Shown here piece by piece: positions 1-64,000 of a stretch of DNA of 64,000 nt (positions are counted from its first letter, which is position 1; each line of letters starts with the position of its first letter). The stretch lies in the NCBI GenBank assembly GCA_947382625.1, contig CANDAG010000005.1, positions 62,001-126,000 of the forward strand, written 5' to 3'. A program made the translations under genes and the position numbers. Under the pieces are notes generated by a model that worked only from the letters and a program-made list of their open reading frames with translations, was not told where the DNA came from and made no database searches. Source of the stretch: an uncultured Lachnospiraceae bacterium. Lineage in GTDB: Bacteria > Bacillota > Clostridia > Lachnospirales > Lachnospiraceae.

Positions 1-2
1 TA

Positions 3-2837
3 TTATCCGTTGTCCGTATTCTTCACCAGCCTCTCCATCACTTCCAGCGGGATCTCCTGCACCGGCGCAAACTCCTCTGAATCCAGGTACCGGTAGATGG
101 AGGATAGCAGTGCTCTGGCTTCCGGATATTCCTGGAGCTCCTGCAGACCCATAGAAGAGAAAAGAAGCTTTCCCTTTCCGCAGCGGCACTCCAGCAGCTG
201 GGTCATTGGCCGCAAAAAGGCATAGCTGTCCATCTCCGTAACGATAGACTCATACCTCTTTGGCAGGATTACCGCCCGCCGGCCTGCCATAGGCCACCAC
301 TGCCAGTTAGTATGGAATTCCGTAGGGAAATCCCTGAAGATCGGATGTGCCGTATCGATCAGCTGTCCCATGGCCCCTTCCTGTACGGAAAAGGTCCCTA
401 CCGACCAGAAATCCGTGGTAAACTGAGCCTGTATGGACTCCGGCAGCGCTTCCTTTGTGGAGGGCGGCGTCAGATAAACGATCCCGCCTGCATCCAGAGC
501 CTGCTTCGCTCCCTCATCCAGCCAGGCAGTCTCATATACTCCCTCCGGGCACTCAGGCTGCACAGGAGGATAAACCCACACGGGATAGCTGGCAGAAATC
601 TCTCCGGCAACGGATCCGGCTCCCTTTTCGCCCTCCCCTTTTTCATTCTCATCACCTCTGATCCAGACCGTCAGCTCCAGCTTCGTGGGAACAGTAATGT
701 TGGCAAATGAAAACTCCGGCATTTCCATATCTGTCAGTGTTCCCGGAGGGCAGCTCACTCGTCCTGCCTTCTTTTCCCCCCGGAACCCCTGTCCCTCCAG
801 CCTATAGCAAAGCTCTCCTTCTACTACATTTTTGCCATAAATCGCCATCTTCACTTCCGCCTGCAGAGTTTCCCTTGTTTCATAGGTATATTTCGGCAAA
901 AGCACCAGAGGCCGTTGATCCGTAAAAAACTTCCGAAAATCCTCCGGTCTGGCGAAATCAAAGGGCTTTGGCTTTAAGTGGGAGTTCAGCATTCCCACCA
1001 GAGCGGTTCCCTGCCCCGGAAAGTCCTGAAGTCCCAAAAGGGAGATTCCCGATAGCTGCCGGGTCCGCATAGCCGCCTCGATCTCTTCCCGATAACCAAT
1101 CCTGGAAAGCTCTCCGGTGGCCTCCACATACTTTTTCCAGACGGGAAGAAGTCCACTCTCCTCCACCCGCTTTTTGATCCAGAGCAGATTATCCGGCTGT
1201 GATATTCCCCGAAAATCCGCAAGCTCATCAAAATCAGGAAGAACCTCAAACTGCCCTACCTCGAAGCTGAACACAGGCTTTGTAAAGGTTTCCCGCAAAT
1301 GCTCCATGGTATCATCAAAGCTGGTTCCGGCACCAGGATAGCTGTGATTGATATATCCCTTCATTCCCGCAAAGGTTCCGCGCAATTCCTCCTCATAATA
1401 ATTGGAGGAGGTATAAAAATCGCTTTCTCCGTCACACCCTTTATTCCCGTAATGGACGTTGGAGCCATTGGCATATAAACGGGTACTATCCTTTTCCCGC
1501 GCCTTTTTCAGCAGCTCGTTCATCCTCTCATGTCCCTTTTCAAAGGCGTGGAGCTCGTTTCCGAAGGTCAGCATCACAAAAGAGGGGTGATTGGCCAGCA
1601 TCCACAGAATTTCCTTAAGCTCTGCCTCATAATAAGAAAAGCTTTCCTCCGATTCAAAGGCATCCACCGGATTCCAATGGGACAGCTCCGGCTGCATCAG
1701 CATCCCCATCTCATCTGCCGCCGCAAAAGCAGCCTCCGGCGGACAATGAGAGTGAAAACGCACGCAATTGATCCCGTAAGATTTGTAGGTTTCAAGGATA
1801 GTACGCCATTCCTCCACACTCATGGGACTGTATCCAGTTTCCGGGAACTCCCCGCAGTTGGCTTCGCACCTCAAAAAGACCGTGCGCCCGTTAAGCGAAA
1901 GCCTGCCCTCGCCGTTATCCCCAAACTCCCGGATCCCAAAGGTGATGGTCTTATCCGGCAGGGAAATGCACTGGCCCTCTTTTTCCTGTATAAGACCTGC
2001 GGTCAGTTCCTGCAGATTTCCTTCATATTCATCCCACCTGGCGGCATTTTCATCCAGTGCCAGATCCTCCAGCCAGACCTCTGTCCGTCCCTTTTCTGCC
2101 CTGACCTTCACTGATACAGGCTCTTTTAATGCCTTTGAGCGAACGGTCAGTGTCCCTTCCCATGGATGATCTGCACATACTACTGCCCGCACTCTTAAAG
2201 CTGCCCCCGGAAGCTTGCCGCTTTCCTTTCCTCCGGCATGCTTTCCGCTTTCCTTTCTTCCGGCAGTCTTCACCGGATAAGCGTGTACCGCCTCCAAAAA
2301 CACCGGTTCCTCCACCCGCAGACGCAGATACCCCAACACTCCGTTCCAGTTGGTCTGAGTCTCATCCGTAGCCGCAGAAGAATAAACAATGCTGTCATGA
2401 GGCAGCCCCGGATAGCTGTTGTCCGACAAAAGCGTAAGCTCGTGACTTCCCTTCCAGTATTTCGTCAGTTCAAACACATGAGGCGTGCTGATGGAAGGCT
2501 CCCGAAAATCCGGAATTTCCTTTCCATCCAAAAGAAGCCTTAAGCATCTTGCCCTCTCTGCCTCCAAAAAGAGTCTTTTTACACAAGGCACATCGAAGGA
2601 GACCCGGCGCGTCAGCCTGGCCTCCCCCTCAAAGGTATATTTTCTTGTAAGGCGGGTGAGGATCACCCCGTTTCCCTTCAGATCATCATTAAAAAGCGCG
2701 CTGTCCGGATGCCACTGATCACTCCCGGCGTCCTTTTTCCCAATCCTGTTCTCATCCAGCGTTCCCGGCAGATGCATAGGATAGATCTGACCGTCTCCGA
2801 TATCCGCCTGCCATTTTCCCTCCAGTGAATAGATCAT
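3..2837 (-). CDS. Glycoside hydrolase family 2 enzyme (beta-galactosidase/beta-glucuronidase type)
   Basis: The 944-residue product has the GH2 layout: a jelly-roll sugar-binding domain (about residues 1-180), an immunoglobulin-like domain (about 205-300), then a TIM barrel (about 305-600). The barrel shows FGNELHA with the likely acid/base Glu428 and FSFEVGQF with the likely nucleophile Glu526. There is no signal peptide, so it should hydrolyse imported beta-linked oligosaccharides in the cytoplasm. The substrate cannot be read from the sequence. Low-complexity GKESGK-type duplications (about 194-208) and an EKGEGEKG stretch sit in linkers. A GGGAG ribosome site lies 5 nt before the ATG. The next gene upstream on this strand is carbonic anhydrase, behind its own terminator, so this gene is probably transcribed alone. 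Confidence 0.93.
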   Translation of the reverse strand: MIYSLEGKWQADIGDGQIYPMHLPGTLDENRIGKKDAGSDQWHPDSALFNDDLKGNGVILTRLTRKYTFEGEARLTRRVSFDVPCVKRLFLEAERARCLRLLLDGKEIPDFREPSISTPHVFELTKYWKGSHELTLLSDNSYPGLPHDSIVYSSAATDETQTNWNGVLGYLRLRVEEPVFLEAVHAYPVKTAGRKESGKHAGGKESGKLPGAALRVRAVVCADHPWEGTLTVRSKALKEPVSVKVRAEKGRTEVWLEDLALDENAARWDEYEGNLQELTAGLIQEKEGQCISLPDKTITFGIREFGDNGEGRLSLNGRTVFLRCEANCGEFPETGYSPMSVEEWRTILETYKSYGINCVRFHSHCPPEAAFAAADEMGMLMQPELSHWNPVDAFESEESFSYYEAELKEILWMLANHPSFVMLTFGNELHAFEKGHERMNELLKKAREKDSTRLYANGSNVHYGNKGCDGESDFYTSSNYYEEELRGTFAGMKGYINHSYPGAGTSFDDTMEHLRETFTKPVFSFEVGQFEVLPDFDELADFRGISQPDNLLWIKKRVEESGLLPVWKKYVEATGELSRIGYREEIEAAMRTRQLSGISLLGLQDFPGQGTALVGMLNSHLKPKPFDFARPEDFRKFFTDQRPLVLLPKYTYETRETLQAEVKMAIYGKNVVEGELCYRLEGQGFRGEKKAGRVSCPPGTLTDMEMPEFSFANITVPTKLELTVWIRGDENEKGEGEKGAGSVAGEISASYPVWVYPPVQPECPEGVYETAWLDEGAKQALDAGGIVYLTPPSTKEALPESIQAQFTTDFWSVGTFSVQEGAMGQLIDTAHPIFRDFPTEFHTNWQWWPMAGRRAVILPKRYESIVTEMDSYAFLRPMTQLLECRCGKGKLLFSSMGLQELQEYPEARALLSSIYRYLDSEEFAPVQEIPLEVMERLVKNTDNG

Positions 2838-2881
2838 GTCTGCTCCCTTCCGGTATCAAAATATATTCTTATACCCCTGCA

Positions 2882-2904
2882 TACCACGGGATTTGCCCGT
2901 GGTA
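2882..2904. promoter_or_regulatory. Palindromic hairpin upstream of the GH2 gene
   Basis: TACCACGGG and CCCGTGGTA form a perfect 9-bp inverted repeat around a 5-nt loop, about 45 bp upstream of the GH2 start codon. There is no T-run on the GH2 side. It could be a regulator operator or a 5' leader hairpin. Its role is inferred from position only. Confidence 0.45.
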
Positions 2905-3030
2905 CTGCACCAATTAACAGTTTGGAAATTTATTTCCAAACTTACTCTAACATGTCCTGCCCCTGTTTACAATTTGGGAAATTGCGAAGCTATTGATATA
3001 AATTGCTGCCCCGGGCGAGCAAAAGAACAA

Positions 3031-3056
3031 CGGCCGGTTCCATAAGGAACCGGCCG
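3031..3056 (-). terminator. Terminator of the carbonic anhydrase gene
   Basis: CGGCCGGTTCC and GGAACCGGCCG form an 11-bp stem with loop ATAA, 9 bp past the carbonic anhydrase stop codon. On the minus strand it is followed by a T-rich GTTGTTCTTTT. Confidence 0.8.
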
Positions 3057-3064
3057 CCAGTATT

Positions 3065-3631
3065 TTAATCCAAAAACTCCACTTTACCGCTGTCGATCTG
3101 ATAAACAGCTCCGCAGACCGTAAGATTTCCGCTCTCAACCATTTCACTAAGGCTTTCTTTGATCACAGACACGCTTCTCTGAACATTCAGGCAACAGGCC
3201 TTAGCCTCATCCTTTTCATCGCCGATGGCCTTGCGGATCTCATCGGTAATGTATTTCACATAACCGGCAGGATCACTCGTTACAGCCGCCCCTACTGCGC
3301 CGCAGTTGCTGTGTCCCAATACCACCACCAGCTTCGTGCCCAAATGATCCGCCGCATACTCAACACTTCCCAATTGATGATTGTCCATCACATTACCGGC
3401 CACACGGATCACAAACAACTCCCCGATCCCTGCAGAAAAAATGCCCTCCGGGATCACACGTGAATCTGAACAGGTTACCACGATGGCGTAAGGGCTCTGG
3501 CCATTTTCACAGGTATACTGTCTGATCCTCGGAGAGATATCCCCGGGATTCGCTACGGCTTCCAGATAACGCTGGTTTCCTTCCTTAAGCTTTGTAAGTG
3601 CCTCTGCTGCAGATAAATTTTGATTATGCAT
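3065..3631 (-). CDS. Beta-class carbonic anhydrase
   Basis: This 188-residue protein interconverts CO2 and bicarbonate in the cytoplasm. The beta-class zinc site is complete: Cys54 and Asp56 in CSDSRV, and His107 and Cys110 in GHSNCGA. The length is normal for the family. The start ATG follows GGAGG by 10 nt. It sits alone between a GNAT gene upstream and a strong terminator downstream. Assignment to the beta class rests on these ligands; the exact clade is not determined. Confidence 0.95.
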   Translation of the reverse strand: MHNQNLSAAEALTKLKEGNQRYLEAVANPGDISPRIRQYTCENGQSPYAIVVTCSDSRVIPEGIFSAGIGELFVIRVAGNVMDNHQLGSVEYAADHLGTKLVVVLGHSNCGAVGAAVTSDPAGYVKYITDEIRKAIGDEKDEAKACCLNVQRSVSVIKESLSEMVESGNLTVCGAVYQIDSGKVEFLD

Positions 3632-3737
3632 GTTCCAGTTTCCTCCATTTCCGCCCCTGCCATGTGGGCTGCGGCCCCTGACAGGCGTCCTTTTTTCATA
3701 TGTTCAGTATAATGCATCGGCGCGCCCGATGCAACTG

Positions 3738-4571
3738 TCAAATCCGTCTCCTGCACCAGTCCTGTGCCGCATGAGCCAGCATCCCGGCAATCCCTTTTTT
3801 TCTGAAGACCGGCTCCACATAAAAATCCTCGAAGCTCCCCACTGCCTGGCAGGCAAAGGTAGAAAAGCACAAACTCACCGAACACATTCCAACTGCCCGG
3901 CTTCCCCGCCTGGCCAAAAAGAAAAAGATTTTTTCCTCTGCGATGGCTTTTTCCAGCCTTTCGATCTTTTCATCCGAAAGCATTTCCTCCCCGATCTCCA
4001 CCAGATACCCGTTTAAAAGCTTTCGCAGCTGCCAGTGATCTTCGGGATCCTTTAAGAGCTCCACCGTAACGGGCTTTTCTTCTTCCGGCGGCAGAAGCAT
4101 CAGGGGCTCCCCCCACTCGTCCCTGCCGTTTGGAAGAAATCCTGCCCTCTTCCAAAACCGGAATCTCCGCTCCAGACCGCCGAAATTCAGTTCCACATAG
4201 GCCGCTCCCCGTTCACTTGCCCATGCCAGGAAAGCCTCCGCACAGCTTTGTCCCGTGCCATTCCCCCGAAACTCCGGAAAAACACAAAACTCCAGCAAAA
4301 AGCACTTTCCATCCTCCTGATCGTACAGGACCGGCATAGCGATTCCGATATCCTCCCCCTCTCTCTGGAAGATCAGATAAAAGCAGTGGTTTTGTGCCCT
4401 CTCATGGAGCTTTTGGATTTCTCCGACATATTCCTCACTGCGGAAATATTCCTTATCTTCCTCCTCCAGATCAGGAAAAATGTCTCTTTCCTGATACTCC
4501 CGAAGCTTCTCCCAGAAAAAGGAAACCTCCTGCCTGATCTGCGCTTCCCGTATCGTTACCCTTTTTTTCAT
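3738..4571 (-). CDS. Tandem GNAT N-acetyltransferase, second domain possibly truncated
   Basis: The 277-residue product contains two GNAT folds. The first (about 50-160) has the acetyl-CoA loop in PEFRGNGTGQ and a RFWKRAGF tail. The second (about 165-277) has PVFRKKGIAGML but stops at CRRRI, before the usual last strand and the Tyr/Phe-Gly end of the fold. The substrate is unknown. In the next frame the DNA continues with DLTVASGAPMHYTEHMKK, which resembles a GNAT end, so a single-base frameshift may have shortened the gene. A GGAAGGG site precedes the ATG. It may be co-transcribed with the downstream carbonic anhydrase gene (107 bp apart). Confidence 0.82.
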   Translation of the reverse strand: MKKRVTIREAQIRQEVSFFWEKLREYQERDIFPDLEEEDKEYFRSEEYVGEIQKLHERAQNHCFYLIFQREGEDIGIAMPVLYDQEDGKCFLLEFCVFPEFRGNGTGQSCAEAFLAWASERGAAYVELNFGGLERRFRFWKRAGFLPNGRDEWGEPLMLLPPEEEKPVTVELLKDPEDHWQLRKLLNGYLVEIGEEMLSDEKIERLEKAIAEEKIFFFLARRGSRAVGMCSVSLCFSTFACQAVGSFEDFYVEPVFRKKGIAGMLAHAAQDWCRRRI

Positions 4572-4679
4572 TCACATTCCCTTCCATTTTGGACGATCTG
4601 CCCTTCAACCGTTTGTGTATTTGACTGTATCAAGTATAGCAGTCCCGAAAAGAAAAGCAAACATGATCCAGACTTTTTC

Positions 4680-4712
4680 TTAGAGGCTTTTTAGAGATTC
4701 ACCTGCTATCCT
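4680..4712 (+). promoter_or_regulatory. Activator-type promoter with tandem TTAGAG boxes and extended -10
   Basis: TTAGAG boxes at 4680 and 4691 (11-bp period) are followed after 7 nt by TGC-TATCCT (TATCCT at 4707-4712). An identical layout with the same spacings occurs at 19059-19091. There is no consensus -35, as expected for an OmpR/PhoB-type activated promoter. It drives the lipoprotein gene at 4803. Confidence 0.6.
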
Positions 4713-4802
4713 CATTTCTGATGACAGCGCCGGTATGTTTTTCAGACTGCCCTGTGCCTGTCAGGTTCAAATGATCAAGTATAAAAGAAAGGAATAAGAA
4801 TC

Positions 4803-5417
4803 ATGCAGTACAAAAACATCACAAAGAAATTAACTGGCAGAATCCTCCTTACCTTTGCTCTGGCATTGGCGCTGGCCTCGCTGTCCGGATGCGGAAAAAA
4901 TGCGTCCGAAGCCACCTCTCCTTCCGCAGAGCCGATTCCTGCCCCCTCTTCTTCCGTGGAGAATACAGAAAATGACTCCACGCCTGCACCCCAGGACGAT
5001 GCCCAGGAGGCCGCCTCTGACAACCGACAGGATAGCAACGCCTCCTCCGCTCCTCCAAACAACTATGCGCCTCAATCAGATACAGAGCTTTCAGGAAGCA
5101 TCCGGACCATAGACACAGACAGCTTTGTGGTCAGTCAGAGCTTTGATCTGCCCATAGAAGAGGGAGATGTGGGTGCGGTTACGGTCATGCCTGCGGAAGG
5201 CTCAGCAGATGAAGTGCTGATCACGGTCCATGTTTCCGAAACTACTTCCTACAAGATACATACCGTCAAAAACGGCGGCGTAAACGGAGATGCCGATGTG
5301 GAAAAGACCGACGGGAGTTTTTCGGATCTGCAGGAGAAAACTTCCGTTAACGCCCAGGGCTATTATCAGGACGGGGACTTTTGGGCGGACGAGATCATTA
5401 TTTACCGGTATGCATGA
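4803..5417 (+). CDS. Secreted lipoprotein of unknown function
   Basis: The 204-residue product begins with a type II signal peptide: basic start, hydrophobic stretch and lipobox LSGC with Cys30. It should be lipidated and anchored on the outer face of the membrane. Residues 35-85 are a Ser/Pro/Ala/Glu/Asp-rich flexible linker. The rest (about 95-204) is a small beta-rich domain with a pattern of SGSIRTIDTDSFVV and DGDFWADEIIIY that resembles metal- or oligonucleotide-fold-like beta domains of clostridial lipoproteins, without a named match. The RBS AAAGGA precedes the ATG. The promoter at 4680-4712 is shared in design with that of the C39-type peptidase at 19170, so both may belong to one envelope regulon. 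Confidence 0.85.
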   Translation: MQYKNITKKLTGRILLTFALALALASLSGCGKNASEATSPSAEPIPAPSSSVENTENDSTPAPQDDAQEAASDNRQDSNASSAPPNNYAPQSDTELSGSIRTIDTDSFVVSQSFDLPIEEGDVGAVTVMPAEGSADEVLITVHVSETTSYKIHTVKNGGVNGDADVEKTDGSFSDLQEKTSVNAQGYYQDGDFWADEIIIYRYA

Positions 5418-5440
5418 GAAAAATCATACGCGCATAAAAT

Positions 5441-5476
5441 CAAACGCTGACACGCTTCGCTAGCCAGCTTATTGAT
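5441..5476 (+). repeat. 36-bp REP-like hairpin unit, single copy
   Basis: The unit starts CAAACGCTG, has the core CACGCTTCGC and ends CAGCTTATTGAT. GCTG (unit bases 6-9) pairs with CAGC (25-28) around the inner GC-TTC-GC. It lies between the lipoprotein stop codon and the MerR promoter. It belongs to the family described at 27899, 33049, 44055 and 45180. Confidence 0.8.
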
Positions 5477-5487
5477 TAAAAAAGCCC

Positions 5488-5518
5488 TTGACTCCTACGC
5501 TGCGTAATAGTTTATAGT
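5488..5518 (+). promoter_or_regulatory. MerR-type promoter with 19-bp spacer
   Basis: TTGACT (5488-5493) and TATAGT (5513-5518) are separated by 19 bp. The long spacer is the hallmark of promoters twisted into register by MerR regulators. The spacer contains TACGCTGCGTA, an inverted repeat (TACGC/GCGTA) suited to dimer binding. The MerR gene starts 26 bp downstream, indicating autoregulation. Confidence 0.8.
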
Positions 5519-5543
5519 GGTATTACGCGAGGAGGAAATGCCA

Positions 5544-6272
5544 ATGAAAACCGTACATGAAGTAAGCCGATTAGCAGGGGTGAGTATACGCACACTGCAA
5601 TATTATGACAAGATCGGACTTCTGCATCCCACAGAATATACCGGGTCAGGCTACCGGCTGTATGACGATACAGCTCTTCAAAAGCTGCAGCAGATTTTAC
5701 TGTTTCGGGAATTGGAGTTTCCGCTTAAGAATATCAGAGGCATTATGGAAAGCCCCGACTTTGACCGGAATAAGGCTCTTGAACAGCAGATTGCCTTACT
5801 GACCTTAAAGAAGGAGCATCTGGAAAACCTGATAAGCCTTGCCCGCGGAATAAAAGCGACAGGAGTAAAGTATATGGATTTTTCAGTATTTGACACAAGC
5901 AGGATCGATGAATACGCCGCTAAGGCCAAGGCCTCCTGGGGCTCTACACCGGAATACCATGAATTCGAACAAAAATCAAAAGGACGCACCAAAGAGGAGG
6001 AATCCAGATTGGGCATGGAGATGATGGATATTTTCAGGGATTTCGGCAAGATCAGAGAAACTGACCCTGCATCCGACCAGGCCAGAGCTTTGGTCATGAA
6101 ACTGCAGTCATTCATCAGCGCACATTATTATACCTGTTCTAATGAAATATTATCAGGACTGGGTAAGATGTATGCCGCAGGCGGTGAGTTTACTGCCAAC
6201 ATTGATAAGGCCGGAGGCGCCGGTACGGCAGAGTTTGCCGATCGGGCCATCCGGGTATATTGCGGGAAATAG
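5544..6272 (+). CDS. MerR-family transcriptional activator with TipAS effector domain
   Basis: The ATG at 5544 is chosen because GGAGG (5531-5535) lies 8 nt upstream; an in-frame GTG at 5517 lies inside the promoter. The product has 242 residues. An N-terminal MerR winged helix reads TVHEVSRLAGVS followed by RTLQYYDKIGLL. A dimerisation helix follows (about 75-105). The C-terminal half is a TipAS-like domain (about 115-242), which in TipAL and relatives binds thiopeptides or other antibiotics. It probably activates its own promoter, and no other target is evident nearby. The next gene is convergent. Confidence 0.9.
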   Translation: MKTVHEVSRLAGVSIRTLQYYDKIGLLHPTEYTGSGYRLYDDTALQKLQQILLFRELEFPLKNIRGIMESPDFDRNKALEQQIALLTLKKEHLENLISLARGIKATGVKYMDFSVFDTSRIDEYAAKAKASWGSTPEYHEFEQKSKGRTKEEESRLGMEMMDIFRDFGKIRETDPASDQARALVMKLQSFISAHYYTCSNEILSGLGKMYAAGGEFTANIDKAGGAGTAEFADRAIRVYCGK

Positions 6273-6281
6273 TCAACGGAT

Positions 6282-6350
6282 CAAACACCATCACGCTACG
6301 CAAACCGTCCTGTTTAATAGCATACAACAGACTGTTTACGTAGCGTGTTT
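6282..6350. repeat. Degenerate REP-like unit in a long inverted repeat between convergent genes
   Basis: CACGCTACGCAAAC near 6292 and GTTTACGTAGCGTG near 6337-6350 are 14-nt arms with one mismatch around a loop of about 30 nt. The left arm follows CAAACACCAT and resembles a degraded 36-bp unit of the family seen elsewhere. It lies between the stop codons of the MerR gene (+) and the AAA-ATPase-like gene (-) and may act as a two-way terminator, though no T-run is clear. Confidence 0.45.
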
Positions 6351-6355
6351 CCCCG

Positions 6356-8080
6356 TTATCTCCCGATCAACACCTTTTTTCCGCAAAAGGCAAACCCATA
6401 CTTCCGGATCTGTTCTGCGGAAATTCCTTTTGCCGTCAGAACCGTTTCATACATCTTCTCTTCGATCTGGCACAGTGCGCTCCGTACTGTATCGGAAAGC
6501 TCCTTTTCCTCCGAATCCTGTACCTTAAACTCTATTATAAATGCATTATCCTCTATCCTTTTGGGTTCCAACAAGATATCATACCTTCCAAAGCCACTCT
6601 CCCGGTTAGAGGTAAGCACATATCTGTCAGAGAGCTCCACCATCAGCCCAAGCACAAATCCATGATAAAATCTCTCCGGCTCTGCCTCAGACGGACGCTT
6701 CCCTGTATCAAAACAACTGAACATCTCCAAAGCCACTCTACTCATATAGATATTCATCGCCCTGACATCATCCAAAAGAAGCGCCCGGACAAAGTCATTA
6801 TAATCATCGTTTCCGGAAAACCAGTCCTGGATCATATTTTCAAACATAATACGGACTTCCTTGTTGGTCAGTGTCAGGTCATAATACATTCGTCCTGCCT
6901 GCTCCATAAGCACTGTATTGCTCACCTTCAGATAGCCGCTGGCCAGAAAAAGACTCCAGATCGCATCTTTTTTGGTGGAAAGCTGGTTATAGACGATCTG
7001 CTCGTCAATCTCCTTGCGGATACTTCCACCTTTAAGCAGTTCTTCGAAAAGCTGTTTATTGTTTGGTCCGCTCTCCCTCAAAAGTTTTGCTACCAGACTG
7101 TTTGCGCTGGTATTGGCCCAATAGGCTCCTACTCTTTTTTCAGTCAGAAAATTAATAACAGACCATGGGTTATAAATATCATTTCTCGAGCCAAATGTAA
7201 ATCCATCATACCAGTCTTTTACCATTTGCTTCTGTTCGGAAAGTTCATATTCATCCAAAACGGCAAACACTTCAGCTTCTGTAAATCCAAAACAGTCTGC
7301 ATACATTTCAGAGGTTGTAGTTACCACTTTCAGATTGTTCAAATCCGAAAAAATGGATTCCTTACTGACTCTTGTGATCCCTGTCATAATGGCACGTTCC
7401 AGATAAGGATTTGTCTTAAAGGTTGAATTAAACAGCCCTCTGGTAAAAGAAACCATTTCCTCCCAATAACCGCCTACCCAGGCTTCCTGCATAGGCGTGT
7501 CGTATTCATCCAGAAGTATGATCGTCTTTTTGCCATAGTATCTTTCGAGAAAATCCGCCAGGGAACGAAGAGAAACCGACGCTGTGCTATCCGTCATATT
7601 GGCGGTAACCTCCTGATAAAATGCCTGTTCCTTTTCGTTAAGCAGGTTTCCGTCAAGCAGGTAATCATGCTTATTATACTGTTCTTCTATTACCCGGCAC
7701 ATGCTCTTGCGCGCCTCTGTAAAGGAATTTTCCTTGATCCCTGCAAAGCTCAAAAACAGCACCGGATAAGTCCCCTGCAATTCTCTGTAGCTATAACCTT
7801 CGTCGGGTGATTTTTCTTCCCAGATTTTCAGCCCTTCAAACAAATCTCCTCTGTCTTTATTTTTAACTGAAAAAAAGTAATACAGCATACTCATATTCAG
7901 GGTTTTTCCAAACCTTCTGGGACGGGTGATCAGTGTCACCTCATCACCGTTCCCCCACCACTGACTGATAAAATCTGTCTTATCCACATAAAAAATATTA
8001 TTTTTCCTTATTTTCTCAAAATCCTGATATCCGATCCCGACTTTTCTTTTCAACCTCTCACCCGCCTTCTTCCTTATCAT
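6356..8080 (-). CDS. AAA-ATPase-like protein with C-terminal PD-(D/E)XK nuclease domain
   Basis: This 574-residue protein matches the widespread family of AAA-ATPase_like plus PDDEXK_9 proteins of gut bacteria. The N-terminal signature is GYQDFEKIRKNNIFYVDKT. Walker A is TRPRRFGKT (residues 52-60) and Walker B is IILLDEYDTPM (about 172). The C-terminal nuclease core is RYDILLEP followed by FIIEFKV (Asp, then Glu-x-Lys). The biological role of the family is not settled. The ATG at 8080 has no good RBS, and relatives begin near KRKVGIGYQ, so a TTG at 8053 is an alternative start. No partner gene is apparent, and the gene is convergent with MerR. Confidence 0.9.
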   Translation of the reverse strand: MIRKKAGERLKRKVGIGYQDFEKIRKNNIFYVDKTDFISQWWGNGDEVTLITRPRRFGKTLNMSMLYYFFSVKNKDRGDLFEGLKIWEEKSPDEGYSYRELQGTYPVLFLSFAGIKENSFTEARKSMCRVIEEQYNKHDYLLDGNLLNEKEQAFYQEVTANMTDSTASVSLRSLADFLERYYGKKTIILLDEYDTPMQEAWVGGYWEEMVSFTRGLFNSTFKTNPYLERAIMTGITRVSKESIFSDLNNLKVVTTTSEMYADCFGFTEAEVFAVLDEYELSEQKQMVKDWYDGFTFGSRNDIYNPWSVINFLTEKRVGAYWANTSANSLVAKLLRESGPNNKQLFEELLKGGSIRKEIDEQIVYNQLSTKKDAIWSLFLASGYLKVSNTVLMEQAGRMYYDLTLTNKEVRIMFENMIQDWFSGNDDYNDFVRALLLDDVRAMNIYMSRVALEMFSCFDTGKRPSEAEPERFYHGFVLGLMVELSDRYVLTSNRESGFGRYDILLEPKRIEDNAFIIEFKVQDSEEKELSDTVRSALCQIEEKMYETVLTAKGISAEQIRKYGFAFCGKKVLIGR

Positions 8081-8107
8081 GATCAGTTCTTTGGCTGAAG
8101 CAGCAAG

Positions 8108-10288
8108 CTATCTTTTTCTTCCGTCCCCTATCACGCCGTGAAAATTCAGTCCGAACCCGAATCCATAGGCATTCCTCTGGCTGTCCACATAGGCTTCATA
8201 GTCAAAGGGCAGATCCTCACAGTGGGCTTCGATGGTAGCCATATCCTTTGGCATAATAGCCGGAAGAAGCCCTGTAGGTTCATAGTTTCCTGCAAGGATC
8301 TCAAAAGGCGCTCTCGCCCTCACCCCGAAATCTGCCAGGATCGCATCCGCATAGGGCTCCAGCTCTGCAAACACGGTGGGATTTTTCATGGTCAGGCAGA
8401 CGATCACAGGCTTATCTCCCATTTTCTTTTTGGTGTCTATCACCATATCCAGATCTTCCTCATTGGCACAAGTCACCCTCTTGCCCCGGTAGCTTCCTTT
8501 CCCGGTGATCCCTTCTGCCCGTGCAGTAACTGCCTCATAGGGACGATACTGCAGCGTAACGGGCTGATAACCGTTTTCATATCCCATACTGACAGGAGAT
8601 GCCACGAAGCAGATTGCCGCATCCGCCTCCCCGGGCGTATCCACCACCTGGAAAAACTCCCCTGCCGCTGCCTTACCCGGAGGCGGCGCCGTCACATCCT
8701 CGGTGAAATTCCCGAAAAAGGTGCGGTAAGGCTTCACATGCCTGTCCGGAATATAAACCTTTGTCTTCTTTGGAAGAGGAAGGGTCTGATCCTTATTCTT
8801 CAACAGTACCATGGACTTCAGCTGAGAAAGATAACCTTTTTCCACATATTCCTTTTTTCCCACCTCTGAGAGAGACTTTTCCAGATCCAGGTAAGGATTT
8901 TCAAAGAGTCCTACCTGGAAAATATTGGTGAGAAGCCGCACGGCAGAACGTTCAAACCTTGCCCTTGCCTGCTCCTCCCCGTATTTTTCACAGGCCATCC
9001 GGTAAGCTGCAAGCACCGGCCCGGCCTCATTGTTTCCGCCGAACTGATCTACTCCCGCTTCCAACGCTTTAAAGTGACGTTCCTCCACAGAAAGCTCCTC
9101 CACGCCCCAGCACTTGCCGCCTAAGGCAGAGTGGATATCCGGTCCTTTATCTGCCGTGATCGCCCAGTCCGTGCAGACCACCCCTTCATATCCAAGCTGC
9201 TCTCTGAGTACATCGCCGATCAGATATCTGCTGTAGGAATTGCCCACATTTTCTTTATTTTGGGTATCCTGTCCATAGGAAATAGAGTAATACGGCATCA
9301 CTGCGCTTGCCTTACCCGTAGGACCGTCCAGCCGGAAAGCCGCCTCCGAAAACACCCTCATATGTTCCTCAAAGTTATTCCCGGGATAAACGGAATATTG
9401 TCCAAAGGCATAGTGGGCATCCCTTCCGCATTCTGCCGGGCCTCCCCCCGGAAAATGCTTCACCATAGCATTGACGCTCTCATCTCCCCAGCCGCTCTCC
9501 TGCCCCGGGGTAGTCTGAAAGCCGTCACAGTAAGCCTTAGCCATATCACAGGAAAGTGAAAAATCCGGCCCAAAGGTATCGGCCCACCGCATCCATCTGG
9601 GCTCCGTGCCCAGGTCGATCTGGGGGGAAAGCGCCGTTGTGATCCCCAACGCCCGGTACTCTTTGGATGCGATTTCCCCAAACTCCTTTACCAGCTCCTT
9701 GTCAAAGGTTGCCGCCAGTCCCACCCCGTTTGCCCATTTGCTGATAGGCTCTCCTGTCATTGCCTTATATTCTGTGTCTGCATCTACACTATGTCTCGGG
9801 TCGGAGCTGTTGTTCACCGGGATCCCAAAGCCGGTATTCTCCGCGCAGGCCTGCAGCCTGTTATTCCACTTCACTGCCACCTCTGTACTGGCAAAACCGG
9901 TCACCAACACATGGCGTACGCCGTCCTTTTGGATAAACTCTTTTTGCTGATCCGTCAGCTCCCACGGGTCAGCTCCGCTTTCTTTAAAGGTCTTCCCGCC
10001 ATAAGTCCCGGAAAAGGCTCCCTCTCCTGCCGGAACCATCTGGTGGCTGCTGTAAAGCATAAGCCCCGCAATTTCTTCGATCGAAAGCCTTCCGGCCAGA
10101 TCCGCAGCCCTTTCCCCGGGACTAAGCCGCCAGTCCGCATAAGGCAGAAGCTCCCCTTCTCCCGTGAAATCCTTGAAATAGAGCCCATCCCTTTCCAGGA
10201 TCTTTACTCTGGAATTCTCCGCGATCCCCAGATCCTTGCCATCCTTGTTTTGGTAGAGCCTGTAACCGTCCTTCAAAATACCTTCCAT
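8108..10288 (-). CDS. Glycoside hydrolase family 3 beta-glucosidase-like enzyme
   Basis: This 726-residue GH3 enzyme has the standard order: TIM barrel (about 60-400) then alpha/beta sandwich (about 480-690). The conserved substrate-binding KH pair is in VKHFPGGGP (Lys277, His278). The predicted nucleophile is Asp374 in VVCTDWAITAD. There is no signal peptide, so it should act in the cytoplasm on imported beta-gluco- or beta-xylo-oligosaccharides; the exact sugar is unknown. The RBS AAGGGGTGA lies 9 nt before the ATG. It lies downstream of the rhamnose genes but behind a strong hairpin (10388-10420), so it is probably a separate unit. Confidence 0.92.
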   Translation of the reverse strand: MEGILKDGYRLYQNKDGKDLGIAENSRVKILERDGLYFKDFTGEGELLPYADWRLSPGERAADLAGRLSIEEIAGLMLYSSHQMVPAGEGAFSGTYGGKTFKESGADPWELTDQQKEFIQKDGVRHVLVTGFASTEVAVKWNNRLQACAENTGFGIPVNNSSDPRHSVDADTEYKAMTGEPISKWANGVGLAATFDKELVKEFGEIASKEYRALGITTALSPQIDLGTEPRWMRWADTFGPDFSLSCDMAKAYCDGFQTTPGQESGWGDESVNAMVKHFPGGGPAECGRDAHYAFGQYSVYPGNNFEEHMRVFSEAAFRLDGPTGKASAVMPYYSISYGQDTQNKENVGNSYSRYLIGDVLREQLGYEGVVCTDWAITADKGPDIHSALGGKCWGVEELSVEERHFKALEAGVDQFGGNNEAGPVLAAYRMACEKYGEEQARARFERSAVRLLTNIFQVGLFENPYLDLEKSLSEVGKKEYVEKGYLSQLKSMVLLKNKDQTLPLPKKTKVYIPDRHVKPYRTFFGNFTEDVTAPPPGKAAAGEFFQVVDTPGEADAAICFVASPVSMGYENGYQPVTLQYRPYEAVTARAEGITGKGSYRGKRVTCANEEDLDMVIDTKKKMGDKPVIVCLTMKNPTVFAELEPYADAILADFGVRARAPFEILAGNYEPTGLLPAIMPKDMATIEAHCEDLPFDYEAYVDSQRNAYGFGFGLNFHGVIGDGRKR

Positions 10289-10350
10289 GTTCTTATGTCA
10301 CCCCTTCTTTTCTTTTTTATTATGGTAACATACCGGTATTCTAAAAACAA

Positions 10351-10386
10351 TAACGGATGCCACGCTTCGCAAGTAAGCTTACCGAT
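10351..10386 (+). repeat. 36-bp REP-like unit, divergent copy
   Basis: The unit has the core CACGCTTCGC and ends AAGCTTACCGAT, aligning over 36 bp with the family. The outer stem is not preserved in this copy, although the inner GC-TTC-GC is. It directly abuts the terminator hairpin downstream of fucO. Confidence 0.65.
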
Positions 10387-10387
10387 C

Positions 10388-10420
10388 AAAAAGCCCCGCG
10401 ATATCCTGCAGGGCTTTTTT
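10388..10420 (-). terminator. Terminator at the end of the rhamnose operon
   Basis: AAAAAGCCC and GGGCTTTTTT are complementary arms around a 14-nt loop, giving poly-T tails on both strands. It lies 22 bp after the fucO stop codon and so should end the rhaB-rhaA-rhaD-fucO transcript. Confidence 0.8.
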
Positions 10421-10441
10421 AACATCAATTTTTGTTTTGCC

Positions 10442-11590
10442 TTAGATCAAAGACTCATACAGCTTCGTGATATCCTCCACACTGGTCTCCTTCGGATTGC
10501 CCGGCCGGCAGGCATCGTCATAAGCAGACTGTGCAAGGAAAGGGATATCCTCTCTCTTTACGATTTCCTTTAAGTCTCCCGGGATTCCCACATCCTCTGA
10601 CAGCTTCTTGACTGCATCTACCGCTGCCTTTCTGTATTCCTCCTGTGTCATGGCATCAACTCCCGCAACACCCATGGCCCTTGCGATCTCCCGGTACTTT
10701 TCCCCGGTTGCCTCTGCATTGTACTCCATTACAGTAGGAAGAATGATCGCATTGGCGATTCCATGAGGGGTATCATACAGTGCCCCGAGAGGGTGCGCCA
10801 TGGAATGAACGATCCCGAGACCTACATTGGAGAAGCCCATTCCTGCCACATACTGGCCGAGAGCCATATCCTCTCTTCCCTCCGGAGTGTTATCCACTGC
10901 GCCTCTTAAGGAACGGGAAATAATCTCGATAGCCTTTAAGTGGAACATATCTGATAATTCCCAGGCGCCTGCCGTAATATAACCCTCAATGGCATGGGTC
11001 AGGGCATCCATACCGGTGGCGGCCGTAAGCCCCTTAGGCATGGTGGACATCATTTCCGGATCCACAAAGGCAACCACAGGAATATCCTTAGGATCAACGC
11101 ATACCATCTTACGGTTCTTTGCCGCATCAGTGATCACATAGTTAATGGTCACCTCTGCAGCGGTTCCGGCCGTAGTAGGCACTGCGAAGATCGGAACTGA
11201 CTTATTGGTGGTGGGCGCCACGCCCTCTAAGCTTATCACATCTGCAAAATCCGGATTGTTGATGATAATGCCGATGGCCTTGGCGGTATCCATGGAAGAA
11301 CCACCGCCGATAGCGATCAGATAATCCGCACCGGACTTCTTAAAGGCTTCCACCCCTGTCTGCACATTTTCAATGGTAGGATTAGGCTTGATGTTGGAAT
11401 ACACTTCATAGGAAAGCCCTGCCTCATCCAGAACATCCAGTACCTTCCCCGTAACCCCGAATTTGATCAGATCCGGGTCAGAGCATACAAAAGCCTTCTG
11501 AAAGCCCCTGCCCTTTGCCTCTCCTGCGATCTCCCTGACGGCTCCTGCGCCGTGGTAGGATGTCTCGTTTAACACAAATCTGTTTGCCAT
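10442..11590 (-). CDS. fucO: Lactaldehyde reductase (iron-containing group III alcohol dehydrogenase)
   Basis: The product (382 residues) reduces L-lactaldehyde from rhamnose cleavage to L-1,2-propanediol with NADH. It shows the group III signatures: nucleotide loop IGGGSSMDTAKAIG, then PTTAGTAAE, and metal ligands in MDALTHAIEGY and HSMAHPLGALYDTPHG. The start at 11590 is chosen because AGGAGG sits 7-8 nt upstream and FucO proteins begin MANR; an upstream in-frame ATG at 11623 overlaps the rhaD end. It follows rhaD in one operon. The symbol is by family resemblance plus context; a broader alcohol dehydrogenase role cannot be excluded. Confidence 0.92.
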   Translation of the reverse strand: MANRFVLNETSYHGAGAVREIAGEAKGRGFQKAFVCSDPDLIKFGVTGKVLDVLDEAGLSYEVYSNIKPNPTIENVQTGVEAFKKSGADYLIAIGGGSSMDTAKAIGIIINNPDFADVISLEGVAPTTNKSVPIFAVPTTAGTAAEVTINYVITDAAKNRKMVCVDPKDIPVVAFVDPEMMSTMPKGLTAATGMDALTHAIEGYITAGAWELSDMFHLKAIEIISRSLRGAVDNTPEGREDMALGQYVAGMGFSNVGLGIVHSMAHPLGALYDTPHGIANAIILPTVMEYNAEATGEKYREIARAMGVAGVDAMTQEEYRKAAVDAVKKLSEDVGIPGDLKEIVKREDIPFLAQSAYDDACRPGNPKETSVEDITKLYESLI

Positions 11591-11612
11591 GATAAAAACC
11601 TCCTCTTTCTTT

Positions 11613-12437
11613 TTATTTTTCATATAAAAATTTTTCAGGCAATGTAACCTTAAAATCTTTAGCCAGATCCCTGAATTCTTCAGGTTTAATGGTCTGCAGC
11701 TTGTCAGGACGCATGGAGAGCATCTTCACCAAAATCTCTGCCGCTTTTTCTACTGTATGCATCAGTCCGAAGGTCAGGTCAAAATCCTCTCCGGCAGCGA
11801 ACATGCCGTGGTGCGCCCAGATCGCCACATCATACTCCTTCATCAGCTTGCTGGTCTCTACCGCGATCTCTCTTCCTCCCGGCACCATCCAGGGTACTAC
11901 GCCGATCCCGTCCGGGAACACCACCGGACATTCCGTAGCCATCTCCCATAATTCTCTTGTAAATACTTCATCCTTAAGGGGAAGAACAAAGGTAAGAGCG
12001 ATCACATTAGCCGGATGGGCATGATAGATCACCCGATATCTGTCCTCTGTCAGTTCTTTTTTTACCTCATGGTTCATCAAATGGGATGGAAGCTCCGAGG
12101 TAGGCCTTCCGCCATTTACAAGCCCCCATACAATACGGTAGTTTTCCCCTTTCTCATCCAGTTCAATCATGCAGATGGAATCTTCCGGCTTGATGATCAC
12201 ATTACGAAAATACTTTCCGCTCCCGGTCACCAGGAAATATTCCCCTGCCAGCTTCGGAACAGAGGTCCCGATTTCTCTCCATTCCCCTGCCCGGAAGCTT
12301 TCCTTTACCGCCTCGGCCTCCTCCGGTTTCACCCTGTAGGAAAGGTTTCCGCCGTTTCTCTCATGCCAGCCCTGTTCCCAGCCGTCATTTGCCATCCGGA
12401 TAAAGCCCTGTACAAATTCCGCATCCAAAAAGTTCAT
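11613..12437 (-). CDS. rhaD: Rhamnulose-1-phosphate aldolase
   Basis: This 274-residue class II aldolase matches the E. coli RhaD length. It cleaves L-rhamnulose 1-phosphate to DHAP and L-lactaldehyde. Visible family motifs are HERNGGNLSYR near the N-terminus, the zinc pair in YHAHPANVIALT, and IWAHHGMFAAG with the third zinc histidine. AAGGAGG precedes the ATG by 9 nt. It lies between rhaA (33 bp upstream) and fucO, so the aldehyde product is handed to the next enzyme of the same operon. Confidence 0.96.
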   Translation of the reverse strand: MNFLDAEFVQGFIRMANDGWEQGWHERNGGNLSYRVKPEEAEAVKESFRAGEWREIGTSVPKLAGEYFLVTGSGKYFRNVIIKPEDSICMIELDEKGENYRIVWGLVNGGRPTSELPSHLMNHEVKKELTEDRYRVIYHAHPANVIALTFVLPLKDEVFTRELWEMATECPVVFPDGIGVVPWMVPGGREIAVETSKLMKEYDVAIWAHHGMFAAGEDFDLTFGLMHTVEKAAEILVKMLSMRPDKLQTIKPEEFRDLAKDFKVTLPEKFLYEK

Positions 12438-12470
12438 TGTTAAAATCCTCCTTCAACTGCTGCCATTTCT

Positions 12471-13727
12471 TTATCTTTTAAGCAGTACCTCTTCCTCGTA
12501 TTTCTTAATTGTCTCAAACCACTCTCTGCCTGAAGCCGCCACGCCGCACTGCCTGCAGTACTCCTCCCACACATCTCCAAAGGGTGCAAGCTTCATGTCT
12601 TCCTGGAACATCATAAGCTCTGTCATTCTGTTTTCGTCCTGAAGCCTTTTGAACTCCTCATTCGGCGTGCAAAGAGCGTTTAAAAGCGCCTTCTGCCAGC
12701 TCCGAAAGCCCACAGTCCAGGCTGCCACCCGGTTGATGCCTGCATCAAAATAGTCAAGAGCCATATAAACTCTGTCAAGTCCGTCGCAGCGCACAATCTC
12801 CCTGGCCATTTCCCTTGTCTCATCGTCAAAAAGCACCACATGATCGCTGTCCCAGCGCACAGGCCTTGTGATATGCAGGGCGATCTCCGGATAAAAACAA
12901 AGCAACGCCGGGATCTTGTCGGAAACCATCTCGGTGGGATGATAATGGCCGTTATCCATAAGAGGAAGGCAGCCATGGGTTGCCGCAAAGCTTAAGGAAA
13001 ACTCTGCAGAGCCTGCCGTATAGGATTCCACACCGATGCCGAATACCTTGGATTCCACACAGGGCTTTACCAGGTTTTTGTCATAAGGCTCTGAGAGGAT
13101 CTGCTCGATAGAATCCTTATAACGCAGACGAGGCCCCATTCTGTCTCCGGGAATATCCTTGAATCCGTCCCCGATCCAGATATTCATCACACAGGGGATC
13201 CCTGTCTCTTTGGCAAAATATTCGGAAATCCGGATACATGCCTTTCCATGATCGATCCAGAATTTTCTGGTCTCCTCATCAGGACTTGTAAGGGTCAGAC
13301 CATCCTTGATCCTGTCATGGGAAAAGAAGGTGGGATTAAAGTCGATCCCCATATTCCTCTCTTTTGCAAACGCCACCCACCTGGCAAAGTGTTCCGGCCC
13401 GATCTGATCTCTGTCCACAAACTGCCCTTCCTCAAAGATCGCATAGCTGGCATGGAGATTCAGCTTCTTCTTACCCGGCATTAATTTCAGCGCCTGATCC
13501 ATGTCCTGCATCAGTTCCTCGGGTGTTTTGGCCTTCCCCGGGTAATTGCCCGTAGTCTGGATCCCTCCGGTCAAAGGTCCCTCATGGTCAAATCCGATCA
13601 CATCGTCTCCCTGCCAGCAATGAAGAGAAACCGGGATCTCCTTTAACCTGGCGATTGCCTGATCCGTATCTACTCCTATCTGCGCATAGGCTTTTTTGGC
13701 GGATTCATATCTTTCTTTCTGGTCCAT
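12471..13727 (-). CDS. rhaA: L-rhamnose isomerase
   Basis: The 418-residue product converts L-rhamnose to L-rhamnulose. It is essentially the same length as E. coli RhaA and begins with the family pattern YESAKKAYAQIGVDTDQAI, then PVSLHCWQGDDV. Metal-binding residues lie in LHASYA, MNIWIGDGFKD and in the MDNGHYHPTE stretch. A GGAAGGAG site lies upstream of the ATG. The 102-bp gap to rhaB contains no terminator, which supports co-transcription. Confidence 0.97.
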   Translation of the reverse strand: MDQKERYESAKKAYAQIGVDTDQAIARLKEIPVSLHCWQGDDVIGFDHEGPLTGGIQTTGNYPGKAKTPEELMQDMDQALKLMPGKKKLNLHASYAIFEEGQFVDRDQIGPEHFARWVAFAKERNMGIDFNPTFFSHDRIKDGLTLTSPDEETRKFWIDHGKACIRISEYFAKETGIPCVMNIWIGDGFKDIPGDRMGPRLRYKDSIEQILSEPYDKNLVKPCVESKVFGIGVESYTAGSAEFSLSFAATHGCLPLMDNGHYHPTEMVSDKIPALLCFYPEIALHITRPVRWDSDHVVLFDDETREMAREIVRCDGLDRVYMALDYFDAGINRVAAWTVGFRSWQKALLNALCTPNEEFKRLQDENRMTELMMFQEDMKLAPFGDVWEEYCRQCGVAASGREWFETIKKYEEEVLLKR

Positions 13728-13829
13728 AGTATTTTGGGCTCCTTCCTTTATTTCTTTTTTGTTCTTTAATGGTTTAGACTTTTTTATAAATTTTCAAGCT
13801 GCCACAGCAGTGGTAAGCTATGCCCCATA

Positions 13830-15227
13830 TTACTCGTAGACGACAATAGGAAAGGACTGATAAACGCAGGCTCTCGCATCCTGCAGATCTGCCAGCTCTC
13901 CTTCTGCTATCATTTGGGCGGCAATGTTGCCGATGGCCGTAGCCTCCACAGGCCCTGCTAAAACCTTCCGTCCCGTTGCCTTTGCCGTAAGACGGTTTAA
14001 ATACTCCGCATTAGAGCCGCCTCCCATAATATGAATGCTCTCATAATGGCAGCCTGTCATCTGCTCAATCTCTTCCACCGTAGAGGCGTAGCACTCTGCA
14101 AGGCTGTTATAAATTACCGAAGCCACCTCCGCAATACCCTCTGGCACCTGCTGTCCCGATTCCTCACAGGCCTTTTGCACTTCCCTGGTCATATCCGCCG
14201 GCGCCAGAAAACGTTCATCATTACAATCTACCAGAGATGCGATCTCACACTCAGAAGCCATATCACAGATCTCTCCAAATCCAAGACCCTCGCCGATCTC
14301 CTTCTTTACCGACTGAATCATCCAAAGTCCCATAATATTTTTCAGATACCTGAAGCGACAGTCGTAGCCCCCTTCGTTGGAAAGATTATGGGCCTTGCTC
14401 TCCGGGGAACAGTCAGCCTCCAAAAGCTCCGTCCCCATCAGAGACCATGTCCCGGAGCTGATATAAAGCGTGTTCTCCTCATTGCCCGGGATAGCCATCA
14501 CTGCCGAACCCGTATCGTGAGCTGCGGCATGCACCACCTTACAATCGAAGCCTACCTCATCCCTGATCTCCTGCCGTAAACCCCCCAGTTCACTGCCCGG
14601 CATACAGATTTCCATAAAAATATCCTCCGGATATCCCAGCCGCCGGATCAATTCCCTGTCCCAGTCCTTTGTTTCCGGGCTTAACAGCTGGGTAGTAGAA
14701 GCAATGGTGTACTCTGCCGCTGCCTTTCCTGTCAAAAGATAATTGAAATAATCCGGCGTTAAAAGCAACTTTTTAGCAGCCGCCAGCTGCGCAGGCTTTC
14801 TTTGCTTCAAAGCCATAAGCTGATAAATCGTGTTAAAGCTCTGTTTCTGGATCCCTGTCAGGGCATAAAGCTCATCCTCATCCACGAGCTCGTACACCTT
14901 CTGATCCATGCCCCTGGTCCGGCTGTCCCGGTAGGCCACGGCATTTCCGATCCGCTCTCCACTTTCATCCAAAAGCACGAAATCAACCCCCCAGGTATCG
15001 ATCCCCAGGCTTACCGGGATCTTCCCAAGCTCCTTGCACTTTTTCATCCCATTTTTGATCTCTTCAAAGAGCTTCTCCGACTCCCAGACCAGTTCTCCGT
15101 CCTTCTCCACCATTCCGTTGGGAAATCGGTAAACCTCCTCCAGAACCATCCTGCCCTTTTCCTTATGGGCCAGGATGTGGCGTCCGCTGGAAGCCCCTAT
15201 GTCAATCGCCAGATAATACCTCTCCAT
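13830..15227 (-). CDS. rhaB: Rhamnulokinase
   Basis: This 465-residue FGGY-family kinase phosphorylates L-rhamnulose with ATP. The N-terminal phosphate loop is AIDIGASSGRHI. Sugar-binding GIDTWGVDFVLLD and YRDSRTRGM follow, and the C-terminal ATP site is IHIMGGGSNAEYLNRLTA. It is the first gene of the rhamnose operon. The ATG follows AAGGAG by 4-5 nt. No RhaR/RhaS-type regulator or rhamnose transporter is adjacent within this window. Confidence 0.96.
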   Translation of the reverse strand: MERYYLAIDIGASSGRHILAHKEKGRMVLEEVYRFPNGMVEKDGELVWESEKLFEEIKNGMKKCKELGKIPVSLGIDTWGVDFVLLDESGERIGNAVAYRDSRTRGMDQKVYELVDEDELYALTGIQKQSFNTIYQLMALKQRKPAQLAAAKKLLLTPDYFNYLLTGKAAAEYTIASTTQLLSPETKDWDRELIRRLGYPEDIFMEICMPGSELGGLRQEIRDEVGFDCKVVHAAAHDTGSAVMAIPGNEENTLYISSGTWSLMGTELLEADCSPESKAHNLSNEGGYDCRFRYLKNIMGLWMIQSVKKEIGEGLGFGEICDMASECEIASLVDCNDERFLAPADMTREVQKACEESGQQVPEGIAEVASVIYNSLAECYASTVEEIEQMTGCHYESIHIMGGGSNAEYLNRLTAKATGRKVLAGPVEATAIGNIAAQMIAEGELADLQDARACVYQSFPIVVYE

Positions 15228-15266
15228 ACCTTCTCCTTCCTGCTTAATAAATAAGTCCTGATTGTT

Positions 15267-15272
15267 ATTCTA
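15267..15272 (-). promoter_or_regulatory. Probable -10 box of the rhamnose operon
   Basis: On the minus strand TAGAAT lies 40 bp before the rhaB start codon. No good -35 is present 17 bp upstream; that position falls in the T-run of the cutC terminator. This suggests a promoter needing an activator. Confidence 0.4.
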
Positions 15273-15287
15273 CCGGAAAATATGGCT

Positions 15288-15320
15288 AAAAAAAAGACAC
15301 CTTTTGTGAAAAAAAGTGTC
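15288..15320 (-). terminator. Terminator of cutC
   Basis: On the minus strand GACAC plus A-run pairs with T-run plus GTGTC, followed by eight T. It ends the cutC transcript and separates it from the rhamnose operon. Confidence 0.75.
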
Positions 15321-15401
15321 CTTATTTGCAGGGGTGGATTTGATAAATAAACAGACTTTACATCTTTTATTTCCATGTATAAAAAACATCACGGCCCTGA
15401 C

Positions 15402-16154
15402 CTATCTGCCCTCCAAAAGCTTCTTCGCGCAAGCCACCACTTCCGGATCTGTCCTGAAAATACAAAACTCGTCCATTCCCGGTATCCCCATGGGAACTCC
15501 CTGTCTGCGATATTCCATTTCGCTCTCTAAGGTCTTTTTGGCAGATAAATGAAAACAGGTGATTTCCGTCTCCGAAAGGAAACGCCTGATCACCTCGGGT
15601 GTCACACCTGCCCCGGCCATGATCCGGGGCCCGCCCTCTTTCTTTTGGATCTCTGTAAGCTCCTTCAAAAGAGGCAGTCCTTTCAGGCAGTTTTCTTCCT
15701 GGCCGGAGGTCAGGATCGTGTCGATCCCCAGTTCACCGGCCTGCCGGTAGGTTTCCCGGGGATCGGCGCACAGATCAAAGGCTCTGTGCAGGGTCACCCT
15801 CATGCCCTGTGCAGCTGCCATTAATTCTTTCATCTGTTCCCTGCAAAGGCTCCCGTCCTTAGCAAGACACCCGATCACAACGCCCTCTGCTCCTGCCTCC
15901 CGAAACAGACTGATATCCCTTGCCATCACTGCAATCTCATGATCCGTATAAAGGAAATCTCCATAGCGGGGCCTTATAAGCACCCGAATGGGAAGCCCGG
16001 TCCGCTCCCTGACTTCTTCAAACAGCCCAAGGCCGGGCGTGATACCGCCGATCACAAGGCCCGCGCAAAGCTCTAACCGGTCCGCACCGCCCCGGGCCGC
16101 CGCTAAAGCAGACTCTACACTGTCCACACAGCATTCCAAAAGATATGAGGTCAT
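15402..16154 (-). CDS. cutC: CutC-family protein
   Basis: The product (250 residues from the chosen start) is a TIM-barrel CutC protein: LLECCVDSVESALAAARGGADRLELCA at its start in segments, RVLIRPRYGDFLYTD, HRAFD, and LTSGQ. The family was first linked to copper tolerance, but its biochemical activity is not established. The ATG at 16154 is preferred because AAGGAG lies 7 nt upstream; an upstream ATG at 16208 would add 18 residues with no RBS. It diverges from the SpoIID/LysM protein gene and is transcribed alone. Confidence 0.9.
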   Translation of the reverse strand: MTSYLLECCVDSVESALAAARGGADRLELCAGLVIGGITPGLGLFEEVRERTGLPIRVLIRPRYGDFLYTDHEIAVMARDISLFREAGAEGVVIGCLAKDGSLCREQMKELMAAAQGMRVTLHRAFDLCADPRETYRQAGELGIDTILTSGQEENCLKGLPLLKELTEIQKKEGGPRIMAGAGVTPEVIRRFLSETEITCFHLSAKKTLESEMEYRRQGVPMGIPGMDEFCIFRTDPEVVACAKKLLEGR

Positions 16155-16299
16155 TATTTTACTCCTTACCTGTTCCTGTATTTTTTTAATTGTAACACTT
16201 TTCTCCATTTCTGAAAATGAGTTTTGGAGATTGAATTGTAACTGTCACCATCTTTTTTCATATTAATATAAAAAGTACTCCTACGGAGAAACCAACTCT

Positions 16300-18117
16300 A
16301 TGGCGATCGGTTATTTGACCATACAGGCACGGACTGCCCATGAAGCGCTTCCCATCAGCGGCGCCTTTATCCGCATCATGAATGCCCAGGGTGGCAGTGT
16401 CTATGAATTAGTTACAGATGAAAACGGAGAGACTCAGAGAGTCTCCTTAGAAACCGTGGATAAAAGCTTTTCTCAAAACCCTTATTTTTCAGGAACTCCC
16501 TACACCAGCTACAATGTCCTGGCCTTAGCACCCGGGTTCAACTCCCTTTATGTATCGGAAATACCCATTTATGAAGAAGAAACGGCCCTTCTTCCCCTTA
16601 CCCTCATACCTGTCCCTCAAAAACAGTCCGCCCCTATGCAGGCAGAAATTTTTGTAGGCGGCCCTGCCATTTCCTCCCAGAGCCCCCGAAGTCAGGAAGG
16701 GACCATTGCCGCCCCTTATGTTTTGCGGCAGGTAGCTATCCCTGATCCTATTACCGTACATTTAGGTCCCCCCGCAGCCTCTGCTGCCAATGTGCAGGTC
16801 AGCTTTCCCGATTATGTAAAAAATGTGGCAAGCAGTGAAATATATCCCACATGGCCTGCAAGCGCCCTCACTGCCAATATCTATGCGATTATTACCTTTG
16901 CCTTAAACCGTGTGTACACGGAGTGGTACAAAAGCCGGGGCTATGGCTTCGACATCACAAGCAGCACCGCCTACGACCAGAGCTTTGTCTATGGACGTCC
17001 TATTTATGAGTCGATCAGCAGGATCGTGGACGATATTTTCAATCAATATGTGCGCAGACGGGGACAGAATGTGCCTTATTTTACCTCCTTCTGCAACGGG
17101 ACCACGGTTACCTGCCAGGGTCTTTCCCAATGGGGAACCGTTTCCTTAGCCGGCCAGGGCTTAAGTCCCTTAGAGATCCTGCGCTCCTATTATCCCAGAG
17201 ACGTGGAGATTGCAGAGACAAATGTGATCTCCGGCGTCCTCTCCTCCTATCCCGGTACCCCTCTCAAAGCAGGCAGCACCGGCCTGGATGTGCAGACCAT
17301 TCAGACTTACCTGAACAGGATCCGCAGAAATTACCCGGCCATCCCCGCCATCACTGACACATCAGGTATTTTCGGGAACAGCACAAGGGATGCCGTGATC
17401 AGCTTTCAACGGATCTTCAATCTGTCTCCTGACGGAATTGTGGGCAAATCCACATGGTACAAAATCTCCCGGCTCTATACCGCCGTCACCAGACTGGGGG
17501 AATTGGACTCCGAAGGCACCTCTCTTGGCATTGGCACAGTTCCCCCTTCCTCTGTGCTGCGTCAGGGCGCTAAAGGCCAGGATGTGATCACCCTGCAGTA
17601 CCTTTTGAATGTGGCTTCTGAATATTATCCCGGCATCCCTGCGCCTTCCCAGGACGGCATTTTCGGAAACGGAACGAGACAGTCTGTGATCGCTTTCCAG
17701 CAAACTGCTTCTCTCAACCCTGACGGTGTGGTTGGTCCTCTGACCTGGCAGGCACTGTATGACGTCTATCACGGCGTCCATCAGAATATTCCCTCCCCCG
17801 GTCCGGACTCCTCTGCCATCCGATATGTGGTCAAGGCCGGAGACTCTCTCTGGCTCATTGCCCAAAAATATGATACTACCGTGGACGCCATCAAAAGGCT
17901 GAACGGACTTACCAGCGATATGCTCTCCATCGGGCAGATATTAATGATCCCCTCTGACCAGTCTCCTGCCTACATTACGTATACCGTTCAGGCCGGAGAT
18001 TCTCTCTGGCTCATCGCCAACCGATACGGCACAACGGTGGAAGCAATTAAAAACTTAAACGGCCTTACCGGCAACGCCCTGGATATCGGGCAGGTATTAA
18101 AGATTCCTGTAGGATAA
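16300..18117 (+). CDS. SpoIID-like, peptidoglycan-binding and LysM multi-domain protein
   Basis: The 605-residue protein reads, in order: a carboxypeptidase-regulatory-like beta domain (1-105); a SpoIID/LytB-like domain (about 165-300) with SFPDYVKNVASSEIYP, whose Glu180 aligns with the SpoIID lytic transglycosylase glutamate, and CNGTTV; two PG_binding_1 repeats (about 315-395 and 415-490), each with DGI(F)G and FQ; and two LysM modules (about 508-551 and 560-604) with AGDSLWLIA. It has no signal peptide or membrane segment. It may therefore act on cortex or coat from the mother cell during sporulation, an inference. A weak CGGAG lies before the ATG. Confidence 0.85.
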   Translation: MAIGYLTIQARTAHEALPISGAFIRIMNAQGGSVYELVTDENGETQRVSLETVDKSFSQNPYFSGTPYTSYNVLALAPGFNSLYVSEIPIYEEETALLPLTLIPVPQKQSAPMQAEIFVGGPAISSQSPRSQEGTIAAPYVLRQVAIPDPITVHLGPPAASAANVQVSFPDYVKNVASSEIYPTWPASALTANIYAIITFALNRVYTEWYKSRGYGFDITSSTAYDQSFVYGRPIYESISRIVDDIFNQYVRRRGQNVPYFTSFCNGTTVTCQGLSQWGTVSLAGQGLSPLEILRSYYPRDVEIAETNVISGVLSSYPGTPLKAGSTGLDVQTIQTYLNRIRRNYPAIPAITDTSGIFGNSTRDAVISFQRIFNLSPDGIVGKSTWYKISRLYTAVTRLGELDSEGTSLGIGTVPPSSVLRQGAKGQDVITLQYLLNVASEYYPGIPAPSQDGIFGNGTRQSVIAFQQTASLNPDGVVGPLTWQALYDVYHGVHQNIPSPGPDSSAIRYVVKAGDSLWLIAQKYDTTVDAIKRLNGLTSDMLSIGQILMIPSDQSPAYITYTVQAGDSLWLIANRYGTTVEAIKNLNGLTGNALDIGQVLKIPVG

Positions 18118-18120
18118 AAA

Positions 18121-18149
18121 TTGCGGCTGCTCTTCGGATATGGTATGAT
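18121..18149 (+). promoter_or_regulatory. Vegetative-type promoter of the MBL-fold hydrolase gene
   Basis: TTGCGG (18121-18126) and TATGAT (18144-18149) are spaced by 17 bp, with TGG immediately before the -10 giving an extended -10. The gene starts 60 bp downstream. Confidence 0.6.
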
Positions 18150-18209
18150 GCTCTCATAAATTACCGTTGGAATGTTTTTCATACTTAACAGACAGGAGTA
18201 CAAAATCCT

Positions 18210-19028
18210 ATGAACATACACTTTTACGGCACAGGCGCATCAGAGGCTGTGCCGGCCACCTTTTGCAAATGCAAAAATTGCCAAAAGATACGAAAAACGG
18301 GCGGAAGGGATTTCCGCAGCAGAACCTGCACCCGGATCGATCAGGATCTTCTGATCGACTTTTCACCGGATATTTTTGACCATATGCGCTATGGCGGGCT
18401 GGATATGAATGAAATCGATCATCTGATCGTTACTCACGCCCATATGGATCATTTTTATCCGGAGGAGCTGCTTCATATCGCACCGCCTTACTCTATGTCT
18501 CCAAAGCCTCATAAATTAACGGTTTTTGGAAATAAGACTGTATGTGACAGACTCAAAGCTTTGGGCTGTGAAGAAATCTCAGATTACCTGGAGGTACGCC
18601 AAATTATCAATTTTCAGGAAATTTCCGTAGGAGATTTTCTTGTAAAAGCCCTGCCGGCCAACCACGACCCAAAGCAGGAATGCCATTTATATCTCATACG
18701 AAAAGAAGGCAAAACACTTCTCTATGCCCATGACACCGGCTATTTCAAAGAAGAAACCTGGGACGCGCTGCAGGGAGAGCATCTGGATGCTGTGGTCCTT
18801 GACTGTACCTGCTGCGTCGGTCCCTCTTATTTTCAAAGCCATATGGGCTTTGAAGATAATTTGAAGATCCAAAGCCGAATGGTCAGGCAACAGATTGCCA
18901 GTCAGAATACTGTTTTTATAGCGACCCATTTCGTACATACCTACGGCCCCTTCCAGGAGGAACTGGAAAGGGCCTTTACCCCTTACAGCTTTCTGGCCGC
19001 ATACGACGGAATGAATGTGGATATTTAA
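18210..19028 (+). CDS. MBL-fold metal-dependent hydrolase, PhnP-like
   Basis: The 272-residue protein has a metallo-beta-lactamase fold. It opens with FYGTGASEAVPA, has a Cys pair (CKCKNCQ) near residue 22 as in PhnP-type phosphodiesterases, and the metal motif THAHMDHF (about residue 72). Later ligands are in NHDPKQECH, YAHDTGYF and THFVHTYG. PhnP relatives hydrolyse cyclic phosphodiesters; no phosphonate genes are nearby, so the substrate is unknown. An ACAGGAG site precedes the ATG. It probably forms its own unit. Confidence 0.88.
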   Translation: MNIHFYGTGASEAVPATFCKCKNCQKIRKTGGRDFRSRTCTRIDQDLLIDFSPDIFDHMRYGGLDMNEIDHLIVTHAHMDHFYPEELLHIAPPYSMSPKPHKLTVFGNKTVCDRLKALGCEEISDYLEVRQIINFQEISVGDFLVKALPANHDPKQECHLYLIRKEGKTLLYAHDTGYFKEETWDALQGEHLDAVVLDCTCCVGPSYFQSHMGFEDNLKIQSRMVRQQIASQNTVFIATHFVHTYGPFQEELERAFTPYSFLAAYDGMNVDI

Positions 19029-19058
19029 CATACTTATCCTGTACTCCTTTTTTCTTAC

Positions 19059-19091
19059 TTAGAGATTCTTTAGAGACAATTATGATATCCT
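19059..19091 (+). promoter_or_regulatory. Second activator-type promoter with tandem TTAGAG boxes
   Basis: TTAGAG boxes at 19059 and 19070, then TGA-TATCCT (TATCCT 19086-19091). All distances (11 bp between boxes, 7 nt to TG) equal those at 4680-4712. It precedes the C39-type peptidase gene. Confidence 0.6.
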
Positions 19092-19169
19092 GTCAGACGA
19101 TCGGAACTCTCTGGGAGCCGGATCCTCCCCGGGCAGCTGCCCGACATGATAAAAGGAGACTGTGATAAT

Positions 19170-20180
19170 ATGAAATCAAATACCAATAAGAAAAAGCATC
19201 AAAAACGCAAAAGAAGAAATCGAAAACTTAAGCTGTTCAGAAATGTACTGGCAGCCGGATTACTTCTCGGGATCACCGGCAGCTTCTGCAAAGCCCTGCT
19301 TCTCCATGCCGCCACCCTGAAGGACACCTTTTCAGAGCCTGCCCTTGTTATTTACGATCATACTGCAGAATGCGATCCCGATCCCCGGCCTGAAAAAGCC
19401 CCAAAATCCCTTCCCCTGGCGGAAGCAGATCAATTTGTTTCTGTGAAACAGGTATCCGGCGATGAGATTCATGATCAGAACCTTCTGACGGACGCAGAGG
19501 TAGATGCCAAATTGGCCGAGCTGGCGCTGCAAGATGAGGATATAGCAGAAATATACGCCCAGAAGGAACGTTATCCGGAAGCGCTCTTAACGGCATTATC
19601 CGCAAATCAGGAACTGACCGGTTTCGTAAAAGGATACTTGACTGCCGAAAGGACCGTTACCGGCGGGATCAGTGATGAGGAAAAGGCACAGGACTTTCCT
19701 TTATTTATTCAGTGGGACAGCCGCTGGGGTTATGCTCCTTATGGAAAAAAGAACAATATTGGCATCTCCGGCTGTGGTCCTGCCTGTATGTCCATGGTGA
19801 TCTTTGCACTGACCCGGGATGAAACCGCAACTCCCGATGCCCTGGCGGCTTTCAGTGAAGAAAATGGTTACTATATGGAAGGGGAAGGAACTGCCTGGCT
19901 TTTTATGACGGATGCCGCCAGGGAATACGGGATCACCGCCAGAGAGCTGGGACTGGACGAGGCGGTGATCCGTCAATATGTGGAAAATGGCCACCCTGTG
20001 ATCTGCGCCATGCGCCCCGGGGACTTTACCGCCACCGGACACTTTATTGTAATCTATGGCTGTGATGAAAAGGGCTTCCTCATCAACGATCCCAACAGCC
20101 GGGAGCGCAGTAACAGACACTGGCGCTTTGAAGACATCAAATGGCAGATCAGAAATCTGTGGGGATATTCTAATCCTTAA
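19170..20180 (+). CDS. Secreted or membrane-anchored C39-like cysteine peptidase
   Basis: The ATG at 19170 is chosen for AAAGGAG 11 nt upstream; the ATG at 19146 has no RBS. The 336-residue product has a very basic start (about 25 residues), then a membrane or signal segment LFRNVLAAGLLLGITGSF. A spacer (about 45-170) precedes a peptidase_C39_2 domain. Its catalytic residues are Cys in GISGCGPACMSM, His in GHFIVIYGC and Asp in NDPNS. The opening LFIQWDSRWG is typical. It probably acts on cell-surface peptides or peptidoglycan cross-links. Its end overlaps the convergent PBP gene by 11 bp. Confidence 0.88.
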   Translation: MKSNTNKKKHQKRKRRNRKLKLFRNVLAAGLLLGITGSFCKALLLHAATLKDTFSEPALVIYDHTAECDPDPRPEKAPKSLPLAEADQFVSVKQVSGDEIHDQNLLTDAEVDAKLAELALQDEDIAEIYAQKERYPEALLTALSANQELTGFVKGYLTAERTVTGGISDEEKAQDFPLFIQWDSRWGYAPYGKKNNIGISGCGPACMSMVIFALTRDETATPDALAAFSEENGYYMEGEGTAWLFMTDAAREYGITARELGLDEAVIRQYVENGHPVICAMRPGDFTATGHFIVIYGCDEKGFLINDPNSRERSNRHWRFEDIKWQIRNLWGYSNP

Positions 20181-22341
20181 ACCATTCCTCCAGCACCTGC
20201 TTTTCCTTCTCCACCACATAGCCGCTTCCGCCCCTCTCCTTCACATCCTCCACCATGCCAACCAGAAGGATGGGCCGTTCCGCTGTGGTCTCCGCCGTAA
20301 AGACTGTAAACCATCCAAGCTCCGTGCCGGTGCTGTCGCTCTTGGAAGCCTTGATCTCCGCTGTGCCGGTTTTGCCTGCCAGAAGGACATCCTCCCGGCG
20401 GGTGCCGTATCCTGTACCGTGGGGATCGTTCACCACTTTGACAAGACTCTGAAGCACCTGCTGTGCTGCCGCCTCGGGAAAAGCTCCGCTGATCCAGTAT
20501 TCTCCTTTTGCTTCTGTTTCATATAAGAGATAAGGCCTGATCATATTTCCCTCATTACAAAAGGCGGAATAAATACAGGCCATATGCAGGGGATTTACCA
20601 GCATCTGCCCCTGCCCGTATCCGCTGTCCGCAAGCAAAACCTCTGACTCTATATGCTCCGTGTTTGAATATTGGGAGATGGCCATCCTCATTTCAAAAGG
20701 AACCTCACTGCCAAAGCCCAGTCCGTCCAATGCGCTTTCCATCACCTCCGCTCCAATCTTCAGGGCAGCCTTGGCGAAGTAAATATTGTCGGAATAGATC
20801 AGGGCATTTTCCAGCACTACCGGCTCGTAGGTGTGAAGGGTGGTCACATAGTAGGAGCCCCAGGAGGCATCCTTCTGCCAGCTTTTTCCCTCCTGTCCGA
20901 AATCCTCTGCCGGATCTATCCTCCCGGATGCCAGGCCGATCGCCGCCGTCACAGGCTTAAAGGTGGAACCCGGACACCAGACCTGACGGAACCGGTTGTA
21001 TAGAGGATTTTTTTCATCCTCATTCAGTTCTTCCCACTTTTCATTGGAAAGTCCGAATATAAAATCGTTATTATCATAGGAAGGTGTGCTTACCAGAGCC
21101 AGCACCTCCCCTGTATAAGGGTTTATGGCTGCAAAGCACCCCTTATCCTCCCAAAACTGCCCGTACAACGCCTTCTGTAATTCCGCGTCTATGGTTAATC
21201 GGATATCCCTGCCATGCTGGACCATCCGGCTTGCCAGCTCCTTTTTTTCGTTCCCCTCTCCGTCTGAAATATAGATCCTGCAGCCATCCTGCCCTTTCAG
21301 CTCTTTTTCAAAGAGCCCTTCCATACCGACCCTGCCGATCACGCTCTCTGCCGTATAGCCTTCCCCGGCATGCTCCTCAAGATCCTCTGCGGTTACCTTC
21401 TGGACATAACCGATCAGATGAGCAGCCGCCTCCCCATAGGGATAGGTGCGAAGCTCCGTGTCGGAAATCATCACTCCCGGAATCGCAAGCAAGGCATCCT
21501 GCCGCTGCTGCTCTCTGAGAGCCTCTTCCTCCGGTTCCCAGCTCATAAGGGCAATTTCCGCCACCTTGGGGATCGTTTTTATGGGTACAAAATAATCATC
21601 CTTTACCCATTTGGCTGCCAGCTTTTTCTCCACATCCTCCGGCTCCATTCCCAAAAGCTCCGCCACCTTCAAAATGGCGTCTTCCTTATCCTCTAACCTT
21701 CCCGGCACCATGCCTACCGAGGAAGCAACCCCCTTTCCTGCAAGGACATGTCCGTTTCTGTCCAAAATCTGTCCCCGCTCTGCCGCCGTGGTTGACACCC
21801 GGACCCGGTCCTCTGCCCCCAGCTCCGGAAAGATCAGAGCATCCTCCCAGACCAGAAGGTAACGTTCTTCGCCTTTTATAAAATAAGCCTTATTTTCAAA
21901 GCTCACATTCCCTGCTGCCGTATCAAGAAAAGTCTGATAGGTAACGGCAAGCTGCTCCTTATCATAGCCGGTCACCTCCATCTTCAGATTCTGTGCCTCA
22001 ATCCCCTCATAAATGGCCGAATTGCGGGCTATAAAATCCTCACCGGTAATATTGCCTGATACCTCCGGTGCGATCATATCATACATTTCTTCATATTCCT
22101 TCCGGGAAATATGATCCATATATTGCACCAACAGTTCCTCCGGTGTCTCCCACTCTTCCCTTTTCCAGAAAAGCAGACTGCCCGGATCCTCCATGGTCTT
22201 GATCCCCCGATAGCCTGCTGCACAAAGAAACGCCCCGGCTGCAATAAGCCCCGATACCGTCAATATAGATTTTAATCGGTCATGTTTTCTTTTTCTTCTC
22301 CGAAATGAAATCACATTTCTTTGCCGTCTTCTATGCCTCAT
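20170..22341 (-). CDS. Class B penicillin-binding protein with MecA-like N-terminal domain
   Basis: The ATG at 22341 has GGAGG 9 nt upstream; an ATG 3 codons earlier overlaps the RBS. The product has 723 residues. A basic cytoplasmic tail and one membrane helix (about 25-45) come first. Next come an NTF2-like MecA_N domain (about 60-170), a PBP dimer domain (about 185-350), and a transpeptidase domain. Its active-site Ser lies in GSTFK, the SDN motif in LIYSDNIYF, and KTGT in LAGKTGTAE. It cross-links peptidoglycan outside the membrane. Low-affinity relatives give beta-lactam resistance, but that cannot be inferred from domain content alone. It is a stand-alone gene. Confidence 0.93.
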   Translation of the reverse strand: MRHRRRQRNVISFRRRKRKHDRLKSILTVSGLIAAGAFLCAAGYRGIKTMEDPGSLLFWKREEWETPEELLVQYMDHISRKEYEEMYDMIAPEVSGNITGEDFIARNSAIYEGIEAQNLKMEVTGYDKEQLAVTYQTFLDTAAGNVSFENKAYFIKGEERYLLVWEDALIFPELGAEDRVRVSTTAAERGQILDRNGHVLAGKGVASSVGMVPGRLEDKEDAILKVAELLGMEPEDVEKKLAAKWVKDDYFVPIKTIPKVAEIALMSWEPEEEALREQQRQDALLAIPGVMISDTELRTYPYGEAAAHLIGYVQKVTAEDLEEHAGEGYTAESVIGRVGMEGLFEKELKGQDGCRIYISDGEGNEKKELASRMVQHGRDIRLTIDAELQKALYGQFWEDKGCFAAINPYTGEVLALVSTPSYDNNDFIFGLSNEKWEELNEDEKNPLYNRFRQVWCPGSTFKPVTAAIGLASGRIDPAEDFGQEGKSWQKDASWGSYYVTTLHTYEPVVLENALIYSDNIYFAKAALKIGAEVMESALDGLGFGSEVPFEMRMAISQYSNTEHIESEVLLADSGYGQGQMLVNPLHMACIYSAFCNEGNMIRPYLLYETEAKGEYWISGAFPEAAAQQVLQSLVKVVNDPHGTGYGTRREDVLLAGKTGTAEIKASKSDSTGTELGWFTVFTAETTAERPILLVGMVEDVKERGGSGYVVEKEKQVLEEWFKD

Positions 22342-22402
22342 TCTGACCATCCTCCCTTACTTTCACTTAATATTACATCTGTAAGATTTCAAAGTCAAGA
22401 AA

Positions 22403-22561
22403 AATCTGCGGTAACTGTTCAGCCAGGACTTTGCACTTGCTGCAAAGTCCGTGAAAAAGTATGGATTAAGCCAAGAGTGAATCTGCCCCTTCGCCGCAGG
22501 CGACTTTAAATGGGCAGATTCAGCAACTATGAAGCCGTAGGCTGAATAGTTACAATCTGCG
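22403..22561. mobile_element. MITE copy 1 (143 bp, IS66-like ends) with 8-bp target duplication
   Basis: The element proper spans 22411-22553. It starts GTAACTGTTCAGCC and ends GGCTGAATAGTTAC, giving 14-bp inverted ends with one mismatch. It is flanked by AATCTGCG on both sides (22403-22410 and 22554-22561), a perfect target duplication. Inside are a 10-bp hairpin (GGACTTTGCA/TGCAAAGTCC), a second hairpin (GAATCTGCCC/GGGCAGATTC) enclosing TCGCC-GCA-GGCGA, and a third at the right end (AGCC-GTA-GGCT). It encodes no protein. Copy 2 is at 44517-44659, also 143 bp. It lies between the divergent PBP and tldD genes. Confidence 0.9.
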
Positions 22562-22711
22562 AACAGATCTTTCGGTTGAATATAGTCTTTTTATAGAATA
22601 TAATAAAAAGGTACTACCCTAAAATCAGCGAAACACGAAATTGTCAGTCTAAAATAACAGTTCAGCCCACCGCTTCACTGTTATAAAACTATGGATCAGG
22701 AGAAAAGGAGT
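22562..22711 (+). other. Leader between the MITE and tldD
   Basis: This AT-rich stretch holds TATAGAATATAATAAAAA near 22595, with possible -10 boxes such as TATAAT for tldD. The last 20 bp carry AGGAG and AAAGGAG. No other gene is seen. Confidence 0.4.
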
Positions 22712-24049
22712 ATGTATCAATTTCCAAAAGGATTTTACACAGACGTAAGAGAAGAAACGGTGAGCGCTACTTCCATCACCATTGAAAACGGCACCCTGAA
22801 AGAGAATAAGACCAAAAAAGAACAGGGCGTCATTATCCGGCTTTATGACGGCAGACGCTGGTATATCAGCTCTACCACGGAGCTCGCCAAAGTGCAGGAC
22901 GAGATCGATTCTCTTGCACGGATGGCTATTCCCTGCCCGGACATCGAAAACAACCCTATTGTCCAAAAATATGAAGTGAACAAAGAGACCTTGCTCAGAT
23001 ACACTGACTGTGATGTAAGCAGTATATCCAATCTGCAGAAGCTGGCGATGGCTGAGGGCTACTGCAATTGTCTGAAGGCCCATCCCGAGCTCCAGCAGTG
23101 GAAGCTTTATTACGTGGACAATCACACCAGGAAGCATATCGTCTCCAGCAAGGGCTGCGATGTGACCTTTGATACCCAGAATTGCTGTGTGGCACCCCGT
23201 TATATACTGATGAAAGATGACAAGCCCTTTTACGGCCGAAAAGACATTTACCAGATGAAGTTCGAGGAGCTCTCCGGCCACGAGAAGGAGCTTCACGATC
23301 AGATCAAAGAAGATATTTATTATCATGAGAATGCCGTGCCCGCAGAGCCCGGGGAATACACCTGCATCTTTTCACCGGCAGTGACCGGTGTGTTCGCCCA
23401 TGAAAGCTTCGGGCACAAGAGTGAATCGGATTTTATGGTGGGCGATGAAAATATGAAACGGGAATGGGCCATCGGCACCAGAGTAGGCGCCGGGCTCCTT
23501 AATATCATAGACACCGGCATGGAAGAAGGCTCCGGCTATGTCCCCTTTGACGATGAAGGCACCAGAGCCAAAAAGACCTATCTGATCAGGGACGGTATTT
23601 TGTCCGGCCGTCTGCACAGCGCCATGACAGCTGCTGCTTTAGAAGAAAGCTTAACCGGAAATGCCCGGGCCATCAATTTCCAGTTTGAACCCATTGTGCG
23701 GATGACAGCCACCTATGTAGCGGCAGGCGACAGCACGAAGGAGGAGCTTATCGCCGGCGTAAAAGAAGGAATCTACATTGACGATTACAATCACGGCTCC
23801 GGCATGAGCACCTTCACCATTGCTCCTAACAAGGCCTATATGATCCGGGACGGCCGCCTGGCAGAGCCTGTCAGGATCTCTGTCATCACCGGCAATGTAA
23901 TGCATACCCTTCATGAGATTGACGGCGTTTCCAAAGAATTCGAGCTCTGCTCCTTTGCCCTTGGCGGCTGCGGCAAAATGGAACAATTCCCTCTGCGGGT
24001 AGGCATGGGCGGGCCTTATATACGGGTAAATCATCTTACAGTACAATAA
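22712..24049 (+). CDS. tldD: TldD-family zinc metallopeptidase
   Basis: The start at 22712 is chosen because AGGAG lies 8-9 nt upstream; an ATG at 22691 lacks an RBS. The 445-residue product carries the TldD zinc motif HESFGH (about residue 233), then DEGT and GNARAINFQ. The conserved end with NVMHTL and GGCGK-type residues follows. TldD pairs with TldE/PmbA to form a protease that degrades unfolded peptides and matures some microcins or modified peptides. The partner gene follows 18 bp later. No peptide precursor is recognisable nearby. Confidence 0.92.
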   Translation: MYQFPKGFYTDVREETVSATSITIENGTLKENKTKKEQGVIIRLYDGRRWYISSTTELAKVQDEIDSLARMAIPCPDIENNPIVQKYEVNKETLLRYTDCDVSSISNLQKLAMAEGYCNCLKAHPELQQWKLYYVDNHTRKHIVSSKGCDVTFDTQNCCVAPRYILMKDDKPFYGRKDIYQMKFEELSGHEKELHDQIKEDIYYHENAVPAEPGEYTCIFSPAVTGVFAHESFGHKSESDFMVGDENMKREWAIGTRVGAGLLNIIDTGMEEGSGYVPFDDEGTRAKKTYLIRDGILSGRLHSAMTAAALEESLTGNARAINFQFEPIVRMTATYVAAGDSTKEELIAGVKEGIYIDDYNHGSGMSTFTIAPNKAYMIRDGRLAEPVRISVITGNVMHTLHEIDGVSKEFELCSFALGGCGKMEQFPLRVGMGGPYIRVNHLTVQ

Positions 24050-24067
24050 AAGGTTGGAGAAATAGTC

Positions 24068-25306
24068 ATGGTAAAAGAAAAATATAGTCTGAAAAATCGT
24101 GAAATAAATCTTAGTATCATTGGCGGAGAGATCGATTCCGTCATCAAAAAAAGTATTACGCAAAGTGCCTGCCGGGTTTATGACAAAGGCTGCATCGGCG
24201 TAGCCGGTACCTTAGGCGACGGGGATGAAGGATTAATGGCACAGGCACTGGAAAATTTAAATCTGAAGATTCCCTATGAGGCAGAGCCTACCACAGGAAA
24301 GGTGCGCCGGGAAGATTTTACAGGTCAGGAGTCTGATGAGGAAGCCTTCCATAAGGAGGATGGCAACAGCTTTTTGGAGGAGGCTGAGGAACTACTGAGC
24401 ATCCTGAAAAAGGAGTACCCTCAATTGCTCTTCAGCAATAAGACCCGATTATCCGAAATCTCCAGCCAGTTAAGCAACGATGCAGGCACAGACCTCTATT
24501 TCCGTGACCGCCTTATAAGCTGGGAGCTTTTGGTAAAGCATAGGGAATCTGCTAACGTCTTTGATGATATCCTGACTTATGTGGCCCGCAGGCCGGAGAG
24601 GGAAGCATTTTTGCAGGAGGCCAGAGAACATTTGGACGCATTTTTAACCCCTGTTCCTCTTCCAAAAGAAGATCATCTTCCCATCATTGTAGCTCCCAGA
24701 GAGCTTGGCGGATTTCTGGTACAGAATCTGGATGCCTTAGCTTTTGGACACGGCACCTCCTTTTTTAATGGAAAACTAGGGCAAAAGCTGTTCGGCGACA
24801 ACTTCTCTCTCTATGTGGACAGAACCTCCAGGGCTCCTGGAACTCCCTTTTTTGATGTGGAAGGAAGCACCTGCACAGACGATCGATGCTACTTGATCCA
24901 AAACGGCATACTTCTCAGGCCCTTTGCAGACAAAAAACTGGCAAAAGAATTCGGATACGAAAACACGGCAACTGCCAGCGGCTCCTATGACAGCGTCCCC
25001 TCCAATACCGACACCTGTTTTTCTATCGCATCTTCCGATAAGACTCTGAAAGAACTGATCGGTGAGAAAGAGGCGATCTATGTTACTGTTATGAGCGGCG
25101 GCGACTTTACCAGCGAAGGAAATTTCGCTTCCCCTGTGCAGACCGCCTTCCTTTACCGGAAGGGCCGCCTTGTGGGAAAACTGCCGGAATTCAACATTTC
25201 CGGAAATATTTACGATATTTTTGGCAAGGACTTTGTCGGCGTATCCGCAGACAGAGCCTATGAAGGGGAGTTTAAGCTGGTCACAAATATGAAGCTCCAG
25301 CGTTGA
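24068..25306 (+). CDS. TldE/PmbA-family partner of TldD
   Basis: The 412-residue protein belongs to the TldD/PmbA superfamily but lacks the HExxxH zinc motif, as TldE subunits do; the equivalent stretch reads GHGTSFFNGKLGQK. The C-terminal part has GGDFTSEGNFASPVQTAF and the tail NISGNIYDIF. It should form the non-catalytic half of a heterodimeric protease with the preceding gene. TTGGAG precedes the ATG. A strong terminator follows at 25334. Confidence 0.88.
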   Translation: MVKEKYSLKNREINLSIIGGEIDSVIKKSITQSACRVYDKGCIGVAGTLGDGDEGLMAQALENLNLKIPYEAEPTTGKVRREDFTGQESDEEAFHKEDGNSFLEEAEELLSILKKEYPQLLFSNKTRLSEISSQLSNDAGTDLYFRDRLISWELLVKHRESANVFDDILTYVARRPEREAFLQEAREHLDAFLTPVPLPKEDHLPIIVAPRELGGFLVQNLDALAFGHGTSFFNGKLGQKLFGDNFSLYVDRTSRAPGTPFFDVEGSTCTDDRCYLIQNGILLRPFADKKLAKEFGYENTATASGSYDSVPSNTDTCFSIASSDKTLKELIGEKEAIYVTVMSGGDFTSEGNFASPVQTAFLYRKGRLVGKLPEFNISGNIYDIFGKDFVGVSADRAYEGEFKLVTNMKLQR

Positions 25307-25333
25307 TCATCGGCAGCGAAAGTCATAAACATG

Positions 25334-25377
25334 AAGCCTGCAGCAATTTTTGTTTTCGGAACTGCTGCAGGCTTTTT
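25334..25377 (+). terminator. Terminator after tldE, probably bidirectional
   Basis: AAGCCTGCAGCA and TGCTGCAGGCTT form a 12-bp stem around a 17-nt loop, followed by TTTTT. It lies between convergent tldE (+) and uxaB (-). Confidence 0.88.
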
Positions 25378-25405
25378 ATGCCTTCTCTCTAAAATGGTTG
25401 ATCTC

Positions 25406-26926
25406 CTACTGCTTCGGATGGATTTTTTCCAGACATTTTCGCATCACCTCATAAGCCCCTTCCTTCTCCATCAGATCAAGATCCTCTGTGACCTCCCTTA
25501 AAAGCCCGGGGATCTCTGTCAGATCCTCTCCCCAGAATTCTCCATTGGAAAGCACAGCCCCGGCCAGAGCTTCCTTATCATCCTCTTTATGGGAAAGGAA
25601 AAACTCCAGAACCCTCTGTTCATCCCGGACAGGATATTCCTCCTCGCCTCTTTTTCCCACCAGTATTCCCTCTTCCATACGAGAGCCCTCATAAAAAGCA
25701 ATATAAAAAGCCAGGGAAGCGGCAATGCATTTCGGGAGTTCTCTGAATTTCTCCACATACCCCTTCAGGGAGGGCAACACCCTTGCCCGCCATTTGGATG
25801 TGGAATTTAAAGAGATGGCAAGCAGCTCATGATCGATAAAGGGATTGTCAAAGCGGTCTGCTACCGCCCCGGCAAAGTCCTTAAGCTCCTGTCCGGGCAG
25901 GGATAAGGTGGGTATGATCTCCTCATAAACCGTCTGCTCCATAAAGCCCCGGATCACCTGATCCTTCATACAATCCCGAACAATATTTTTTCCTGCCAGA
26001 TAAGCCCCCAGCACCATAGAGGTATGAGCCCCGTTTAAGATCCGTACCTTACGCTGCTTATAGGGTCTGTGGTCATCTGTGAGAAGCACCGGAAGCCCTG
26101 CCGCTTCAAAAGAGAGCTCCTTTTTCAGACAATCCGGTCCTTCGATCACCCAGTAACCAAACACCTCCCCGGTATCCAGGGCCTGATCCTCATATCCCAG
26201 CTCCCGGCAGACCTTTTCCGCTTCTTCTTCCGGATATCCGGTTACGATACGGTCAACCAGAGTGGAGCAGAAAATATTCTCTGTTCCGATCCATCCCATA
26301 AAAGCTGCCTCAAGATTCCAGTAGGCGGCATACGCAAGCACCGTGCGCTCTAATTCCTTCCCGTTGTCCTCGATCAATTCACAGGGAAGGATCACAAGTC
26401 CCCCCTTTTCCCTGCCAAAGGTCTTATACCTCTCATACAAAAACTGAGTCAGCTTTGCCGGAAAGCTGGCCGCAGGCTTATCCTCCAGAGAGCAGGACGG
26501 ATCAAACTTAATACCGGCCTCCGTGGTATTGCTGATAATAAAACGGAGCTCCGGATTTCTGGCACACGCCATATACTCTTCATAGTCGCTGATGGGATTT
26601 AAGCATCGGCTGATGCAGGAGATCACCCGCCTCTCATCCACCCGCTCCCCTTTCTCATTGCCTCGCAGAAGCAAGGTATAAAGTCCCTCCTGCTCATTTA
26701 TCGCATCCTTTACCCTGCCGCTGCCTGTTCCCCTTGGCTGGACCACCACTACCTTGGAACAAAAATCCGTTTTTTCATTCATCCGGTCAATCAGATCATC
26801 TGCAAAGGCCCGCAAAAATACCCCTTCTCCGAATTGAAGCACCCGCTCCGTCCCTTCCTTCAACAAATAACCTTCGTAATTTAATTCCTTTAATGTTTCA
26901 TAAGATAATCTTCTCATTTTCACCAT
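25406..26926 (-). CDS. uxaB: Tagaturonate reductase (altronate oxidoreductase)
   Basis: This protein of about 506 residues is a mannitol-dehydrogenase-superfamily oxidoreductase of the UxaB type. It reduces D-tagaturonate to D-altronate in galacturonate breakdown. Visible signatures are the N-terminal LQFGEGVFLRAF nucleotide region, IISNTTEAGI, the LVDRIVTG segment, and KVRILNGAHTS with the catalytic Lys. The start at 26926 is supported by AAGGA 5 nt upstream; an ATG at 26944 overlaps the araC stop codon. It is translationally close-coupled to that AraC gene. The GH4 gene beyond is likely the source of galacturonate. Confidence 0.88.
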   Translation of the reverse strand: MVKMRRLSYETLKELNYEGYLLKEGTERVLQFGEGVFLRAFADDLIDRMNEKTDFCSKVVVVQPRGTGSGRVKDAINEQEGLYTLLLRGNEKGERVDERRVISCISRCLNPISDYEEYMACARNPELRFIISNTTEAGIKFDPSCSLEDKPAASFPAKLTQFLYERYKTFGREKGGLVILPCELIEDNGKELERTVLAYAAYWNLEAAFMGWIGTENIFCSTLVDRIVTGYPEEEAEKVCRELGYEDQALDTGEVFGYWVIEGPDCLKKELSFEAAGLPVLLTDDHRPYKQRKVRILNGAHTSMVLGAYLAGKNIVRDCMKDQVIRGFMEQTVYEEIIPTLSLPGQELKDFAGAVADRFDNPFIDHELLAISLNSTSKWRARVLPSLKGYVEKFRELPKCIAASLAFYIAFYEGSRMEEGILVGKRGEEEYPVRDEQRVLEFFLSHKEDDKEALAGAVLSNGEFWGEDLTEIPGLLREVTEDLDLMEKEGAYEVMRKCLEKIHPKQ

Positions 26927-26936
26927 ACCCATCCTT

Positions 26937-27761
26937 TCATCCATAAGACTGCCTGCAGCTTTTCAGCATCTGAAAAGGTGTCACCCCTTGGATCCGCTGA
27001 AAAACAAAAGAAAAATAATTGCTGTCATTGTAACCGCAGCTTCTGGCTACCTCCGACACAGATACGCCGCCTTTTCGAAGCAGCTTTTCCGCATTGGAGA
27101 TCCGCACATAAGTGATATAACGGTTCATACCAATCCCGGTGACGGCCTTGAACTTCCGGGATAAATAGCTTTCACTGATGGAAAACCTTTTACTGATCTC
27201 CTGCAGGGAAATATCCTGACTGTAATTTTCTCCAATATAGGCCGTAATTTCATAAATGATCTGGTCCGACTCCAGAACCTTGTTCTTCCTCTCGCACCGG
27301 TAACGGCATAATTGAACCAAGAGCTCTAAAATATAGCTGTGTATCAAAATATCCTGATAGGGCTCCTTTTGTCTATACTCCTTTTCTATTTTTAAAAAAA
27401 GGGCTTCCAGTTCCCCCCGCCGCTCCTTCGGCACACAGATCACAGGCGTTTTGCACAGCTCCTGATACAAAGGCTCTGCCTCCCGGTCAAAAACGGAATC
27501 GGGAAAATTCAGCAATATCCTGGCGTTGTTTCTGCACTCCCCGCTGTCCGTCCTGTGCAGAACCCCTCTGGCAACAAAGACAAAATTCCCCTTTTCCACA
27601 CTGAAGATCTCGTCGTCTATAAAATAAGTCGTCCTGCCCTCCTGCATATAATACAGCTCGTGCTCTTCATGGTAATGCACCTCGCAGCGCTTTCGTCTAT
27701 TCACAGACTTGTCCCTGGAGATCAGAAAATCCGAAACCCTTTTTACTTCCTCCTCCGCCAT
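26937..27761 (-). CDS. AraC-family transcriptional regulator with cupin sensor
   Basis: The start at 27761 has AGGAG 7 nt upstream; a TTG/ATG 7 codons earlier is weaker. The 274-residue product has an N-terminal cupin-type sugar-sensing domain (HYHEEHELYYMQEG, residues about 30-45). A C-terminal double helix-turn-helix follows (about 175-274) with ISLQEISKRFSISESYLSRKF and VSEVARSCGYNDSNYFSFVFQ in segments. It lies directly before uxaB and diverges from the GH4 gene, so it probably controls galacturonate use. This role is inferred from context. Confidence 0.9.
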   Translation of the reverse strand: MAEEEVKRVSDFLISRDKSVNRRKRCEVHYHEEHELYYMQEGRTTYFIDDEIFSVEKGNFVFVARGVLHRTDSGECRNNARILLNFPDSVFDREAEPLYQELCKTPVICVPKERRGELEALFLKIEKEYRQKEPYQDILIHSYILELLVQLCRYRCERKNKVLESDQIIYEITAYIGENYSQDISLQEISKRFSISESYLSRKFKAVTGIGMNRYITYVRISNAEKLLRKGGVSVSEVARSCGYNDSNYFSFVFQRIQGVTPFQMLKSCRQSYG

Positions 27762-27898
27762 AACGTCTCTCCTGCTTTCCAAACCATATTCTTATGATTT
27801 ACTGTATCACGGGAAGGTATATAAGTCAATTTTTTCATATTTTTAATCTTAAACGGCAAATTAATCAAGGATTTCTTGAAATTTTTGATGCATAATAT

Positions 27899-27970
27899 CA
27901 AACAACAGCTCGCTCCGCGAACTGTCTTATTGATCAAACAACAGCCCGCTCCGCGAACTGCCTTATTGAT
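27899..27970 (+). repeat. Tandem pair of 36-bp REP-like hairpin units
   Basis: Two 36-bp copies (27899-27934 and 27935-27970) differ at two positions. Each has the core CGC-TCC-GCG hairpin. In the first, ACAG (unit bases 7-10) pairs with CTGT (24-27). Each ends CTTATTGAT. They lie between the divergent araC and GH4 genes, 41 bp before the GH4 start codon. Confidence 0.88.
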
Positions 27971-28011
27971 CGAAAAGGAAACGAAAATTTCTCAGAAAAG
28001 GGGATAAGAAA

Positions 28012-29412
28012 ATGAACTGTCAAAATAACTCCGTATCTTCTATCAAGATCGCCTACATCGGCGGCGGCTCCCGTGGCTGGGCCTGGGGGCTGATGAGCGA
28101 CCTGGCAGCCTGTGATGATATCAGCGGTGAAGTTGCCCTCTACGATATTGATCTTCAGGCCGCCAGGGATAATGAGGTCATCGGAAATCTGTTCCGTACC
28201 GCCGAGGGCGTCCGGTCCCACTGGCATTACAGGGCTGTCCCGACTCTTTCGGAAGCCCTCACCGGCGCGGATTTTGTGGTGATCTCCATCCTTCCCGGCA
28301 CCTTTGACGAAATGGAATCCGATGTGCATACTCCAGAAAAATATGGCATCTATCAGTCCGTAGGGGACACCTCCGGTCCCGGCGGCATTTTGCGTGCCAT
28401 GCGCGCCCTTCCTATGTTTGAGGAGATCGGCGAGGCTGTTAAAGCCCATTGCCCCGATGCCTGGGTGATCAATTACACCAATCCCATGACCCTGTGCGTG
28501 AAGACTCTCTACCGGGTTTTCCCTAAGATCAAGGCCTTCGGTTGCTGCCATGAGGTATTTGGCACCCAGAAATTCCTAGCCCGCATGGTGGAAGAAACCT
28601 TCGGCGTAAACGATGTTGACCGCCATGAGATCAAAGTCAATCCCATAGGCGTCAACCACTTTACCTGGCTTACAAGCGCCTTCTGGCAGTCTGTCGATCT
28701 GTTTCCTTATTACCGGGAATTTTGCCAAAAATACCGGGACGGCTACCGCACCGGTGATAAGCAGGTGGATTCCAACTGGATGAATGACAGCTTTTCCAGC
28801 ACAGAAAAGGTAAAGATGGATCTCTTTCTCCGCTACGGTTATATTGCCGCCGCAGGCGACCGCCATCTGGCAGAATTCTGTCCGGGGAACTGGTATCTGG
28901 AAAGTCCGGAGCGTGTAAGGGAAATGCAGTTTGGTCTGACCAGCGTTGCCTGGCGGAAAGATGACCTGGAAAAGCGCCTTGCCAGAAGCAGACGATTAAG
29001 ATCCGGAGAAGAAAAGGTCAAAATAAACGGTACCGGAGAGGAAGGTGTGAACCAGATCCGTGCCCTTTTAGGCCTTTGCGACCTGATCACCAACGTCAAT
29101 CTTCCCAATCAGGGACAGATCCCCAATCTCCCTCTGGGCGCTGTTGTGGAGACCAACGCCGTCTTCCGATCCGGAAGCCTGACTCCCGTTATGGCCGGTC
29201 CTGTCCCCTCTGCCATTTATCCTCTGATCGCCAGGGTTTGCGGGGAACAGGAAATGATCTCGGAGGGAATTGCCCGGAGGGATACAGAGCAGATCTTTGC
29301 AGCCTTTGCCGGCGACCCTCTGGTAACCTGCAGCCTTACCGATGCCCGCAAACTTTTTGATGAAATGTGTGAAAATACGAAGAAATATCTTTCGATGTAT
29401 GATCTTGGATAG
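28012..29412 (+). CDS. Glycoside hydrolase family 4 enzyme, probable alpha-galacturonidase
   Basis: This 466-residue GH4 enzyme should use NAD+ and a divalent metal. It has a Rossmann start IAYIGGGSRGWAWG, ADFVVISILPG, the family NYTNPMTL, and metal ligands in CCHEVFGTQ (Cys, His) and GVNHFTW (His). The SRGWAW and CHEVFG patterns are closer to LplD-type alpha-galacturonidases than to 6-phospho-alpha-glucosidases. The adjacent uxaB gene supports a galacturonate substrate. It acts in the cytoplasm. AAAGGGG precedes the ATG. No phosphotransferase genes are nearby, consistent with an unphosphorylated substrate. Confidence 0.85.
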   Translation: MNCQNNSVSSIKIAYIGGGSRGWAWGLMSDLAACDDISGEVALYDIDLQAARDNEVIGNLFRTAEGVRSHWHYRAVPTLSEALTGADFVVISILPGTFDEMESDVHTPEKYGIYQSVGDTSGPGGILRAMRALPMFEEIGEAVKAHCPDAWVINYTNPMTLCVKTLYRVFPKIKAFGCCHEVFGTQKFLARMVEETFGVNDVDRHEIKVNPIGVNHFTWLTSAFWQSVDLFPYYREFCQKYRDGYRTGDKQVDSNWMNDSFSSTEKVKMDLFLRYGYIAAAGDRHLAEFCPGNWYLESPERVREMQFGLTSVAWRKDDLEKRLARSRRLRSGEEKVKINGTGEEGVNQIRALLGLCDLITNVNLPNQGQIPNLPLGAVVETNAVFRSGSLTPVMAGPVPSAIYPLIARVCGEQEMISEGIARRDTEQIFAAFAGDPLVTCSLTDARKLFDEMCENTKKYLSMYDLG

Positions 29413-29576
29413 GCCTATTCACACTTTATTCAAATTTATTTAACATAATTTAATTTCATTTACATTCTTTGGACATTTCTGTGTCCTATACTAACATTAC
29501 AAGGTACACAAAAGCCTGCTTTTAAACTGAATTGATTATCTCGAAGACTAACTTATTAAAAACTTTTTCATAACAA

Positions 29577-29617
29577 ATGCCAGATAAACTAAAGTTTATC
29601 TGGCATCCTCCTTTTTA
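29577..29617. terminator. Strong hairpin terminator between convergent genes
   Basis: ATGCCAGATAAACT and AGTTTATCTGGCAT make a perfect 14-bp stem with a 2-3-nt loop, then CCTCCTTTTT on the plus strand. It ends the GH4 transcript and probably also the minus-strand isomerase transcript. Confidence 0.9.
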
Positions 29618-29649
29618 GGGCATTGTGCCCTGCACCGCTTTCTGTTGAA

Positions 29650-30423
29650 TTAATGTTCCCATAATGCAACCCCCATTTCCTTAAGAAACGTCAGACTCTC
29701 TGCCATACACTCAAAGGCATCCTTCTCCCAGCGCTCCTGTTCCGCAAATATCCATTTTACCCCTGTTTCCCTTAGGGCCCGGATTACCGGCTTCCAGTCG
29801 ATCACTCCTTGTCCCACCGGAACCAGTTGTTCTACGCCCCCGGCACTGATGCAATAGTCTTTAAAGTGAACAAACTCAATCCTTCCCTGATACCGGTGAA
29901 GCCACTCCTCAGGATCTAAACCTGCTTTGATCAGATGGTACAGATCCAGCCCCAGCTGCAGGGAATCCGGCGTATGCTCCATCAGTATTTCCACGGCGGT
30001 TTTGCCGCCGAAACAGCAATACTCCTGCACCCGTGGATGAAAGGATACTACCCTGTTCAGGGCTGCCATCCGGCCTGCAAAGCCGGTAAGCTCTCCGGCA
30101 AAAGCCATACAGCCCTCCTCCGAAAGGAACTGCCGTGGAATACCGCTAACGCAGATATTTCTGCTGCCACACAGATCGTGGAGCCGCAGTACAGAAGGCA
30201 GGCTGTCCATCACCTCCTGATAGTAATCCTGAGTAGAGACGCTTATAAGCCCGCTGCGCTGTAAAGCGCGGGCCACCGTTTCCGGCGGGATCTGCGGGCT
30301 TATCCACTGCAGCTGGACGATCCGGCAACCCATATTCCGAAGCTTTTCAAAGGTTTCCTCCATTTGCTCCGGGCTCTGGAGATAGTCTTTCAGACTGGAA
30401 ACCTGTATCCCTGCTATCGCCAT
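29650..30423 (-). CDS. Sugar phosphate isomerase/epimerase family protein (xylose isomerase-like TIM barrel)
   Basis: The 257-residue product matches the AP-endonuclease-2-type TIM barrel of sugar isomerases. It contains VSFHPRVQE, a LGLDLYHLIKAG metal-binding strand, FVHFKDY with the usual His-x-Lys-Asp, PVGQGVIDW, and FAEQERW at the end. Relatives include inosose isomerases and ketose epimerases; the substrate is unknown. The RBS GGGGGAA precedes the ATG. It stands alone, convergent to GH4. Confidence 0.85.
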   Translation of the reverse strand: MAIAGIQVSSLKDYLQSPEQMEETFEKLRNMGCRIVQLQWISPQIPPETVARALQRSGLISVSTQDYYQEVMDSLPSVLRLHDLCGSRNICVSGIPRQFLSEEGCMAFAGELTGFAGRMAALNRVVSFHPRVQEYCCFGGKTAVEILMEHTPDSLQLGLDLYHLIKAGLDPEEWLHRYQGRIEFVHFKDYCISAGGVEQLVPVGQGVIDWKPVIRALRETGVKWIFAEQERWEKDAFECMAESLTFLKEMGVALWEH

Positions 30424-30839
30424 ACACTTCCCCCTGATTTTTAATCTGCTTTATTACAATTGTGGTCAATTTCATGATCACCCCTGTTCTGCCTTCTATT
30501 ATATCCCGGCTTCGCATCTGCGTCCATATTTTTCCGGCAGAAAAAATTTTATGTGAAAGGAAATATTGCACAATACAATATTTTGTGTCTCTTACTTTTA
30601 TTTGTTATCTTTTCCACAATATATTCCACCAAATGAACTTTCCCGACTGACCTCCCTGCTTAAATTTCTACACTCTGTTTGAAATCATTGATTGTTTTCT
30701 CTTCCTGCCTGTGATATATTTCTATAGAGCATTCTGCTTGAAACATTCTTATACATTTTAAGTTATATCTTTTCGTTTTTAACGATCAATTTTATTTCTA
30801 TTATTTTCCAAATTATTTTCCAAAAGAAAGGACAAACGT
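30424..30839. other. AT-rich intergenic region without a recognised gene
   Basis: This 416-bp gap separates divergent genes. It is AT-rich and must hold both promoters. TTGATT (30688) and TGATAT (30712) with an 18-bp spacer is a possible plus-strand promoter. No RNA gene or repeat is seen. Confidence 0.4.
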
Positions 30840-31826
30840 ATGAATCAATCCAAAACCTCATTACCTCTATCTGATCTCACCGGCTCTGCTGACTCTTTCC
30901 GTTTTCCGGTCACAGGGATCCTGCCTGTTTCACTGACCAACGACTATCTCTTCCGTGCGCTTTTGCAAAAAAATAACCGGGTGCTACGGGGACTGACCGC
31001 ATCACTGCTCCATGTGGAGCCTTCGGCTGTTTCTTCTGCCACGATCATGAATCCCATTGAGCTTGGCAGCTCTGCAGACCATAAAACCTTTATCCTCGAT
31101 ATTAAGGTTTCCGTCAATGATAAAACAACGCTCAATCTGGAAATGCAGGTAGTCAATGAACATAACTGGGTCGATCGTTCCCTGTGTTATCTTTGCAGAA
31201 ATTTTGACCAGCTGAGGCCCGGTGAAGAGTACCAGATGATCCAGCCCGTTATTCAAATAGGTATTTTAAACTTTACCCTTTTTCCGGAGCATCCGGAATT
31301 TTATTCTACTTATGGATTTTTAAATATAGAAAATCACACCTTATATAGTGACAAGCTGCGCCTGTCTGTGTTAGACTTGACTAATAACAAGCTGGCAACA
31401 AAGGAAGATAAACGTTACCAGCTGGATAACTGGGCCGCCCTTTTTAAAAGCTGTTCATGGGAGGAGATTACTATGCTTGCAGAAAATAACGAATATATAG
31501 ACGAAGCCGCAAATACCATTTACGAGTTAACCCAGGATGAAAAAATCCGCATGCAATGCGAAGCCCGGGAGGATTATTACCGAACCCGGCGTGGATGGCA
31601 GCGTATGCTGAGCCAGCAGGAAATCATGATCAAAGAGCGGGAAAGCATACTCAAAGAGCAGGAAGGTATACTCAAAGAACAGGAAGGCATGCTCAAAGAA
31701 CAGGAAGGCATGCTGGAAGCCCAAAATGCAACAATTGAGAAACAAAAAGCAGAATATGAAAGGCTTTTGGCATGGGCAAACGATCATGGTTATAAAGACG
31801 ATGAAAATACGCCTGTAAAGGAATAG
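30840..31826 (+). CDS. Rpn-family PD-(D/E)XK nuclease (recombination-promoting nuclease/putative transposase)
   Basis: The 328-residue protein shows the Rpn/PDDEXK_2 pattern. It has TNDYLFRALLQKN near the start, FILDIKVSVND then LNLEMQV (Asp, Glu-x-Gln nuclease core, residues about 80-105), and RSLCYLCRNFDQL. The C-terminal third is a helix with five consecutive seven-residue repeats of the EGMLKEQ type (about 261-295), likely a coiled coil. Rpn proteins in E. coli are DNA endonucleases linked to recA-independent recombination, and small in-gene products have been linked to phage defence. AAAGGA precedes the ATG. Confidence 0.85.
   Translation: MNQSKTSLPLSDLTGSADSFRFPVTGILPVSLTNDYLFRALLQKNNRVLRGLTASLLHVEPSAVSSATIMNPIELGSSADHKTFILDIKVSVNDKTTLNLEMQVVNEHNWVDRSLCYLCRNFDQLRPGEEYQMIQPVIQIGILNFTLFPEHPEFYSTYGFLNIENHTLYSDKLRLSVLDLTNNKLATKEDKRYQLDNWAALFKSCSWEEITMLAENNEYIDEAANTIYELTQDEKIRMQCEAREDYYRTRRGWQRMLSQQEIMIKERESILKEQEGILKEQEGMLKEQEGMLEAQNATIEKQKAEYERLLAWANDHGYKDDENTPVKE
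31620..31724 (+). repeat. Five tandem 21-bp repeats in the Rpn coding sequence
   Basis: Five 21-bp units of the type GAAGGCATGCTCAAAGAACAG encode EIMIKER, ESILKEQ, EGILKEQ, EGMLKEQ and EGMLEAQ. The middle units differ by only a few bases, so copy number could change by slippage without loss of frame. Confidence 0.9.
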
Positions 31827-32002
31827 CGCTTATTATGGATAAATACAGGAAATCCAGTCTTCACGGAAGGTAGAATATAATGCCATTGTACCGTCTATAC
31901 AGAACTCTCTCTTTCATCTCCTGCCTGCGCCTGCCGGTTGCGCAAAAATACAGCCGGCTTTCTTGCATGCAACCGCAAACACTGATAATCTCTAAGTCAA
32001 CA

Positions 32003-32100
32003 CCCCCGCTGCAAGCAACGGGGTATTAGACCCTCGCGGCAGTCGCCAAATGTCTGCAAGCAGCCACTTGGCTCGTTGCTCGCGGGAATAAATCCCTATA
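32003..32100 (+). other. Structured non-coding segment upstream of the HTH gene
   Basis: CCCCGCTGCAAGCAACGGGG folds into a hairpin. It is followed by CTCGCGGCAG, a GCAGCCA-CT-TGGCTC hairpin, and CTCGCGGGAATAAA just before the RBS. The region is rich in complementary GC blocks and looks like an RNA leader or a repeat, but no riboswitch class is recognised. The rest of the gap 31827-32121 shows nothing clear. Confidence 0.4.
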
Positions 32101-32121
32101 AGAAAGAGAGGAACAAATTTT

Positions 32122-32583
32122 ATGGACTTATCAGAAAAAATCTTAACGTTGAGGAAAAGCAGAAATTGGACACAGGATCAGCTGGCGGAGCAGCTGGATG
32201 TTTCAAGACAAACCGTTTCAAAATGGGAGTCGGCACAATCCCTGCCGGAATTAGACAAAATAATAGCCCTAAGCCAGGTCTTTAACGTCACCACAGACTG
32301 TCTCCTGAAGCCCTCTGAGATCGACAGCCTGTCACTAAAAACCGAAATGCTGGAAAATCAGCAGCTCCAACTTCTCCAAAGAGAACAACAACGCCACCAG
32401 CGCTTTGTCTTCGGTATGTACGCTGCCGCCATCTATTCCATATTTCTGGCATCCTACTTTATTGGTCATCACTATTTTAAAGTATGGAATCCATCTGTTA
32501 TTTTTTCAGAGTTTTTAATTGCGACCGCTATCTTAATTTTTCTATGTGTAAAAAAGATGGATCAGTGGCGAAAAAGTCAATAA
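32122..32583 (+). CDS. Membrane-anchored XRE-family transcriptional regulator
   Basis: The 153-residue protein has an N-terminal XRE helix-turn-helix (about 5-60: WTQDQLAEQLDVSRQTVSKWE). A short coiled linker follows (about 70-98). Two hydrophobic segments come last (about 101-120 and 126-146). This HTH-plus-membrane layout is common in Firmicutes and suggests a regulator tethered to the membrane. GAGAGG precedes the ATG. The targets are unknown; the following ECF transporter gene (132 bp downstream) is a candidate by position. Confidence 0.88.
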   Translation: MDLSEKILTLRKSRNWTQDQLAEQLDVSRQTVSKWESAQSLPELDKIIALSQVFNVTTDCLLKPSEIDSLSLKTEMLENQQLQLLQREQQRHQRFVFGMYAAAIYSIFLASYFIGHHYFKVWNPSVIFSEFLIATAILIFLCVKKMDQWRKSQ

Positions 32584-32715
32584 CTGGCACTATAAAAAAT
32601 ATCAATTCTGGCACTTTAAGCCAAGCCACTTTCCCTTTATGATAAGAAAAGCTGCAGAACCGGCCGGCCTACCGCAGTAAAGTAATGCCTTAAGCAAAAA
32701 AATGGAGGATATTTT

Positions 32716-33378
32716 ATGAATACATCACAAACCACCGCTCAGGCTTCTCATACTTATCATAAAGGCTATTCCCTGCGCCGGCTCACCGTTACCGCCATGT
32801 TCATGGCAATGAATGTGGCCCTGAGCTCCTTTGGAGTTCCGGTTCCCGGCGGACATCTTTATTTAAATGACATTGTGATCTGCACGGCAGGTATTCTTTT
32901 AGACCCGCTCAGCGCCTTTATTGTGGGTGGCATCGGATCCTTCCTGGGAGATTTCTTCTTTTATCCTACTCCCATGTTTGTTTCTCTTGCCACCCACGGG
33001 CTTCAGGCAGTTGTGATCTCCCTGTGCAGCCGCCATCTTTTTGAAAATCAAACGCCGATACGCTCCGCGAATCGGCTTATTGATCAAACGCAGCCACGCT
33101 TCGCGAGACAGCTTATTGATAACAAACGTAATTCTACGCAAACCGCCCCTATCACCAGCCGAAAGGCTCTTGCTGCGGGAATCGGAGTTTTTCTGGGAGC
33201 TGTTATCATGGTGACAGGTTACTCCCTTGGCCGGGCTTTTCTTTACAGTACTGTGGAGTATGCGATCCTAAAGCTCCCCTTCCAGATCTTACAGGCTGTG
33301 GTTGGCGCCGTCATTGCCATGCTGCTGTGTTTCCGGTTCAAATTGCTTGATCTTTTCCAAAAAAGTCAGTTGTATTAG
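32716..33378 (+). CDS. ECF transporter S component with an in-frame repeat insertion
   Basis: The 220-residue membrane protein has about six hydrophobic segments and the S-component start LTVTAMFMAMNVALS, then GGHLYLNDIVI and GGIGSFLGDFF. It should bind a vitamin-like small molecule and dock on a shared energising module encoded elsewhere. The ligand is not known; the family resembles PF07155-type proteins. Residues about 112-135 are encoded by two 36-bp REP-like units and read as two 12-residue repeats ending RLID and QLID. This lies in the loop before the fourth or fifth helix. GGAGG precedes the ATG. Confidence 0.85.
   Translation: MNTSQTTAQASHTYHKGYSLRRLTVTAMFMAMNVALSSFGVPVPGGHLYLNDIVICTAGILLDPLSAFIVGGIGSFLGDFFFYPTPMFVSLATHGLQAVVISLCSRHLFENQTPIRSANRLIDQTQPRFARQLIDNKRNSTQTAPITSRKALAAGIGVFLGAVIMVTGYSLGRAFLYSTVEYAILKLPFQILQAVVGAVIAMLLCFRFKLLDLFQKSQLY
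33049..33120 (+). repeat. Tandem 36-bp REP-like units inside the ECF transporter gene
   Basis: Units 33049-33084 and 33085-33120 match the family. The first has a perfect outer stem GCCGAT/ATCGGC and inner CGC-TCC-GCG. Because each unit is 36 bp, the pair adds 24 codons without changing frame. Confidence 0.9.
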
Positions 33379-33395
33379 GCAGCTTTCCTGCCTCT

Positions 33396-34034
33396 TTACA
33401 ACCCCACAAAAAAATCCAGCAGCCTTGCTCCGTCAACCGCTCTCTGGCTGGCATGGGCAAAGCAGAGCCTCTCGGGATGCCACTGCACTCCAAAAACAGG
33501 AAGGCTGTTATGGACAAGTCCCTCAACTACCCCATCCTCTGCAGACTGAACAAAAGCAATCCCTCTCCCCAGGGAATCTACTGCCTGATGATGGGCACTG
33601 TTTACGGTAAAGCGCTCCCCATACAGTTTCTCCAGAAAGGAACCCTTTATGGCAGATGACTCATGAAACTGGTCCTGGCCGGCATATTCATGGATCTTCG
33701 CAGTGGGAATGTGTTGGATCATATCTCCGCCAAAATAAATGTTGATCAGCTGCATTCCCTTGCAGATCCCCAGCACCGGCTTTTTGTGCATCACAAATGC
33801 ATCCAGGATCCCTAACTGTATCCGGTCAAGCTCCGGGTCAAAAAAGCGGGTGCCCGCCGGGAGCTGGCCAAACAGCCTGGGATCAATATCCCCTCCTCCC
33901 GGTAAAAGCAGCCCGTCATAAAGAGAAATATCCGGCACGTGCAAAGACGTTTCAGAGTTTGCCCCCAAATGTCTCAGCGCATTTTCGTAATTACCGGTCC
34001 TCCCTGTCTGCCCGGCGATCAAAATATTTTTCAA
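33396..34034 (-). CDS. Class I glutamine amidotransferase-like hydrolase (peptidase C26)
   Basis: The product (about 212 residues) resembles gamma-glutamyl-GABA hydrolases. It has LLLPGGGDIDPRLFGQ, the nucleophile elbow LGICKGMQLINIYFGG with its Cys, and HHQAVDSLG plus VFGVQWHPE for the His-Glu pair. It should cleave gamma-glutamyl amides in the cytoplasm. No ATG is present: TTG at 34034 (after AGGGGAAAG) is preferred, with TTG at 34058 an alternative. It is convergent with the ECF gene. Confidence 0.88.
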   Translation of the reverse strand: MKNILIAGQTGRTGNYENALRHLGANSETSLHVPDISLYDGLLLPGGGDIDPRLFGQLPAGTRFFDPELDRIQLGILDAFVMHKKPVLGICKGMQLINIYFGGDMIQHIPTAKIHEYAGQDQFHESSAIKGSFLEKLYGERFTVNSAHHQAVDSLGRGIAFVQSAEDGVVEGLVHNSLPVFGVQWHPERLCFAHASQRAVDGARLLDFFVGL

Positions 34035-34098
34035 ACCGCTCTTTCCCCTAAAACACAATCAGTTTAGTATATGTGTCCCATCGGCAAAATGCCACATA

Positions 34099-36897
34099 TT
34101 ACATTGCGTAAGAGGTATCGTTCATAAGCTCCTCAAAAGACTTCTCAAAGGTAAAGGTGATCTCCTTCAGATCTAATCCGTTCTGGCCGAAATACAGCCT
34201 AAGAAGCGCATACTTGTGAGGAAATACTACCTTTTTTTCGATATCTGCCCATTCACCGCCGGTTCCGTTAAAGGTGAACACTGCCATAGGCACGCCGCCC
34301 ACCTGCAGAGTAACCGGAATCTGTGCCAGCTCTCCCAAATCGGATTTTGCCGTGACAGACGCCCGATAGCCGCCGGTCCTTTCCAGGTCAAGTGCGAAGG
34401 AATACCAGGTTCCCTTTTTTGCTTCCACCTTTTCCAGGTTTAAGGTGATCCCGTCCTTATCGGCTTTATAATAGATCACTTCCTCTTCTTCTGCCTGTGT
34501 CTCTCCGTTTTGTCCCAGTACCTCTACTCTGGTTTCTTCTCCTATACTCCGTGCATAGGCCTGGGTGGTCATCATAAAGGCACAGATATTCATGGCATTG
34601 CGTTGAAGCTCTCCTAAAGTCAGGGTACCTGCCTCCAGAGAAGAAAGGGTATTGTCCCCCTCCGTATTTTTGTCAGCTTCAGGACAAACCATAAAAATAT
34701 CATTCTGAGCCCTTGCCATAGCCGCAAGGTTGGTCTTGCTGGCGGTGGTCTCGCCCTCGTCGTTCATGGTAGCCCACCAGTCAGTCATTACAATCCCCTG
34801 AAATCCCCATTCCTGTCGCAGGATCACTGTATTTAACTCATAGTTTGCCGCCGACCAGATGCCGTTTACAGGATTGTAGCTGGTCATAATGGAATCAGCT
34901 CCGCCTTCCTTCACCGCAATTTCGTAGCCCTTTAAATAAATTTCCCTGAGGGCTCTCTCTGAAACTATGCTGTTCACAAAGTGCCGCTTGGTCTCCTGAT
35001 TATTGGCGCAAAAATGCTTAATGGTACCTGTCACTCCCGATTTGTGCATAGCGCGGATCTGTACCGCCGCCATCTTACCGGTCAAAAGCGGATCCTCTGA
35101 AAAATACTCAAAATTCCTGCCGTTTAAGGGATGCCGGTGGATATTGATACCAGGGCCAAGGAGGGCGTCGATCTTATTTTTCACCATCTCAACCCCTGTG
35201 AAGGTATACAGCTCCTCCACCAGATCAAGATTGAAGGTACAGGCAAGAAGGGTTCCGTTAGGCAGACTGAAGGCCTTCGCCCCGCTGTCCATACGCATCC
35301 CGGAGGGGCCGTCCGTACAGCAGCCGCAGGGAACACCAAATGCCTTAAGGCTCTGGGAAATCCCACCAAAAGCCGCTGCCGTCCCCGGCGTTACCTTAGG
35401 GCTCCCCATGCCTTCTCCCCGGATAATGGCAGAAAGATCATCCTCGGAAAACTGTGCTACGAATTCCTCCATAGAAACCTTTCCGTCCTTTACATCCTTC
35501 AGACGATATCCCTTATCTCCGGTAAGCGGAAGTTCTCCCGGAAGATTACGCTCCCTTACGGCTGACTGGCTCTCCGCTCTCACAGGTACCTCCTCATAGC
35601 CAAAGCCAAGACCTCCCTCCTGGTTTGTATGAGGCTTTAACCGTTTAAACCTCTGCTCCGGAGCCATAGCCTGAGAGCACTGAACCAGCTTCCTTGTCTC
35701 CTCCAGCACAAAGCTTCCTGCTTCTATTCCTTCTCTCACACTGTTCCCTGCAAAAACTCTATAGCATCCCTTTTCCAGCACATATGAGGATCTGTAACCT
35801 GCAGCCCCCGTCTCATCATAAGATGCAAACACCTCAAAAGGAATGGAAAAAGCAAAATTCTGCTCCTCTCCGACCGCCAGCTCTTTTGTTTTTCCAAAGG
35901 CAGCAAGCACCTTCTCCGGCTTTCCAAGGATTCCTTGGGGAGCGCTCACGTAAATCTGCACCACTTCCTTTCCCGGACGGGCACCGGTGTTTTTCACACG
36001 GATGCTGACCTCCAGTCCTTGCTCCTTTACTGCAAATCCGGTCCCTTCTATCTGAAAATCAGTATAGGAAAGACCAAATCCAAAGGGATACTGCACCTTG
36101 TCCTTTGCTGCCGTCTCAAAATAGCGATAGCCCACATAAATATCCTCTTCATAGGTATTTTTGTCCAGATTGCCGAAATTATTGTGGGAAGGAAAATCCG
36201 AAAGCTTATACGCAATGGTATCCGAAAGCTTGCCGGAAGGATTTACTTTTCCGGTAAGCACATCCGCTGTGCCATAACCGCCCAGCATTCCTCCCTGCCA
36301 TGCATAAAGCACAGCCTCCGGCTGATACTTCTCCACAAAGCTCATATCCATGATATTACCCACATTGAGCACCACGATCATTTTCTCAAAGCCGGCCCGC
36401 ACCCTGCCAAGCATATCCTCTTCTGCCTCTGACAAAAGATATGAACCGGGATGATTTAAGTTATCCTGATCCTCTCCGGCCGTTCTTCCGATGATCACCA
36501 GGGCATAATCTGATTCCTTTGCTGCATCAGCCACGATTTCCTCTGTGAGAGGCATTTCCTCCTGAGACCAGGGCTCATTCCCCCAGCCGATCCCCTCATT
36601 AAAAGGATTGGTCTTTTCCCATTCCTGGTAGATCCCCAAAAGTTTCTGGTTCACTTCCACCGACTCATCCTCTAAAAGGGCATCCAAAATACCCACTACC
36701 TTATCTACATTCACCATCCCCCCTGATCCGGTGCCGCTTTTATAATAGTGGGTCTGTATTCTGCCGAAGACTGCCACCCTGCCGCCTTTTGGAATAGGAA
36801 GCACCTCTCTTTCATTACGAAGAAGCACCTGACCTTCCGCCACAGTCCTTCTGGCGCATTCCGCGTATTTTTCCATGTCCAAAACCATTTTTGCCAT
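34099..36897 (-). CDS. GH3 beta-glucosidase with permuted domain order
   Basis: The 932-residue enzyme has its GH3 C-terminal-type sandwich first (about 40-240: VVLNVGNIMD, GGYGTADVLTG). An FnIII-like domain follows (about 290-375), and then the catalytic TIM barrel (about 480-760). KH is in GTIKHFCANN, and the nucleophile is Asp706 in VMTDWWATMNDEG. This swapped order is known in some GH3 enzymes of rumen and gut Firmicutes. An extra beta domain fills about 810-932. There is no signal peptide. The start at 36897 (MAKMVLDM) follows AAAGGA; an ATG 8 codons earlier is possible. It diverges from an AraC gene likely to control it. Confidence 0.92.
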   Translation of the reverse strand: MAKMVLDMEKYAECARRTVAEGQVLLRNEREVLPIPKGGRVAVFGRIQTHYYKSGTGSGGMVNVDKVVGILDALLEDESVEVNQKLLGIYQEWEKTNPFNEGIGWGNEPWSQEEMPLTEEIVADAAKESDYALVIIGRTAGEDQDNLNHPGSYLLSEAEEDMLGRVRAGFEKMIVVLNVGNIMDMSFVEKYQPEAVLYAWQGGMLGGYGTADVLTGKVNPSGKLSDTIAYKLSDFPSHNNFGNLDKNTYEEDIYVGYRYFETAAKDKVQYPFGFGLSYTDFQIEGTGFAVKEQGLEVSIRVKNTGARPGKEVVQIYVSAPQGILGKPEKVLAAFGKTKELAVGEEQNFAFSIPFEVFASYDETGAAGYRSSYVLEKGCYRVFAGNSVREGIEAGSFVLEETRKLVQCSQAMAPEQRFKRLKPHTNQEGGLGFGYEEVPVRAESQSAVRERNLPGELPLTGDKGYRLKDVKDGKVSMEEFVAQFSEDDLSAIIRGEGMGSPKVTPGTAAAFGGISQSLKAFGVPCGCCTDGPSGMRMDSGAKAFSLPNGTLLACTFNLDLVEELYTFTGVEMVKNKIDALLGPGINIHRHPLNGRNFEYFSEDPLLTGKMAAVQIRAMHKSGVTGTIKHFCANNQETKRHFVNSIVSERALREIYLKGYEIAVKEGGADSIMTSYNPVNGIWSAANYELNTVILRQEWGFQGIVMTDWWATMNDEGETTASKTNLAAMARAQNDIFMVCPEADKNTEGDNTLSSLEAGTLTLGELQRNAMNICAFMMTTQAYARSIGEETRVEVLGQNGETQAEEEEVIYYKADKDGITLNLEKVEAKKGTWYSFALDLERTGGYRASVTAKSDLGELAQIPVTLQVGGVPMAVFTFNGTGGEWADIEKKVVFPHKYALLRLYFGQNGLDLKEITFTFEKSFEELMNDTSYAM

Positions 36898-37014
36898 ATT
36901 CACACCATTTCCTTTCCGCAATCTGCTTTACGCTCATAATGCTTGTTATTTTTTATTTTACAGGAAAGGGCTGTTTTTGCCTATACCCCTTTTTAAACAA
37001 TAAATGGGTTGATA

Positions 37015-37044
37015 TTGACATAATAAAGACAAATCAGATATAAT
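37015..37044 (+). promoter_or_regulatory. Sigma-A promoter of the AraC gene
   Basis: TTGACA (37015-37020) and TATAAT (37039-37044) are both exact consensus hexamers with an 18-bp spacer, 67 bp before the AraC start codon. Confidence 0.85.
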
Positions 37045-37111
37045 TTAAAAAATAAATATGTGTGATTTTAATCTGAGAACATTTATGACAGGAAGGAGGG
37101 AAAGGAGAGAT

Positions 37112-37957
37112 ATGAATAATTATTCCCACCAGATCATCAGCGATGATACAAGATTACAGCTTTCTTTTTCGCTGATCAATTCCAATAACGCCAGTTTTCC
37201 TACTCACTGGCACAGTCATCTGGAAATTATGCTGATCCGAAGAGGATATATGACCGCCTTTATCGGTGACCAGAAATTCACCCTGAAAAAGGATGACCTG
37301 CTGGTGATCAATTCCAGAGAGCTGCATTCTACCAAAACCTGGGGGGAAACAGATTATCTGCTTTTACAGATTCCCTTTGACTATCTTTCCAGAGCCATCA
37401 GCGGGATCTCTCTGATCAGATTTCAGGAATACTTCCCTTCTATCACCATGAATACCACCCAAAAAAAGCTCTGCAACTGTCTGTTTGAGCTGACCAGGAT
37501 CTATACGGAAAAGGAGGATGGATATCTGCTCCGTTTCTCCTCCGTTGTGTACGATTTTTTGTATATTTTATACCGTAACTATGCCCATAAACTGAGCAGG
37601 GAAGCAAAGGAAAAGGAGAACCGCAATTTCGAAAGGATTGAAGAGGTACTGCAATATACCAGAAGCAATTATAAACAGGAAATTTCTTTAAATGAGGCTG
37701 CCGATCTGTTAAATATCAGCCCGGAATATTTCTGCCGTCTGTTCAAAAAGCACACCGGTCAAACCTTTTTGGAGTACTTAAACGCCATACGGCTCAGCCA
37801 CTTCTATCAGGATCTGGTCAGTACCGACTACAGTATCACAGATCTCATGGATCGTAACGGTATCAGCAATTATAAAGTGTTTTTGCGCACCTTCAAAGAA
37901 GCTTACGGGGCTTCACCAAGTAAGATCAGAGGAATCGGTCATAAGCCTGGCAGCTGA
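37112..37957 (+). CDS. AraC-family transcriptional regulator
   Basis: The ATG at 37112 follows AAAGGAG by 5 nt; the upstream ATG at 37058 lies close to the promoter without an RBS. The 281-residue product has a cupin sensor domain (HWHSHLEIMLIRRGYM, about residues 30-45). Its C-terminal double HTH (about 180-281) has ISLNEAADLLNISPEYFCRLF and ITDLMDRNGISNYKVFLRTF in segments. It probably senses an oligosaccharide product and controls the divergent GH3 gene. This is inferred from orientation. Confidence 0.9.
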   Translation: MNNYSHQIISDDTRLQLSFSLINSNNASFPTHWHSHLEIMLIRRGYMTAFIGDQKFTLKKDDLLVINSRELHSTKTWGETDYLLLQIPFDYLSRAISGISLIRFQEYFPSITMNTTQKKLCNCLFELTRIYTEKEDGYLLRFSSVVYDFLYILYRNYAHKLSREAKEKENRNFERIEEVLQYTRSNYKQEISLNEAADLLNISPEYFCRLFKKHTGQTFLEYLNAIRLSHFYQDLVSTDYSITDLMDRNGISNYKVFLRTFKEAYGASPSKIRGIGHKPGS

Positions 37958-38000
37958 TTGTCCGGTCTGCTTTATGCCTTCCTGCACCTTCTATCCTCCT

Positions 38001-38912
38001 CTAATCCAGCGACAGCCCTGCAAAGAAATCCTCCTCCATACCCTGATCCGACTGCCGGCGCATGAGATAGGCCTTCATCTCCGGGAAGCTCTCTCCCATC
38101 TCCTGCAAAATCCCATCATAATTATCCCCTGTCAGGCACCCTGCCTCTGTAAATGCCTCATAATAGGCCCGCTCATTCCCATGCTCCTTAAACACTACCT
38201 CCCAGGCTGCCTCCGAAGCGCATCCCTTGGTATGAGCGGCAAGATAATTACCCAGTTCCTCACGGAGCTCTGCAGAAAGCTCCCTGTCATTCATCAGCCG
38301 CAGAAAGCAAAGTCTGGCCTTTTCCCGTTTCCGTTCCTGCAGATAGTACTCCACATTGGCCACAATGTCCTCTTCCCCGCAGTAGACCATTTTCACAAAC
38401 CCATCCTCATCAGGAACGGCAAGAAATTCCTGAAGCTTATCGTCAAACCGTTGCAGCCACTCCCTTTTCCCTGCATCCGCAGGTGCAAAGAGATAGTCAG
38501 CCTCCAGCTTTCCCGGAACAGCTCCCAAAAGCCAGCCGATCTCCTCCTCCGATTGACCATCTGGGTTTAACGGACAGATTTTTGTAAGCTTATGGCAATC
38601 CTTAAAAACGCCCTTTCCCATGGACAGATTCCTTTGGGGAAGGTAAATAGTCTCAAGGCTGCTGCAATAAGCAAAGGCCCAGTCTCCTAATTCTGCAAGT
38701 CCCTCTGGGAGCCATATCTCCTTCAGAGATTTACTGCTTAAAAAGGCCTTTTTGTCAATAACTGTCACTGGAAGACCCTCGATGACGGAAGGAATTATGA
38801 CTCTGCTTAAGATCACCTTGCAGGATTTGATGCAAATCCCGTCTCTCCCGACCTCACAGGTCAACCTTCCTCCCTGCACTTCTATCTCCTTTTCTGCCCT
38901 TATTGCCCACAT
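38001..38912 (-). CDS. Leucine-rich repeat protein (BspA-like) of a MoxR-VWA operon
   Basis: The 303-residue protein has BspA-type leucine-rich repeats in its N-terminal half (about 40-140: VIPSVIEGLPVTVID, LKEIWLPEGLAELG, LETIYLPQ). The C-terminal half (about 160-303) is helical and unrecognised. There is no signal peptide, unlike most BspA proteins, so it should be cytoplasmic. Its ATG lies 1 nt after the stop codon of the MoxR ATPase gene, so the two are translated together. It may be a substrate- or ligand-recognition subunit for that ATPase, an inference. Confidence 0.8.
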   Translation of the reverse strand: MWAIRAEKEIEVQGGRLTCEVGRDGICIKSCKVILSRVIIPSVIEGLPVTVIDKKAFLSSKSLKEIWLPEGLAELGDWAFAYCSSLETIYLPQRNLSMGKGVFKDCHKLTKICPLNPDGQSEEEIGWLLGAVPGKLEADYLFAPADAGKREWLQRFDDKLQEFLAVPDEDGFVKMVYCGEEDIVANVEYYLQERKREKARLCFLRLMNDRELSAELREELGNYLAAHTKGCASEAAWEVVFKEHGNERAYYEAFTEAGCLTGDNYDGILQEMGESFPEMKAYLMRRQSDQGMEEDFFAGLSLD

Positions 38913-38913
38913 C

Positions 38914-40461
38914 CTAATACATCCCCTCCAGATTCAGTGATGCCACCTCTTCCCAAAGGCCGCTGCTTCTCTCTGAAAGCATCAGCTCCTGATTATGTCT
39001 GTGATATGCCTCACACCCAAACTGGGCAATAAATCGGGCACTGTCATTTCTCACTGTCAGCTCTGTCACAAGGATCAGCATTTCATTTCCTTCTGCAAAG
39101 GCATTTTCCACAAAAGCAAACAGATGCTCCAGGCGCTTTTTGGTCCGCTCTACCCGCCTGCGCAGTTCCCCTGTCTGCCCATCAAAGGCGGCCTTTAAGC
39201 AGGAAAACTCCGCGGCAGACTGGGAATGCCCCTTCCCTGCTTCCCCGGTTCCCTCCACCAGGAGGCGTTTTTTCTCTTCCTCCAAAAACTGCAGGATGCG
39301 CCTGCCTTTACGCTGCTCCCGCTCCGAGAGGCTGCCTGCCAGCCGTGCCGACTCTATCTGCTTCTTCCTCCCTTTGATCTGACGCTCCAGCATATCCGGC
39401 ACAGATAGCTGTGTCCCTTTCTCAAGGGCTGCCCTGATTGCCTTCAGATTCTTTAACAGCTCCGTCAAAAAGTCACTGATTTCCATATCCTCGCCAATCT
39501 CGCTTGCCTCTTTATCTATCAGCATACCGAGAAGAGACAGACGCTCGTCAAAAGGCGCGATCCTTGCCCTCTCGACAATCCGCGCTTCGGCAGTCCCGTT
39601 TAGGATTTCCTCTGTCTGGTACTCCTTTTTGTACTTATTGAAAAGGTCATAATAAGCGGTAAATTCCTTCACTACCCTCTCGTTTCGGATATACTGCCCC
39701 ACCAGGGACTCATCCGCCTTCATTCCCTCCTCCTCATAGAGGCTTAATATCTCAGATAAATCCTCCCAGCCTCTTGCAGTCACATAGCTTCTGCCATTTA
39801 CGGTGGTCTCTATTCGATAAAAATCATCCTTTTTCAGCTCCAGAAAATTCAGGATCGCTCCATGAAGCCTTTTTTGCCGGGCGTATTCCTTCCAGGCCTT
39901 ATAGTCTGCCTCCACCTCCAGCACCTTCAGCCGGTCAAGGGTCACCACATCGAATTCCCGTACCGACTTGTTGTACTCCGGCGGATTACCCGCTGTGACG
40001 ATCACCCATCCCTCCGGCACCTTATGCCGTCCGAAAACCTTGTACTGCAAAAACTGAAGCATGGAAGGCGCCAGGGTTTCCGACACACAGTTGATCTCAT
40101 CCAGAAACAGGATTCCCTCCCGGATGCCGCTCTTTTCCATTACTTCATAAATAGAGGCAATGATCTCGCTCATAGTGTACTCCGACACATCATATTCCAT
40201 GCCCTGATACTCCCTGTGAGAAATAAAGGGAAGTCCCAGCGCCGACTGCCTGGTGTGATGGGTCATAGAGTAGGAAACCAGAGCAATCCCCAGTTCCTGG
40301 GCCACCTGTTCCATGATCGCTGTCTTACCGATCCCGGGCGCCCCCAGCAAAAAAATCGGCCGTTGCCGCACCACAGGGATCCGGTACTCCCCAAACTCAT
40401 CCCGTTTCAGATACAGCCGTACCGTATTCTCAATATCATCCTTTGCCTGTTTTATATTCAT
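38914..40461 (-). CDS. MoxR-type AAA+ ATPase
   Basis: This 515-residue protein starts with a MoxR-like AAA+ module. Walker A is GAPGIGKTA (residues 40-48), Walker B is GILFLDEIN (about 116), and sensor 1 is VIVTAGNPPEYN (about 154). A long C-terminal helical part (about 330-515) contains charged coiled-coil stretches. MoxR ATPases work with VWA proteins as chaperones that remodel or metallate targets, as in RavA-ViaA. Here the VWA-like partner gene directly overlaps its start by 26 bp, and an LRR gene follows. AACGAGG precedes the ATG. Confidence 0.9.
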   Translation of the reverse strand: MNIKQAKDDIENTVRLYLKRDEFGEYRIPVVRQRPIFLLGAPGIGKTAIMEQVAQELGIALVSYSMTHHTRQSALGLPFISHREYQGMEYDVSEYTMSEIIASIYEVMEKSGIREGILFLDEINCVSETLAPSMLQFLQYKVFGRHKVPEGWVIVTAGNPPEYNKSVREFDVVTLDRLKVLEVEADYKAWKEYARQKRLHGAILNFLELKKDDFYRIETTVNGRSYVTARGWEDLSEILSLYEEEGMKADESLVGQYIRNERVVKEFTAYYDLFNKYKKEYQTEEILNGTAEARIVERARIAPFDERLSLLGMLIDKEASEIGEDMEISDFLTELLKNLKAIRAALEKGTQLSVPDMLERQIKGRKKQIESARLAGSLSEREQRKGRRILQFLEEEKKRLLVEGTGEAGKGHSQSAAEFSCLKAAFDGQTGELRRRVERTKKRLEHLFAFVENAFAEGNEMLILVTELTVRNDSARFIAQFGCEAYHRHNQELMLSERSSGLWEEVASLNLEGMY

Positions 40462-41737
40462 ATTCCTCGTTCCTTTCCATCAAAACCTTTACTGCCCAAG
40501 GCGGTACCTGGGGTCCCTCGTCCCCGTTATCCGGAAACACAAACATTACCTCATAGGGCGGCATTGCCCCCGGATACACCCCATAGCCATCCGTAAAATA
40601 GAGAAGCCCCTTTAAATTCTCAAACTCCCCTTTCCTTATCAACTCATCCACATAGGCGAACACCGGACGGAAATCTGTAGATCCGAAGCCTGTGAGCTTT
40701 TCATGACTCAGGAAAAAATCCAGATCATCTCTGCTGGTGATCTTCGTATCACGCTGTACCTCGTGATCGCACTGGATGATGTGGACATTCATCTTTCTGA
40801 AAAAGGTCTCCTCCCCACTCAAAATCCCATAAGTTTCCTGCAGAAATGACCGGACCACCTCTCCCCGGCAGGAAGCCGAGGTGTCGATTGCGATCACAAA
40901 CTCCCGCACCTTCCTGCTGTCCCTGTACTCTAATGGCTCCACCAAAGGCATATTCCCATACTGTGAAAGCCCGTAGGTATAATAAATATAATCAAACTCC
41001 TCATCATTTACCTGCATATCTTCGTTCATTACCATAAATTTCCGAAGCAGCTCCTCATAGGAACGCCGGTCCCTGACTGCTTCCAGCAGACTTTTTTCCA
41101 GGCTCTCCGACCTGGACTTTCCGGCGGAAAAAGATTTTAAGTCCGCCTGCACCCTCTCGCTCAGCTTCTTCCACTGCTCAGCCGAAATAGTCAGCTCCTC
41201 CGAAGGCATCCACCGCCTGTGAGAATCCATGAAAAAGAGTCGGGAAAGCTCTGCCTTCTCTCTCCCGCTTACCTGAAAATTCTGCAGATACCGGTAAATC
41301 TTTTCTGCAGTAAGGCTATGTATCTCTTCCTTTATAAAAGCAAGCTTTTTCCTGGCCTCCTCATCCCGCATAAGGGAACTGCCCGTAAGGTCAAGCTCCA
41401 GGATTGCCGCCTCCGCAGCCATATCTGCCGCAAGGTTCCATGCTTCTCCATCCAGCTTGTCGAAACGGAAGCTGTGATAAAAGATCATATGAAATAAAAT
41501 ATGCAGATACATCCGTACCACAAAAGCCGGTTCTTCTTTATACTTCATCAAAAGAAAAACCGGATCATAATAGATTTTCGCGCCATCTGAAGAGACACCT
41601 CCGATCCCCTTTTCCGGCACCGGCTTAAGAGCAGACAACGTCGTATCCAAAAAGCGCATATTGACTAAAATACTGTCCCTGGCAATCCCCAACACCTTTT
41701 GTGCCAGCAAACCAATCTTTTCATCTAACTCGCTCAT
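40436..41737 (-). CDS. DUF2201-type VWA-like protein with metallopeptidase-like N-terminus
   Basis: The 433-residue product has an N-terminal zincin-like part with HILFHMIFYH (HxxxH, about residue 80) and an Asp-rich helix. The C-terminal VWA-like domain (about 285-433) begins FVIAIDTSASCRG, a MIDAS-like DxSxS. It is the expected partner of the MoxR ATPase encoded next. The ATG at 41737 is preferred; a TTG at 41746 overlaps the dCMP deaminase stop codon. The tight overlaps from the dCMP deaminase to the LRR gene indicate one transcript. Confidence 0.87.
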   Translation of the reverse strand: MSELDEKIGLLAQKVLGIARDSILVNMRFLDTTLSALKPVPEKGIGGVSSDGAKIYYDPVFLLMKYKEEPAFVVRMYLHILFHMIFYHSFRFDKLDGEAWNLAADMAAEAAILELDLTGSSLMRDEEARKKLAFIKEEIHSLTAEKIYRYLQNFQVSGREKAELSRLFFMDSHRRWMPSEELTISAEQWKKLSERVQADLKSFSAGKSRSESLEKSLLEAVRDRRSYEELLRKFMVMNEDMQVNDEEFDYIYYTYGLSQYGNMPLVEPLEYRDSRKVREFVIAIDTSASCRGEVVRSFLQETYGILSGEETFFRKMNVHIIQCDHEVQRDTKITSRDDLDFFLSHEKLTGFGSTDFRPVFAYVDELIRKGEFENLKGLLYFTDGYGVYPGAMPPYEVMFVFPDNGDEGPQVPPWAVKVLMERNEEYEYKTGKG

Positions 41738-41742
41738 ATGCT

Positions 41743-42234
41743 TCAATACCCTCTGGTGCCTTCTAAAGATTCGTCATTGTCGATCCAGTCCTGCACCATG
41801 ATCATACGGTATTCGTCCCTGCTGTCCCTGATGTAAACCCGTTCGATCCCCGCATTGATCATGACTCTTTTACACATAGAACAATTATTGGAGTTGGGAA
41901 TATATTCTCCGGTCTGAGCATCCACTCCGGCCATATACATGGCACTGCCGATCATTTTGTCCCTGGAAGCGCTGATGATGGCATTCATCTCCGCATGGAC
42001 GCTGCGGCACAACTCATACCGCTCCCCTCTGGGGATATTCAGCTCCTGCCGGATGCACCTGCCCGTATCGGTACAGTTCTTCCGTCCTCTGGGCGCCCCC
42101 ACATAACCGGTAGAGATCACTTCGTCATTTTTTACGATCACTGCTCCATACCATCTTCTGAAACAGGTACTGCGTTTTGCCACCGTTTCCGCCAGATCCA
42201 GATAATAATTGATCTTATCCCGCCGCTCTGTCAT
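41743..42234 (-). CDS. Deoxycytidylate deaminase (dCMP deaminase/ComEB-like)
   Basis: The 163-residue zinc enzyme converts dCMP to dUMP for dTTP synthesis. The catalytic HAEMNAI and the zinc cysteines in CSMCKR are present, and the TGYVGAPRG and RSVHAE context fits the family. GGAGGGG precedes the ATG. Its 3' end touches the VWA-like gene. The function of this neighbour in a MoxR-VWA operon may be coincidental. Confidence 0.93.
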   Translation of the reverse strand: MTERRDKINYYLDLAETVAKRSTCFRRWYGAVIVKNDEVISTGYVGAPRGRKNCTDTGRCIRQELNIPRGERYELCRSVHAEMNAIISASRDKMIGSAMYMAGVDAQTGEYIPNSNNCSMCKRVMINAGIERVYIRDSRDEYRMIMVQDWIDNDESLEGTRGY

Positions 42235-42312
42235 CTTCTCTTCCCCTCCGATAATAATGAAATAATTATAGCGCTGCCGACCGTAAAAAGGTCTCCTATC
42301 CTTTGCTATGGT

Positions 42313-43272
42313 CTACAACAGCACTGCATATACCATAGCTAGCGACACCACGATCTGAATGATTGCAAAACGTACCACCGTCTGGGTATTGGACCATCCC
42401 ATATTTTTGCGGACATGGTCATGCAGCGGCGTTCTTACATGGTTTAATATATGGATCTTAAATACACGTATCAGTCCTACTTTGACCAGCCCCAAACCTC
42501 CGTCAAATATAAACACCAATGCAACCGGAAGATACATAAAAGGACTCCCGCTCTTAAGCGCCGTAATACTGATAAAAATCCCCATGGCACGACTTCCCGC
42601 ATCGCCCATGATCAGCCGGCTCGGCGTTGCATTATACCAGAGATATCCCAAAATACAGATAATAAAGATCAATATCAGAAAGGTAAAATCGTCCTTCCCC
42701 GTAATATTATCGATCACATAAAAGGTGGCCAGGGTTATGATCGCCAACGTGCCTGAAAGCCCGTCCACCCCGTCGGAACAATTGGTGACATTGATGGATC
42801 CCCACACCAGAGCCACCGTCAAAAGCCCGAATAAAAGCGGCGGGATCGTCAGATTCCTCTCGAAGACCGCAAGTCTTATGGTATTGGAATTAAAATTCAG
42901 ATAGGTCACCGCCACGATCGCCGCAACGGTCAGATCCAGTATTCCTTTCTTTAAGCCTCCCCAGGGCTTTTCTGACGCATCATCCATAAACCCTGTCAGC
43001 ATCTCCGCAACGATCAGGATCAGATAAATGATCATCTCCAGATTGATAGGGGCAAAAATAAGAGCAGCTGCCACAAACACAAAGATAAATATGATCCCTG
43101 CCCCTCTTGGCTTACCGGCAGAAAGCTTCCCCTCCACGGCATACTCTCTTCCTCCGTCTCTGGGCAGCAGAAAGCTTAACTTTGCTGTCAATATGCAGGT
43201 GCCTGCAAACGCAAGCAGCAGTCCGATTGCTGCCGCTAATGGCTGATTTCCTTTTATAAAAAAATGGATCAC
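42313..43272 (-). CDS. MraY-like phospho-N-acetylmuramoyl-pentapeptide transferase
   Basis: This 319-residue polytopic membrane protein (about 10 helices) belongs to the GT4/MraY family. It has MDDASEK in the first catalytic loop, NCSDGVDGLSGT with the conserved Asp pair, GDAGSRAMG, and a C-terminal HDHVRKNMGW that replaces the usual HHH-type motif. It should transfer a sugar phosphate to undecaprenyl phosphate. It lies outside a cell-division cluster, so it could be a paralogue for another polymer. It starts with GTG after GGGAGG, 8 nt away. Confidence 0.85.
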   Translation of the reverse strand: MIHFFIKGNQPLAAAIGLLLAFAGTCILTAKLSFLLPRDGGREYAVEGKLSAGKPRGAGIIFIFVFVAAALIFAPINLEMIIYLILIVAEMLTGFMDDASEKPWGGLKKGILDLTVAAIVAVTYLNFNSNTIRLAVFERNLTIPPLLFGLLTVALVWGSINVTNCSDGVDGLSGTLAIITLATFYVIDNITGKDDFTFLILIFIICILGYLWYNATPSRLIMGDAGSRAMGIFISITALKSGSPFMYLPVALVFIFDGGLGLVKVGLIRVFKIHILNHVRTPLHDHVRKNMGWSNTQTVVRFAIIQIVVSLAMVYAVLL

Positions 43273-43290
43273 TTTATTTACCTCCCTCAG

Positions 43291-43890
43291 TTATCCGATC
43301 CCCAATGCTTCCTTCGCAAGTTGATCCGCCATATCATTGTATTTATCATTGGAATGCCCGGCCACCTTCACAAAACGTACCTTCACCTGGGAACTTACCT
43401 TGTCAAAAAAGGCCTTATAGGCTTTGGTGCCTTCCTTATTGGCTTTCCATTCTCCCAGACACCACCTGGCAATCCCTTCATAATCATGATAAATCTCAAT
43501 CGCCGGGATCCCGTGATCAAGGGCATACTGCATGGCAGCCTCTGCCCCCTTGATCTCTCCCGCCACATTCCGCATGGAGCAGAGCTCTTTATCCTGAAAA
43601 CGGCAATTATAAGTCTCTTCCCCATCCTCCTTCAGCACCACCATACCATAAGAAAACTCTCCTGCAGCATGGTTATAACTTCCATCTACATATATTTTAA
43701 CACAGTCCTGCTCTTTCAAACCATCTTTTCCGGAAAAATTATCCCCCAGATAATCCCGGGCTTCTGCCCTGGTCTTGAAGCTCTTATATACAGCTCCCGG
43801 ATAACCGTGCACATTTTGCCTGCACTCTTCCCACGTAGTAAATATTCCGGTCTTTCTTCCTGCCCTGACTGCATAATACTTTTCTGCCAT
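43291..43890 (-). CDS. Ribonuclease HI with viroplasmin-like N-terminal domain
   Basis: The start at 43890 (MAEKYYAV) has AGGGAG 8 nt upstream. The 199-residue product has the RNA/DNA-hybrid-binding viroplasmin domain (about 1-45: YYAVRAGRKTGIFTTWEEC in part, YKSFKTRAEAR). The RNase H fold follows (about 65-199) with catalytic residues in YVDGSYN, the Glu of GEIKGAE, YHDYEGI and DMADQLA. It removes RNA from hybrids during replication. It is 18 bp upstream of the mraY-like gene on the same strand. Confidence 0.92.
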   Translation of the reverse strand: MAEKYYAVRAGRKTGIFTTWEECRQNVHGYPGAVYKSFKTRAEARDYLGDNFSGKDGLKEQDCVKIYVDGSYNHAAGEFSYGMVVLKEDGEETYNCRFQDKELCSMRNVAGEIKGAEAAMQYALDHGIPAIEIYHDYEGIARWCLGEWKANKEGTKAYKAFFDKVSSQVKVRFVKVAGHSNDKYNDMADQLAKEALGIG

Positions 43891-43970
43891 AAAATATGCT
43901 CCCTGCACTGCCCCCTGCTCCCGTCTCTCTTCACTGTCAGAAAAACAGATTTCTCCGCGATGACTGATGC

Positions 43971-44053
43971 TTTACATCCCGGAGCCTGTGAGGCTATACT
44001 ATACTTGTAAAAGGGGTAAACGGTGATGGCCTTTCGGGGACATCGCCGTTTTG
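43971..44053 (+). ncRNA. Candidate small RNA: promoter followed by a terminator hairpin
   Basis: TTTACA (43971) and TATACT (43995) with an 18-bp spacer form a fair promoter. About 15 nt past the expected start, AAACGG-T-GATG pairs with CATC-G-CCGTTTT (44018-44052). The predicted transcript is only about 45 nt. The T-tail is short, and the element could instead be a stray terminator. Confidence 0.3.
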
Positions 44054-44054
44054 A

Positions 44055-44117
44055 TTCAATAAGCTGACACCCGAAGCGTGCCGGCGTTTGTTCAATAAGC
44101 CGATTTAGCGGCGTTTG
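44055..44117 (-). repeat. Pair of REP-like units, one full and one shortened
   Basis: On the minus strand a 36-bp unit (44055-44090) with core CACGCTTCGG is preceded by a 27-bp unit (44091-44117) that has lost its inner part but keeps GCCG and CGGC. They are in reverse orientation to the other loci. Confidence 0.8.
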
Positions 44118-44202
44118 ATAGTCTCAGGAAATTTTATCATGTACCAGACGTGAAAGCAAATAATTTCTGCCAAATGATGTGAATAACTATTTGAATAGTG
44201 AA

Positions 44203-44412
44203 TTATGCCAGCTTGCAGGGCTTCTCCATCTGCTCTGCCTTCCTTTCCATAAATTCCAGCATTGCGTCAGTATTCCCGTTAAATCCATTGACAACAAACT
44301 GCAATATTTCCTTTTCGCCCCATCCGTTGATCTTTTTGAATCTTTTCGCAAGCCTTTCAAGTCTTTCCTGCTGTCCGTCCTCTAAAATAATGGTCACTTC
44401 ATAGAACTTCAT
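44203..44412 (-). CDS. Small conserved-looking protein of unknown function
   Basis: The start at 44412 (MKFYEVTI) has AAAGGAG 10 nt upstream; the longer frame from 44463 lacks an RBS. The 69-residue product is charged and helical (EDGQQERLERLAKRFKKI, then a helix to the end). It has no membrane segment and I recognise no family. It diverges from the small XRE gene across a MITE, an arrangement often seen for antitoxin-like or regulator pairs, but no function can be given. Confidence 0.6.
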   Translation of the reverse strand: MKFYEVTIILEDGQQERLERLAKRFKKINGWGEKEILQFVVNGFNGNTDAMLEFMERKAEQMEKPCKLA

Positions 44413-44508
44413 TTCGATAATACTCCTTTTATCAGACACTTCCATATACGACACTATAAACATATCACATTGTGGAGTTGTTCACAATATCGATTTCTCA
44501 TCTTTGAG

Positions 44509-44667
44509 TCCATAATGTAACTATTCAGCCAGGACTTTACACTTGCTGCAAAGTCCGTGAGAAAGCCTGGATTAGCCAAGAGTGAATCTGCCCCTTCGCC
44601 GCAGGCGATTTTAAATGGGCAGATTCATGTAACTATGAAGCCGAAGGCTGAATAGTTACTCCATAAT
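44509..44667. mobile_element. MITE copy 2 (143 bp) with 8-bp target duplication
   Basis: The element spans 44517-44659 with ends GTAACTATTCAGCC and GGCTGAATAGTTAC, exact 14-bp inverted repeats. It is flanked by TCCATAAT on both sides (44509-44516 and 44660-44667). It matches copy 1 over its whole length with about a dozen differences and keeps all three internal hairpins. It lies in the divergent promoter region of two small genes, ending 40 bp before the XRE start. Confidence 0.92.
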
Positions 44668-44699
44668 AATAGCACAAACAAAAGATGGAGGTGAGCGTA

Positions 44700-44903
44700 A
44701 TTATTGATTACAGCCCCCTGTGGGAAACTATGAAAGAAAAGAATGTAAGCCAGTACAAGCTGCTACAGAGAGGCATTGATAATAAAACCTTAGATACTCT
44801 GAAAAAGAAAAACAACATCACTCTCCTGACAATGGAAAAGCTCTGTAACATATTGGACTGTACGCCTAACGATATTGTACGGTTTAAAAAAGAGGATTTC
44901 TGA
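44700..44903 (+). CDS. Small Cro/C1-type HTH protein, possible ATT start
   Basis: The product of about 67 residues is a compact XRE-type HTH (IIDYSPLWETMKEKNVSQYK, then LCNILDCTPNDIVRF). GGAGGTGA occupies 44687-44694, so the ATG at 44685 overlaps the RBS and has none of its own. The best-placed codon 8 nt after GGAGG is ATT at 44700, where relatives begin (M-I-D/S-Y). Initiation at ATT is rare and unproven here; the ATG at 44685 would add 5 residues. Confidence 0.75.
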   Translation: MIDYSPLWETMKEKNVSQYKLLQRGIDNKTLDTLKKKNNITLLTMEKLCNILDCTPNDIVRFKKEDF

Positions 44904-45179
44904 CCGGAAGCGCATCCCTGACAAAAGGCTTCCTTCCAGCCATACATATCTGAAGCTGCTTCCTTCCCGGGTATAAAAAGGCAGCTTTATTGTTGTGCAA
45001 ATCTTATATCCCTTCCGCATTGCCTGCGGCATGCTGATCTGTTACAGTTTTCCGGATTTCATTGTATCAAAGAATGCTCTGAAGCGCTATTGGACGGTTA
45101 GTCCAAAATAATGGTATTTCAGACAGAAGATAGATCCTGCAATGATTAATGGCCTTTTAATAATCTATGATGTGCATAT
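44904..45179. other. Intergenic region before the prophage junction
   Basis: Apart from short inverted stretches (for example ATTGCCTGCGGCATG near 45020) I see no gene or RNA here. REP-like units and the tRNA junction follow. Confidence 0.4.
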
Positions 45180-45251
45180 CAGACGCCGGCACGCTTCGCG
45201 GACCAGCTTATTAATCAACGGATGCCAGGCTTCGCCAGACATCCTTATGAC
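45180..45251 (+). repeat. Tandem pair of 36-bp REP-like units next to the prophage
   Basis: Units 45180-45215 and 45216-45251. The second has outer stem GGATG/CATCC and inner GGC-TTC-GCC. Compared with CGC-TTC-GCG elsewhere, both sides of the inner stem changed together, showing that the hairpin is maintained. Confidence 0.85.
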
Positions 45252-45283
45252 AAAAAAAGAGTTCTGATATCTCAGAACTCTTC
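45252..45283 (-). terminator. Terminator of the host tRNA gene
   Basis: AAGAGTTCTGA and TCAGAACTCTT are perfect 11-bp arms around a 4-nt loop, followed on the minus strand by seven T. It lies 3 bp beyond the tRNA 3' end and is the original tRNA terminator. Confidence 0.88.
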
Positions 45284-45286
45284 GTC

Positions 45287-45314
45287 AGCAGATGACGGGA
45301 ATCGAACCCGAGAC
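45287..45314 (-). other. attL: tRNA 3' fragment at the prophage junction
   Basis: On the minus strand the sequence reads variable-loop end, T-arm CGGG-TTCGATT-CCCG, acceptor strand CATCTGC and discriminator T. The rest of a tRNA is missing on the higher-coordinate side, where phage sequence begins. This is the expected product of integration into a tRNA 3' end, with the intact tRNA at the other phage end. A T discriminator would fit tRNA-Gly, among others. Two TGACAAAATT direct repeats (45360 and 45372) may be integrase arm sites. Confidence 0.75.
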
Positions 45315-45379
45315 TATTTATGCCAAAAAGACCATATTTTCAATAAATTTAAATTATCATGACAAAATTTGTGACAAAA

Positions 45380-46099
45380 TTATTTTTCTTCTAATTTTTC
45401 CCACGTTTTCACACCCACAATCCCATCAACAATCAGACCGCTGTCTGCCTGGAACGATTTCACGGCTTCCAAGGTTTTGGATCCAAAGATGCCGTCGATG
45501 GCTCCGACTCCATAGCCTCGAGCTGTGAGACATTGCTGCAGGTAGGTCACATCAGCTCCACGGCTACTTGTTTTGAGCGTAGGTCTTTCCTTGACTACTG
45601 TACTGCCAGCGACAACACTGTCGTACTGTGTCAGGTTGTACTTATTGATGATGGATATGACACTATTTACCTCAGTCGAGCTTGTCATGTACCCGCAAGC
45701 CTTAATCTGCTGCATCTGGGTTTTGTAATCTGCGCCCGATTTTACCCCACTGTAAAGACTTGTGTTTAACAGCTCGTAGAAATTAAACGTGCATTGATCC
45801 ATACTGTCATAAGCCCGGAATGCTGCTGTTATGGTGGTATGTATGCCAATCTGGTATTCCTCGCCGGTCTTGCTTGTAAAAAACTTTCCACCCCAGTATT
45901 TTGTTGCTGTCTTGCCGCTTCCTACTTTGTGGCCAAAATAGGAATGATGCTTACAACTTCCAGCCGTACCATAGCCACATTCCACACATGACATACCAAT
46001 AGCAACAGATGGAAGCACCTTTCCTAACTCTTTATATGCTTTCTGTGCAGCCGGTGCAATCGTATCAATAAATGCTCTTATCTGTTCTTTTGTTGCCAA
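45380..46099 (-). CDS. Phage endolysin: glucosaminidase-like domain plus peptidoglycan-binding domain
   Basis: The 239-residue protein starts with TTG, 3 nt after GGAGGAATAAG. The N-terminal domain (about 1-150) has the glucosaminidase pattern SVAIGMSCVECGYGTAGSC, YFGHKVG and FRAYDSMDQC. The C-terminal PG_binding_1 domain (about 165-239) has DVTYLQQCL, DGIFGSKT and FQADSGL. It should cut glycan strands at lysis. It has no signal peptide, so it needs the holin just upstream. It is the last gene before attL. Confidence 0.88.
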   Translation of the reverse strand: MATKEQIRAFIDTIAPAAQKAYKELGKVLPSVAIGMSCVECGYGTAGSCKHHSYFGHKVGSGKTATKYWGGKFFTSKTGEEYQIGIHTTITAAFRAYDSMDQCTFNFYELLNTSLYSGVKSGADYKTQMQQIKACGYMTSSTEVNSVISIINKYNLTQYDSVVAGSTVVKERPTLKTSSRGADVTYLQQCLTARGYGVGAIDGIFGSKTLEAVKSFQADSGLIVDGIVGVKTWEKLEEK

Positions 46100-46100
46100 C

Positions 46101-46313
46101 TTATTCCTCCTGTTTCTCTGCTACAGCTGCATCTGTCAGACCCTCGCCAATGATGTAAGCAATTAATGTACCCCCAGCCATGATGATAGCCGTTACCTGA
46201 ACCACAGTGTTATCCGGTACCTGCGCAAATGCCATAACAGGGGTTGCAACCCCCACCACTGCCGCCCAGAACTTCCTGCTTGTCAATTTCCTTGCCCAGT
46301 CAATTTTTTTCAT
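46101..46313 (-). CDS. Phage holin, phiLC3 family
   Basis: The 70-residue protein starts at 46313 (MKKIDWARKLTSRKFW), with AAAGGA about 10 nt upstream. It matches the phiLC3-type holin pattern: a basic KLTSRKFWAAVVGV start, two membrane helices and the acidic tail EGLTDAAVAEKQEE. It forms membrane lesions that let the endolysin out. It ends 1 bp before the endolysin start and overlaps the coiled-coil gene upstream. Confidence 0.88.
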   Translation of the reverse strand: MKKIDWARKLTSRKFWAAVVGVATPVMAFAQVPDNTVVQVTAIIMAGGTLIAYIIGEGLTDAAVAEKQEE

Positions 46314-46321
46314 AATTTTTA

Positions 46322-46573
46322 TCATCCTTTCTTTTCCAGATTCTCAATCCGGTGATTTGCTACTTTTATTTTTTCTTCCATTACATCCTGTCTTGCTTCG
46401 AGCCTGTCAACACGCCCGTCCATGACAGAACAGTTCTCGCACTGCTTCTTCATCTTTTCTTCAAGTTGTGTGATTCTGTATGTAAGCAGCTTAGCACTGC
46501 CGACAACGCCAATGATGGAGCCGCACAGGCTTGCAATTCCGCCAATAATAGCAATCCATATTTCATTTGACAT
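46322..46573 (-). CDS. XhlA-like membrane and coiled-coil protein of the lysis cassette
   Basis: The 83-residue protein has one N-terminal membrane helix (IWIAIIGGIASLCGSIIGVVG). A coiled coil follows (about 35-83) with a CENC pair. It resembles XhlA/haemolysin-like or anti-holin proteins often found before holins, but with the membrane segment at the N-terminus. GAGGT precedes the ATG. It likely modulates lysis timing. Confidence 0.7.
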   Translation of the reverse strand: MSNEIWIAIIGGIASLCGSIIGVVGSAKLLTYRITQLEEKMKKQCENCSVMDGRVDRLEARQDVMEEKIKVANHRIENLEKKG

Positions 46574-46611
46574 AGCTCTACCTCACAAACGCTTATTAAA
46601 TATATAATACT

Positions 46612-46737
46612 TTAAAATTTGCCGTAACTTGTACCATTTTCAGACAGCCATTTTTCTGTTTGCTTTTTCCATAATTTAGGCACATCTTCGATGTAAATAT
46701 TGCCGTTTAAAATTTTAATCCCATAAAACCTTCCCAT
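46612..46737 (-). CDS. Small phage protein (41 aa)
   Basis: A 41-residue frame reads MGRFYGIKILNG, then IEDVPKLWKKQTEKWL. Its ATG overlaps the stop codon of the preceding gene by one base (TAATG), supporting coupled translation. It is of the size of XkdX-type proteins but I do not recognise the family. No membrane segment is present. Confidence 0.65.
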   Translation of the reverse strand: MGRFYGIKILNGNIYIEDVPKLWKKQTEKWLSENGTSYGKF

Positions 46738-47129
46738 TATGCTAAACCTCCTTCCTCTGCAAGACCGCTTACTGCTTCTCCAAGATCACTAATTGCTCCA
46801 CTGTGTACCTCCTGCCCGTTTTCAAGGATTTCGACTCTTTCCCTTAAAAGCTCCACCTCCGTTCTCTCGCGCAGTTTTAAGCTGGTCAGGATTGTCCCAT
46901 CCTTCTGGATTACAGAGGTTTCAGACTCCAAAGTCAGATCATTGTAAGACACAATCCTGACCCCGTCAGCATTCTGGACCTCAACCTGCTTTAGATTTTC
47001 GTTAGTAAGCAGCTTCCATCGATAAAGCATTTCCTCTCCAGTTTCGGATACAACCCTGATATCTGACAGGCTTGATCCCGATTCGACTTGAAGTACGGAT
47101 CCATCCGTTAAAATAAGTTTGTCTTTCAT
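46737..47129 (-). CDS. Phage protein of unknown function, fibre-lysis interval
   Basis: The 130-residue product has an N-terminal beta-rich part (LILTDGSVLQVES, then VRIVSYNDLTLE). A coiled-coil-like C-terminus follows (LRERTEVELLRERVEILENG). Such proteins lie between tail fibre and lysis genes in many clostridial phages and may be fibre accessory proteins. AAAGGA precedes the ATG. No named domain is recognised. Confidence 0.75.
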   Translation of the reverse strand: MKDKLILTDGSVLQVESGSSLSDIRVVSETGEEMLYRWKLLTNENLKQVEVQNADGVRIVSYNDLTLESETSVIQKDGTILTSLKLRERTEVELLRERVEILENGQEVHSGAISDLGEAVSGLAEEGGLA

Positions 47130-47147
47130 GATTTCATTCCTTTCTTT

Positions 47148-47231
47148 TTAGTTTTCATATGTACATAAAATTCCCAAGCTGAATATGAGTAGCATGGGTA
47201 ATGCCAGCAATATTTTTATTAAAGTTTTCAT
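47148..47231 (-). CDS. Tiny hydrophobic peptide (27 aa)
   Basis: A 27-residue frame (MKTLIKILLALPMLLIFSLG, then ILCTYEN) is almost entirely one membrane helix. AGGAGAG lies directly before the ATG, and the next gene starts 18 bp after its stop codon. Expression is plausible, and it could act in lysis, but there is no direct evidence of function. Confidence 0.45.
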   Translation of the reverse strand: MKTLIKILLALPMLLIFSLGILCTYEN

Positions 47232-47289
47232 CTCTCCTCTCTTTCTTCTGTAAGCTAAATAGCAATTTATTAGTTTTAAAATCTAACAT

Positions 47290-47557
47290 AAACCCTTATT
47301 TTTTGTTGGGCAACTCAAAGTCAAAGACATTTGATGATATTATCTCAGACTCTAAAGGGAGAGCGATATTTTTTGCTAATTGGTCTGACACAACAAATTT
47401 TCCTATAGTATATGGATGTGGCATCTGTATCCCTGCTGCTGATAGTAGGTATCGTTATATTATCTACGCTGGTGGAGGTAATGTGTACACAAGATACATT
47501 CATATTGATAATATAAATGCGCACAAGTGGTACATGTGCCAGGGAATACAACTGTAG
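47290..47557 (+). pseudogene. Inverted tail-fibre C-terminal fragment
   Basis: The plus strand encodes a start-less stretch (about 80 residues, GNSKSKTFDDIISDSKGRA, FFANWSDTTNFPIVYG, RYIIYAGGGNVYTRYIHID, KWYMCQG) ending at a TAG. It has the look of a pyocin-knob/tail-fibre tip. All surrounding structural genes run the other way, and the fragment abuts the 3' end of the fibre gene. It may be a leftover or an exchange cassette for the fibre tip. No invertase gene is seen in the window. Confidence 0.5.
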
Positions 47558-47578
47558 TTGGTTATGCAACACAGAATA

Positions 47579-48853
47579 TTATTCAGCGATAAAATTTATC
47601 AAATAAACTCCATCTTGAGAATTCCGTATGTTTAAGCTTGCTGGACTGGAATGGGAAGAGTAGATTACATTTGCCATTACCCGAGGTGCAGCTACAAATG
47701 TTTGATTCGAAAACGCACCTATGCCACACATTCCGGTATAATGATTTGCAACTATGTCCTTTGGTAATTCTACAATTGGTGATTGATTAGTAATTTCAGT
47801 ACCACCGTTAACGCTAATTACACCAATAATTTGTTTTGTAGCTCGGTTATAACGCATGTATGAGCGATATACTCCATCCTTTACAATACTTGTTTTCCAA
47901 CTACAGTCATTTGTTATATTTACCCAATCGGATAAATTGCTAGTTAGCGCAGCAATATCCTCCGCATTCTTATCATGCAGCCCTTTTAAAACTTCACCCT
48001 GCGTGGCATCCAGCCAGGTTCCTGGCTCCTTCGCTGTCAAGCTATTAGTTCCTGTCGGAATGGCAACACTCATAGCCGTACTGCCATCATAGCTTCCTGT
48101 CACAGCTCCGGAAAAGGTAAGGGCTTTGGGATTTTTAATGGCTGATGGTATGGTGGGGATATCAGGCTTCTCTGACAGATCCGTATATTTTCCACTAAGA
48201 GCCACCGGGCTTAGACTGTTAAGCCACTTTTTTATTTTCCCTGCTATCACGGACAGTTTATCTCCGCTGGATAGGGTTTCTCTTTCGGCAGTCTCATCAA
48301 ATGTTACAGTTAGATTTGACGCATCTCCATCAGCTGACAGCTTTTGCCCGATTGCTTCTGCAACAGCTTTATTCTGCACGGGGTTTGTGGATTCGGTGCT
48401 GAGCTCTGCGTCAATATCGAGTCCTACAATGGATGCTGCCCTGTCTGCTTCTGTCTTTGCCCTGTCTGCTTCCAATTTTGATTGCTCACTGTAATACTTC
48501 GCGTTGTCCGCATCTTCCCCTTCGCGCGTTCCAGTACCTCCTACCGCCCACGATCTGGATGTAACGGACCATTCTTCTGCCTCATTTTTATGTTCAAGGG
48601 CAAGCCGTCCAAATCTCTCAACTGCATCTTGGATGTTCTGACAGGTCGCAAGGATAACCTGTATTTCCCCCATATCCGCTTCGAATGCTTCATATGTAGC
48701 CATGCGCCGTACCAGTCCAGGAGCAAAGCACATCCAAACTTTTTTCGAGTCAGTAGCTACCGCCCATTCTCCCGATGTCATCTGATCTGGGTCAAAATCC
48801 TGCTCCATTCCCTGCCGCACTCGGATCGTTGCTTTAACTGTTTGTATCGCCAA
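47579..48853 (-). CDS. Phage tail fibre / receptor-binding protein
   Basis: The 424-residue protein starts with TTG after GAGAGGGTGA. The N-terminus (VKATIRVRQGMEQDFDPDQM, then GEWAVATDSKKVWMCF) is the usual fibre attachment region. Next comes a helical YYSEQSKLEADRAKTEADRAA segment, then beta-rich repeats (LSADGDASNLTVTFDE, then ALTFSGAVTGSYDGSTAM). A C-terminal receptor-binding tip (about 300-424) follows. It overlaps the xkdX gene by 20 bp. An inverted fibre-like fragment follows its stop codon. Confidence 0.85.
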   Translation of the reverse strand: MAIQTVKATIRVRQGMEQDFDPDQMTSGEWAVATDSKKVWMCFAPGLVRRMATYEAFEADMGEIQVILATCQNIQDAVERFGRLALEHKNEAEEWSVTSRSWAVGGTGTREGEDADNAKYYSEQSKLEADRAKTEADRAASIVGLDIDAELSTESTNPVQNKAVAEAIGQKLSADGDASNLTVTFDETAERETLSSGDKLSVIAGKIKKWLNSLSPVALSGKYTDLSEKPDIPTIPSAIKNPKALTFSGAVTGSYDGSTAMSVAIPTGTNSLTAKEPGTWLDATQGEVLKGLHDKNAEDIAALTSNLSDWVNITNDCSWKTSIVKDGVYRSYMRYNRATKQIIGVISVNGGTEITNQSPIVELPKDIVANHYTGMCGIGAFSNQTFVAAPRVMANVIYSSHSSPASLNIRNSQDGVYLINFIAE

Positions 48854-48995
48854 TTTTCTTCACCCTCTCATACAGTTCATGTGTGATCATTGTGTATTCC
48901 ATCTCTGTGATGATCCCTTTTTCAACAGCCGTCCTTACCATTACTTTTGTCCAAAGGTGATTATCATAGTTTTTCTTGATCCGGTTATAATTCAT
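48834..48995 (-). CDS. XkdX-family small phage protein
   Basis: The 53-residue frame reads MNYNRIKKNYDNHLWTK, then GIITEMEYTMITHELY, matching the XkdX pattern of a Lys-rich start, a Trp and an I-T-x-x-E-Y segment. XkdX proteins lie beside tail fibre genes in PBSX-like phages; their role is unknown. Its ATG overlaps the stop codon of the previous gene (ATGA), and its 3' end overlaps the fibre start. Confidence 0.8.
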   Translation of the reverse strand: MNYNRIKKNYDNHLWTKVMVRTAVEKGIITEMEYTMITHELYERVKKIGDTNS

Positions 48996-49324
48996 TGATT
49001 CTTATCCTCCATAAAAAGCAGAACCAGATATTCCAGAGAAGCGGCTATGCGCTCTATTGGACTGCTTTCGCTCTCTTCCAATTGCTTCATATCGTTAATA
49101 ATCACAATCGCTTCCTCGTCCGGAACGTCATTCTTGATCCTGTTTATTCCTCTTAGATAGGATAGCGGGTAAGCTTCTGTTATTGTATTTCCATACACAT
49201 ATACAGCCATTTTTTGAGACACTACAGCTGAATAATCTTCCCGAAACATTTCTTCAGTGTAAATTTTTCCGTCCTTTGTCGTATATTCATTCTGGCTATT
49301 ATATATCTCATATCCGGTATGCAT
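48992..49324 (-). CDS. Phage protein of unknown function between tail tip and xkdX
   Basis: The 110-residue product has a beta-rich start (YEIYNSQNEYTTKDGKIYTEE), a central VYVYGNTITEAYPLSYL stretch and an acidic helical end. GGGAGG precedes the ATG. Position suggests a fibre-assembly or tail-tip accessory protein. No domain is recognised. Confidence 0.75.
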   Translation of the reverse strand: MHTGYEIYNSQNEYTTKDGKIYTEEMFREDYSAVVSQKMAVYVYGNTITEAYPLSYLRGINRIKNDVPDEEAIVIINDMKQLEESESSPIERIAASLEYLVLLFMEDKNQ

Positions 49325-49333
49325 TTTTCCTCC

Positions 49334-51712
49334 CTAACAGGTTACTAAAACCCTGATATTCATCAACTCATTTACACAATATTCATTCGACATAGCCTTT
49401 CCCATTATGGTTAAGGTCCCCAAAGATTCATTTGCAATAAAATCTAATTCATATTCTGTTATTTCTTCTTTAATATCATTTGTGATGTCGTATGTACCAT
49501 TTGTGACTTCAGGGTATGATAAATAAGGTGATGTTTTAGCATTGCTTTTATCCAATGCATTCAATTTCGATGCACCTTCTACCAAATATTCAGTAGTTGG
49601 TATAGCTATCCCCGCTATCATTGAGACATGCCAATCACCAGTATAAGAATAGTCTTCATAACATTTCGGTAATGAACCATATGTAAACATGCATTCATTC
49701 TTCTGTTCTTTTCTTTTTCCGTTATAACCTTTCGGCAATAGACTTACTATCCACTTTTTATTTTTAAATTTGTCTGGTAATTGTAATGTTACTAATGTAC
49801 TTCCTACAGGGTAAGTAACCTCTTTGCTCCAAAAAGCTTCAAGGTGCTTATAAAAATGTGTATACCGGACATCCATATTACCCAGGGACGGTACACGTGC
49901 TTCCGAACTATAGCTTATAATATCCGTATCTTTTCCCGTATAATATTCAATACGCTTATATCCAGGAAATCGGGGCAACGAAATAGTTGTGTCATAGGAA
50001 AGCCCCCAAAACTCATTACCCTCTGCATCCCTTTGGAAAAATCCGGTAATAGGGCTAATTACTACTTGCAAATTTGTTGTAGGCGAATAAAACATGATAC
50101 CGTTATTGTCGATAGTCCCAACATGAACGTTATCTTTATCCATAATATGAATAACGCCATTCTTATTATCGGATCCACCTAATGTCAGGGTTCCACCCTG
50201 CGCCCAGTCAAACTGGATACCAATTGCAGAAAGCACATTTACTACAGCATTCCCCTGCGCATCGAATCCAGCCGTAAAGCTCTCCCCGCCATCCTGCGAT
50301 ACAAAAAATCCTTCCGCAGCACTTTTATAGACTACAGATCCCGGAATGAAATGGCATTTGCCGTCCTCGTCCACGACGATAGGCTTATTGCTCTGGTAAT
50401 AAATATAGCTTCCATCAGGCTGTTTCTCTGATTCCCGGTAAAGCCCCATAGCATTAGCTGCGAGCTGGTTCATATTTTGGACAGCTTTATCATATGTGGT
50501 AAGCTGTTTCTCTGTATTTCTCCGCGCTTCCACAACCGCCTGTGCCGCTGGGGAAACATAGGTACTGCTATTCCTTACAGGAGCTTCGGCTTCACAGGCT
50601 ATCTGTGTGTAGCCGCCAATCTTGTACGATACGGAATTTATCATGGAGTAGTATACGTTTCCTTTCCAGTCCGCAAAGCAGATTACCTCAAAAGGCTCAT
50701 ACAAAGGGTTTCCAATGATTTGAGCGCTGAATGGGCGGAACACCATGCCAACTATCCGGTTTCCCAGATAACGGGCTACCTCCTGCTCCTTCCCATTGAC
50801 AAAAGGATTTTTGCTCACTTCTATCAGGTACCCTTCTTCACCGAACATTCCCTCTGCTTTATCATCACCAGTCACCTTAATGCCGGTGATCTGGACATCG
50901 TCAGTCCCCACCGTGAGGGATTTGATCTGAGAGATATTCTCTGGCACTGTATCTGTAAAGGTTCCTCCGGAAAGGATTGTGCCGATGCTGTAATCTTTAA
51001 AATCACCGCCGCCTATCACGATATCATGCGGATATGTTTTAAAATTTCCACCCACGTAGCTGTATTGATCTAAAAGCGCCGAATTGTACCATATAAGCTG
51101 CATATAGCCATCATTATCGATCCTGGCATTGTACCCGGCTATCTGACAGGCCCAGGATACCACCTGCCGGTACGTGGCCTTTTCCGGCTTCTCCGCTACG
51201 ACAAAATCCATGTTATCAAACTGTCGGAAACCGATCGGGATCCCGCAGTCAAGACAGGCATCTGATATGATCATCTGCAATGTGGCTGGATATGACGTCC
51301 TGCTGGCAGCATAATCCTTATCCAGCTTATACATCCCGTCCACTGCGCTGATCTCGATAATGTCCCCCGGTGTCTCTGGGACGATGGTGTAGTATACGCC
51401 TTTACGGATTTTCTCAATGCTTCCATCATTAAGCATCATAGCTACATACAGATTGATGATTGACTGGTAAAAGTCATATTTCGAGAACCTTTCGTCTTTA
51501 TTTTCCAGTCTTATGGAAAGGGTCTTGCCAATAACGAAGCCTACACCAAATTTCCCGTCTGTGGTCTTGTCCTCAATCTGGCAGCCGCCTATCATAAAAT
51601 CCTTATAGGTAAGATTAAGGACTGTACCATCAGACAAGGTAATGTCCGCATAGTTTACCAAATTTGCACCATTTTTCAGTTTTTCTTTAAATTCTTTACT
51701 CGCTGTTATCAT
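49334..51712 (-). CDS. Phage tail tip / minor structural protein (tail-associated lysin type)
   Basis: The 792-residue protein begins ITASKEFKEKLKNGANLVNY, typical of siphophage tail-tip (Tal/prophage endopeptidase tail) proteins. The N-terminal half (about 1-380) forms the hub-like region (IRLENKDERFSKYDFYQ in part, GDIIEISAVDGMYKL). The middle (about 390-560) is linker and beta repeat (HVGTIDNNGIMFYSP). The C-terminal 230 residues are probably a host-contact domain. Its ATG overlaps the stop codon of the distal tail gene. No peptidase active site is evident. Confidence 0.85.
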   Translation of the reverse strand: MITASKEFKEKLKNGANLVNYADITLSDGTVLNLTYKDFMIGGCQIEDKTTDGKFGVGFVIGKTLSIRLENKDERFSKYDFYQSIINLYVAMMLNDGSIEKIRKGVYYTIVPETPGDIIEISAVDGMYKLDKDYAASRTSYPATLQMIISDACLDCGIPIGFRQFDNMDFVVAEKPEKATYRQVVSWACQIAGYNARIDNDGYMQLIWYNSALLDQYSYVGGNFKTYPHDIVIGGGDFKDYSIGTILSGGTFTDTVPENISQIKSLTVGTDDVQITGIKVTGDDKAEGMFGEEGYLIEVSKNPFVNGKEQEVARYLGNRIVGMVFRPFSAQIIGNPLYEPFEVICFADWKGNVYYSMINSVSYKIGGYTQIACEAEAPVRNSSTYVSPAAQAVVEARRNTEKQLTTYDKAVQNMNQLAANAMGLYRESEKQPDGSYIYYQSNKPIVVDEDGKCHFIPGSVVYKSAAEGFFVSQDGGESFTAGFDAQGNAVVNVLSAIGIQFDWAQGGTLTLGGSDNKNGVIHIMDKDNVHVGTIDNNGIMFYSPTTNLQVVISPITGFFQRDAEGNEFWGLSYDTTISLPRFPGYKRIEYYTGKDTDIISYSSEARVPSLGNMDVRYTHFYKHLEAFWSKEVTYPVGSTLVTLQLPDKFKNKKWIVSLLPKGYNGKRKEQKNECMFTYGSLPKCYEDYSYTGDWHVSMIAGIAIPTTEYLVEGASKLNALDKSNAKTSPYLSYPEVTNGTYDITNDIKEEITEYELDFIANESLGTLTIMGKAMSNEYCVNELMNIRVLVTC

Positions 51713-52080
51713 ACTGGATTTATTCCTATCACATTAAATGACAATGACTCCCACTTAAAAACGCCGTCTATTGTTTTCAGGCTCCCCGGGCTGTAATTTG
51801 ATGCGTAAAACTGCCCTGTCTCCCACTGGCCTGTTACAAAATTCAGATACCTAAGGGTAAAACTACTTCTGTTTAAAGTCTGGCTTATAATCTTTGCGGC
51901 CTCCTCTGGAGTGAGAGGCCCCCATCCAAAAGAGTAGCTCTGTATGGTCCCCATAGGGGTATTGTGCATCACCAGATCCTGTGTTCTGTCGGAATCCTCT
52001 GTGGAAGTAGTCGCAAGGTTTGGCTGGAAAGTGATGGGAGTTACAACCGGCACTCCGTTAAATTCAAATGGTCTTTCCAT
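51709..52080 (-). CDS. Distal tail protein (DUF6711-like)
   Basis: The 123-residue product (FEFNGVPVVTPITFQPNLAT in part, TPEEAAKIISQTLN, LKTIDGVFKWESLSFNVIG) lies between tape measure and tail tip, where the distal tail protein is expected. The pattern matches DUF6711-type phage proteins. It has a beta-rich fold prediction by eye. It ends with ATGA overlap onto the tip gene. Confidence 0.75.
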   Translation of the reverse strand: MERPFEFNGVPVVTPITFQPNLATTSTEDSDRTQDLVMHNTPMGTIQSYSFGWGPLTPEEAAKIISQTLNRSSFTLRYLNFVTGQWETGQFYASNYSPGSLKTIDGVFKWESLSFNVIGINPV

Positions 52081-52089
52081 GATACCCTC

Positions 52090-55080
52090 CTATGTTGTTC
52101 CAAGCATAAATGGATTGTTTCCAGTAGACATCTGCCTAATCATTGCATTATTTAAAACAATTTCCGTTATCTGCTTTCCGTCAATAATTACCGGAATTCT
52201 TATTGTAAGCTCTTTATTTCCAATCCCACTGGTGCTGCCAATTTTTGCCATCACATTTTCAACTGCCTGCTCAATGGTGGAAAGTGGGGAAACAACCTCC
52301 GTTTCTCTATTGTTATCACCCAAAATCGCAAGGTGCTGTTTCATCGTCCGGGGGATGACCTGCCCTGTTGCATAGCCTGGTATCTCCACGTTTGCCAACT
52401 TTGCTATTTCAGGTGAGTGGAGCATATAGGAAGATGTGCTGTAGGGGATTGTGCTGAATGAACCTCCACCAAAAATACTTCCCTTAAATATGCTTTTTGC
52501 CTTGCTTCCAATGCTACTCAATTTCTCTCCGATAGCACTTACCTTTTCACCTATCCAGTCAAAGGCGGATTGAATGGTACTTTTAATTTCTTCTATAATA
52601 GAACTTACTTTTTCTTTTAAAGAATTCCAACCTTCACTCCATTTCTCTTTTATGCCTGAGAAGAAATCAGTAAATCTTTGATTGATTTCTTCGCCCTTAT
52701 TGATAATGTTTTCAAGCATCCAGTCTAAAAAAGTTTCTATTATAGATGTTATCGCTTCGACAAACGCGTCCAAAAGTGCTTTTATTGCTTCAAAAATACC
52801 ATTTACCGCATCAGATATAAGAGTGGCAAAACCCTCTATAAGTGCCATTACAGCATCGATAAATCCACCCACTATATTCTGCAACCCTTGGAATGCCAAT
52901 TCCCAATCTCCGGTAAATACACCAGTCAAAAAGTCGATTATACCGCCAAGAATGGTAATTATTCCATTAATAGCATCTGCAATGTAAGCGACAAAATTAA
53001 CAAGCATATCCCATATTGCCTGGATAACCGGAAGGATTTTCGGAAGGATATTTTCGATAATCCAGGCTATCAAAGGCTGTAAAATATTCTCCCATAGCGC
53101 TTTCAGCAGATCGGCGATCTTCCCGAGAAACTCCGCCGCATTATTCAGCAATGGCTGTATATGGGAAGTCCATAACGTGTCAAAGTCTGCCGCCATCTGG
53201 TCAAGAATGGGTTGCACATTCCCGTTCCAGAATTCTATAAACTTCCCTACCAAATCGGAAAGCCCCTGTGCTACGGAATCGAAAAATGGCTTAAAATGCG
53301 TATCGTAAACCTCGTTGAGTTTTGCAAAGGTATCATCAATTCCCTGTTTGATAGTCCCGGTTACTTCTGCCAGTACGCCAAGAAATCCCTCTAACGCTGT
53401 TCGGAATGCTTCTTTATTATCAACGAATGGTTTGATAATGATTTGCACTATGTCACGGAAAAGTTTTGATGCAAGCTCTGTTATTCCCATAAACGCATCA
53501 GCAAAAATTCCTATAATGTTCGCCGTAAGCTGTTGCCCTTGCTCGCTTGCGAATGCCTCGAATACATATGCTATTGACTGGAACAGATCAGCAAACATAT
53601 AATTTACTTCTTCCCATATGTTGAACATGGAAATAAGATATTCTTTTATGCGCTCTTTATTTTGCTCTAAATACTTAGCAATACCCCCTAAAAGGTTTGC
53701 TGCTATGGTAAGACCAATACTTGCAAGAGAGCCGACAAGACTGCCAAGCATATAAACTACCGACTGTGCCCAACCATCTGCCGCTGCAAGCACCGCGGGG
53801 TCTGTAAAGATATCAATCAGGCTTTCTTTAATAGATGCAATACTATCTTTAATAGATTCCCATCGATACTGCCAATCGCCCAGACCGTCCCAGAACCCCT
53901 GCATAAAAATATCTTTTAATTTCTTTGCATAATCAATGATGGGTTTTAGAAAATCTTTTATTTTCTGCAAAAAATCAAATATTTTATTGTCAATCGGAAC
54001 TTCTTCAAACATTTGAGTTCCGGGATCGATTTCTTTGTCTTTTGTTTCATTAGATTTACGTTCTTGATATTTGTTTATTTCATCAAGAGGACTTAAATAT
54101 CCTTCTGTCGCTTCTTTTGCTTCTTCTGCCGCTTTTGCTTCATCCTTTAAATCATCAGCAGTCATTTTAATTGCTTTTGTATATGTTTTCTTTCCAGTGA
54201 GTGCGGCAATAAACTGTCCTACCAGATTGACAGCCTTAGTAAGCCATTCCACAAATCTCTGTATGTACGGTATAACTATTTCCACTAATGGCAAAAACGC
54301 CGCTGCGAAAGTGTTTTTTAACGTCAGAAGACTTGCTTTTAGACTGTCAATCTGATTCTTGAAACTTGTTATATTACTGTCATTATAAAGATTAGAAAAT
54401 CCTTCCTTTATAGCATTCGACATTGATCGAACTGCTTTGCTTATCTGATTAAAAACAAGGAGGGAGAGTGCAAGGCCTTTGAAGCGAGAACCAAGTGTCC
54501 CTAATAACCCCCCAGTCTTTTTAGTAGATTTATTTATCTTTTCAAGAGATTTCTTTGCGGTATTGCCAAGTTTTTTATATCCTTCTTTTACATTTTTCAG
54601 CTTCATTCCCAGAACTTCATGCTTTTGGTTTAATACAGACAAATCATTCTCTGCATACCGTAATTGCTGACCAAGTTTTGCAAATTCTTCCGTTTCGCTT
54701 CCAAGAGTAAAAGCCTTTCCACTTTCTTCCAGATCATACATTGCACCACGAATATCTTCGATCTTTATGTACAATTCCTGTGCTTCGTCTCTGGCCTGCC
54801 TGAATGGAGTAAAATTTTTATCAGTTCCCAATTTTTCAAAATCGTGAACTTTTTCAGCCACAGAATCGAATTTATTTGTCAGCTTTCCTAATTCGTTTTC
54901 CAGATTTTTGTATTCCTGCGTAGGTATTTTTGTATCTTTCAGTGAATCCATTTTTGAGCGCAGAGAAGCGATCTTGTCGGAAGTCTTGACAATACGATTT
55001 TCAAGCGTAGAAAGGTTGATTTCTGCGTTTTTTGTATTTATTTGTGTATTTATCCTTATACTTCCGTCGTACTGTGCCAT
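52090..55080 (-). CDS. Phage tail tape measure protein
   Basis: The start at 55080 (MAQYDGSI) has GGGTGA upstream; the frame upstream lacks one. The 996-residue protein has a long N-terminal coiled coil (about 15-180) and hydrophobic amphipathic segments in the middle (SLVGSLASIGLTIAANLLGG, then FLTGVFTGDWELAFQGLQNI). Repeated helical stretches rich in Ile/Ala/Phe follow, then a beta end with NNAMIRQM. This is the tape measure pattern; its length would set the tail length. It is separated from the chaperone genes by the plus-strand cargo gene. Confidence 0.92.
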   Translation of the reverse strand: MAQYDGSIRINTQINTKNAEINLSTLENRIVKTSDKIASLRSKMDSLKDTKIPTQEYKNLENELGKLTNKFDSVAEKVHDFEKLGTDKNFTPFRQARDEAQELYIKIEDIRGAMYDLEESGKAFTLGSETEEFAKLGQQLRYAENDLSVLNQKHEVLGMKLKNVKEGYKKLGNTAKKSLEKINKSTKKTGGLLGTLGSRFKGLALSLLVFNQISKAVRSMSNAIKEGFSNLYNDSNITSFKNQIDSLKASLLTLKNTFAAAFLPLVEIVIPYIQRFVEWLTKAVNLVGQFIAALTGKKTYTKAIKMTADDLKDEAKAAEEAKEATEGYLSPLDEINKYQERKSNETKDKEIDPGTQMFEEVPIDNKIFDFLQKIKDFLKPIIDYAKKLKDIFMQGFWDGLGDWQYRWESIKDSIASIKESLIDIFTDPAVLAAADGWAQSVVYMLGSLVGSLASIGLTIAANLLGGIAKYLEQNKERIKEYLISMFNIWEEVNYMFADLFQSIAYVFEAFASEQGQQLTANIIGIFADAFMGITELASKLFRDIVQIIIKPFVDNKEAFRTALEGFLGVLAEVTGTIKQGIDDTFAKLNEVYDTHFKPFFDSVAQGLSDLVGKFIEFWNGNVQPILDQMAADFDTLWTSHIQPLLNNAAEFLGKIADLLKALWENILQPLIAWIIENILPKILPVIQAIWDMLVNFVAYIADAINGIITILGGIIDFLTGVFTGDWELAFQGLQNIVGGFIDAVMALIEGFATLISDAVNGIFEAIKALLDAFVEAITSIIETFLDWMLENIINKGEEINQRFTDFFSGIKEKWSEGWNSLKEKVSSIIEEIKSTIQSAFDWIGEKVSAIGEKLSSIGSKAKSIFKGSIFGGGSFSTIPYSTSSYMLHSPEIAKLANVEIPGYATGQVIPRTMKQHLAILGDNNRETEVVSPLSTIEQAVENVMAKIGSTSGIGNKELTIRIPVIIDGKQITEIVLNNAMIRQMSTGNNPFMLGTT

Positions 55081-55235
55081 ACAATCACCCAAACAAAAAA
55101 AGATGCCAATAGACGCATTACACATCTACTGGCACCACTTAGCCCTTCCCCTATGCCAATCCATAGGGTGACATGATTCTTTTTCTTATTCTAACAGAAA
55201 AAGAATAAGTATTTGTACCATTTTATTTCGTTATC
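55081..55235. other. Spacer with hairpins between tape measure and cargo gene
   Basis: CCCTATG/CATAGGG (near 55150) and TTCTTTTTC/GAAAAAGAA (55176-55206) form hairpins. They could end minus-strand read-through or protect the tape measure mRNA 5' end. No gene is seen. Confidence 0.4.
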
Positions 55236-55244
55236 TGCTATGAT
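55236..55244 (+). promoter_or_regulatory. Extended -10 promoter of the cargo gene
   Basis: TGC-TATGAT (TATGAT 55239-55244) is an extended -10 box 29 bp before the cargo gene start. TTGTAC at 55213 is a poor -35 with a 20-bp spacer. It points against the surrounding late genes. Confidence 0.55.
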
Positions 55245-55272
55245 GTAGATATTGGGAAAGGCGGGAAATGAT

Positions 55273-55962
55273 ATGGGATTCATGCAGAAGATACTTGACG
55301 CTTTGAAATTGGAAAGTACGAGGGAAAGGGAAAGGCTTGAAGAGAAAGAAAAGAAGCCAGATGTACTGTTTGAGTGGGAGGGCCCGCCAGACGTGTATAA
55401 CGAAACAGATTTCTGGGAAGATGAAGAGGAGGAAAAGGAAGAAGAACCCAAACAGTATCAATATATACTGTTTTCTGACCATGTAGATACATCTTATATT
55501 GTTGGTTCAAGGCAAGATTTTATGAGAAAAGATTATACGATAGAGCCTTTATATTATGTGTCTTGCCAATATTTACATAAGTTATGGAAATACTCTAAAG
55601 ACTTATGTAAGATTATAAAGGTAAAAAAATTCTTTGAAACTTTGGAAGAGTTTGAAAAACTATTGTATATGAAAGATGATTTTATATTTGGAAAAATGAA
55701 TGTAGAACTTGAAAGAAAATACTATGAAGATAAAAAAGATGAATTGTTAATCGCGTTTCTTGATAAGGCTTTTACTGACGAATATAGAAATGCGTTGGAA
55801 CTGAAGACAACAAAAGGGCGTATAGATAGAATCAATCACTGGTTTTTTGTGATGGACTACTACAAACAATTCTTAACGCCAAACGCATTAACGGTATTAG
55901 AGGCATTAGAAAAAAGGTGGACTATGGAGTTAATGCCTAATTTGTTGGAAAAGAATGATTAA
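55273..55962 (+). CDS. Phage cargo (moron) gene of unknown function
   Basis: The product (229 residues from ATG 55273; TTG 55252 and ATG 55282 are alternatives) starts with a charged coiled stretch (LKLESTRERERLEEKEKK) and a very acidic run (WEDEEEEKEEEPK). A helical Lys/Tyr/Phe-rich domain follows (about 60-229) with YYKQFLTPNALTVLEALEKRW near the end. No family is recognised. It is the only complete plus-strand gene in the phage half seen, is more AT-rich than its neighbours, and has its own promoter and terminator. These are the marks of a gene expressed from the lysogen, for example for superinfection immunity. That role is inference. Confidence 0.8.
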   Translation: MGFMQKILDALKLESTRERERLEEKEKKPDVLFEWEGPPDVYNETDFWEDEEEEKEEEPKQYQYILFSDHVDTSYIVGSRQDFMRKDYTIEPLYYVSCQYLHKLWKYSKDLCKIIKVKKFFETLEEFEKLLYMKDDFIFGKMNVELERKYYEDKKDELLIAFLDKAFTDEYRNALELKTTKGRIDRINHWFFVMDYYKQFLTPNALTVLEALEKRWTMELMPNLLEKND

Positions 55963-55967
55963 AATTT

Positions 55968-55992
55968 GAGGGCTTTTCTGCCCTCTTTTTTA
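55968..55992 (+). terminator. Terminator of the cargo gene
   Basis: GAGGGC and GCCCTC pair around a 6-nt loop and are followed by six T, 6 bp after the cargo gene stop codon. Confidence 0.85.
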
Positions 55993-56038
55993 AGATTGAT
56001 ACAGTAAACGCACAACAGACGTTAAATGTATAATAAAG

Positions 56039-56069
56039 GAGGGTGGCTAAGAACCGCCCTCTCTTTTTA
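56039..56069. terminator. Hairpin at the end of the chaperone genes
   Basis: GAGGGTGG and CCGCCCTC pair (one G-T) around a 7-nt loop, with T-rich sequence on the plus side. On the minus strand it overlaps the stop codon of the 45-aa gene and could weaken read-through into the tape measure gene. Confidence 0.5.
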
Positions 56070-56184
56070 TGATTTTTCGTTTTTCTTCCAGAATGATAAT
56101 GCCATTTTTATCTTTCTTGACTACTGCGGAAAGGCCACGCTCCGCAATATCCCTTACCACCTTACCGATTTCCTTGTCCGTCAC
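56047..56184 (-). CDS. Small phage protein (45 aa) after the tail chaperones
   Basis: A 45-residue frame (VTDKEIGKVVRDIAERGLSA, then VVKKDKNGIIILEEKRK) starts with GTG, overlaps the stop codon of the Gp15-like gene (GTGA) and has GGAGGAGG upstream. Translation is very likely. It is basic with no recognised domain. Confidence 0.75.
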   Translation of the reverse strand: MTDKEIGKVVRDIAERGLSAVVKKDKNGIIILEEKRKIIKREGGS

Positions 56185-56777
56185 CCTAAAACCTCCTCCA
56201 GCAATGCCTTATTTTCTGCCTCCTGTTCCAATTCCTCTTTGGTCTTGGGCGGAGTCAGCTTGACAAGTTCCCCATTCTTCGCGAGAAACTCTTTTTCATA
56301 CTTTTCCAGTTTCTTTCCTTTGTTCAGCTTATTACGTATTCCCATAATAAAGGCCAGCATGCTGTTTCTGCTTATTTCGTTAAAATATCCTATAAACGTC
56401 CACCAATGTAGATATTCTTCTTCCCGGACATCTGCACATTTTGCTTTGTCGTTTATGGCGGAAAAAATCATTTGTTCGTCTTTCTTCCAGTCATAAGTAG
56501 GAAGATTTTCTTTTTCCTGATGTTCCCCGGCAGATATAAACCACTTTATCTTTTCAATGGCTTCATTTACATCAAATCCATTTTCTGCTGCTTTGAAAAC
56601 ATCGTCTGCGCATGAAAAATCTTCAAAAATCATGTAAATTGCAACAATGCACTTTTCTTCCTGTGCCAGTTCCGGATCCTGGAAGGATTCAAATACGTCC
56701 AGGACATTCCGGTAGTCGGAGCGGATCGGATAATCCGTATCTCCGACTGTCAGATGTTCCGGTAATGCGCCTATCAT
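56181..56777 (-). CDS. Phage Gp15-family protein, probable tail assembly chaperone
   Basis: The 198-residue protein fits the bacteriophage Gp15 family: IRSDYRNVLDVFESFQDPEL in part, a central LHWWTFIGYFNEI and an acidic C-terminal helix. It sits where the second tail chaperone (GT-like) usually is, between the first chaperone and the tape measure. Its ATG overlaps the previous stop codon (ATGA), so coupling replaces the programmed frameshift known in lambda. Confidence 0.85.
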   Translation of the reverse strand: MIGALPEHLTVGDTDYPIRSDYRNVLDVFESFQDPELAQEEKCIVAIYMIFEDFSCADDVFKAAENGFDVNEAIEKIKWFISAGEHQEKENLPTYDWKKDEQMIFSAINDKAKCADVREEEYLHWWTFIGYFNEISRNSMLAFIMGIRNKLNKGKKLEKYEKEFLAKNGELVKLTPPKTKEELEQEAENKALLEEVLG

Positions 56778-57286
56778 TTACGAGCCTTTCTCTGCGGCTT
56801 CTTATGATCCTGCGGCTGATACTTTGCCATGCGTGCTTTGCTTGCTTTCTCACTACGTTCTACTTTCCGTTTAAAGATGTCCTCCATGATCGGTGTCATA
56901 GTTTCAAAAAATGCAACAAACTTATCCTCGTCCGGGAGGAAATCCGGGATTGCTTCGTAATATTCCCGGAAGGACTTCTTCGCCGTTCCCTCCCCAAAAA
57001 TATTATCAATTATGGCAATTGCTTTTTCACAGAACCCTACTCTTACCCTTGAAATTTCAACAACCCTGTCAAAATTGTTTTCGTTTTCAGCTTCGGGATA
57101 TTTCTTTTTAACCTCGGCCAGTTCCTTGTCTGCTTCGTCCGCCAATTTTTCAATTTCCTTATATCCGTCACTAAACCGATCAAACAGCTTTGCATCGTCA
57201 CCGGAAATAAAAATCTTATCTCCATGCTTGTTTAATGTAATTTCATCCAGTGAATCATCCTGTAAATCTAAATTATATTTTCCCAT
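56774..57286 (-). CDS. Phage tail assembly chaperone-like protein
   Basis: The start at 57286 (MGKYNLDL) has AAAGGA about 8 nt upstream. The 170-residue protein begins with a beta part (DEITLNKHGDKIFISGDDA in part). Helices follow (YKEIEKLADEADKELAEVKK), ending in a basic tail (DHKKPQRKARK). Position after the tail tube gene suggests the first tail chaperone (G-like). No active site is expected. Confidence 0.78.
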   Translation of the reverse strand: MGKYNLDLQDDSLDEITLNKHGDKIFISGDDAKLFDRFSDGYKEIEKLADEADKELAEVKKKYPEAENENNFDRVVEISRVRVGFCEKAIAIIDNIFGEGTAKKSFREYYEAIPDFLPDEDKFVAFFETMTPIMEDIFKRKVERSEKASKARMAKYQPQDHKKPQRKARK

Positions 57287-57357
57287 TCTTAACATCCTTT
57301 CCAAATCGGGGCATGATGGAAAGGTACACGCCCCAATATATTAAGTTTCCTTAATAC

Positions 57358-57906
57358 CTAACTCAAGTTGCTGCCCTCGGTTTTCTTCGTTGCACTTCTC
57401 TCGGCTACTTCCGATGCCCCGCCCGCGGTAAATGTTGGAATCTTGTTCTCTACAGATACGGATCCCTGCACCCTTGCGCCGTCTTCGTTGATTGTGAACG
57501 GAATCGCATAACCGGCGGTAGATCCGCCATCATTATCGACCACAACCTTAACAGGAACCTTATAGCCCTTACCAGTTGCCGTCTTTTCTCCAGTGTCCTT
57601 GACTTCGATATCCAGAGTTGCCACGATCATCGTTGCGGACGTGTGCTCATCGTCTACTGCCAGATTATCAGCAATATACTGGATATGTTCGTAAATCGCA
57701 TCTTCTGTCCTTGCCTGGTATTCGTTTGACATAGACGGTGTATACCCGTTATTGTTAAATGTCGTTTCCCCAAGCACATTCTTGGTCTGCTCTGTGTCGG
57801 GATTCAGGTCAATCGACAAATCATCGGAATCTTTTCCCAGTACGGTATAATCCTTGTCATCAAACGACAGCCACATAGCACGCCGGCCTCTTAAAATCTT
57901 ACCCAT
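57358..57906 (-). CDS. Phage major tail (tube) protein
   Basis: The start at 57906 (MGKILRGRR) has AAAGGAG 6-7 nt upstream. The 182-residue protein (WLSFDDKDYTVLGKDSDDL, then NPDTEQTKNVLGETTFNNNG) has the tail tube pattern of phi13-like phages. The beta-rich C-terminal part is (IPFTINEDGARVQGSVSV). It is the tube subunit stacked along the tape measure. It lies between the tail terminator-like and chaperone genes. Confidence 0.85.
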   Translation of the reverse strand: MGKILRGRRAMWLSFDDKDYTVLGKDSDDLSIDLNPDTEQTKNVLGETTFNNNGYTPSMSNEYQARTEDAIYEHIQYIADNLAVDDEHTSATMIVATLDIEVKDTGEKTATGKGYKVPVKVVVDNDGGSTAGYAIPFTINEDGARVQGSVSVENKIPTFTAGGASEVAERSATKKTEGSNLS

Positions 57907-57919
57907 ATGTTTCTCCTTT

Positions 57920-58372
57920 CTACTCCACTTCATATTCCATCACCGCATCCGCCACATAGACAGTGCTCTTATCCTGCCCTGTCTCGTCCTTGTACGGGAT
58001 TGCCACCGATGCAGTAATTTTCGTTATCGTCCTTCCGTCTGTAAGCAGGGGTAAATCCTTTGTGTTTTCCAACCACCGCATAATCCGCCCGACAAACGCT
58101 TGTGCATCTATCCGCAGTTCCGATGTGGTCGGGTTGCTCTTATACTCCATCCGGAAATTAATTTCCGCAGTAAAGCCGCCAAGCACATTCCGCTTTCTAT
58201 ACCTTCCCCCAAGCACCGACACAGAAAGCGATTTATTCGCCCCCAGAGCGTCATATTCAGCCTTTACGCTTGGGTCGCCTATCTGCCGCGGGTAGTCCTT
58301 TACAAGCTCCCACAGAGCCTTTCCAACGGTGTCGTATTCGGTTGCGCTTAGGAGTTCGATTTGTTCGCTCAT
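57920..58372 (-). CDS. Phage tail terminator / minor capsid-like protein
   Basis: The 150-residue protein (TVGKALWELVKDYP, then LSVSVLGGRYRKRNVLGGF, then ITASVAIPYKDETGQDKST) has an alpha-beta fold typical of tail terminator (minor capsid 3-like) proteins that cap the tail tube at the head. It lies just before the tube gene and overlaps the preceding gene (ATGA). Confidence 0.75.
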   Translation of the reverse strand: MSEQIELLSATEYDTVGKALWELVKDYPRQIGDPSVKAEYDALGANKSLSVSVLGGRYRKRNVLGGFTAEINFRMEYKSNPTTSELRIDAQAFVGRIMRWLENTKDLPLLTDGRTITKITASVAIPYKDETGQDKSTVYVADAVMEYEVE

Positions 58373-58626
58373 AGGCTGCCTCCATACATAAACCGCTTCT
58401 TGTTGACAGACTTATCAATTTCTTTCAATGAGTCTCCCATACTGATATTTACAACTCCGTTAATGTTGGGAGTGAAAAAACCTATTCCGCTTCCGATTTG
58501 AATTGAATGTGAAACAGAAGATTGCGGTTCATCTATGTACGCACAGGCTTCAAGATATTTGTGGTTGCATTTATCCCTATCGGGACACGCTCGGCATTTT
58601 TCAGCTGTTCGTGATATACTTCCCAT
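58369..58626 (-). CDS. Phage minor capsid-like protein with cysteine cluster
   Basis: The 85-residue protein starts with a cysteine pattern CRACPDRDKC-N5-LEAC that could bind zinc. It ends NINGVVNISMGDSLKEIDK. It lies in the connector region as minor capsid 2-type proteins do. Family assignment is by position; the cysteine cluster is seen directly. Confidence 0.7.
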   Translation of the reverse strand: MGSISRTAEKCRACPDRDKCNHKYLEACAYIDEPQSSVSHSIQIGSGIGFFTPNINGVVNISMGDSLKEIDKSVNKKRFMYGGSL

Positions 58627-59091
58627 TTATCTTCCTCCCACTTGAAAATACGGTATCAGCTTAAACACCGCAAAACTCTTTATGCTGTACACATAACCGT
58701 ATTTAACTTTCATGTGTTCCAAAAAACCGCCCTCGTAGTTCTCGCTTTCCTGCATACCCACAGGCACATCAATGTCAAGATTCAATTCCTCTTTCTTCAC
58801 AAGCACGAAGAAATCCCCCTCTGTGCTTAGTGTGAACTTTTCAAGCATTTCATCTGTCGTGAGGTCGTTCCACAGTTCGGGTATGATGTACGGTTTGGGT
58901 AGCGTGCTGTCGTTTGGGATTTTCAAAAGACAGTCGCTCACATCTTCACTTCCTGTCCTGCTTTGGTTTTCCTCTTTGGTAAACTCCACCCGTACGCCAT
59001 CAAAGCGTGTACCGAAGTATTGTTCACTGCCTGTGGTGTCGTTGTAATAGCGGTTGTAAACGACTACACTGTCTATGTAGTTAATGCCCAT
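58627..59091 (-). CDS. Phage connector protein (DUF6751-like)
   Basis: The 154-residue protein (SVVVYNRYYNDTTGSEQYF, then TEGDFFVLVKKEELNLDID) resembles DUF6751-type structural proteins of clostridial siphophages. It lies in the head-tail connector cluster. The gene order suggests a head closure role. Confidence 0.72.
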   Translation of the reverse strand: MGINYIDSVVVYNRYYNDTTGSEQYFGTRFDGVRVEFTKEENQSRTGSEDVSDCLLKIPNDSTLPKPYIIPELWNDLTTDEMLEKFTLSTEGDFFVLVKKEELNLDIDVPVGMQESENYEGGFLEHMKVKYGYVYSIKSFAVFKLIPYFQVGGR

Positions 59092-59101
59092 ATAAAAACA
59101 C

Positions 59102-59248
59102 CTAATCTTCCAGTTGCTTTTTTAAAGCTTTAATCGCTTCATTGATTGTGTCAATCTTGATTCTTTTCATCTGTTTTGTATCATCAGATTCATATTCGAT
59201 TTCAGCTTTCATCGAAATAAGGTTGTCAATCGCTTTTTGAGTTTCCAC
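59102..59248 (-). CDS. Small helical phage protein (48 aa)
   Basis: A 48-residue frame (VETQKAIDNLISMKAEIEYE, then INEAIKALKKQLED) starts with GTG, 8 nt after GGAGGT. It is a long amphipathic helix, likely a coiled coil. It fills the gap in the connector cluster on the coding strand. Function unknown. Confidence 0.65.
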   Translation of the reverse strand: METQKAIDNLISMKAEIEYESDDTKQMKRIKIDTINEAIKALKKQLED

Positions 59249-59261
59249 TTGAACATACCTC

Positions 59262-59612
59262 CTACAAAATATTCAGTTCCGCAAAGACTTTGTAAATCTT
59301 CGGGGATTGGATTGCAAACCAGTCAACCATTTCCTCGTTCTCTGCCCACGGTCTGTTTGTAACTCCCGAACTTGCATCAAGTCCGCTTTCAAACAGAAAA
59401 GCATGGAAAATCTCATGCCTTAAAGAAAGTTTTTTCCATGTTTCATAGTCTTGTAGTTCGCAATCTTCCTTTTTCTCGCAGATGTAAATTGTTCGTGCGG
59501 AATTATCAGTGCAACCGTCACGGTATTTACCGTTTAACAGTTCGCTTTCTTCTTCCTTGCAAGTGACAATCTTCCACTCTGTTCCGAGAATATTTGTTTT
59601 TTGCTCTTTCAT
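59262..59612 (-). CDS. Phage protein with HExxH zincin motif
   Basis: The 116-residue product (NILGTEWKIVTCKEEESELL in part, ARTIYICEKKEDC) has RHEIFHAFLFESG, a perfect HExxH zinc peptidase motif, with a later Glu in AENEEMVDWFA that could be the third ligand. It may be a small metalloprotease, perhaps for head maturation, or a structural relic. Its start follows the previous stop codon directly (TAAATG). Confidence 0.75.
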   Translation of the reverse strand: MKEQKTNILGTEWKIVTCKEEESELLNGKYRDGCTDNSARTIYICEKKEDCELQDYETWKKLSLRHEIFHAFLFESGLDASSGVTNRPWAENEEMVDWFAIQSPKIYKVFAELNIL

Positions 59613-60101
59613 TTACCACACCTCGCGCTTTCCTGGATATGCCCCGGCATACAGCAGATTTACACCGTTTGCGTCCGGCACACCGCCCAAACTATCCCTT
59701 ACCATGCCATAAATCATAGTGTCAGCCACTTTCTTATCCTTTGCTGCTTCCATAGTGGCGGTAGAAGCTGAACCGCTGGCGGAAAAGCTAATACTTTCGG
59801 GTCCAGATGTTATAGATGTAGCGACTTTTCCCACAACTATTCCGTCTGTTCTCGTAGTCGTTCCCATGCTTTCCATAGCGGCATTGTTATAGCTGTCAAT
59901 CTGATATAAGAAGTCTGCCAACTCGCAAACAGCGTCTTTTACCGCTTCCACATCTCGCTCATTGGTCGGAAAGGCAAATTGCAGCTTGCCGCCTGTTATG
60001 CTGTCAATCCTGCGCTCTGCCCTCCTGCCAAATCGCTTGAAATCGTCCGCAGACATCTTTCCACCGTATTCATTTGTGTAATATTCATGGTCTGCGTACA
60101 T
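59613..60101 (-). CDS. Head-tail connector protein
   Basis: The 162-residue protein (MSADDFKRFGRRAERRIDSI, then VEAVKDAVCELADFLYQID) resembles gp6-like connector adaptors: a helical N-terminal half, then a flexible Ser/Gly/Thr-rich part and a helical end. It follows the major capsid gene as connectors do. Confidence 0.8.
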   Translation of the reverse strand: MYADHEYYTNEYGGKMSADDFKRFGRRAERRIDSITGGKLQFAFPTNERDVEAVKDAVCELADFLYQIDSYNNAAMESMGTTTRTDGIVVGKVATSITSGPESISFSASGSASTATMEAAKDKKVADTMIYGMVRDSLGGVPDANGVNLLYAGAYPGKREVW

Positions 60102-60110
60102 GGTTGCTCC

Positions 60111-61157
60111 TTATCCTCTTGTGATGATTCTTGCAATCGGAATTGCCTTAATCGGGAAGTATTCAGCCTTGTTTCCTGTTTCGCTGCTGTTGGCAATCTC
60201 CCAATTTGCACCGTTTTCAAGCTGTGCATTTGTCGGGGAAAGAATACCTGTATTTTTAAAACTGATACCATAAGGCGAGAACACTTTTCTCTGTCTGCTG
60301 TAAATGGTATCTTCGCCGCCATTCTTCGCCGCATTTCTCGCCATCTCATACGGAACTTTTGCGCCGCAGTTGGTGTACTCGATTGCGCCTGTGCCGAATA
60401 CATAAGTCGTATACTTGGAATAGCCACCTCCATCGCTATCAACAACCTCAACGGGCATATTGTCGTCAACAAGCACCGTTCTGCCGTTCAGAGTTCCGAT
60501 TGTCAGATTTCTTTCAATTCCGTCGCTGTCTGTATACTTCATGTATTCCAACAGTTTAAGGTTTTCGAGATTAGTCGCAATCTGCGAGTGCATGATTGCA
60601 AGAGCAAACGAAGCCTTGTTATCGCCCAACGCTTTCTGAATAGCATTGTTCAGCGTGGTTTCATTGAACGTGTTGTCAGTGAGTTCCTCGGAAATGTCGC
60701 TTGTGTGCTTATCCACAAATTCAAGGTTCTGTTTTCCTGTCATGGAGAACACACCTTTCATAGTGGAAAGCAAAGTTTTTTGGTCGATGTCGTCCCAGTA
60801 TTCCGCAACCTCCGCTGTCGCCGGAAGAAAATCTTCTCCTGTGATGTCGGTAGAGAAATCTCTCTCCGTCCACCCATGCGCTCTACCGATAACAATACGC
60901 CCATGCGAATAGGTCGGGCGGCTGTCTGTCGTAATGTCGGTACTGCCGTCATAGTTGTCGGGTTCGCCGCCGATTCTTGCTTTAATCGGAATCGTGATAT
61001 AGTTGCCGCCTACTTGGTCGGGTAACATTGTCGCATATTCCTGTTTCTGCACGATTGCGCCCGACTTCAACAATTCGTTGCGGTTGAGGTTCGGCGTTCT
61101 GTCAACATACGCCCCGAACACTTCCGCATTAAATGTTTTTCTGTCAAATAATGCCAT
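60111..61157 (-). CDS. Phage major capsid protein
   Basis: The 348-residue protein begins ALFDRKTFNAEVFGAYVDRT in part. It contains ITIPIKARIGGEPDNYDG, a GWTERDFSTDITGEDFLPATAEVAEYW-type segment and NLTIGTLNGRTVLVDD. It has the size, position (after the scaffold) and pattern of the main coat protein of clostridial siphophages with an HK97-like fold. AAAGGAG precedes the ATG. Confidence 0.9.
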   Translation of the reverse strand: MALFDRKTFNAEVFGAYVDRTPNLNRNELLKSGAIVQKQEYATMLPDQVGGNYITIPIKARIGGEPDNYDGSTDITTDSRPTYSHGRIVIGRAHGWTERDFSTDITGEDFLPATAEVAEYWDDIDQKTLLSTMKGVFSMTGKQNLEFVDKHTSDISEELTDNTFNETTLNNAIQKALGDNKASFALAIMHSQIATNLENLKLLEYMKYTDSDGIERNLTIGTLNGRTVLVDDNMPVEVVDSDGGGYSKYTTYVFGTGAIEYTNCGAKVPYEMARNAAKNGGEDTIYSRQRKVFSPYGISFKNTGILSPTNAQLENGANWEIANSSETGNKAEYFPIKAIPIARIITRG

Positions 61158-61172
61158 GTGTCATAATCTCCT

Positions 61173-61793
61173 TTACAAATACTGCCGAATATCCAAATTC
61201 GGGTTTTCGTTCTTCATTCTCATAAGTTCCGATGGGGAAACTTTTTTACCGCTCGGATTGTTGCCATTCAGCGGCATTGTGAACGGTTTCGCCCGTCCTG
61301 CTTCAAGTTCCTCCTGCTTCTCGTCCACGAAAGCCGTAGCGTCCTTTTCTTTCATCTGTGAAATGAGGTCTGACAGTCCTAAGATTTTACCGTCTTTTAC
61401 TTTCAGTCCGGCTTCTCTTATTTCTGCCATGATTGCCTTTTTCGCCGCTTCGGAAGTGAACTTATAGCCGCCGATTTCCTCTTTCAGAGCGTCCTCGAAG
61501 TCACGCTGTGCCAACTTGTCCGCATAGTCCTTTTCTGCTGTTTCTGCCTTGGTTTTCCATGCGGTCAGCTCTGCATTCATGGTTTCAAGGTCAACGCCCT
61601 CGAATTTCTTCAAGGTTTCCTCTGCGGTTTCGGCTTTCTGTTTCCAGTTGTCGCGGTCAGCTTCCAGTTTGTCCGTTACTTTGGAAATCTCGCCCTCTGA
61701 CTTGTATGTCTTGCGAAACTCCTTGTTAAATGCGTCTTTCTTGTCTGCCGGAATCTCAACGCCAGCTTCTTTCAACATTTCAAAAATATCCAT
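61173..61793 (-). CDS. Phage scaffolding protein (GP20 family)
   Basis: The start at 61793 (MDIFEMLKEAGVEIP) has GGAGG 7 nt upstream; the frame upstream runs through the tRNA-like element. The 206-residue protein is a long charged coiled coil (LEADRDNWKQKAETAEETL, then LTAWKTKAETAEKDYA), with a C-terminal LMRMKNENPNLDIRQYL that is typical for GP20-type scaffolds and contacts the coat protein. Confidence 0.9.
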   Translation of the reverse strand: MDIFEMLKEAGVEIPADKKDAFNKEFRKTYKSEGEISKVTDKLEADRDNWKQKAETAEETLKKFEGVDLETMNAELTAWKTKAETAEKDYADKLAQRDFEDALKEEIGGYKFTSEAAKKAIMAEIREAGLKVKDGKILGLSDLISQMKEKDATAFVDEKQEELEAGRAKPFTMPLNGNNPSGKKVSPSELMRMKNENPNLDIRQYL

Positions 61794-61863
61794 ATCTGTC
61801 CTCCATACATTTTTATACTGGTCTGTGCCAGTTGTGAGTAAGTGTTTATACTGCACCCAGTAG

Positions 61864-61945
61864 TCGGCGCAACTGGAATCGAACCAGTACATTCCGCATG
61901 AGTGATTAGCTATCTGCGGTACTCTATCCGTTGAGTTATGCGCCA
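61864..61945 (-). tRNA. tRNA-like element with an oversized anticodon loop
   Basis: On the minus strand an 82-nt cloverleaf can be drawn. It has acceptor TGGCGCA/TGCGCCG (7 bp, first pair T-G), T8 and A9, D-stem ACTC/GAGT, T-arm ACTGG-TTCGATT-CCAGT, and discriminator A. The anticodon stem CCGCA/TGCGG encloses 16 nt (GATAGCTAATCACTCA) instead of 7, so no standard anticodon is defined. It lies 71 bp before the scaffold gene on the same strand. It may be a degraded tRNA or one adapted to another role. Confidence 0.6.
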
Positions 61946-62102
61946 CGGACACGCATCTTTCAGCACTCTAAGTCTGTTTGGCGGCGTGTCTGCCCTGTTG
62001 ACATCTCATTATTGTCCGTTCGGCGTTGCTCTCCGTCGTGTCGCAGTTACTATCGGTCTGTGTTCCGTCTGACTTTCACAGATGGGAGCGACCCAGTAAT
62101 AA

Positions 62103-62176
62103 TCGGAATTGGTGGACTTGAACCACCGACACACGGCTTATAAGGCCGCCGCTCTAACCGACTGAGCTAAATTCCG
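62103..62176 (-). tRNA. tRNA-Ile (anticodon UAU)
   Basis: This 74-nt cloverleaf has acceptor CGGAATT/AATTCCG, D-stem GCTC/GAGC, anticodon arm GCGGC-CTTATAA-GCCGT with anticodon TAT, T-arm GGTGG-TTCAAGT-CCACC and discriminator A73; CCA is not encoded. It should read the AUA codon. It lies in the late phage transcript between the low-complexity protein gene and the scaffold gene. Confidence 0.92.
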
Positions 62177-62305
62177 AGGAGTGCGCCCACCCGTAAGGGC
62201 AGACGCTGGGAAATAGGAAATTTATCAAAAATTAGATGATTTCAAATTGCTTTCTTTTATCGTACCATGATTTTAAATCCTACTTGTACCATTTTTAACG
62301 CAAAA

Positions 62306-62329
62306 GAGAGCGGTAGAAATACCGCTCTC
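62306..62329 (-). terminator. Terminator after the low-complexity phage gene
   Basis: GAGAGCGGTA and TACCGCTCTC form a perfect 10-bp stem with a 4-nt loop. On the minus strand TTTTGCGTTAAAAA follows. It lies 6 bp after the stop codon of the 62336-62857 gene, before the tRNA pair. The stretch 62177-62305 shows no gene and may hold a promoter for the tRNAs and capsid genes. Confidence 0.8.
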
Positions 62330-62335
62330 CCACAG

Positions 62336-62857
62336 TTAAATCTCTGCGATCTTCCGACACCAACTCTGTATTACTTCTCTTTCCTCCCGGCAGTCGGCAT
62401 CTTTTGTGAGTTGTTTCATCATTCCGCACACGCCCGACATAAAATCGTCCAGTGCAACAAGCATTTTCTCCTTGCTCCCCTCATCCCGGCTGTTGGAATA
62501 TTCTTTCTTACGCTCTCTGTACCGCTCCATGTCCTCATCATCACCGGATAAACGGGAATAATTTGGTCTATGTACGTATCTGCCTGTACGCTCGCTTCTT
62601 CCTCTGCGGTAGGAGTTGTCGTTGTCGTAATCGTTGGAATAGCCACCGTCACGAGAATACCGACCGCGATTGGAATAATCCTCACGGTCACGGGAATAGC
62701 CGTCGTTGGAATACTCGCCACTCTCCATCATGTCAATTTTGTCCAATCCCTTTTGCATTTCAATAAGTTTGTAGGCGTTATCTATGTTAGACTGGGACAG
62801 CCCTTTTTCCTCGATGGATTTCAACTCTTTTTCGATATTTTCTCTCAATTTATGCAT
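62336..62857 (-). CDS. Phage protein with low-complexity Arg/Tyr/Ser/Asp-rich centre
   Basis: The 173-residue protein has a helical N-terminus (about 1-45) and a central repetitive region (about 47-118) of YSNDGYSRDRED and SNRGRYSRDGGY type. A helical end (EKMLVALDDFMSGVCGMMKQ) with Cys residues completes it. The centre is probably disordered. Its place before the capsid genes suggests a head-internal or assembly protein, but no family is recognised. Confidence 0.72.
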   Translation of the reverse strand: MHKLRENIEKELKSIEEKGLSQSNIDNAYKLIEMQKGLDKIDMMESGEYSNDGYSRDREDYSNRGRYSRDGGYSNDYDNDNSYRRGRSERTGRYVHRPNYSRLSGDDEDMERYRERKKEYSNSRDEGSKEKMLVALDDFMSGVCGMMKQLTKDADCREEREVIQSWCRKIAEI

Positions 62858-62869
62858 AACTCACCCCTC

Positions 62870-63295
62870 CTAACCATTCACTCTGACCGCTGTAATGTTT
62901 GCGTTATCCACGCTTACAGCCGCCGCACCTGTGTTTTTAATGGTTACTGTCTGGCAGCACGCACCGCCGCCGCAGCATACCCTCGGTACATCAACATAGT
63001 GCTGTGTGGACACATTGAAAAACTCTGCTGCCGCCGCCGGGGTTGCACGCATGATAGAGCCATACATCGCTTCTCCCTGTAATGCAATGCCGAGTGAAAC
63101 TTCCCCCACTGTGCCGCCTGTCGGAACTGCGATATTGCCGGAGAACGTCACAAGGTATCTTCCGGGCTGTGTAAGCGTCATCTGTCCGCTTCCTTCTCTC
63201 CATCTTTCAGCACATCCGCTTTTGACTGCTGATTCGTTAAATAACACGCTCTGATTGGGTTCTACCGTCTGGAGCGCACCTGTTAATTCAATCAT
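62870..63295 (-). CDS. Phage jelly-roll-like (BclA-C/TNF-like) surface protein
   Basis: The 141-residue protein has a beta-sandwich pattern. It reads QSVLFNESAVKSG, then TLTQPGRYLVTFSGNIAVP, then CCQTVTIKNTGAAAVSVDNA, like the C-terminal domains of BclA-type and TNF-like proteins. A CCGGGACC cluster is notable. It lies before the capsid genes and may be a head decoration protein. That role is inferred. Confidence 0.7.
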   Translation of the reverse strand: MIELTGALQTVEPNQSVLFNESAVKSGCAERWREGSGQMTLTQPGRYLVTFSGNIAVPTGGTVGEVSLGIALQGEAMYGSIMRATPAAAAEFFNVSTQHYVDVPRVCCGGGACCQTVTIKNTGAAAVSVDNANITAVRVNG

Positions 63296-63328
63296 AATTT
63301 TTCCTCCAAATAAAAAACTACCAACCTC

Positions 63329-63502
63329 CTATCGGTCAGTAGTTTCTAAACTCCATATTCTTTTTAATAATTTCGGTATATAGTCGGGCGGTTTTCGCTG
63401 TCCTATCTCCCAACACTGGATTGTCCGTATTGGTATTCCGAAATACTCGGAGAATTTCTTTTGCGACATTCCCGTTTCGACTCTCAATTCTTTGATTGTC
63501 AT
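63329..63502 (-). CDS. Small XRE-type HTH protein (second gene of a two-gene unit)
   Basis: The start at 63502 (MTIKELRVETGMSQ) has GAGG 6-7 nt upstream; the longer frame runs into the previous gene. The 57-residue product is a bare HTH: MSQKKFSEYFGIP, then IRTIQCWEIGQRKPPDYI. It starts 1 nt after the stop codon of the acidic partner gene. It is the best candidate to bind the palindrome at 63736-63758. Confidence 0.82.
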   Translation of the reverse strand: MTIKELRVETGMSQKKFSEYFGIPIRTIQCWEIGQRKPPDYIPKLLKRIWSLETTDR

Positions 63503-63503
63503 T

Positions 63504-63701
63504 TTAAACCTCAATTCCAAACTCATTATCTAAGAGTTCTTCAAAATCAGGGTCTAGTTCCAAGTACCGTTTCAGAAATTTCTCCGGCTCGCAAGGAGCA
63601 AGTTCAAAATGCACTGATTCCCTTTTTTCATCGTCCATATAGCTTGCGATTGTGTCCATAAGTTCCTGTGTAAGTGTAAATTCCTCTCCATATCTTTTCA
63701 T
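63504..63701 (-). CDS. Small acidic protein, partner of the XRE gene
   Basis: The start at 63701 (MKRYGEEF) has GGAGG 8 nt upstream; an ATG two codons earlier is too close to it. The 65-residue protein is acidic and helical (LTQELMDTIASYMDDE, then KFLKRYLELDPDFEELL). Such pairs with small HTH proteins recur in Lachnospiraceae and could be toxin-antitoxin-like or regulatory units. This is not established. Confidence 0.78.
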   Translation of the reverse strand: MKRYGEEFTLTQELMDTIASYMDDEKRESVHFELAPCEPEKFLKRYLELDPDFEELLDNEFGIEV

Positions 63702-63735
63702 CTTCATTTCCTCCTGTGATTTATTTTATGTATTT

Positions 63736-63764
63736 ATTATAACGCACTGCGTTATAATTGTCAA
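63736..63764 (-). promoter_or_regulatory. Consensus promoter with a 23-bp palindromic operator
   Basis: On the minus strand TTGACA (63764-63759) and TATAAT (63741-63736) are exact consensus with a 17-bp spacer. Positions 63736-63758 form a perfect palindrome, ATTATAACGCA-G/C-TGCGTTATAAT, covering the spacer and -10 box. A repressor bound there would block RNA polymerase. It drives the acidic protein/HTH pair. Confidence 0.9.
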
Positions 63765-63960
63765 TAAGGAAAATGATTTTTTTGAAATTCACAAATTACT
63801 GACCGATATTCAGTTGTCAATGTCCAGTAACCGCAAAAGGACAGAATCAATGTTCTGCCCTCCCACGTTGTAATAACGGCATAAGCCGAACATTTCCGGT
63901 GTTTCACGGAAAAGATACATTCTTATTCAGTTTAAGTGCTGCTAGAAATAGCAGCTACTT
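63765..63960. other. Gap upstream of the HTH pair promoter
   Basis: This region holds a GCTGCTA-GAAA-TAGCAGC hairpin (near 63941-63958) just after the stop codon of the edge gene, a possible terminator. No other gene is seen. Confidence 0.4.
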
Positions 63961-64000
63961 TTAGCAGCTACCGCAACCGCCGCACCCGTTTGAATATCCG
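63961..64000 (-). CDS. Partial gene at the right edge, Gly/Cys-rich C-terminus
   Basis: The last 12 codons visible read GYSNGCGGCGSC followed by TAA. The gene continues beyond the window. The Cys-Gly-Gly-Cys end resembles ends of some small phage proteins; nothing more can be said. Confidence 0.5.
   Translation of the reverse strand, partial: GYSNGCGGCGSC

Follow-up and report, generated by a model that had tools for sequence, protein, structure and literature searches.

A 143-bp non-coding element of Lachnospiraceae with IS66-type ends and a three-hairpin fold kept through compensatory changes in its relatives

MITEs are commonly taken to be deletion remnants with an unimportant middle, and IS66-family elements have ends that start with GTAA and make 8-bp duplications. 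Other intergenic, multi-copy, hairpin-forming repeats (ERIC, RUP, BOX and REP-type repeats) resemble the element described here in copy number and hairpins, but are set apart from it by other ends, duplications and mobilising enzymes; membership of the REP/RAYT system, with its Y1 transposase beside the repeats, is improbable given that the 8-bp duplications are exact. Like bacterial MITEs such as QMITE2 of Coxiella, for which 7-9-bp repeats and stem-loop transcripts have been described, the element is short and non-coding and has terminal repeats, and IS66 and covariation go unmentioned in the searched passages of the QMITE2 review (PMC10969869). Unlike MITEs in general, it has an internal fold that covaries across genera and end types. 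Its ends are like those of the ISBst12 group (ISDge4 and the IS66 elements of Geobacillus pHTA426 and of an Anoxybacillus plasmid), which have 8-bp duplications and terminate in GTAACTATTCAGCC or something close to it; ISDge4 itself is a single-ORF element with an 8-bp repeat and the ends GTGACTACTCAGCA/GTAACTGCTCAGCA (PMC12898284). The ISBst12-group elements, however, are 1.6-1.8 kb long with one transposase gene, whereas ours is 143 bp and non-coding. Among the matches listed from the open-access literature there was no report of IS66-derived MITEs in these bacteria or of this fold. What is new is a covariance-model family, predicted to share a three-hairpin shape across Lachnospiraceae, whose ends vary by subgroup while the core fold survives large sequence change. 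Since the core fold is kept despite differing ends and sequence, one can test directly whether a non-coding transposon core has a job.

The window, by which we mean the whole analysed stretch of 64,000 nucleotides, belongs to a draft assembly that is 88% complete. A first-pass annotation had placed two 143-bp elements in it, and their coordinates and lengths are borne out, as are the perfect 8-bp target duplications claimed for both. The features are as follows.

22403..22410, no strand: left target duplication of copy 1, exact AATCTGCG
22411..22553, + strand: MITE copy 1, 143 bp (covariance-model score 161.4 bits)
22426..22450, + strand: hairpin A of copy 1, 10-bp stem and 5-nt loop (fold, pair counts)
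22478..22522, + strand: hairpin B of copy 1, with an 11-bp stem, a 3'-side bulge of 8 nt and an apical stem that ends in a GNA triloop (fold, pair counts)
22523..22553, + strand: right-end hairpin of copy 1, the right end adjoining an internal inverted copy of the end (sequence and fold energies)
22554..22561, no strand: right target duplication of copy 1, exact AATCTGCG
44509..44516, no strand: left target duplication of copy 2, exact TCCATAAT (single copy in two empty sites)
44517..44659, + strand: MITE copy 2, 143 bp (covariance-model score 150.3 bits)
44532..44556, + strand: hairpin A of copy 2, one A.C mismatch (fold and model)
44583..44627, + strand: hairpin B of copy 2 (fold and model)
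44629..44659, + strand: right-end hairpin of copy 2 (sequence and fold energies)
44660..44667, no strand: right target duplication of copy 2, exact TCCATAAT (single copy in two empty sites)

The 14-bp inverted ends that had been read in both copies are perfect in copy 2 but match at only 13/14 positions in copy 1 (GTAACTGTTCAGCC vs. GTAACTATTCAGCC), and of the three internal hairpins described as conserved, hairpin A pairs throughout in copy 1 but is interrupted in copy 2 by the A.C mismatch. The copies are 93% identical to each other, and their equal length arises because the two one-base indels that separate them cancel. Both fold strongly on each strand, with z-scores from -5.9 to -8.4 and 0/200 shuffles as stable in every one of the copy and strand tests.

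Near-full-length copies number 23 in the draft genome; 15 of them have perfect 8-bp duplications and 20 have duplications matching at 7/8 positions or better, where the calculated chance of at least a 7/8 match between unrelated 8-mers is approximately 4 per 10,000 at equal base frequencies. The end 14-mer GTAACTRTTCAGCC occurs 54 times (reversed control, 0). For copy 2, each of two congeners has an empty site, with one TCCATAAT flanked by matching sequence, the kind of site that the first reading had proposed to look for in related strains; none was seen for copy 1. The same reading called the element recently active, which holds at the scale of the genus; not all copies are very young, since full-length copies are 84-97% identical to those in the window. 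The element thus has what is expected of a MITE: it is short, at 143 bp, neither copy coincides with an IS66 domain match, and there are inverted ends, target duplications, dispersed copies and empty sites. A wider set of 101 pattern matches allowed the right end to be located in 74, of which 46 have perfect duplications and 58 at least 7/8, a fraction biased upward because the duplication served as tie-breaker in picking the right end. Boundaries in the model-based sets were chosen without this tie-breaker, and there 19/34 and 12/27 of the inspected elements are without a duplication of at least 7/8. The 143-bp unit had no match in phage and plasmid collections. The extra module of the 197- and 196-bp forms was considered as an independent repeat and rejected, its tail (at most 2 mismatches) being confined to those two copies in this genome.

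We consider it highly probable that these are non-autonomous MITEs with ISBst12-type IS66 ends, moved in trans, and that selection maintains the fold in propagating copies. A DDE transposase of an ISBst12-type IS, residing in the present or an earlier host, would bind the MITE ends and move the element in trans; selection would act on the fold, and the folded single strand, whether DNA in transposition or RNA in transcripts, may aid spread or make the element tolerable to the host.

A covariance model of the element found matches in 20 of 37 congeneric genomes and none in the other 17, with as many as 79 in one congener. Applied to 397 Lachnospiraceae genomes from 334 genera, it matched 78 genomes in 67 genera. 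Several of the elements found in this way are truncated or have another core. Among the relatives the sequences and ends change, while hairpin A, the bulged hairpin B and the right-end hairpin stay, with compensatory changes preserving this three-hairpin architecture in relatives whose ends are of several kinds. Applied to complete IS loci, the model found no core in L113 and L122; on the loci of genome G440 it scored the IS end at 16 bits in both L229 and L231, and a partial element of L231 at 22 bits. No Rfam family matched convincingly: at the gathering threshold the window yielded only tRNA, elsewhere than the element, the two weak matches had E about 1 with one lying outside the element, and 11 relative loci gave nothing at E up to 1.

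In an alignment that was not structure-guided, hairpin B and its apical stem have changes on both sides at 10/16 pairs, with a covariation score for hairpin B of 0.227 vs. 0.113 when shuffled, a value reached in 0/500 shuffles. Across 42 model-found rows, which are fitted to the structure, both-side changes occur at 38/40 pairs and the score is 0.490 vs. 0.135 when shuffled. Some covariation measures are no better than shuffles, which we count against our explanation: on the 27-row alignment, both-side changes for the two ends were reached by 491/500 shuffles, and further pair types by 418/500 for hairpin B and by 74/500 for hairpins A and C.

Covariation could be mimicked if mutation, not selection, kept the hairpins, with template switching at palindromes copying arm to arm, and this we consider an unlikely alternative. 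It is in keeping with the long forms of the element, which differ chiefly through inserted hairpins, and with near-equal numbers of stem G.T (G.U) and A.C mismatches, as expected without strand-specific selection, when interior positions are counted in the Watson-Crick register (14 vs. 12, leaving out a 186-bp element and eleven loci that are decayed, truncated, badly bounded or with another core). Mismatch counts here are of distinct arm pairs, and the accompanying element totals include duplicates. What argues against arm-to-arm copying is that unpaired parts are conserved too, namely the GNA triloop of hairpin B (40/42 model-fitted rows), its bulge and the segment that follows hairpin A. 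Moreover, a GA/GA double mismatch, of the sort that arm correction should erase, persists in the right-end hairpin in 21/42 rows, with 15 fully paired and 6 of other kinds.

Somewhat less probable still is that the element is a structured RNA that serves the host, either as a cis-regulator or as a small RNA, and is only secondarily mobile. The strong covariation would suit such a role, as would the excess of G.U over A.C on the model-fitted alignment (31 vs. 14), but in a register that does not favour G.U the count is the 14 vs. 12 given above; a count of 22 vs. 13 came from a register favouring G.U and included stem ends. Similarly, elements between co-directional genes lie in sense 29 times and antisense 13 times (p = 0.02, from rows that are not independent), but in the element's own genome the orientation is 6 to 6. 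Against usefulness to the host also stand the 17 congeners without a match, the two with an empty copy 2 site and the lack of an Rfam family.

The ends and 8-bp duplication of the MITE are those of single-ORF IS66 elements: full-length elements sharing them, which the first-pass annotation had proposed to look for, were found in a congener and on two Bacilli plasmids, all with 8-bp duplications. The congener's element (L102) is 1,824 bp long and terminates in GTAACTATTCAGCC on either side; it shows GTAACTATTCAGCCTT at each end and two copies of AGGAATTA, and its single ORF of 485 aa is a transposase with an IS66 DDE domain. The plasmid elements L318 and L319, of 1,635 bp (Geobacillus) and 1,634 bp (Anoxybacillus), are also single-ORF and have perfect 8-bp duplications and the exact 14-mer GTAACTATTCAGCC at one end, the opposite end differing from it by 1 or 2 bases, their ends having been ranked by repeat plus duplication. 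Because GTAACTATTCAGCC terminates such elements, and the window copies likewise combine a GTAA start with an 8-bp duplication, we class the copies as MITEs with ISBst12-type IS66 ends; without a transposase gene they are not IS elements themselves. The original proposal of a non-coding IS66-related MITE moved in trans is therefore supported, its trans part by way of relatives, since the 88%-complete assembly yielded no IS sharing these ends. The lack of a same-end helper there counts against our explanation, as does the fact that transposition is deduced from sequence. That the mobilising enzyme came from another IS family is very improbable: 8-bp duplications are made by several IS families and the own assembly holds no IS with these ends, but three IS66 elements, including two from Bacilli, carry the end, and other MITE end types also adjoin IS66-like genes (GTAACAGTTCAGCC next to a transposase of 65% identity, and a 22-bp stretch shared by an end next to the own IS66-like gene and a MITE of another genome), in a search for ends that covered IS66 only.

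The only IS66 domain match in the own assembly is an IS66-like gene at C5:20174-20908, 30% identical to the congener's transposase. It was rejected as partner of the window copies, as its adjoining end GTTACTTTTCACACCCACGCC does not fit them; no matching left end was found by this gene, and the 22 bp that this end has in common with a MITE occur in genome G004, where the MITE belongs to a different end type.

We give even chances to the broader claim that one three-hairpin fold, set between interchangeable IS66-type ends, has been selected as a folded strand across Lachnospiraceae and is a working part of the transposon rather than a by-product of inverted repeats. If so, the fold may bring together the ends of a 130-145-bp element or control its transcripts.

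It had also been suggested that the RNA could switch structure, the right end pairing either with the left end or with itself. This is possible but unsupported as a function, and end pairing wins in energy, since keeping the left end unpaired costs approximately 12 kcal/mol in copy 1 and 8 kcal/mol in copy 2, and more than 1 kcal/mol in 42/42 relatives. Such a preference is what any element with terminal repeats may show.

Both window elements lie where the first-pass annotation had placed them, with the perfect 8-bp target duplications that it described, while the 14-bp inverted ends that it reported are perfect in copy 2 and carry one mismatch in copy 1. The two copies are 93% identical and each sits between divergent genes.

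Features of the window
22411-22553: copy 1, a 143-bp MITE between a penicillin-binding protein gene and a TldD/PmbA-type gene
22654-22786, minus strand: weak match to the covariance model of the element (20.6 bits, E 0.0023), adjoining copy 1
~22654-22685: decayed right-end hairpin, within the weak match
44517-44659: copy 2, a 143-bp MITE flanked by a small ORF that lacks any Pfam match and by a Cro/C1-type regulator
45380-46325: two ORFs near copy 2, by eye lysin-like (with a peptidoglycan-binding end) and holin-like

The weak match, which lies upstream of the TldD/PmbA-type gene, probably represents what is left of an older related element, and the two ORFs close to copy 2 look like putative phage-like genes.

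The assignment to IS66 follows from the ends of complete elements. Of 60 related genomes, 24 have IS66-domain matches. Among these loci, L102 is 1,824 bp long and has GTAACTATTCAGCCTT at each end, two copies of AGGAATTA and a single transposase ORF of 485 aa; a further IS66 locus (L100) has ends GTAACTATTCAGCA and GTAACTATTCAGAA with an imperfect duplication. The end match is specific, because several other sampled IS66 loci carry GTAAGCGTCAAATAA-type ends. Against public plasmids the L102 transposase matched 68 records, all at <60% identity (23-29% among the matches listed, 10 of the 68). Both IS66 elements examined, on Geobacillus pHTA426 (1,635 bp) and on an Anoxybacillus plasmid (1,634 bp), are flanked by perfect 8-bp duplications; one end of each reads GTAACTATTCAGCC and the opposite end differs from it by one or two bases. 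According to a published table, pHTA426 carries one ISBst12-group IS66 element (PMC8024623), and ISDge4, assigned to the same group, has one ORF and the same kind of ends (PMC12898284). Since L102, the plasmid elements and ISDge4 share this end type, we classify the window elements as MITEs with ISBst12-type IS66 ends. The matching ends of L102 and the two plasmid elements bear out the earlier identification as an IS66-related MITE, and that view of what the element is was correct. The own genome also holds an IS66-like gene (L056, 2830-4608) with a coiled-coil-like ORF before it and a single recognisable end; this may be a decayed IS66 relative or one with several genes.

Within its own 4.18-Mb draft genome (113 contigs, 88% completeness) the 143-bp unit yields 42 matches, of which 23 are near full length; the duplications of these are perfect in 15 and agree at 7/8 positions in a further 5. 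Two longer forms, of 197 and 196 bp, are likewise flanked by perfect 8-bp duplications, and the end 14-mer occurs 54 times (reversed control, 0). All 27 own copies tested with a crude ORF picker lay outside ORFs; a wider count of 99 copies (25 own and 74 named) placed 7 within ORFs of 90 aa or longer, one of 312 aa and six of 96-148 aa. Empty sites were sought by comparing ten joined flanks with 37 genus genomes, scoring 8 candidates per genome and listing part of the matches. The single-target sites anticipated by the first-pass annotation were found for copy 2, where two genus genomes match across the junction, each aligning with a single TCCATAAT between matching flanks, but not for copy 1, which had no junction-spanning match outside its own genome among the matches listed. 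For the copy at locus L002, many genomes match over the junction; the seven aligned are uninterrupted, but the 8-mer itself is not conserved in these.

Other element types and fragments also occur in the own genome. A 186-bp element at L046 (1947-2132) has similar ends around a different core, is flanked by the perfect 8-bp duplication AAATGGTG and represents a second MITE type of this genome; a 42-bp remnant made of both ends has the perfect 8-bp duplication AGAAAAAG (L041, 3426-3467). Lone right-end hairpins, with the remainder of the element absent, occur at six loci, near-perfect in L032, L039 and L042, with some of the others (L036, L051, L054) degenerate.

Scanning the GTDB genome collection with a sequence pattern yielded 101 stretches from 25 assemblies (counted from accession prefixes), named as Lachnospiraceae bacterium, Eubacterium sp., Parablautia muri, Hominisplanchenecus murintestinalis, Clostridia bacterium and bacterium; two of these names point to the mouse gut. 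The covariance model, built from 27 elements of our choosing, matched in 20 of 37 genus genomes (the richest six hold 79, 66, 43, 32, 28 and 20 matches) and in 78 of 397 family genomes, spanning 67 of 334 genera. With element boundaries taken from the model and not from the duplication, duplications of at least 7/8 flank 15 of 34 inspected genus-set and 15 of 27 inspected family-set elements; they are absent from the other 19 and 12, several of which are truncated or have another core. Tandem or near-tandem pairs occur at G036:C142:25892-26279 and G001:C64:21929-22202 (genome, contig, positions). An identical 138-bp element with identical 8-base flanks is found at loci L274 and L298, in genomes of different genera (G029 and G356), reflecting either recent transfer or contamination.

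The fold was assessed on two alignments. In the first (MAFFT, 27 rows), hairpin A is tested by 14 rows only, as the other 13 were taken from the pattern scan, in which this hairpin is fixed. Paired cells amount to 98.1% in hairpin A, 90.5% in hairpin B, 96.8% in its apical stem, 79.9% in the right-end hairpin and 96.0% for the two ends with each other, with both-side changes at 3/10, 7/11, 3/5, 2/14 and 2/14 pairs, respectively. In all three runs the covariation score is above that of every one of 500 shuffles; on this alignment, the both-sides count of the end pairing was equalled or exceeded by 491 of 500 shuffles, and the number of further pair types in hairpin B by 418 of 500. In the second, 42 matches from 41 chosen loci were aligned to the model and are thus fitted to the structure: 94.1% of cells are paired, both-side changes occur at 38 of 40 pairs, and the covariation score is 0.490, compared with 0.135 for shuffled and at most 0.086 for slid controls. 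Of these 42 rows, 40 have the GNA triloop, and the right-end hairpin has GA opposite GA in 21 and full pairing there in 15. GNA loops and tandem G.A pairs are unusually stable in DNA hairpins.

Template-switching correction could be a source of the matched arms, but it does not account for the conservation of the loop and bulge or for the retained GA/GA. The folded form may be either RNA or DNA: G.U and A.C pairs number 14 to 12 in a register not favouring G.U, and 31 to 14 on the structure-fitted alignment. Between co-directional genes, 29 elements are in sense and 13 in antisense orientation (p = 0.02), an imbalance that the own genome does not show (6 to 6).

More widely, the elements form a large Lachnospiraceae MITE group that conserves its core fold through differing sequences and end types. 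The same architecture is seen with differing ends, for example GTAACTATTCAGCC, GTAACAGTTCAGCC, GTTACTGTTCACAC, GTAACTnTTCAGTAC and GTTATTATTGACGGC. IS66-like transposases adjoin GTAACAGTTCAGCC, GTTACTTTTCACACC and GTTACTTTTCACG ends, as well as a GTTACTGTTCACAC end at a site with no duplication. Because most such IS copies show one end only or no duplication, these adjacencies are suggestive of a link between the varied MITE ends and neighbouring IS66-like transposases. A stretch of 22 bp is common to the end beside the own-genome IS66-like gene and a MITE end from another genome (G004). The long module within hairpin B (loci L213, L141, L147 and L047) also recurs, with altered sequence, in other genomes, its tail at L213 sitting in the other arm in opposite orientation.
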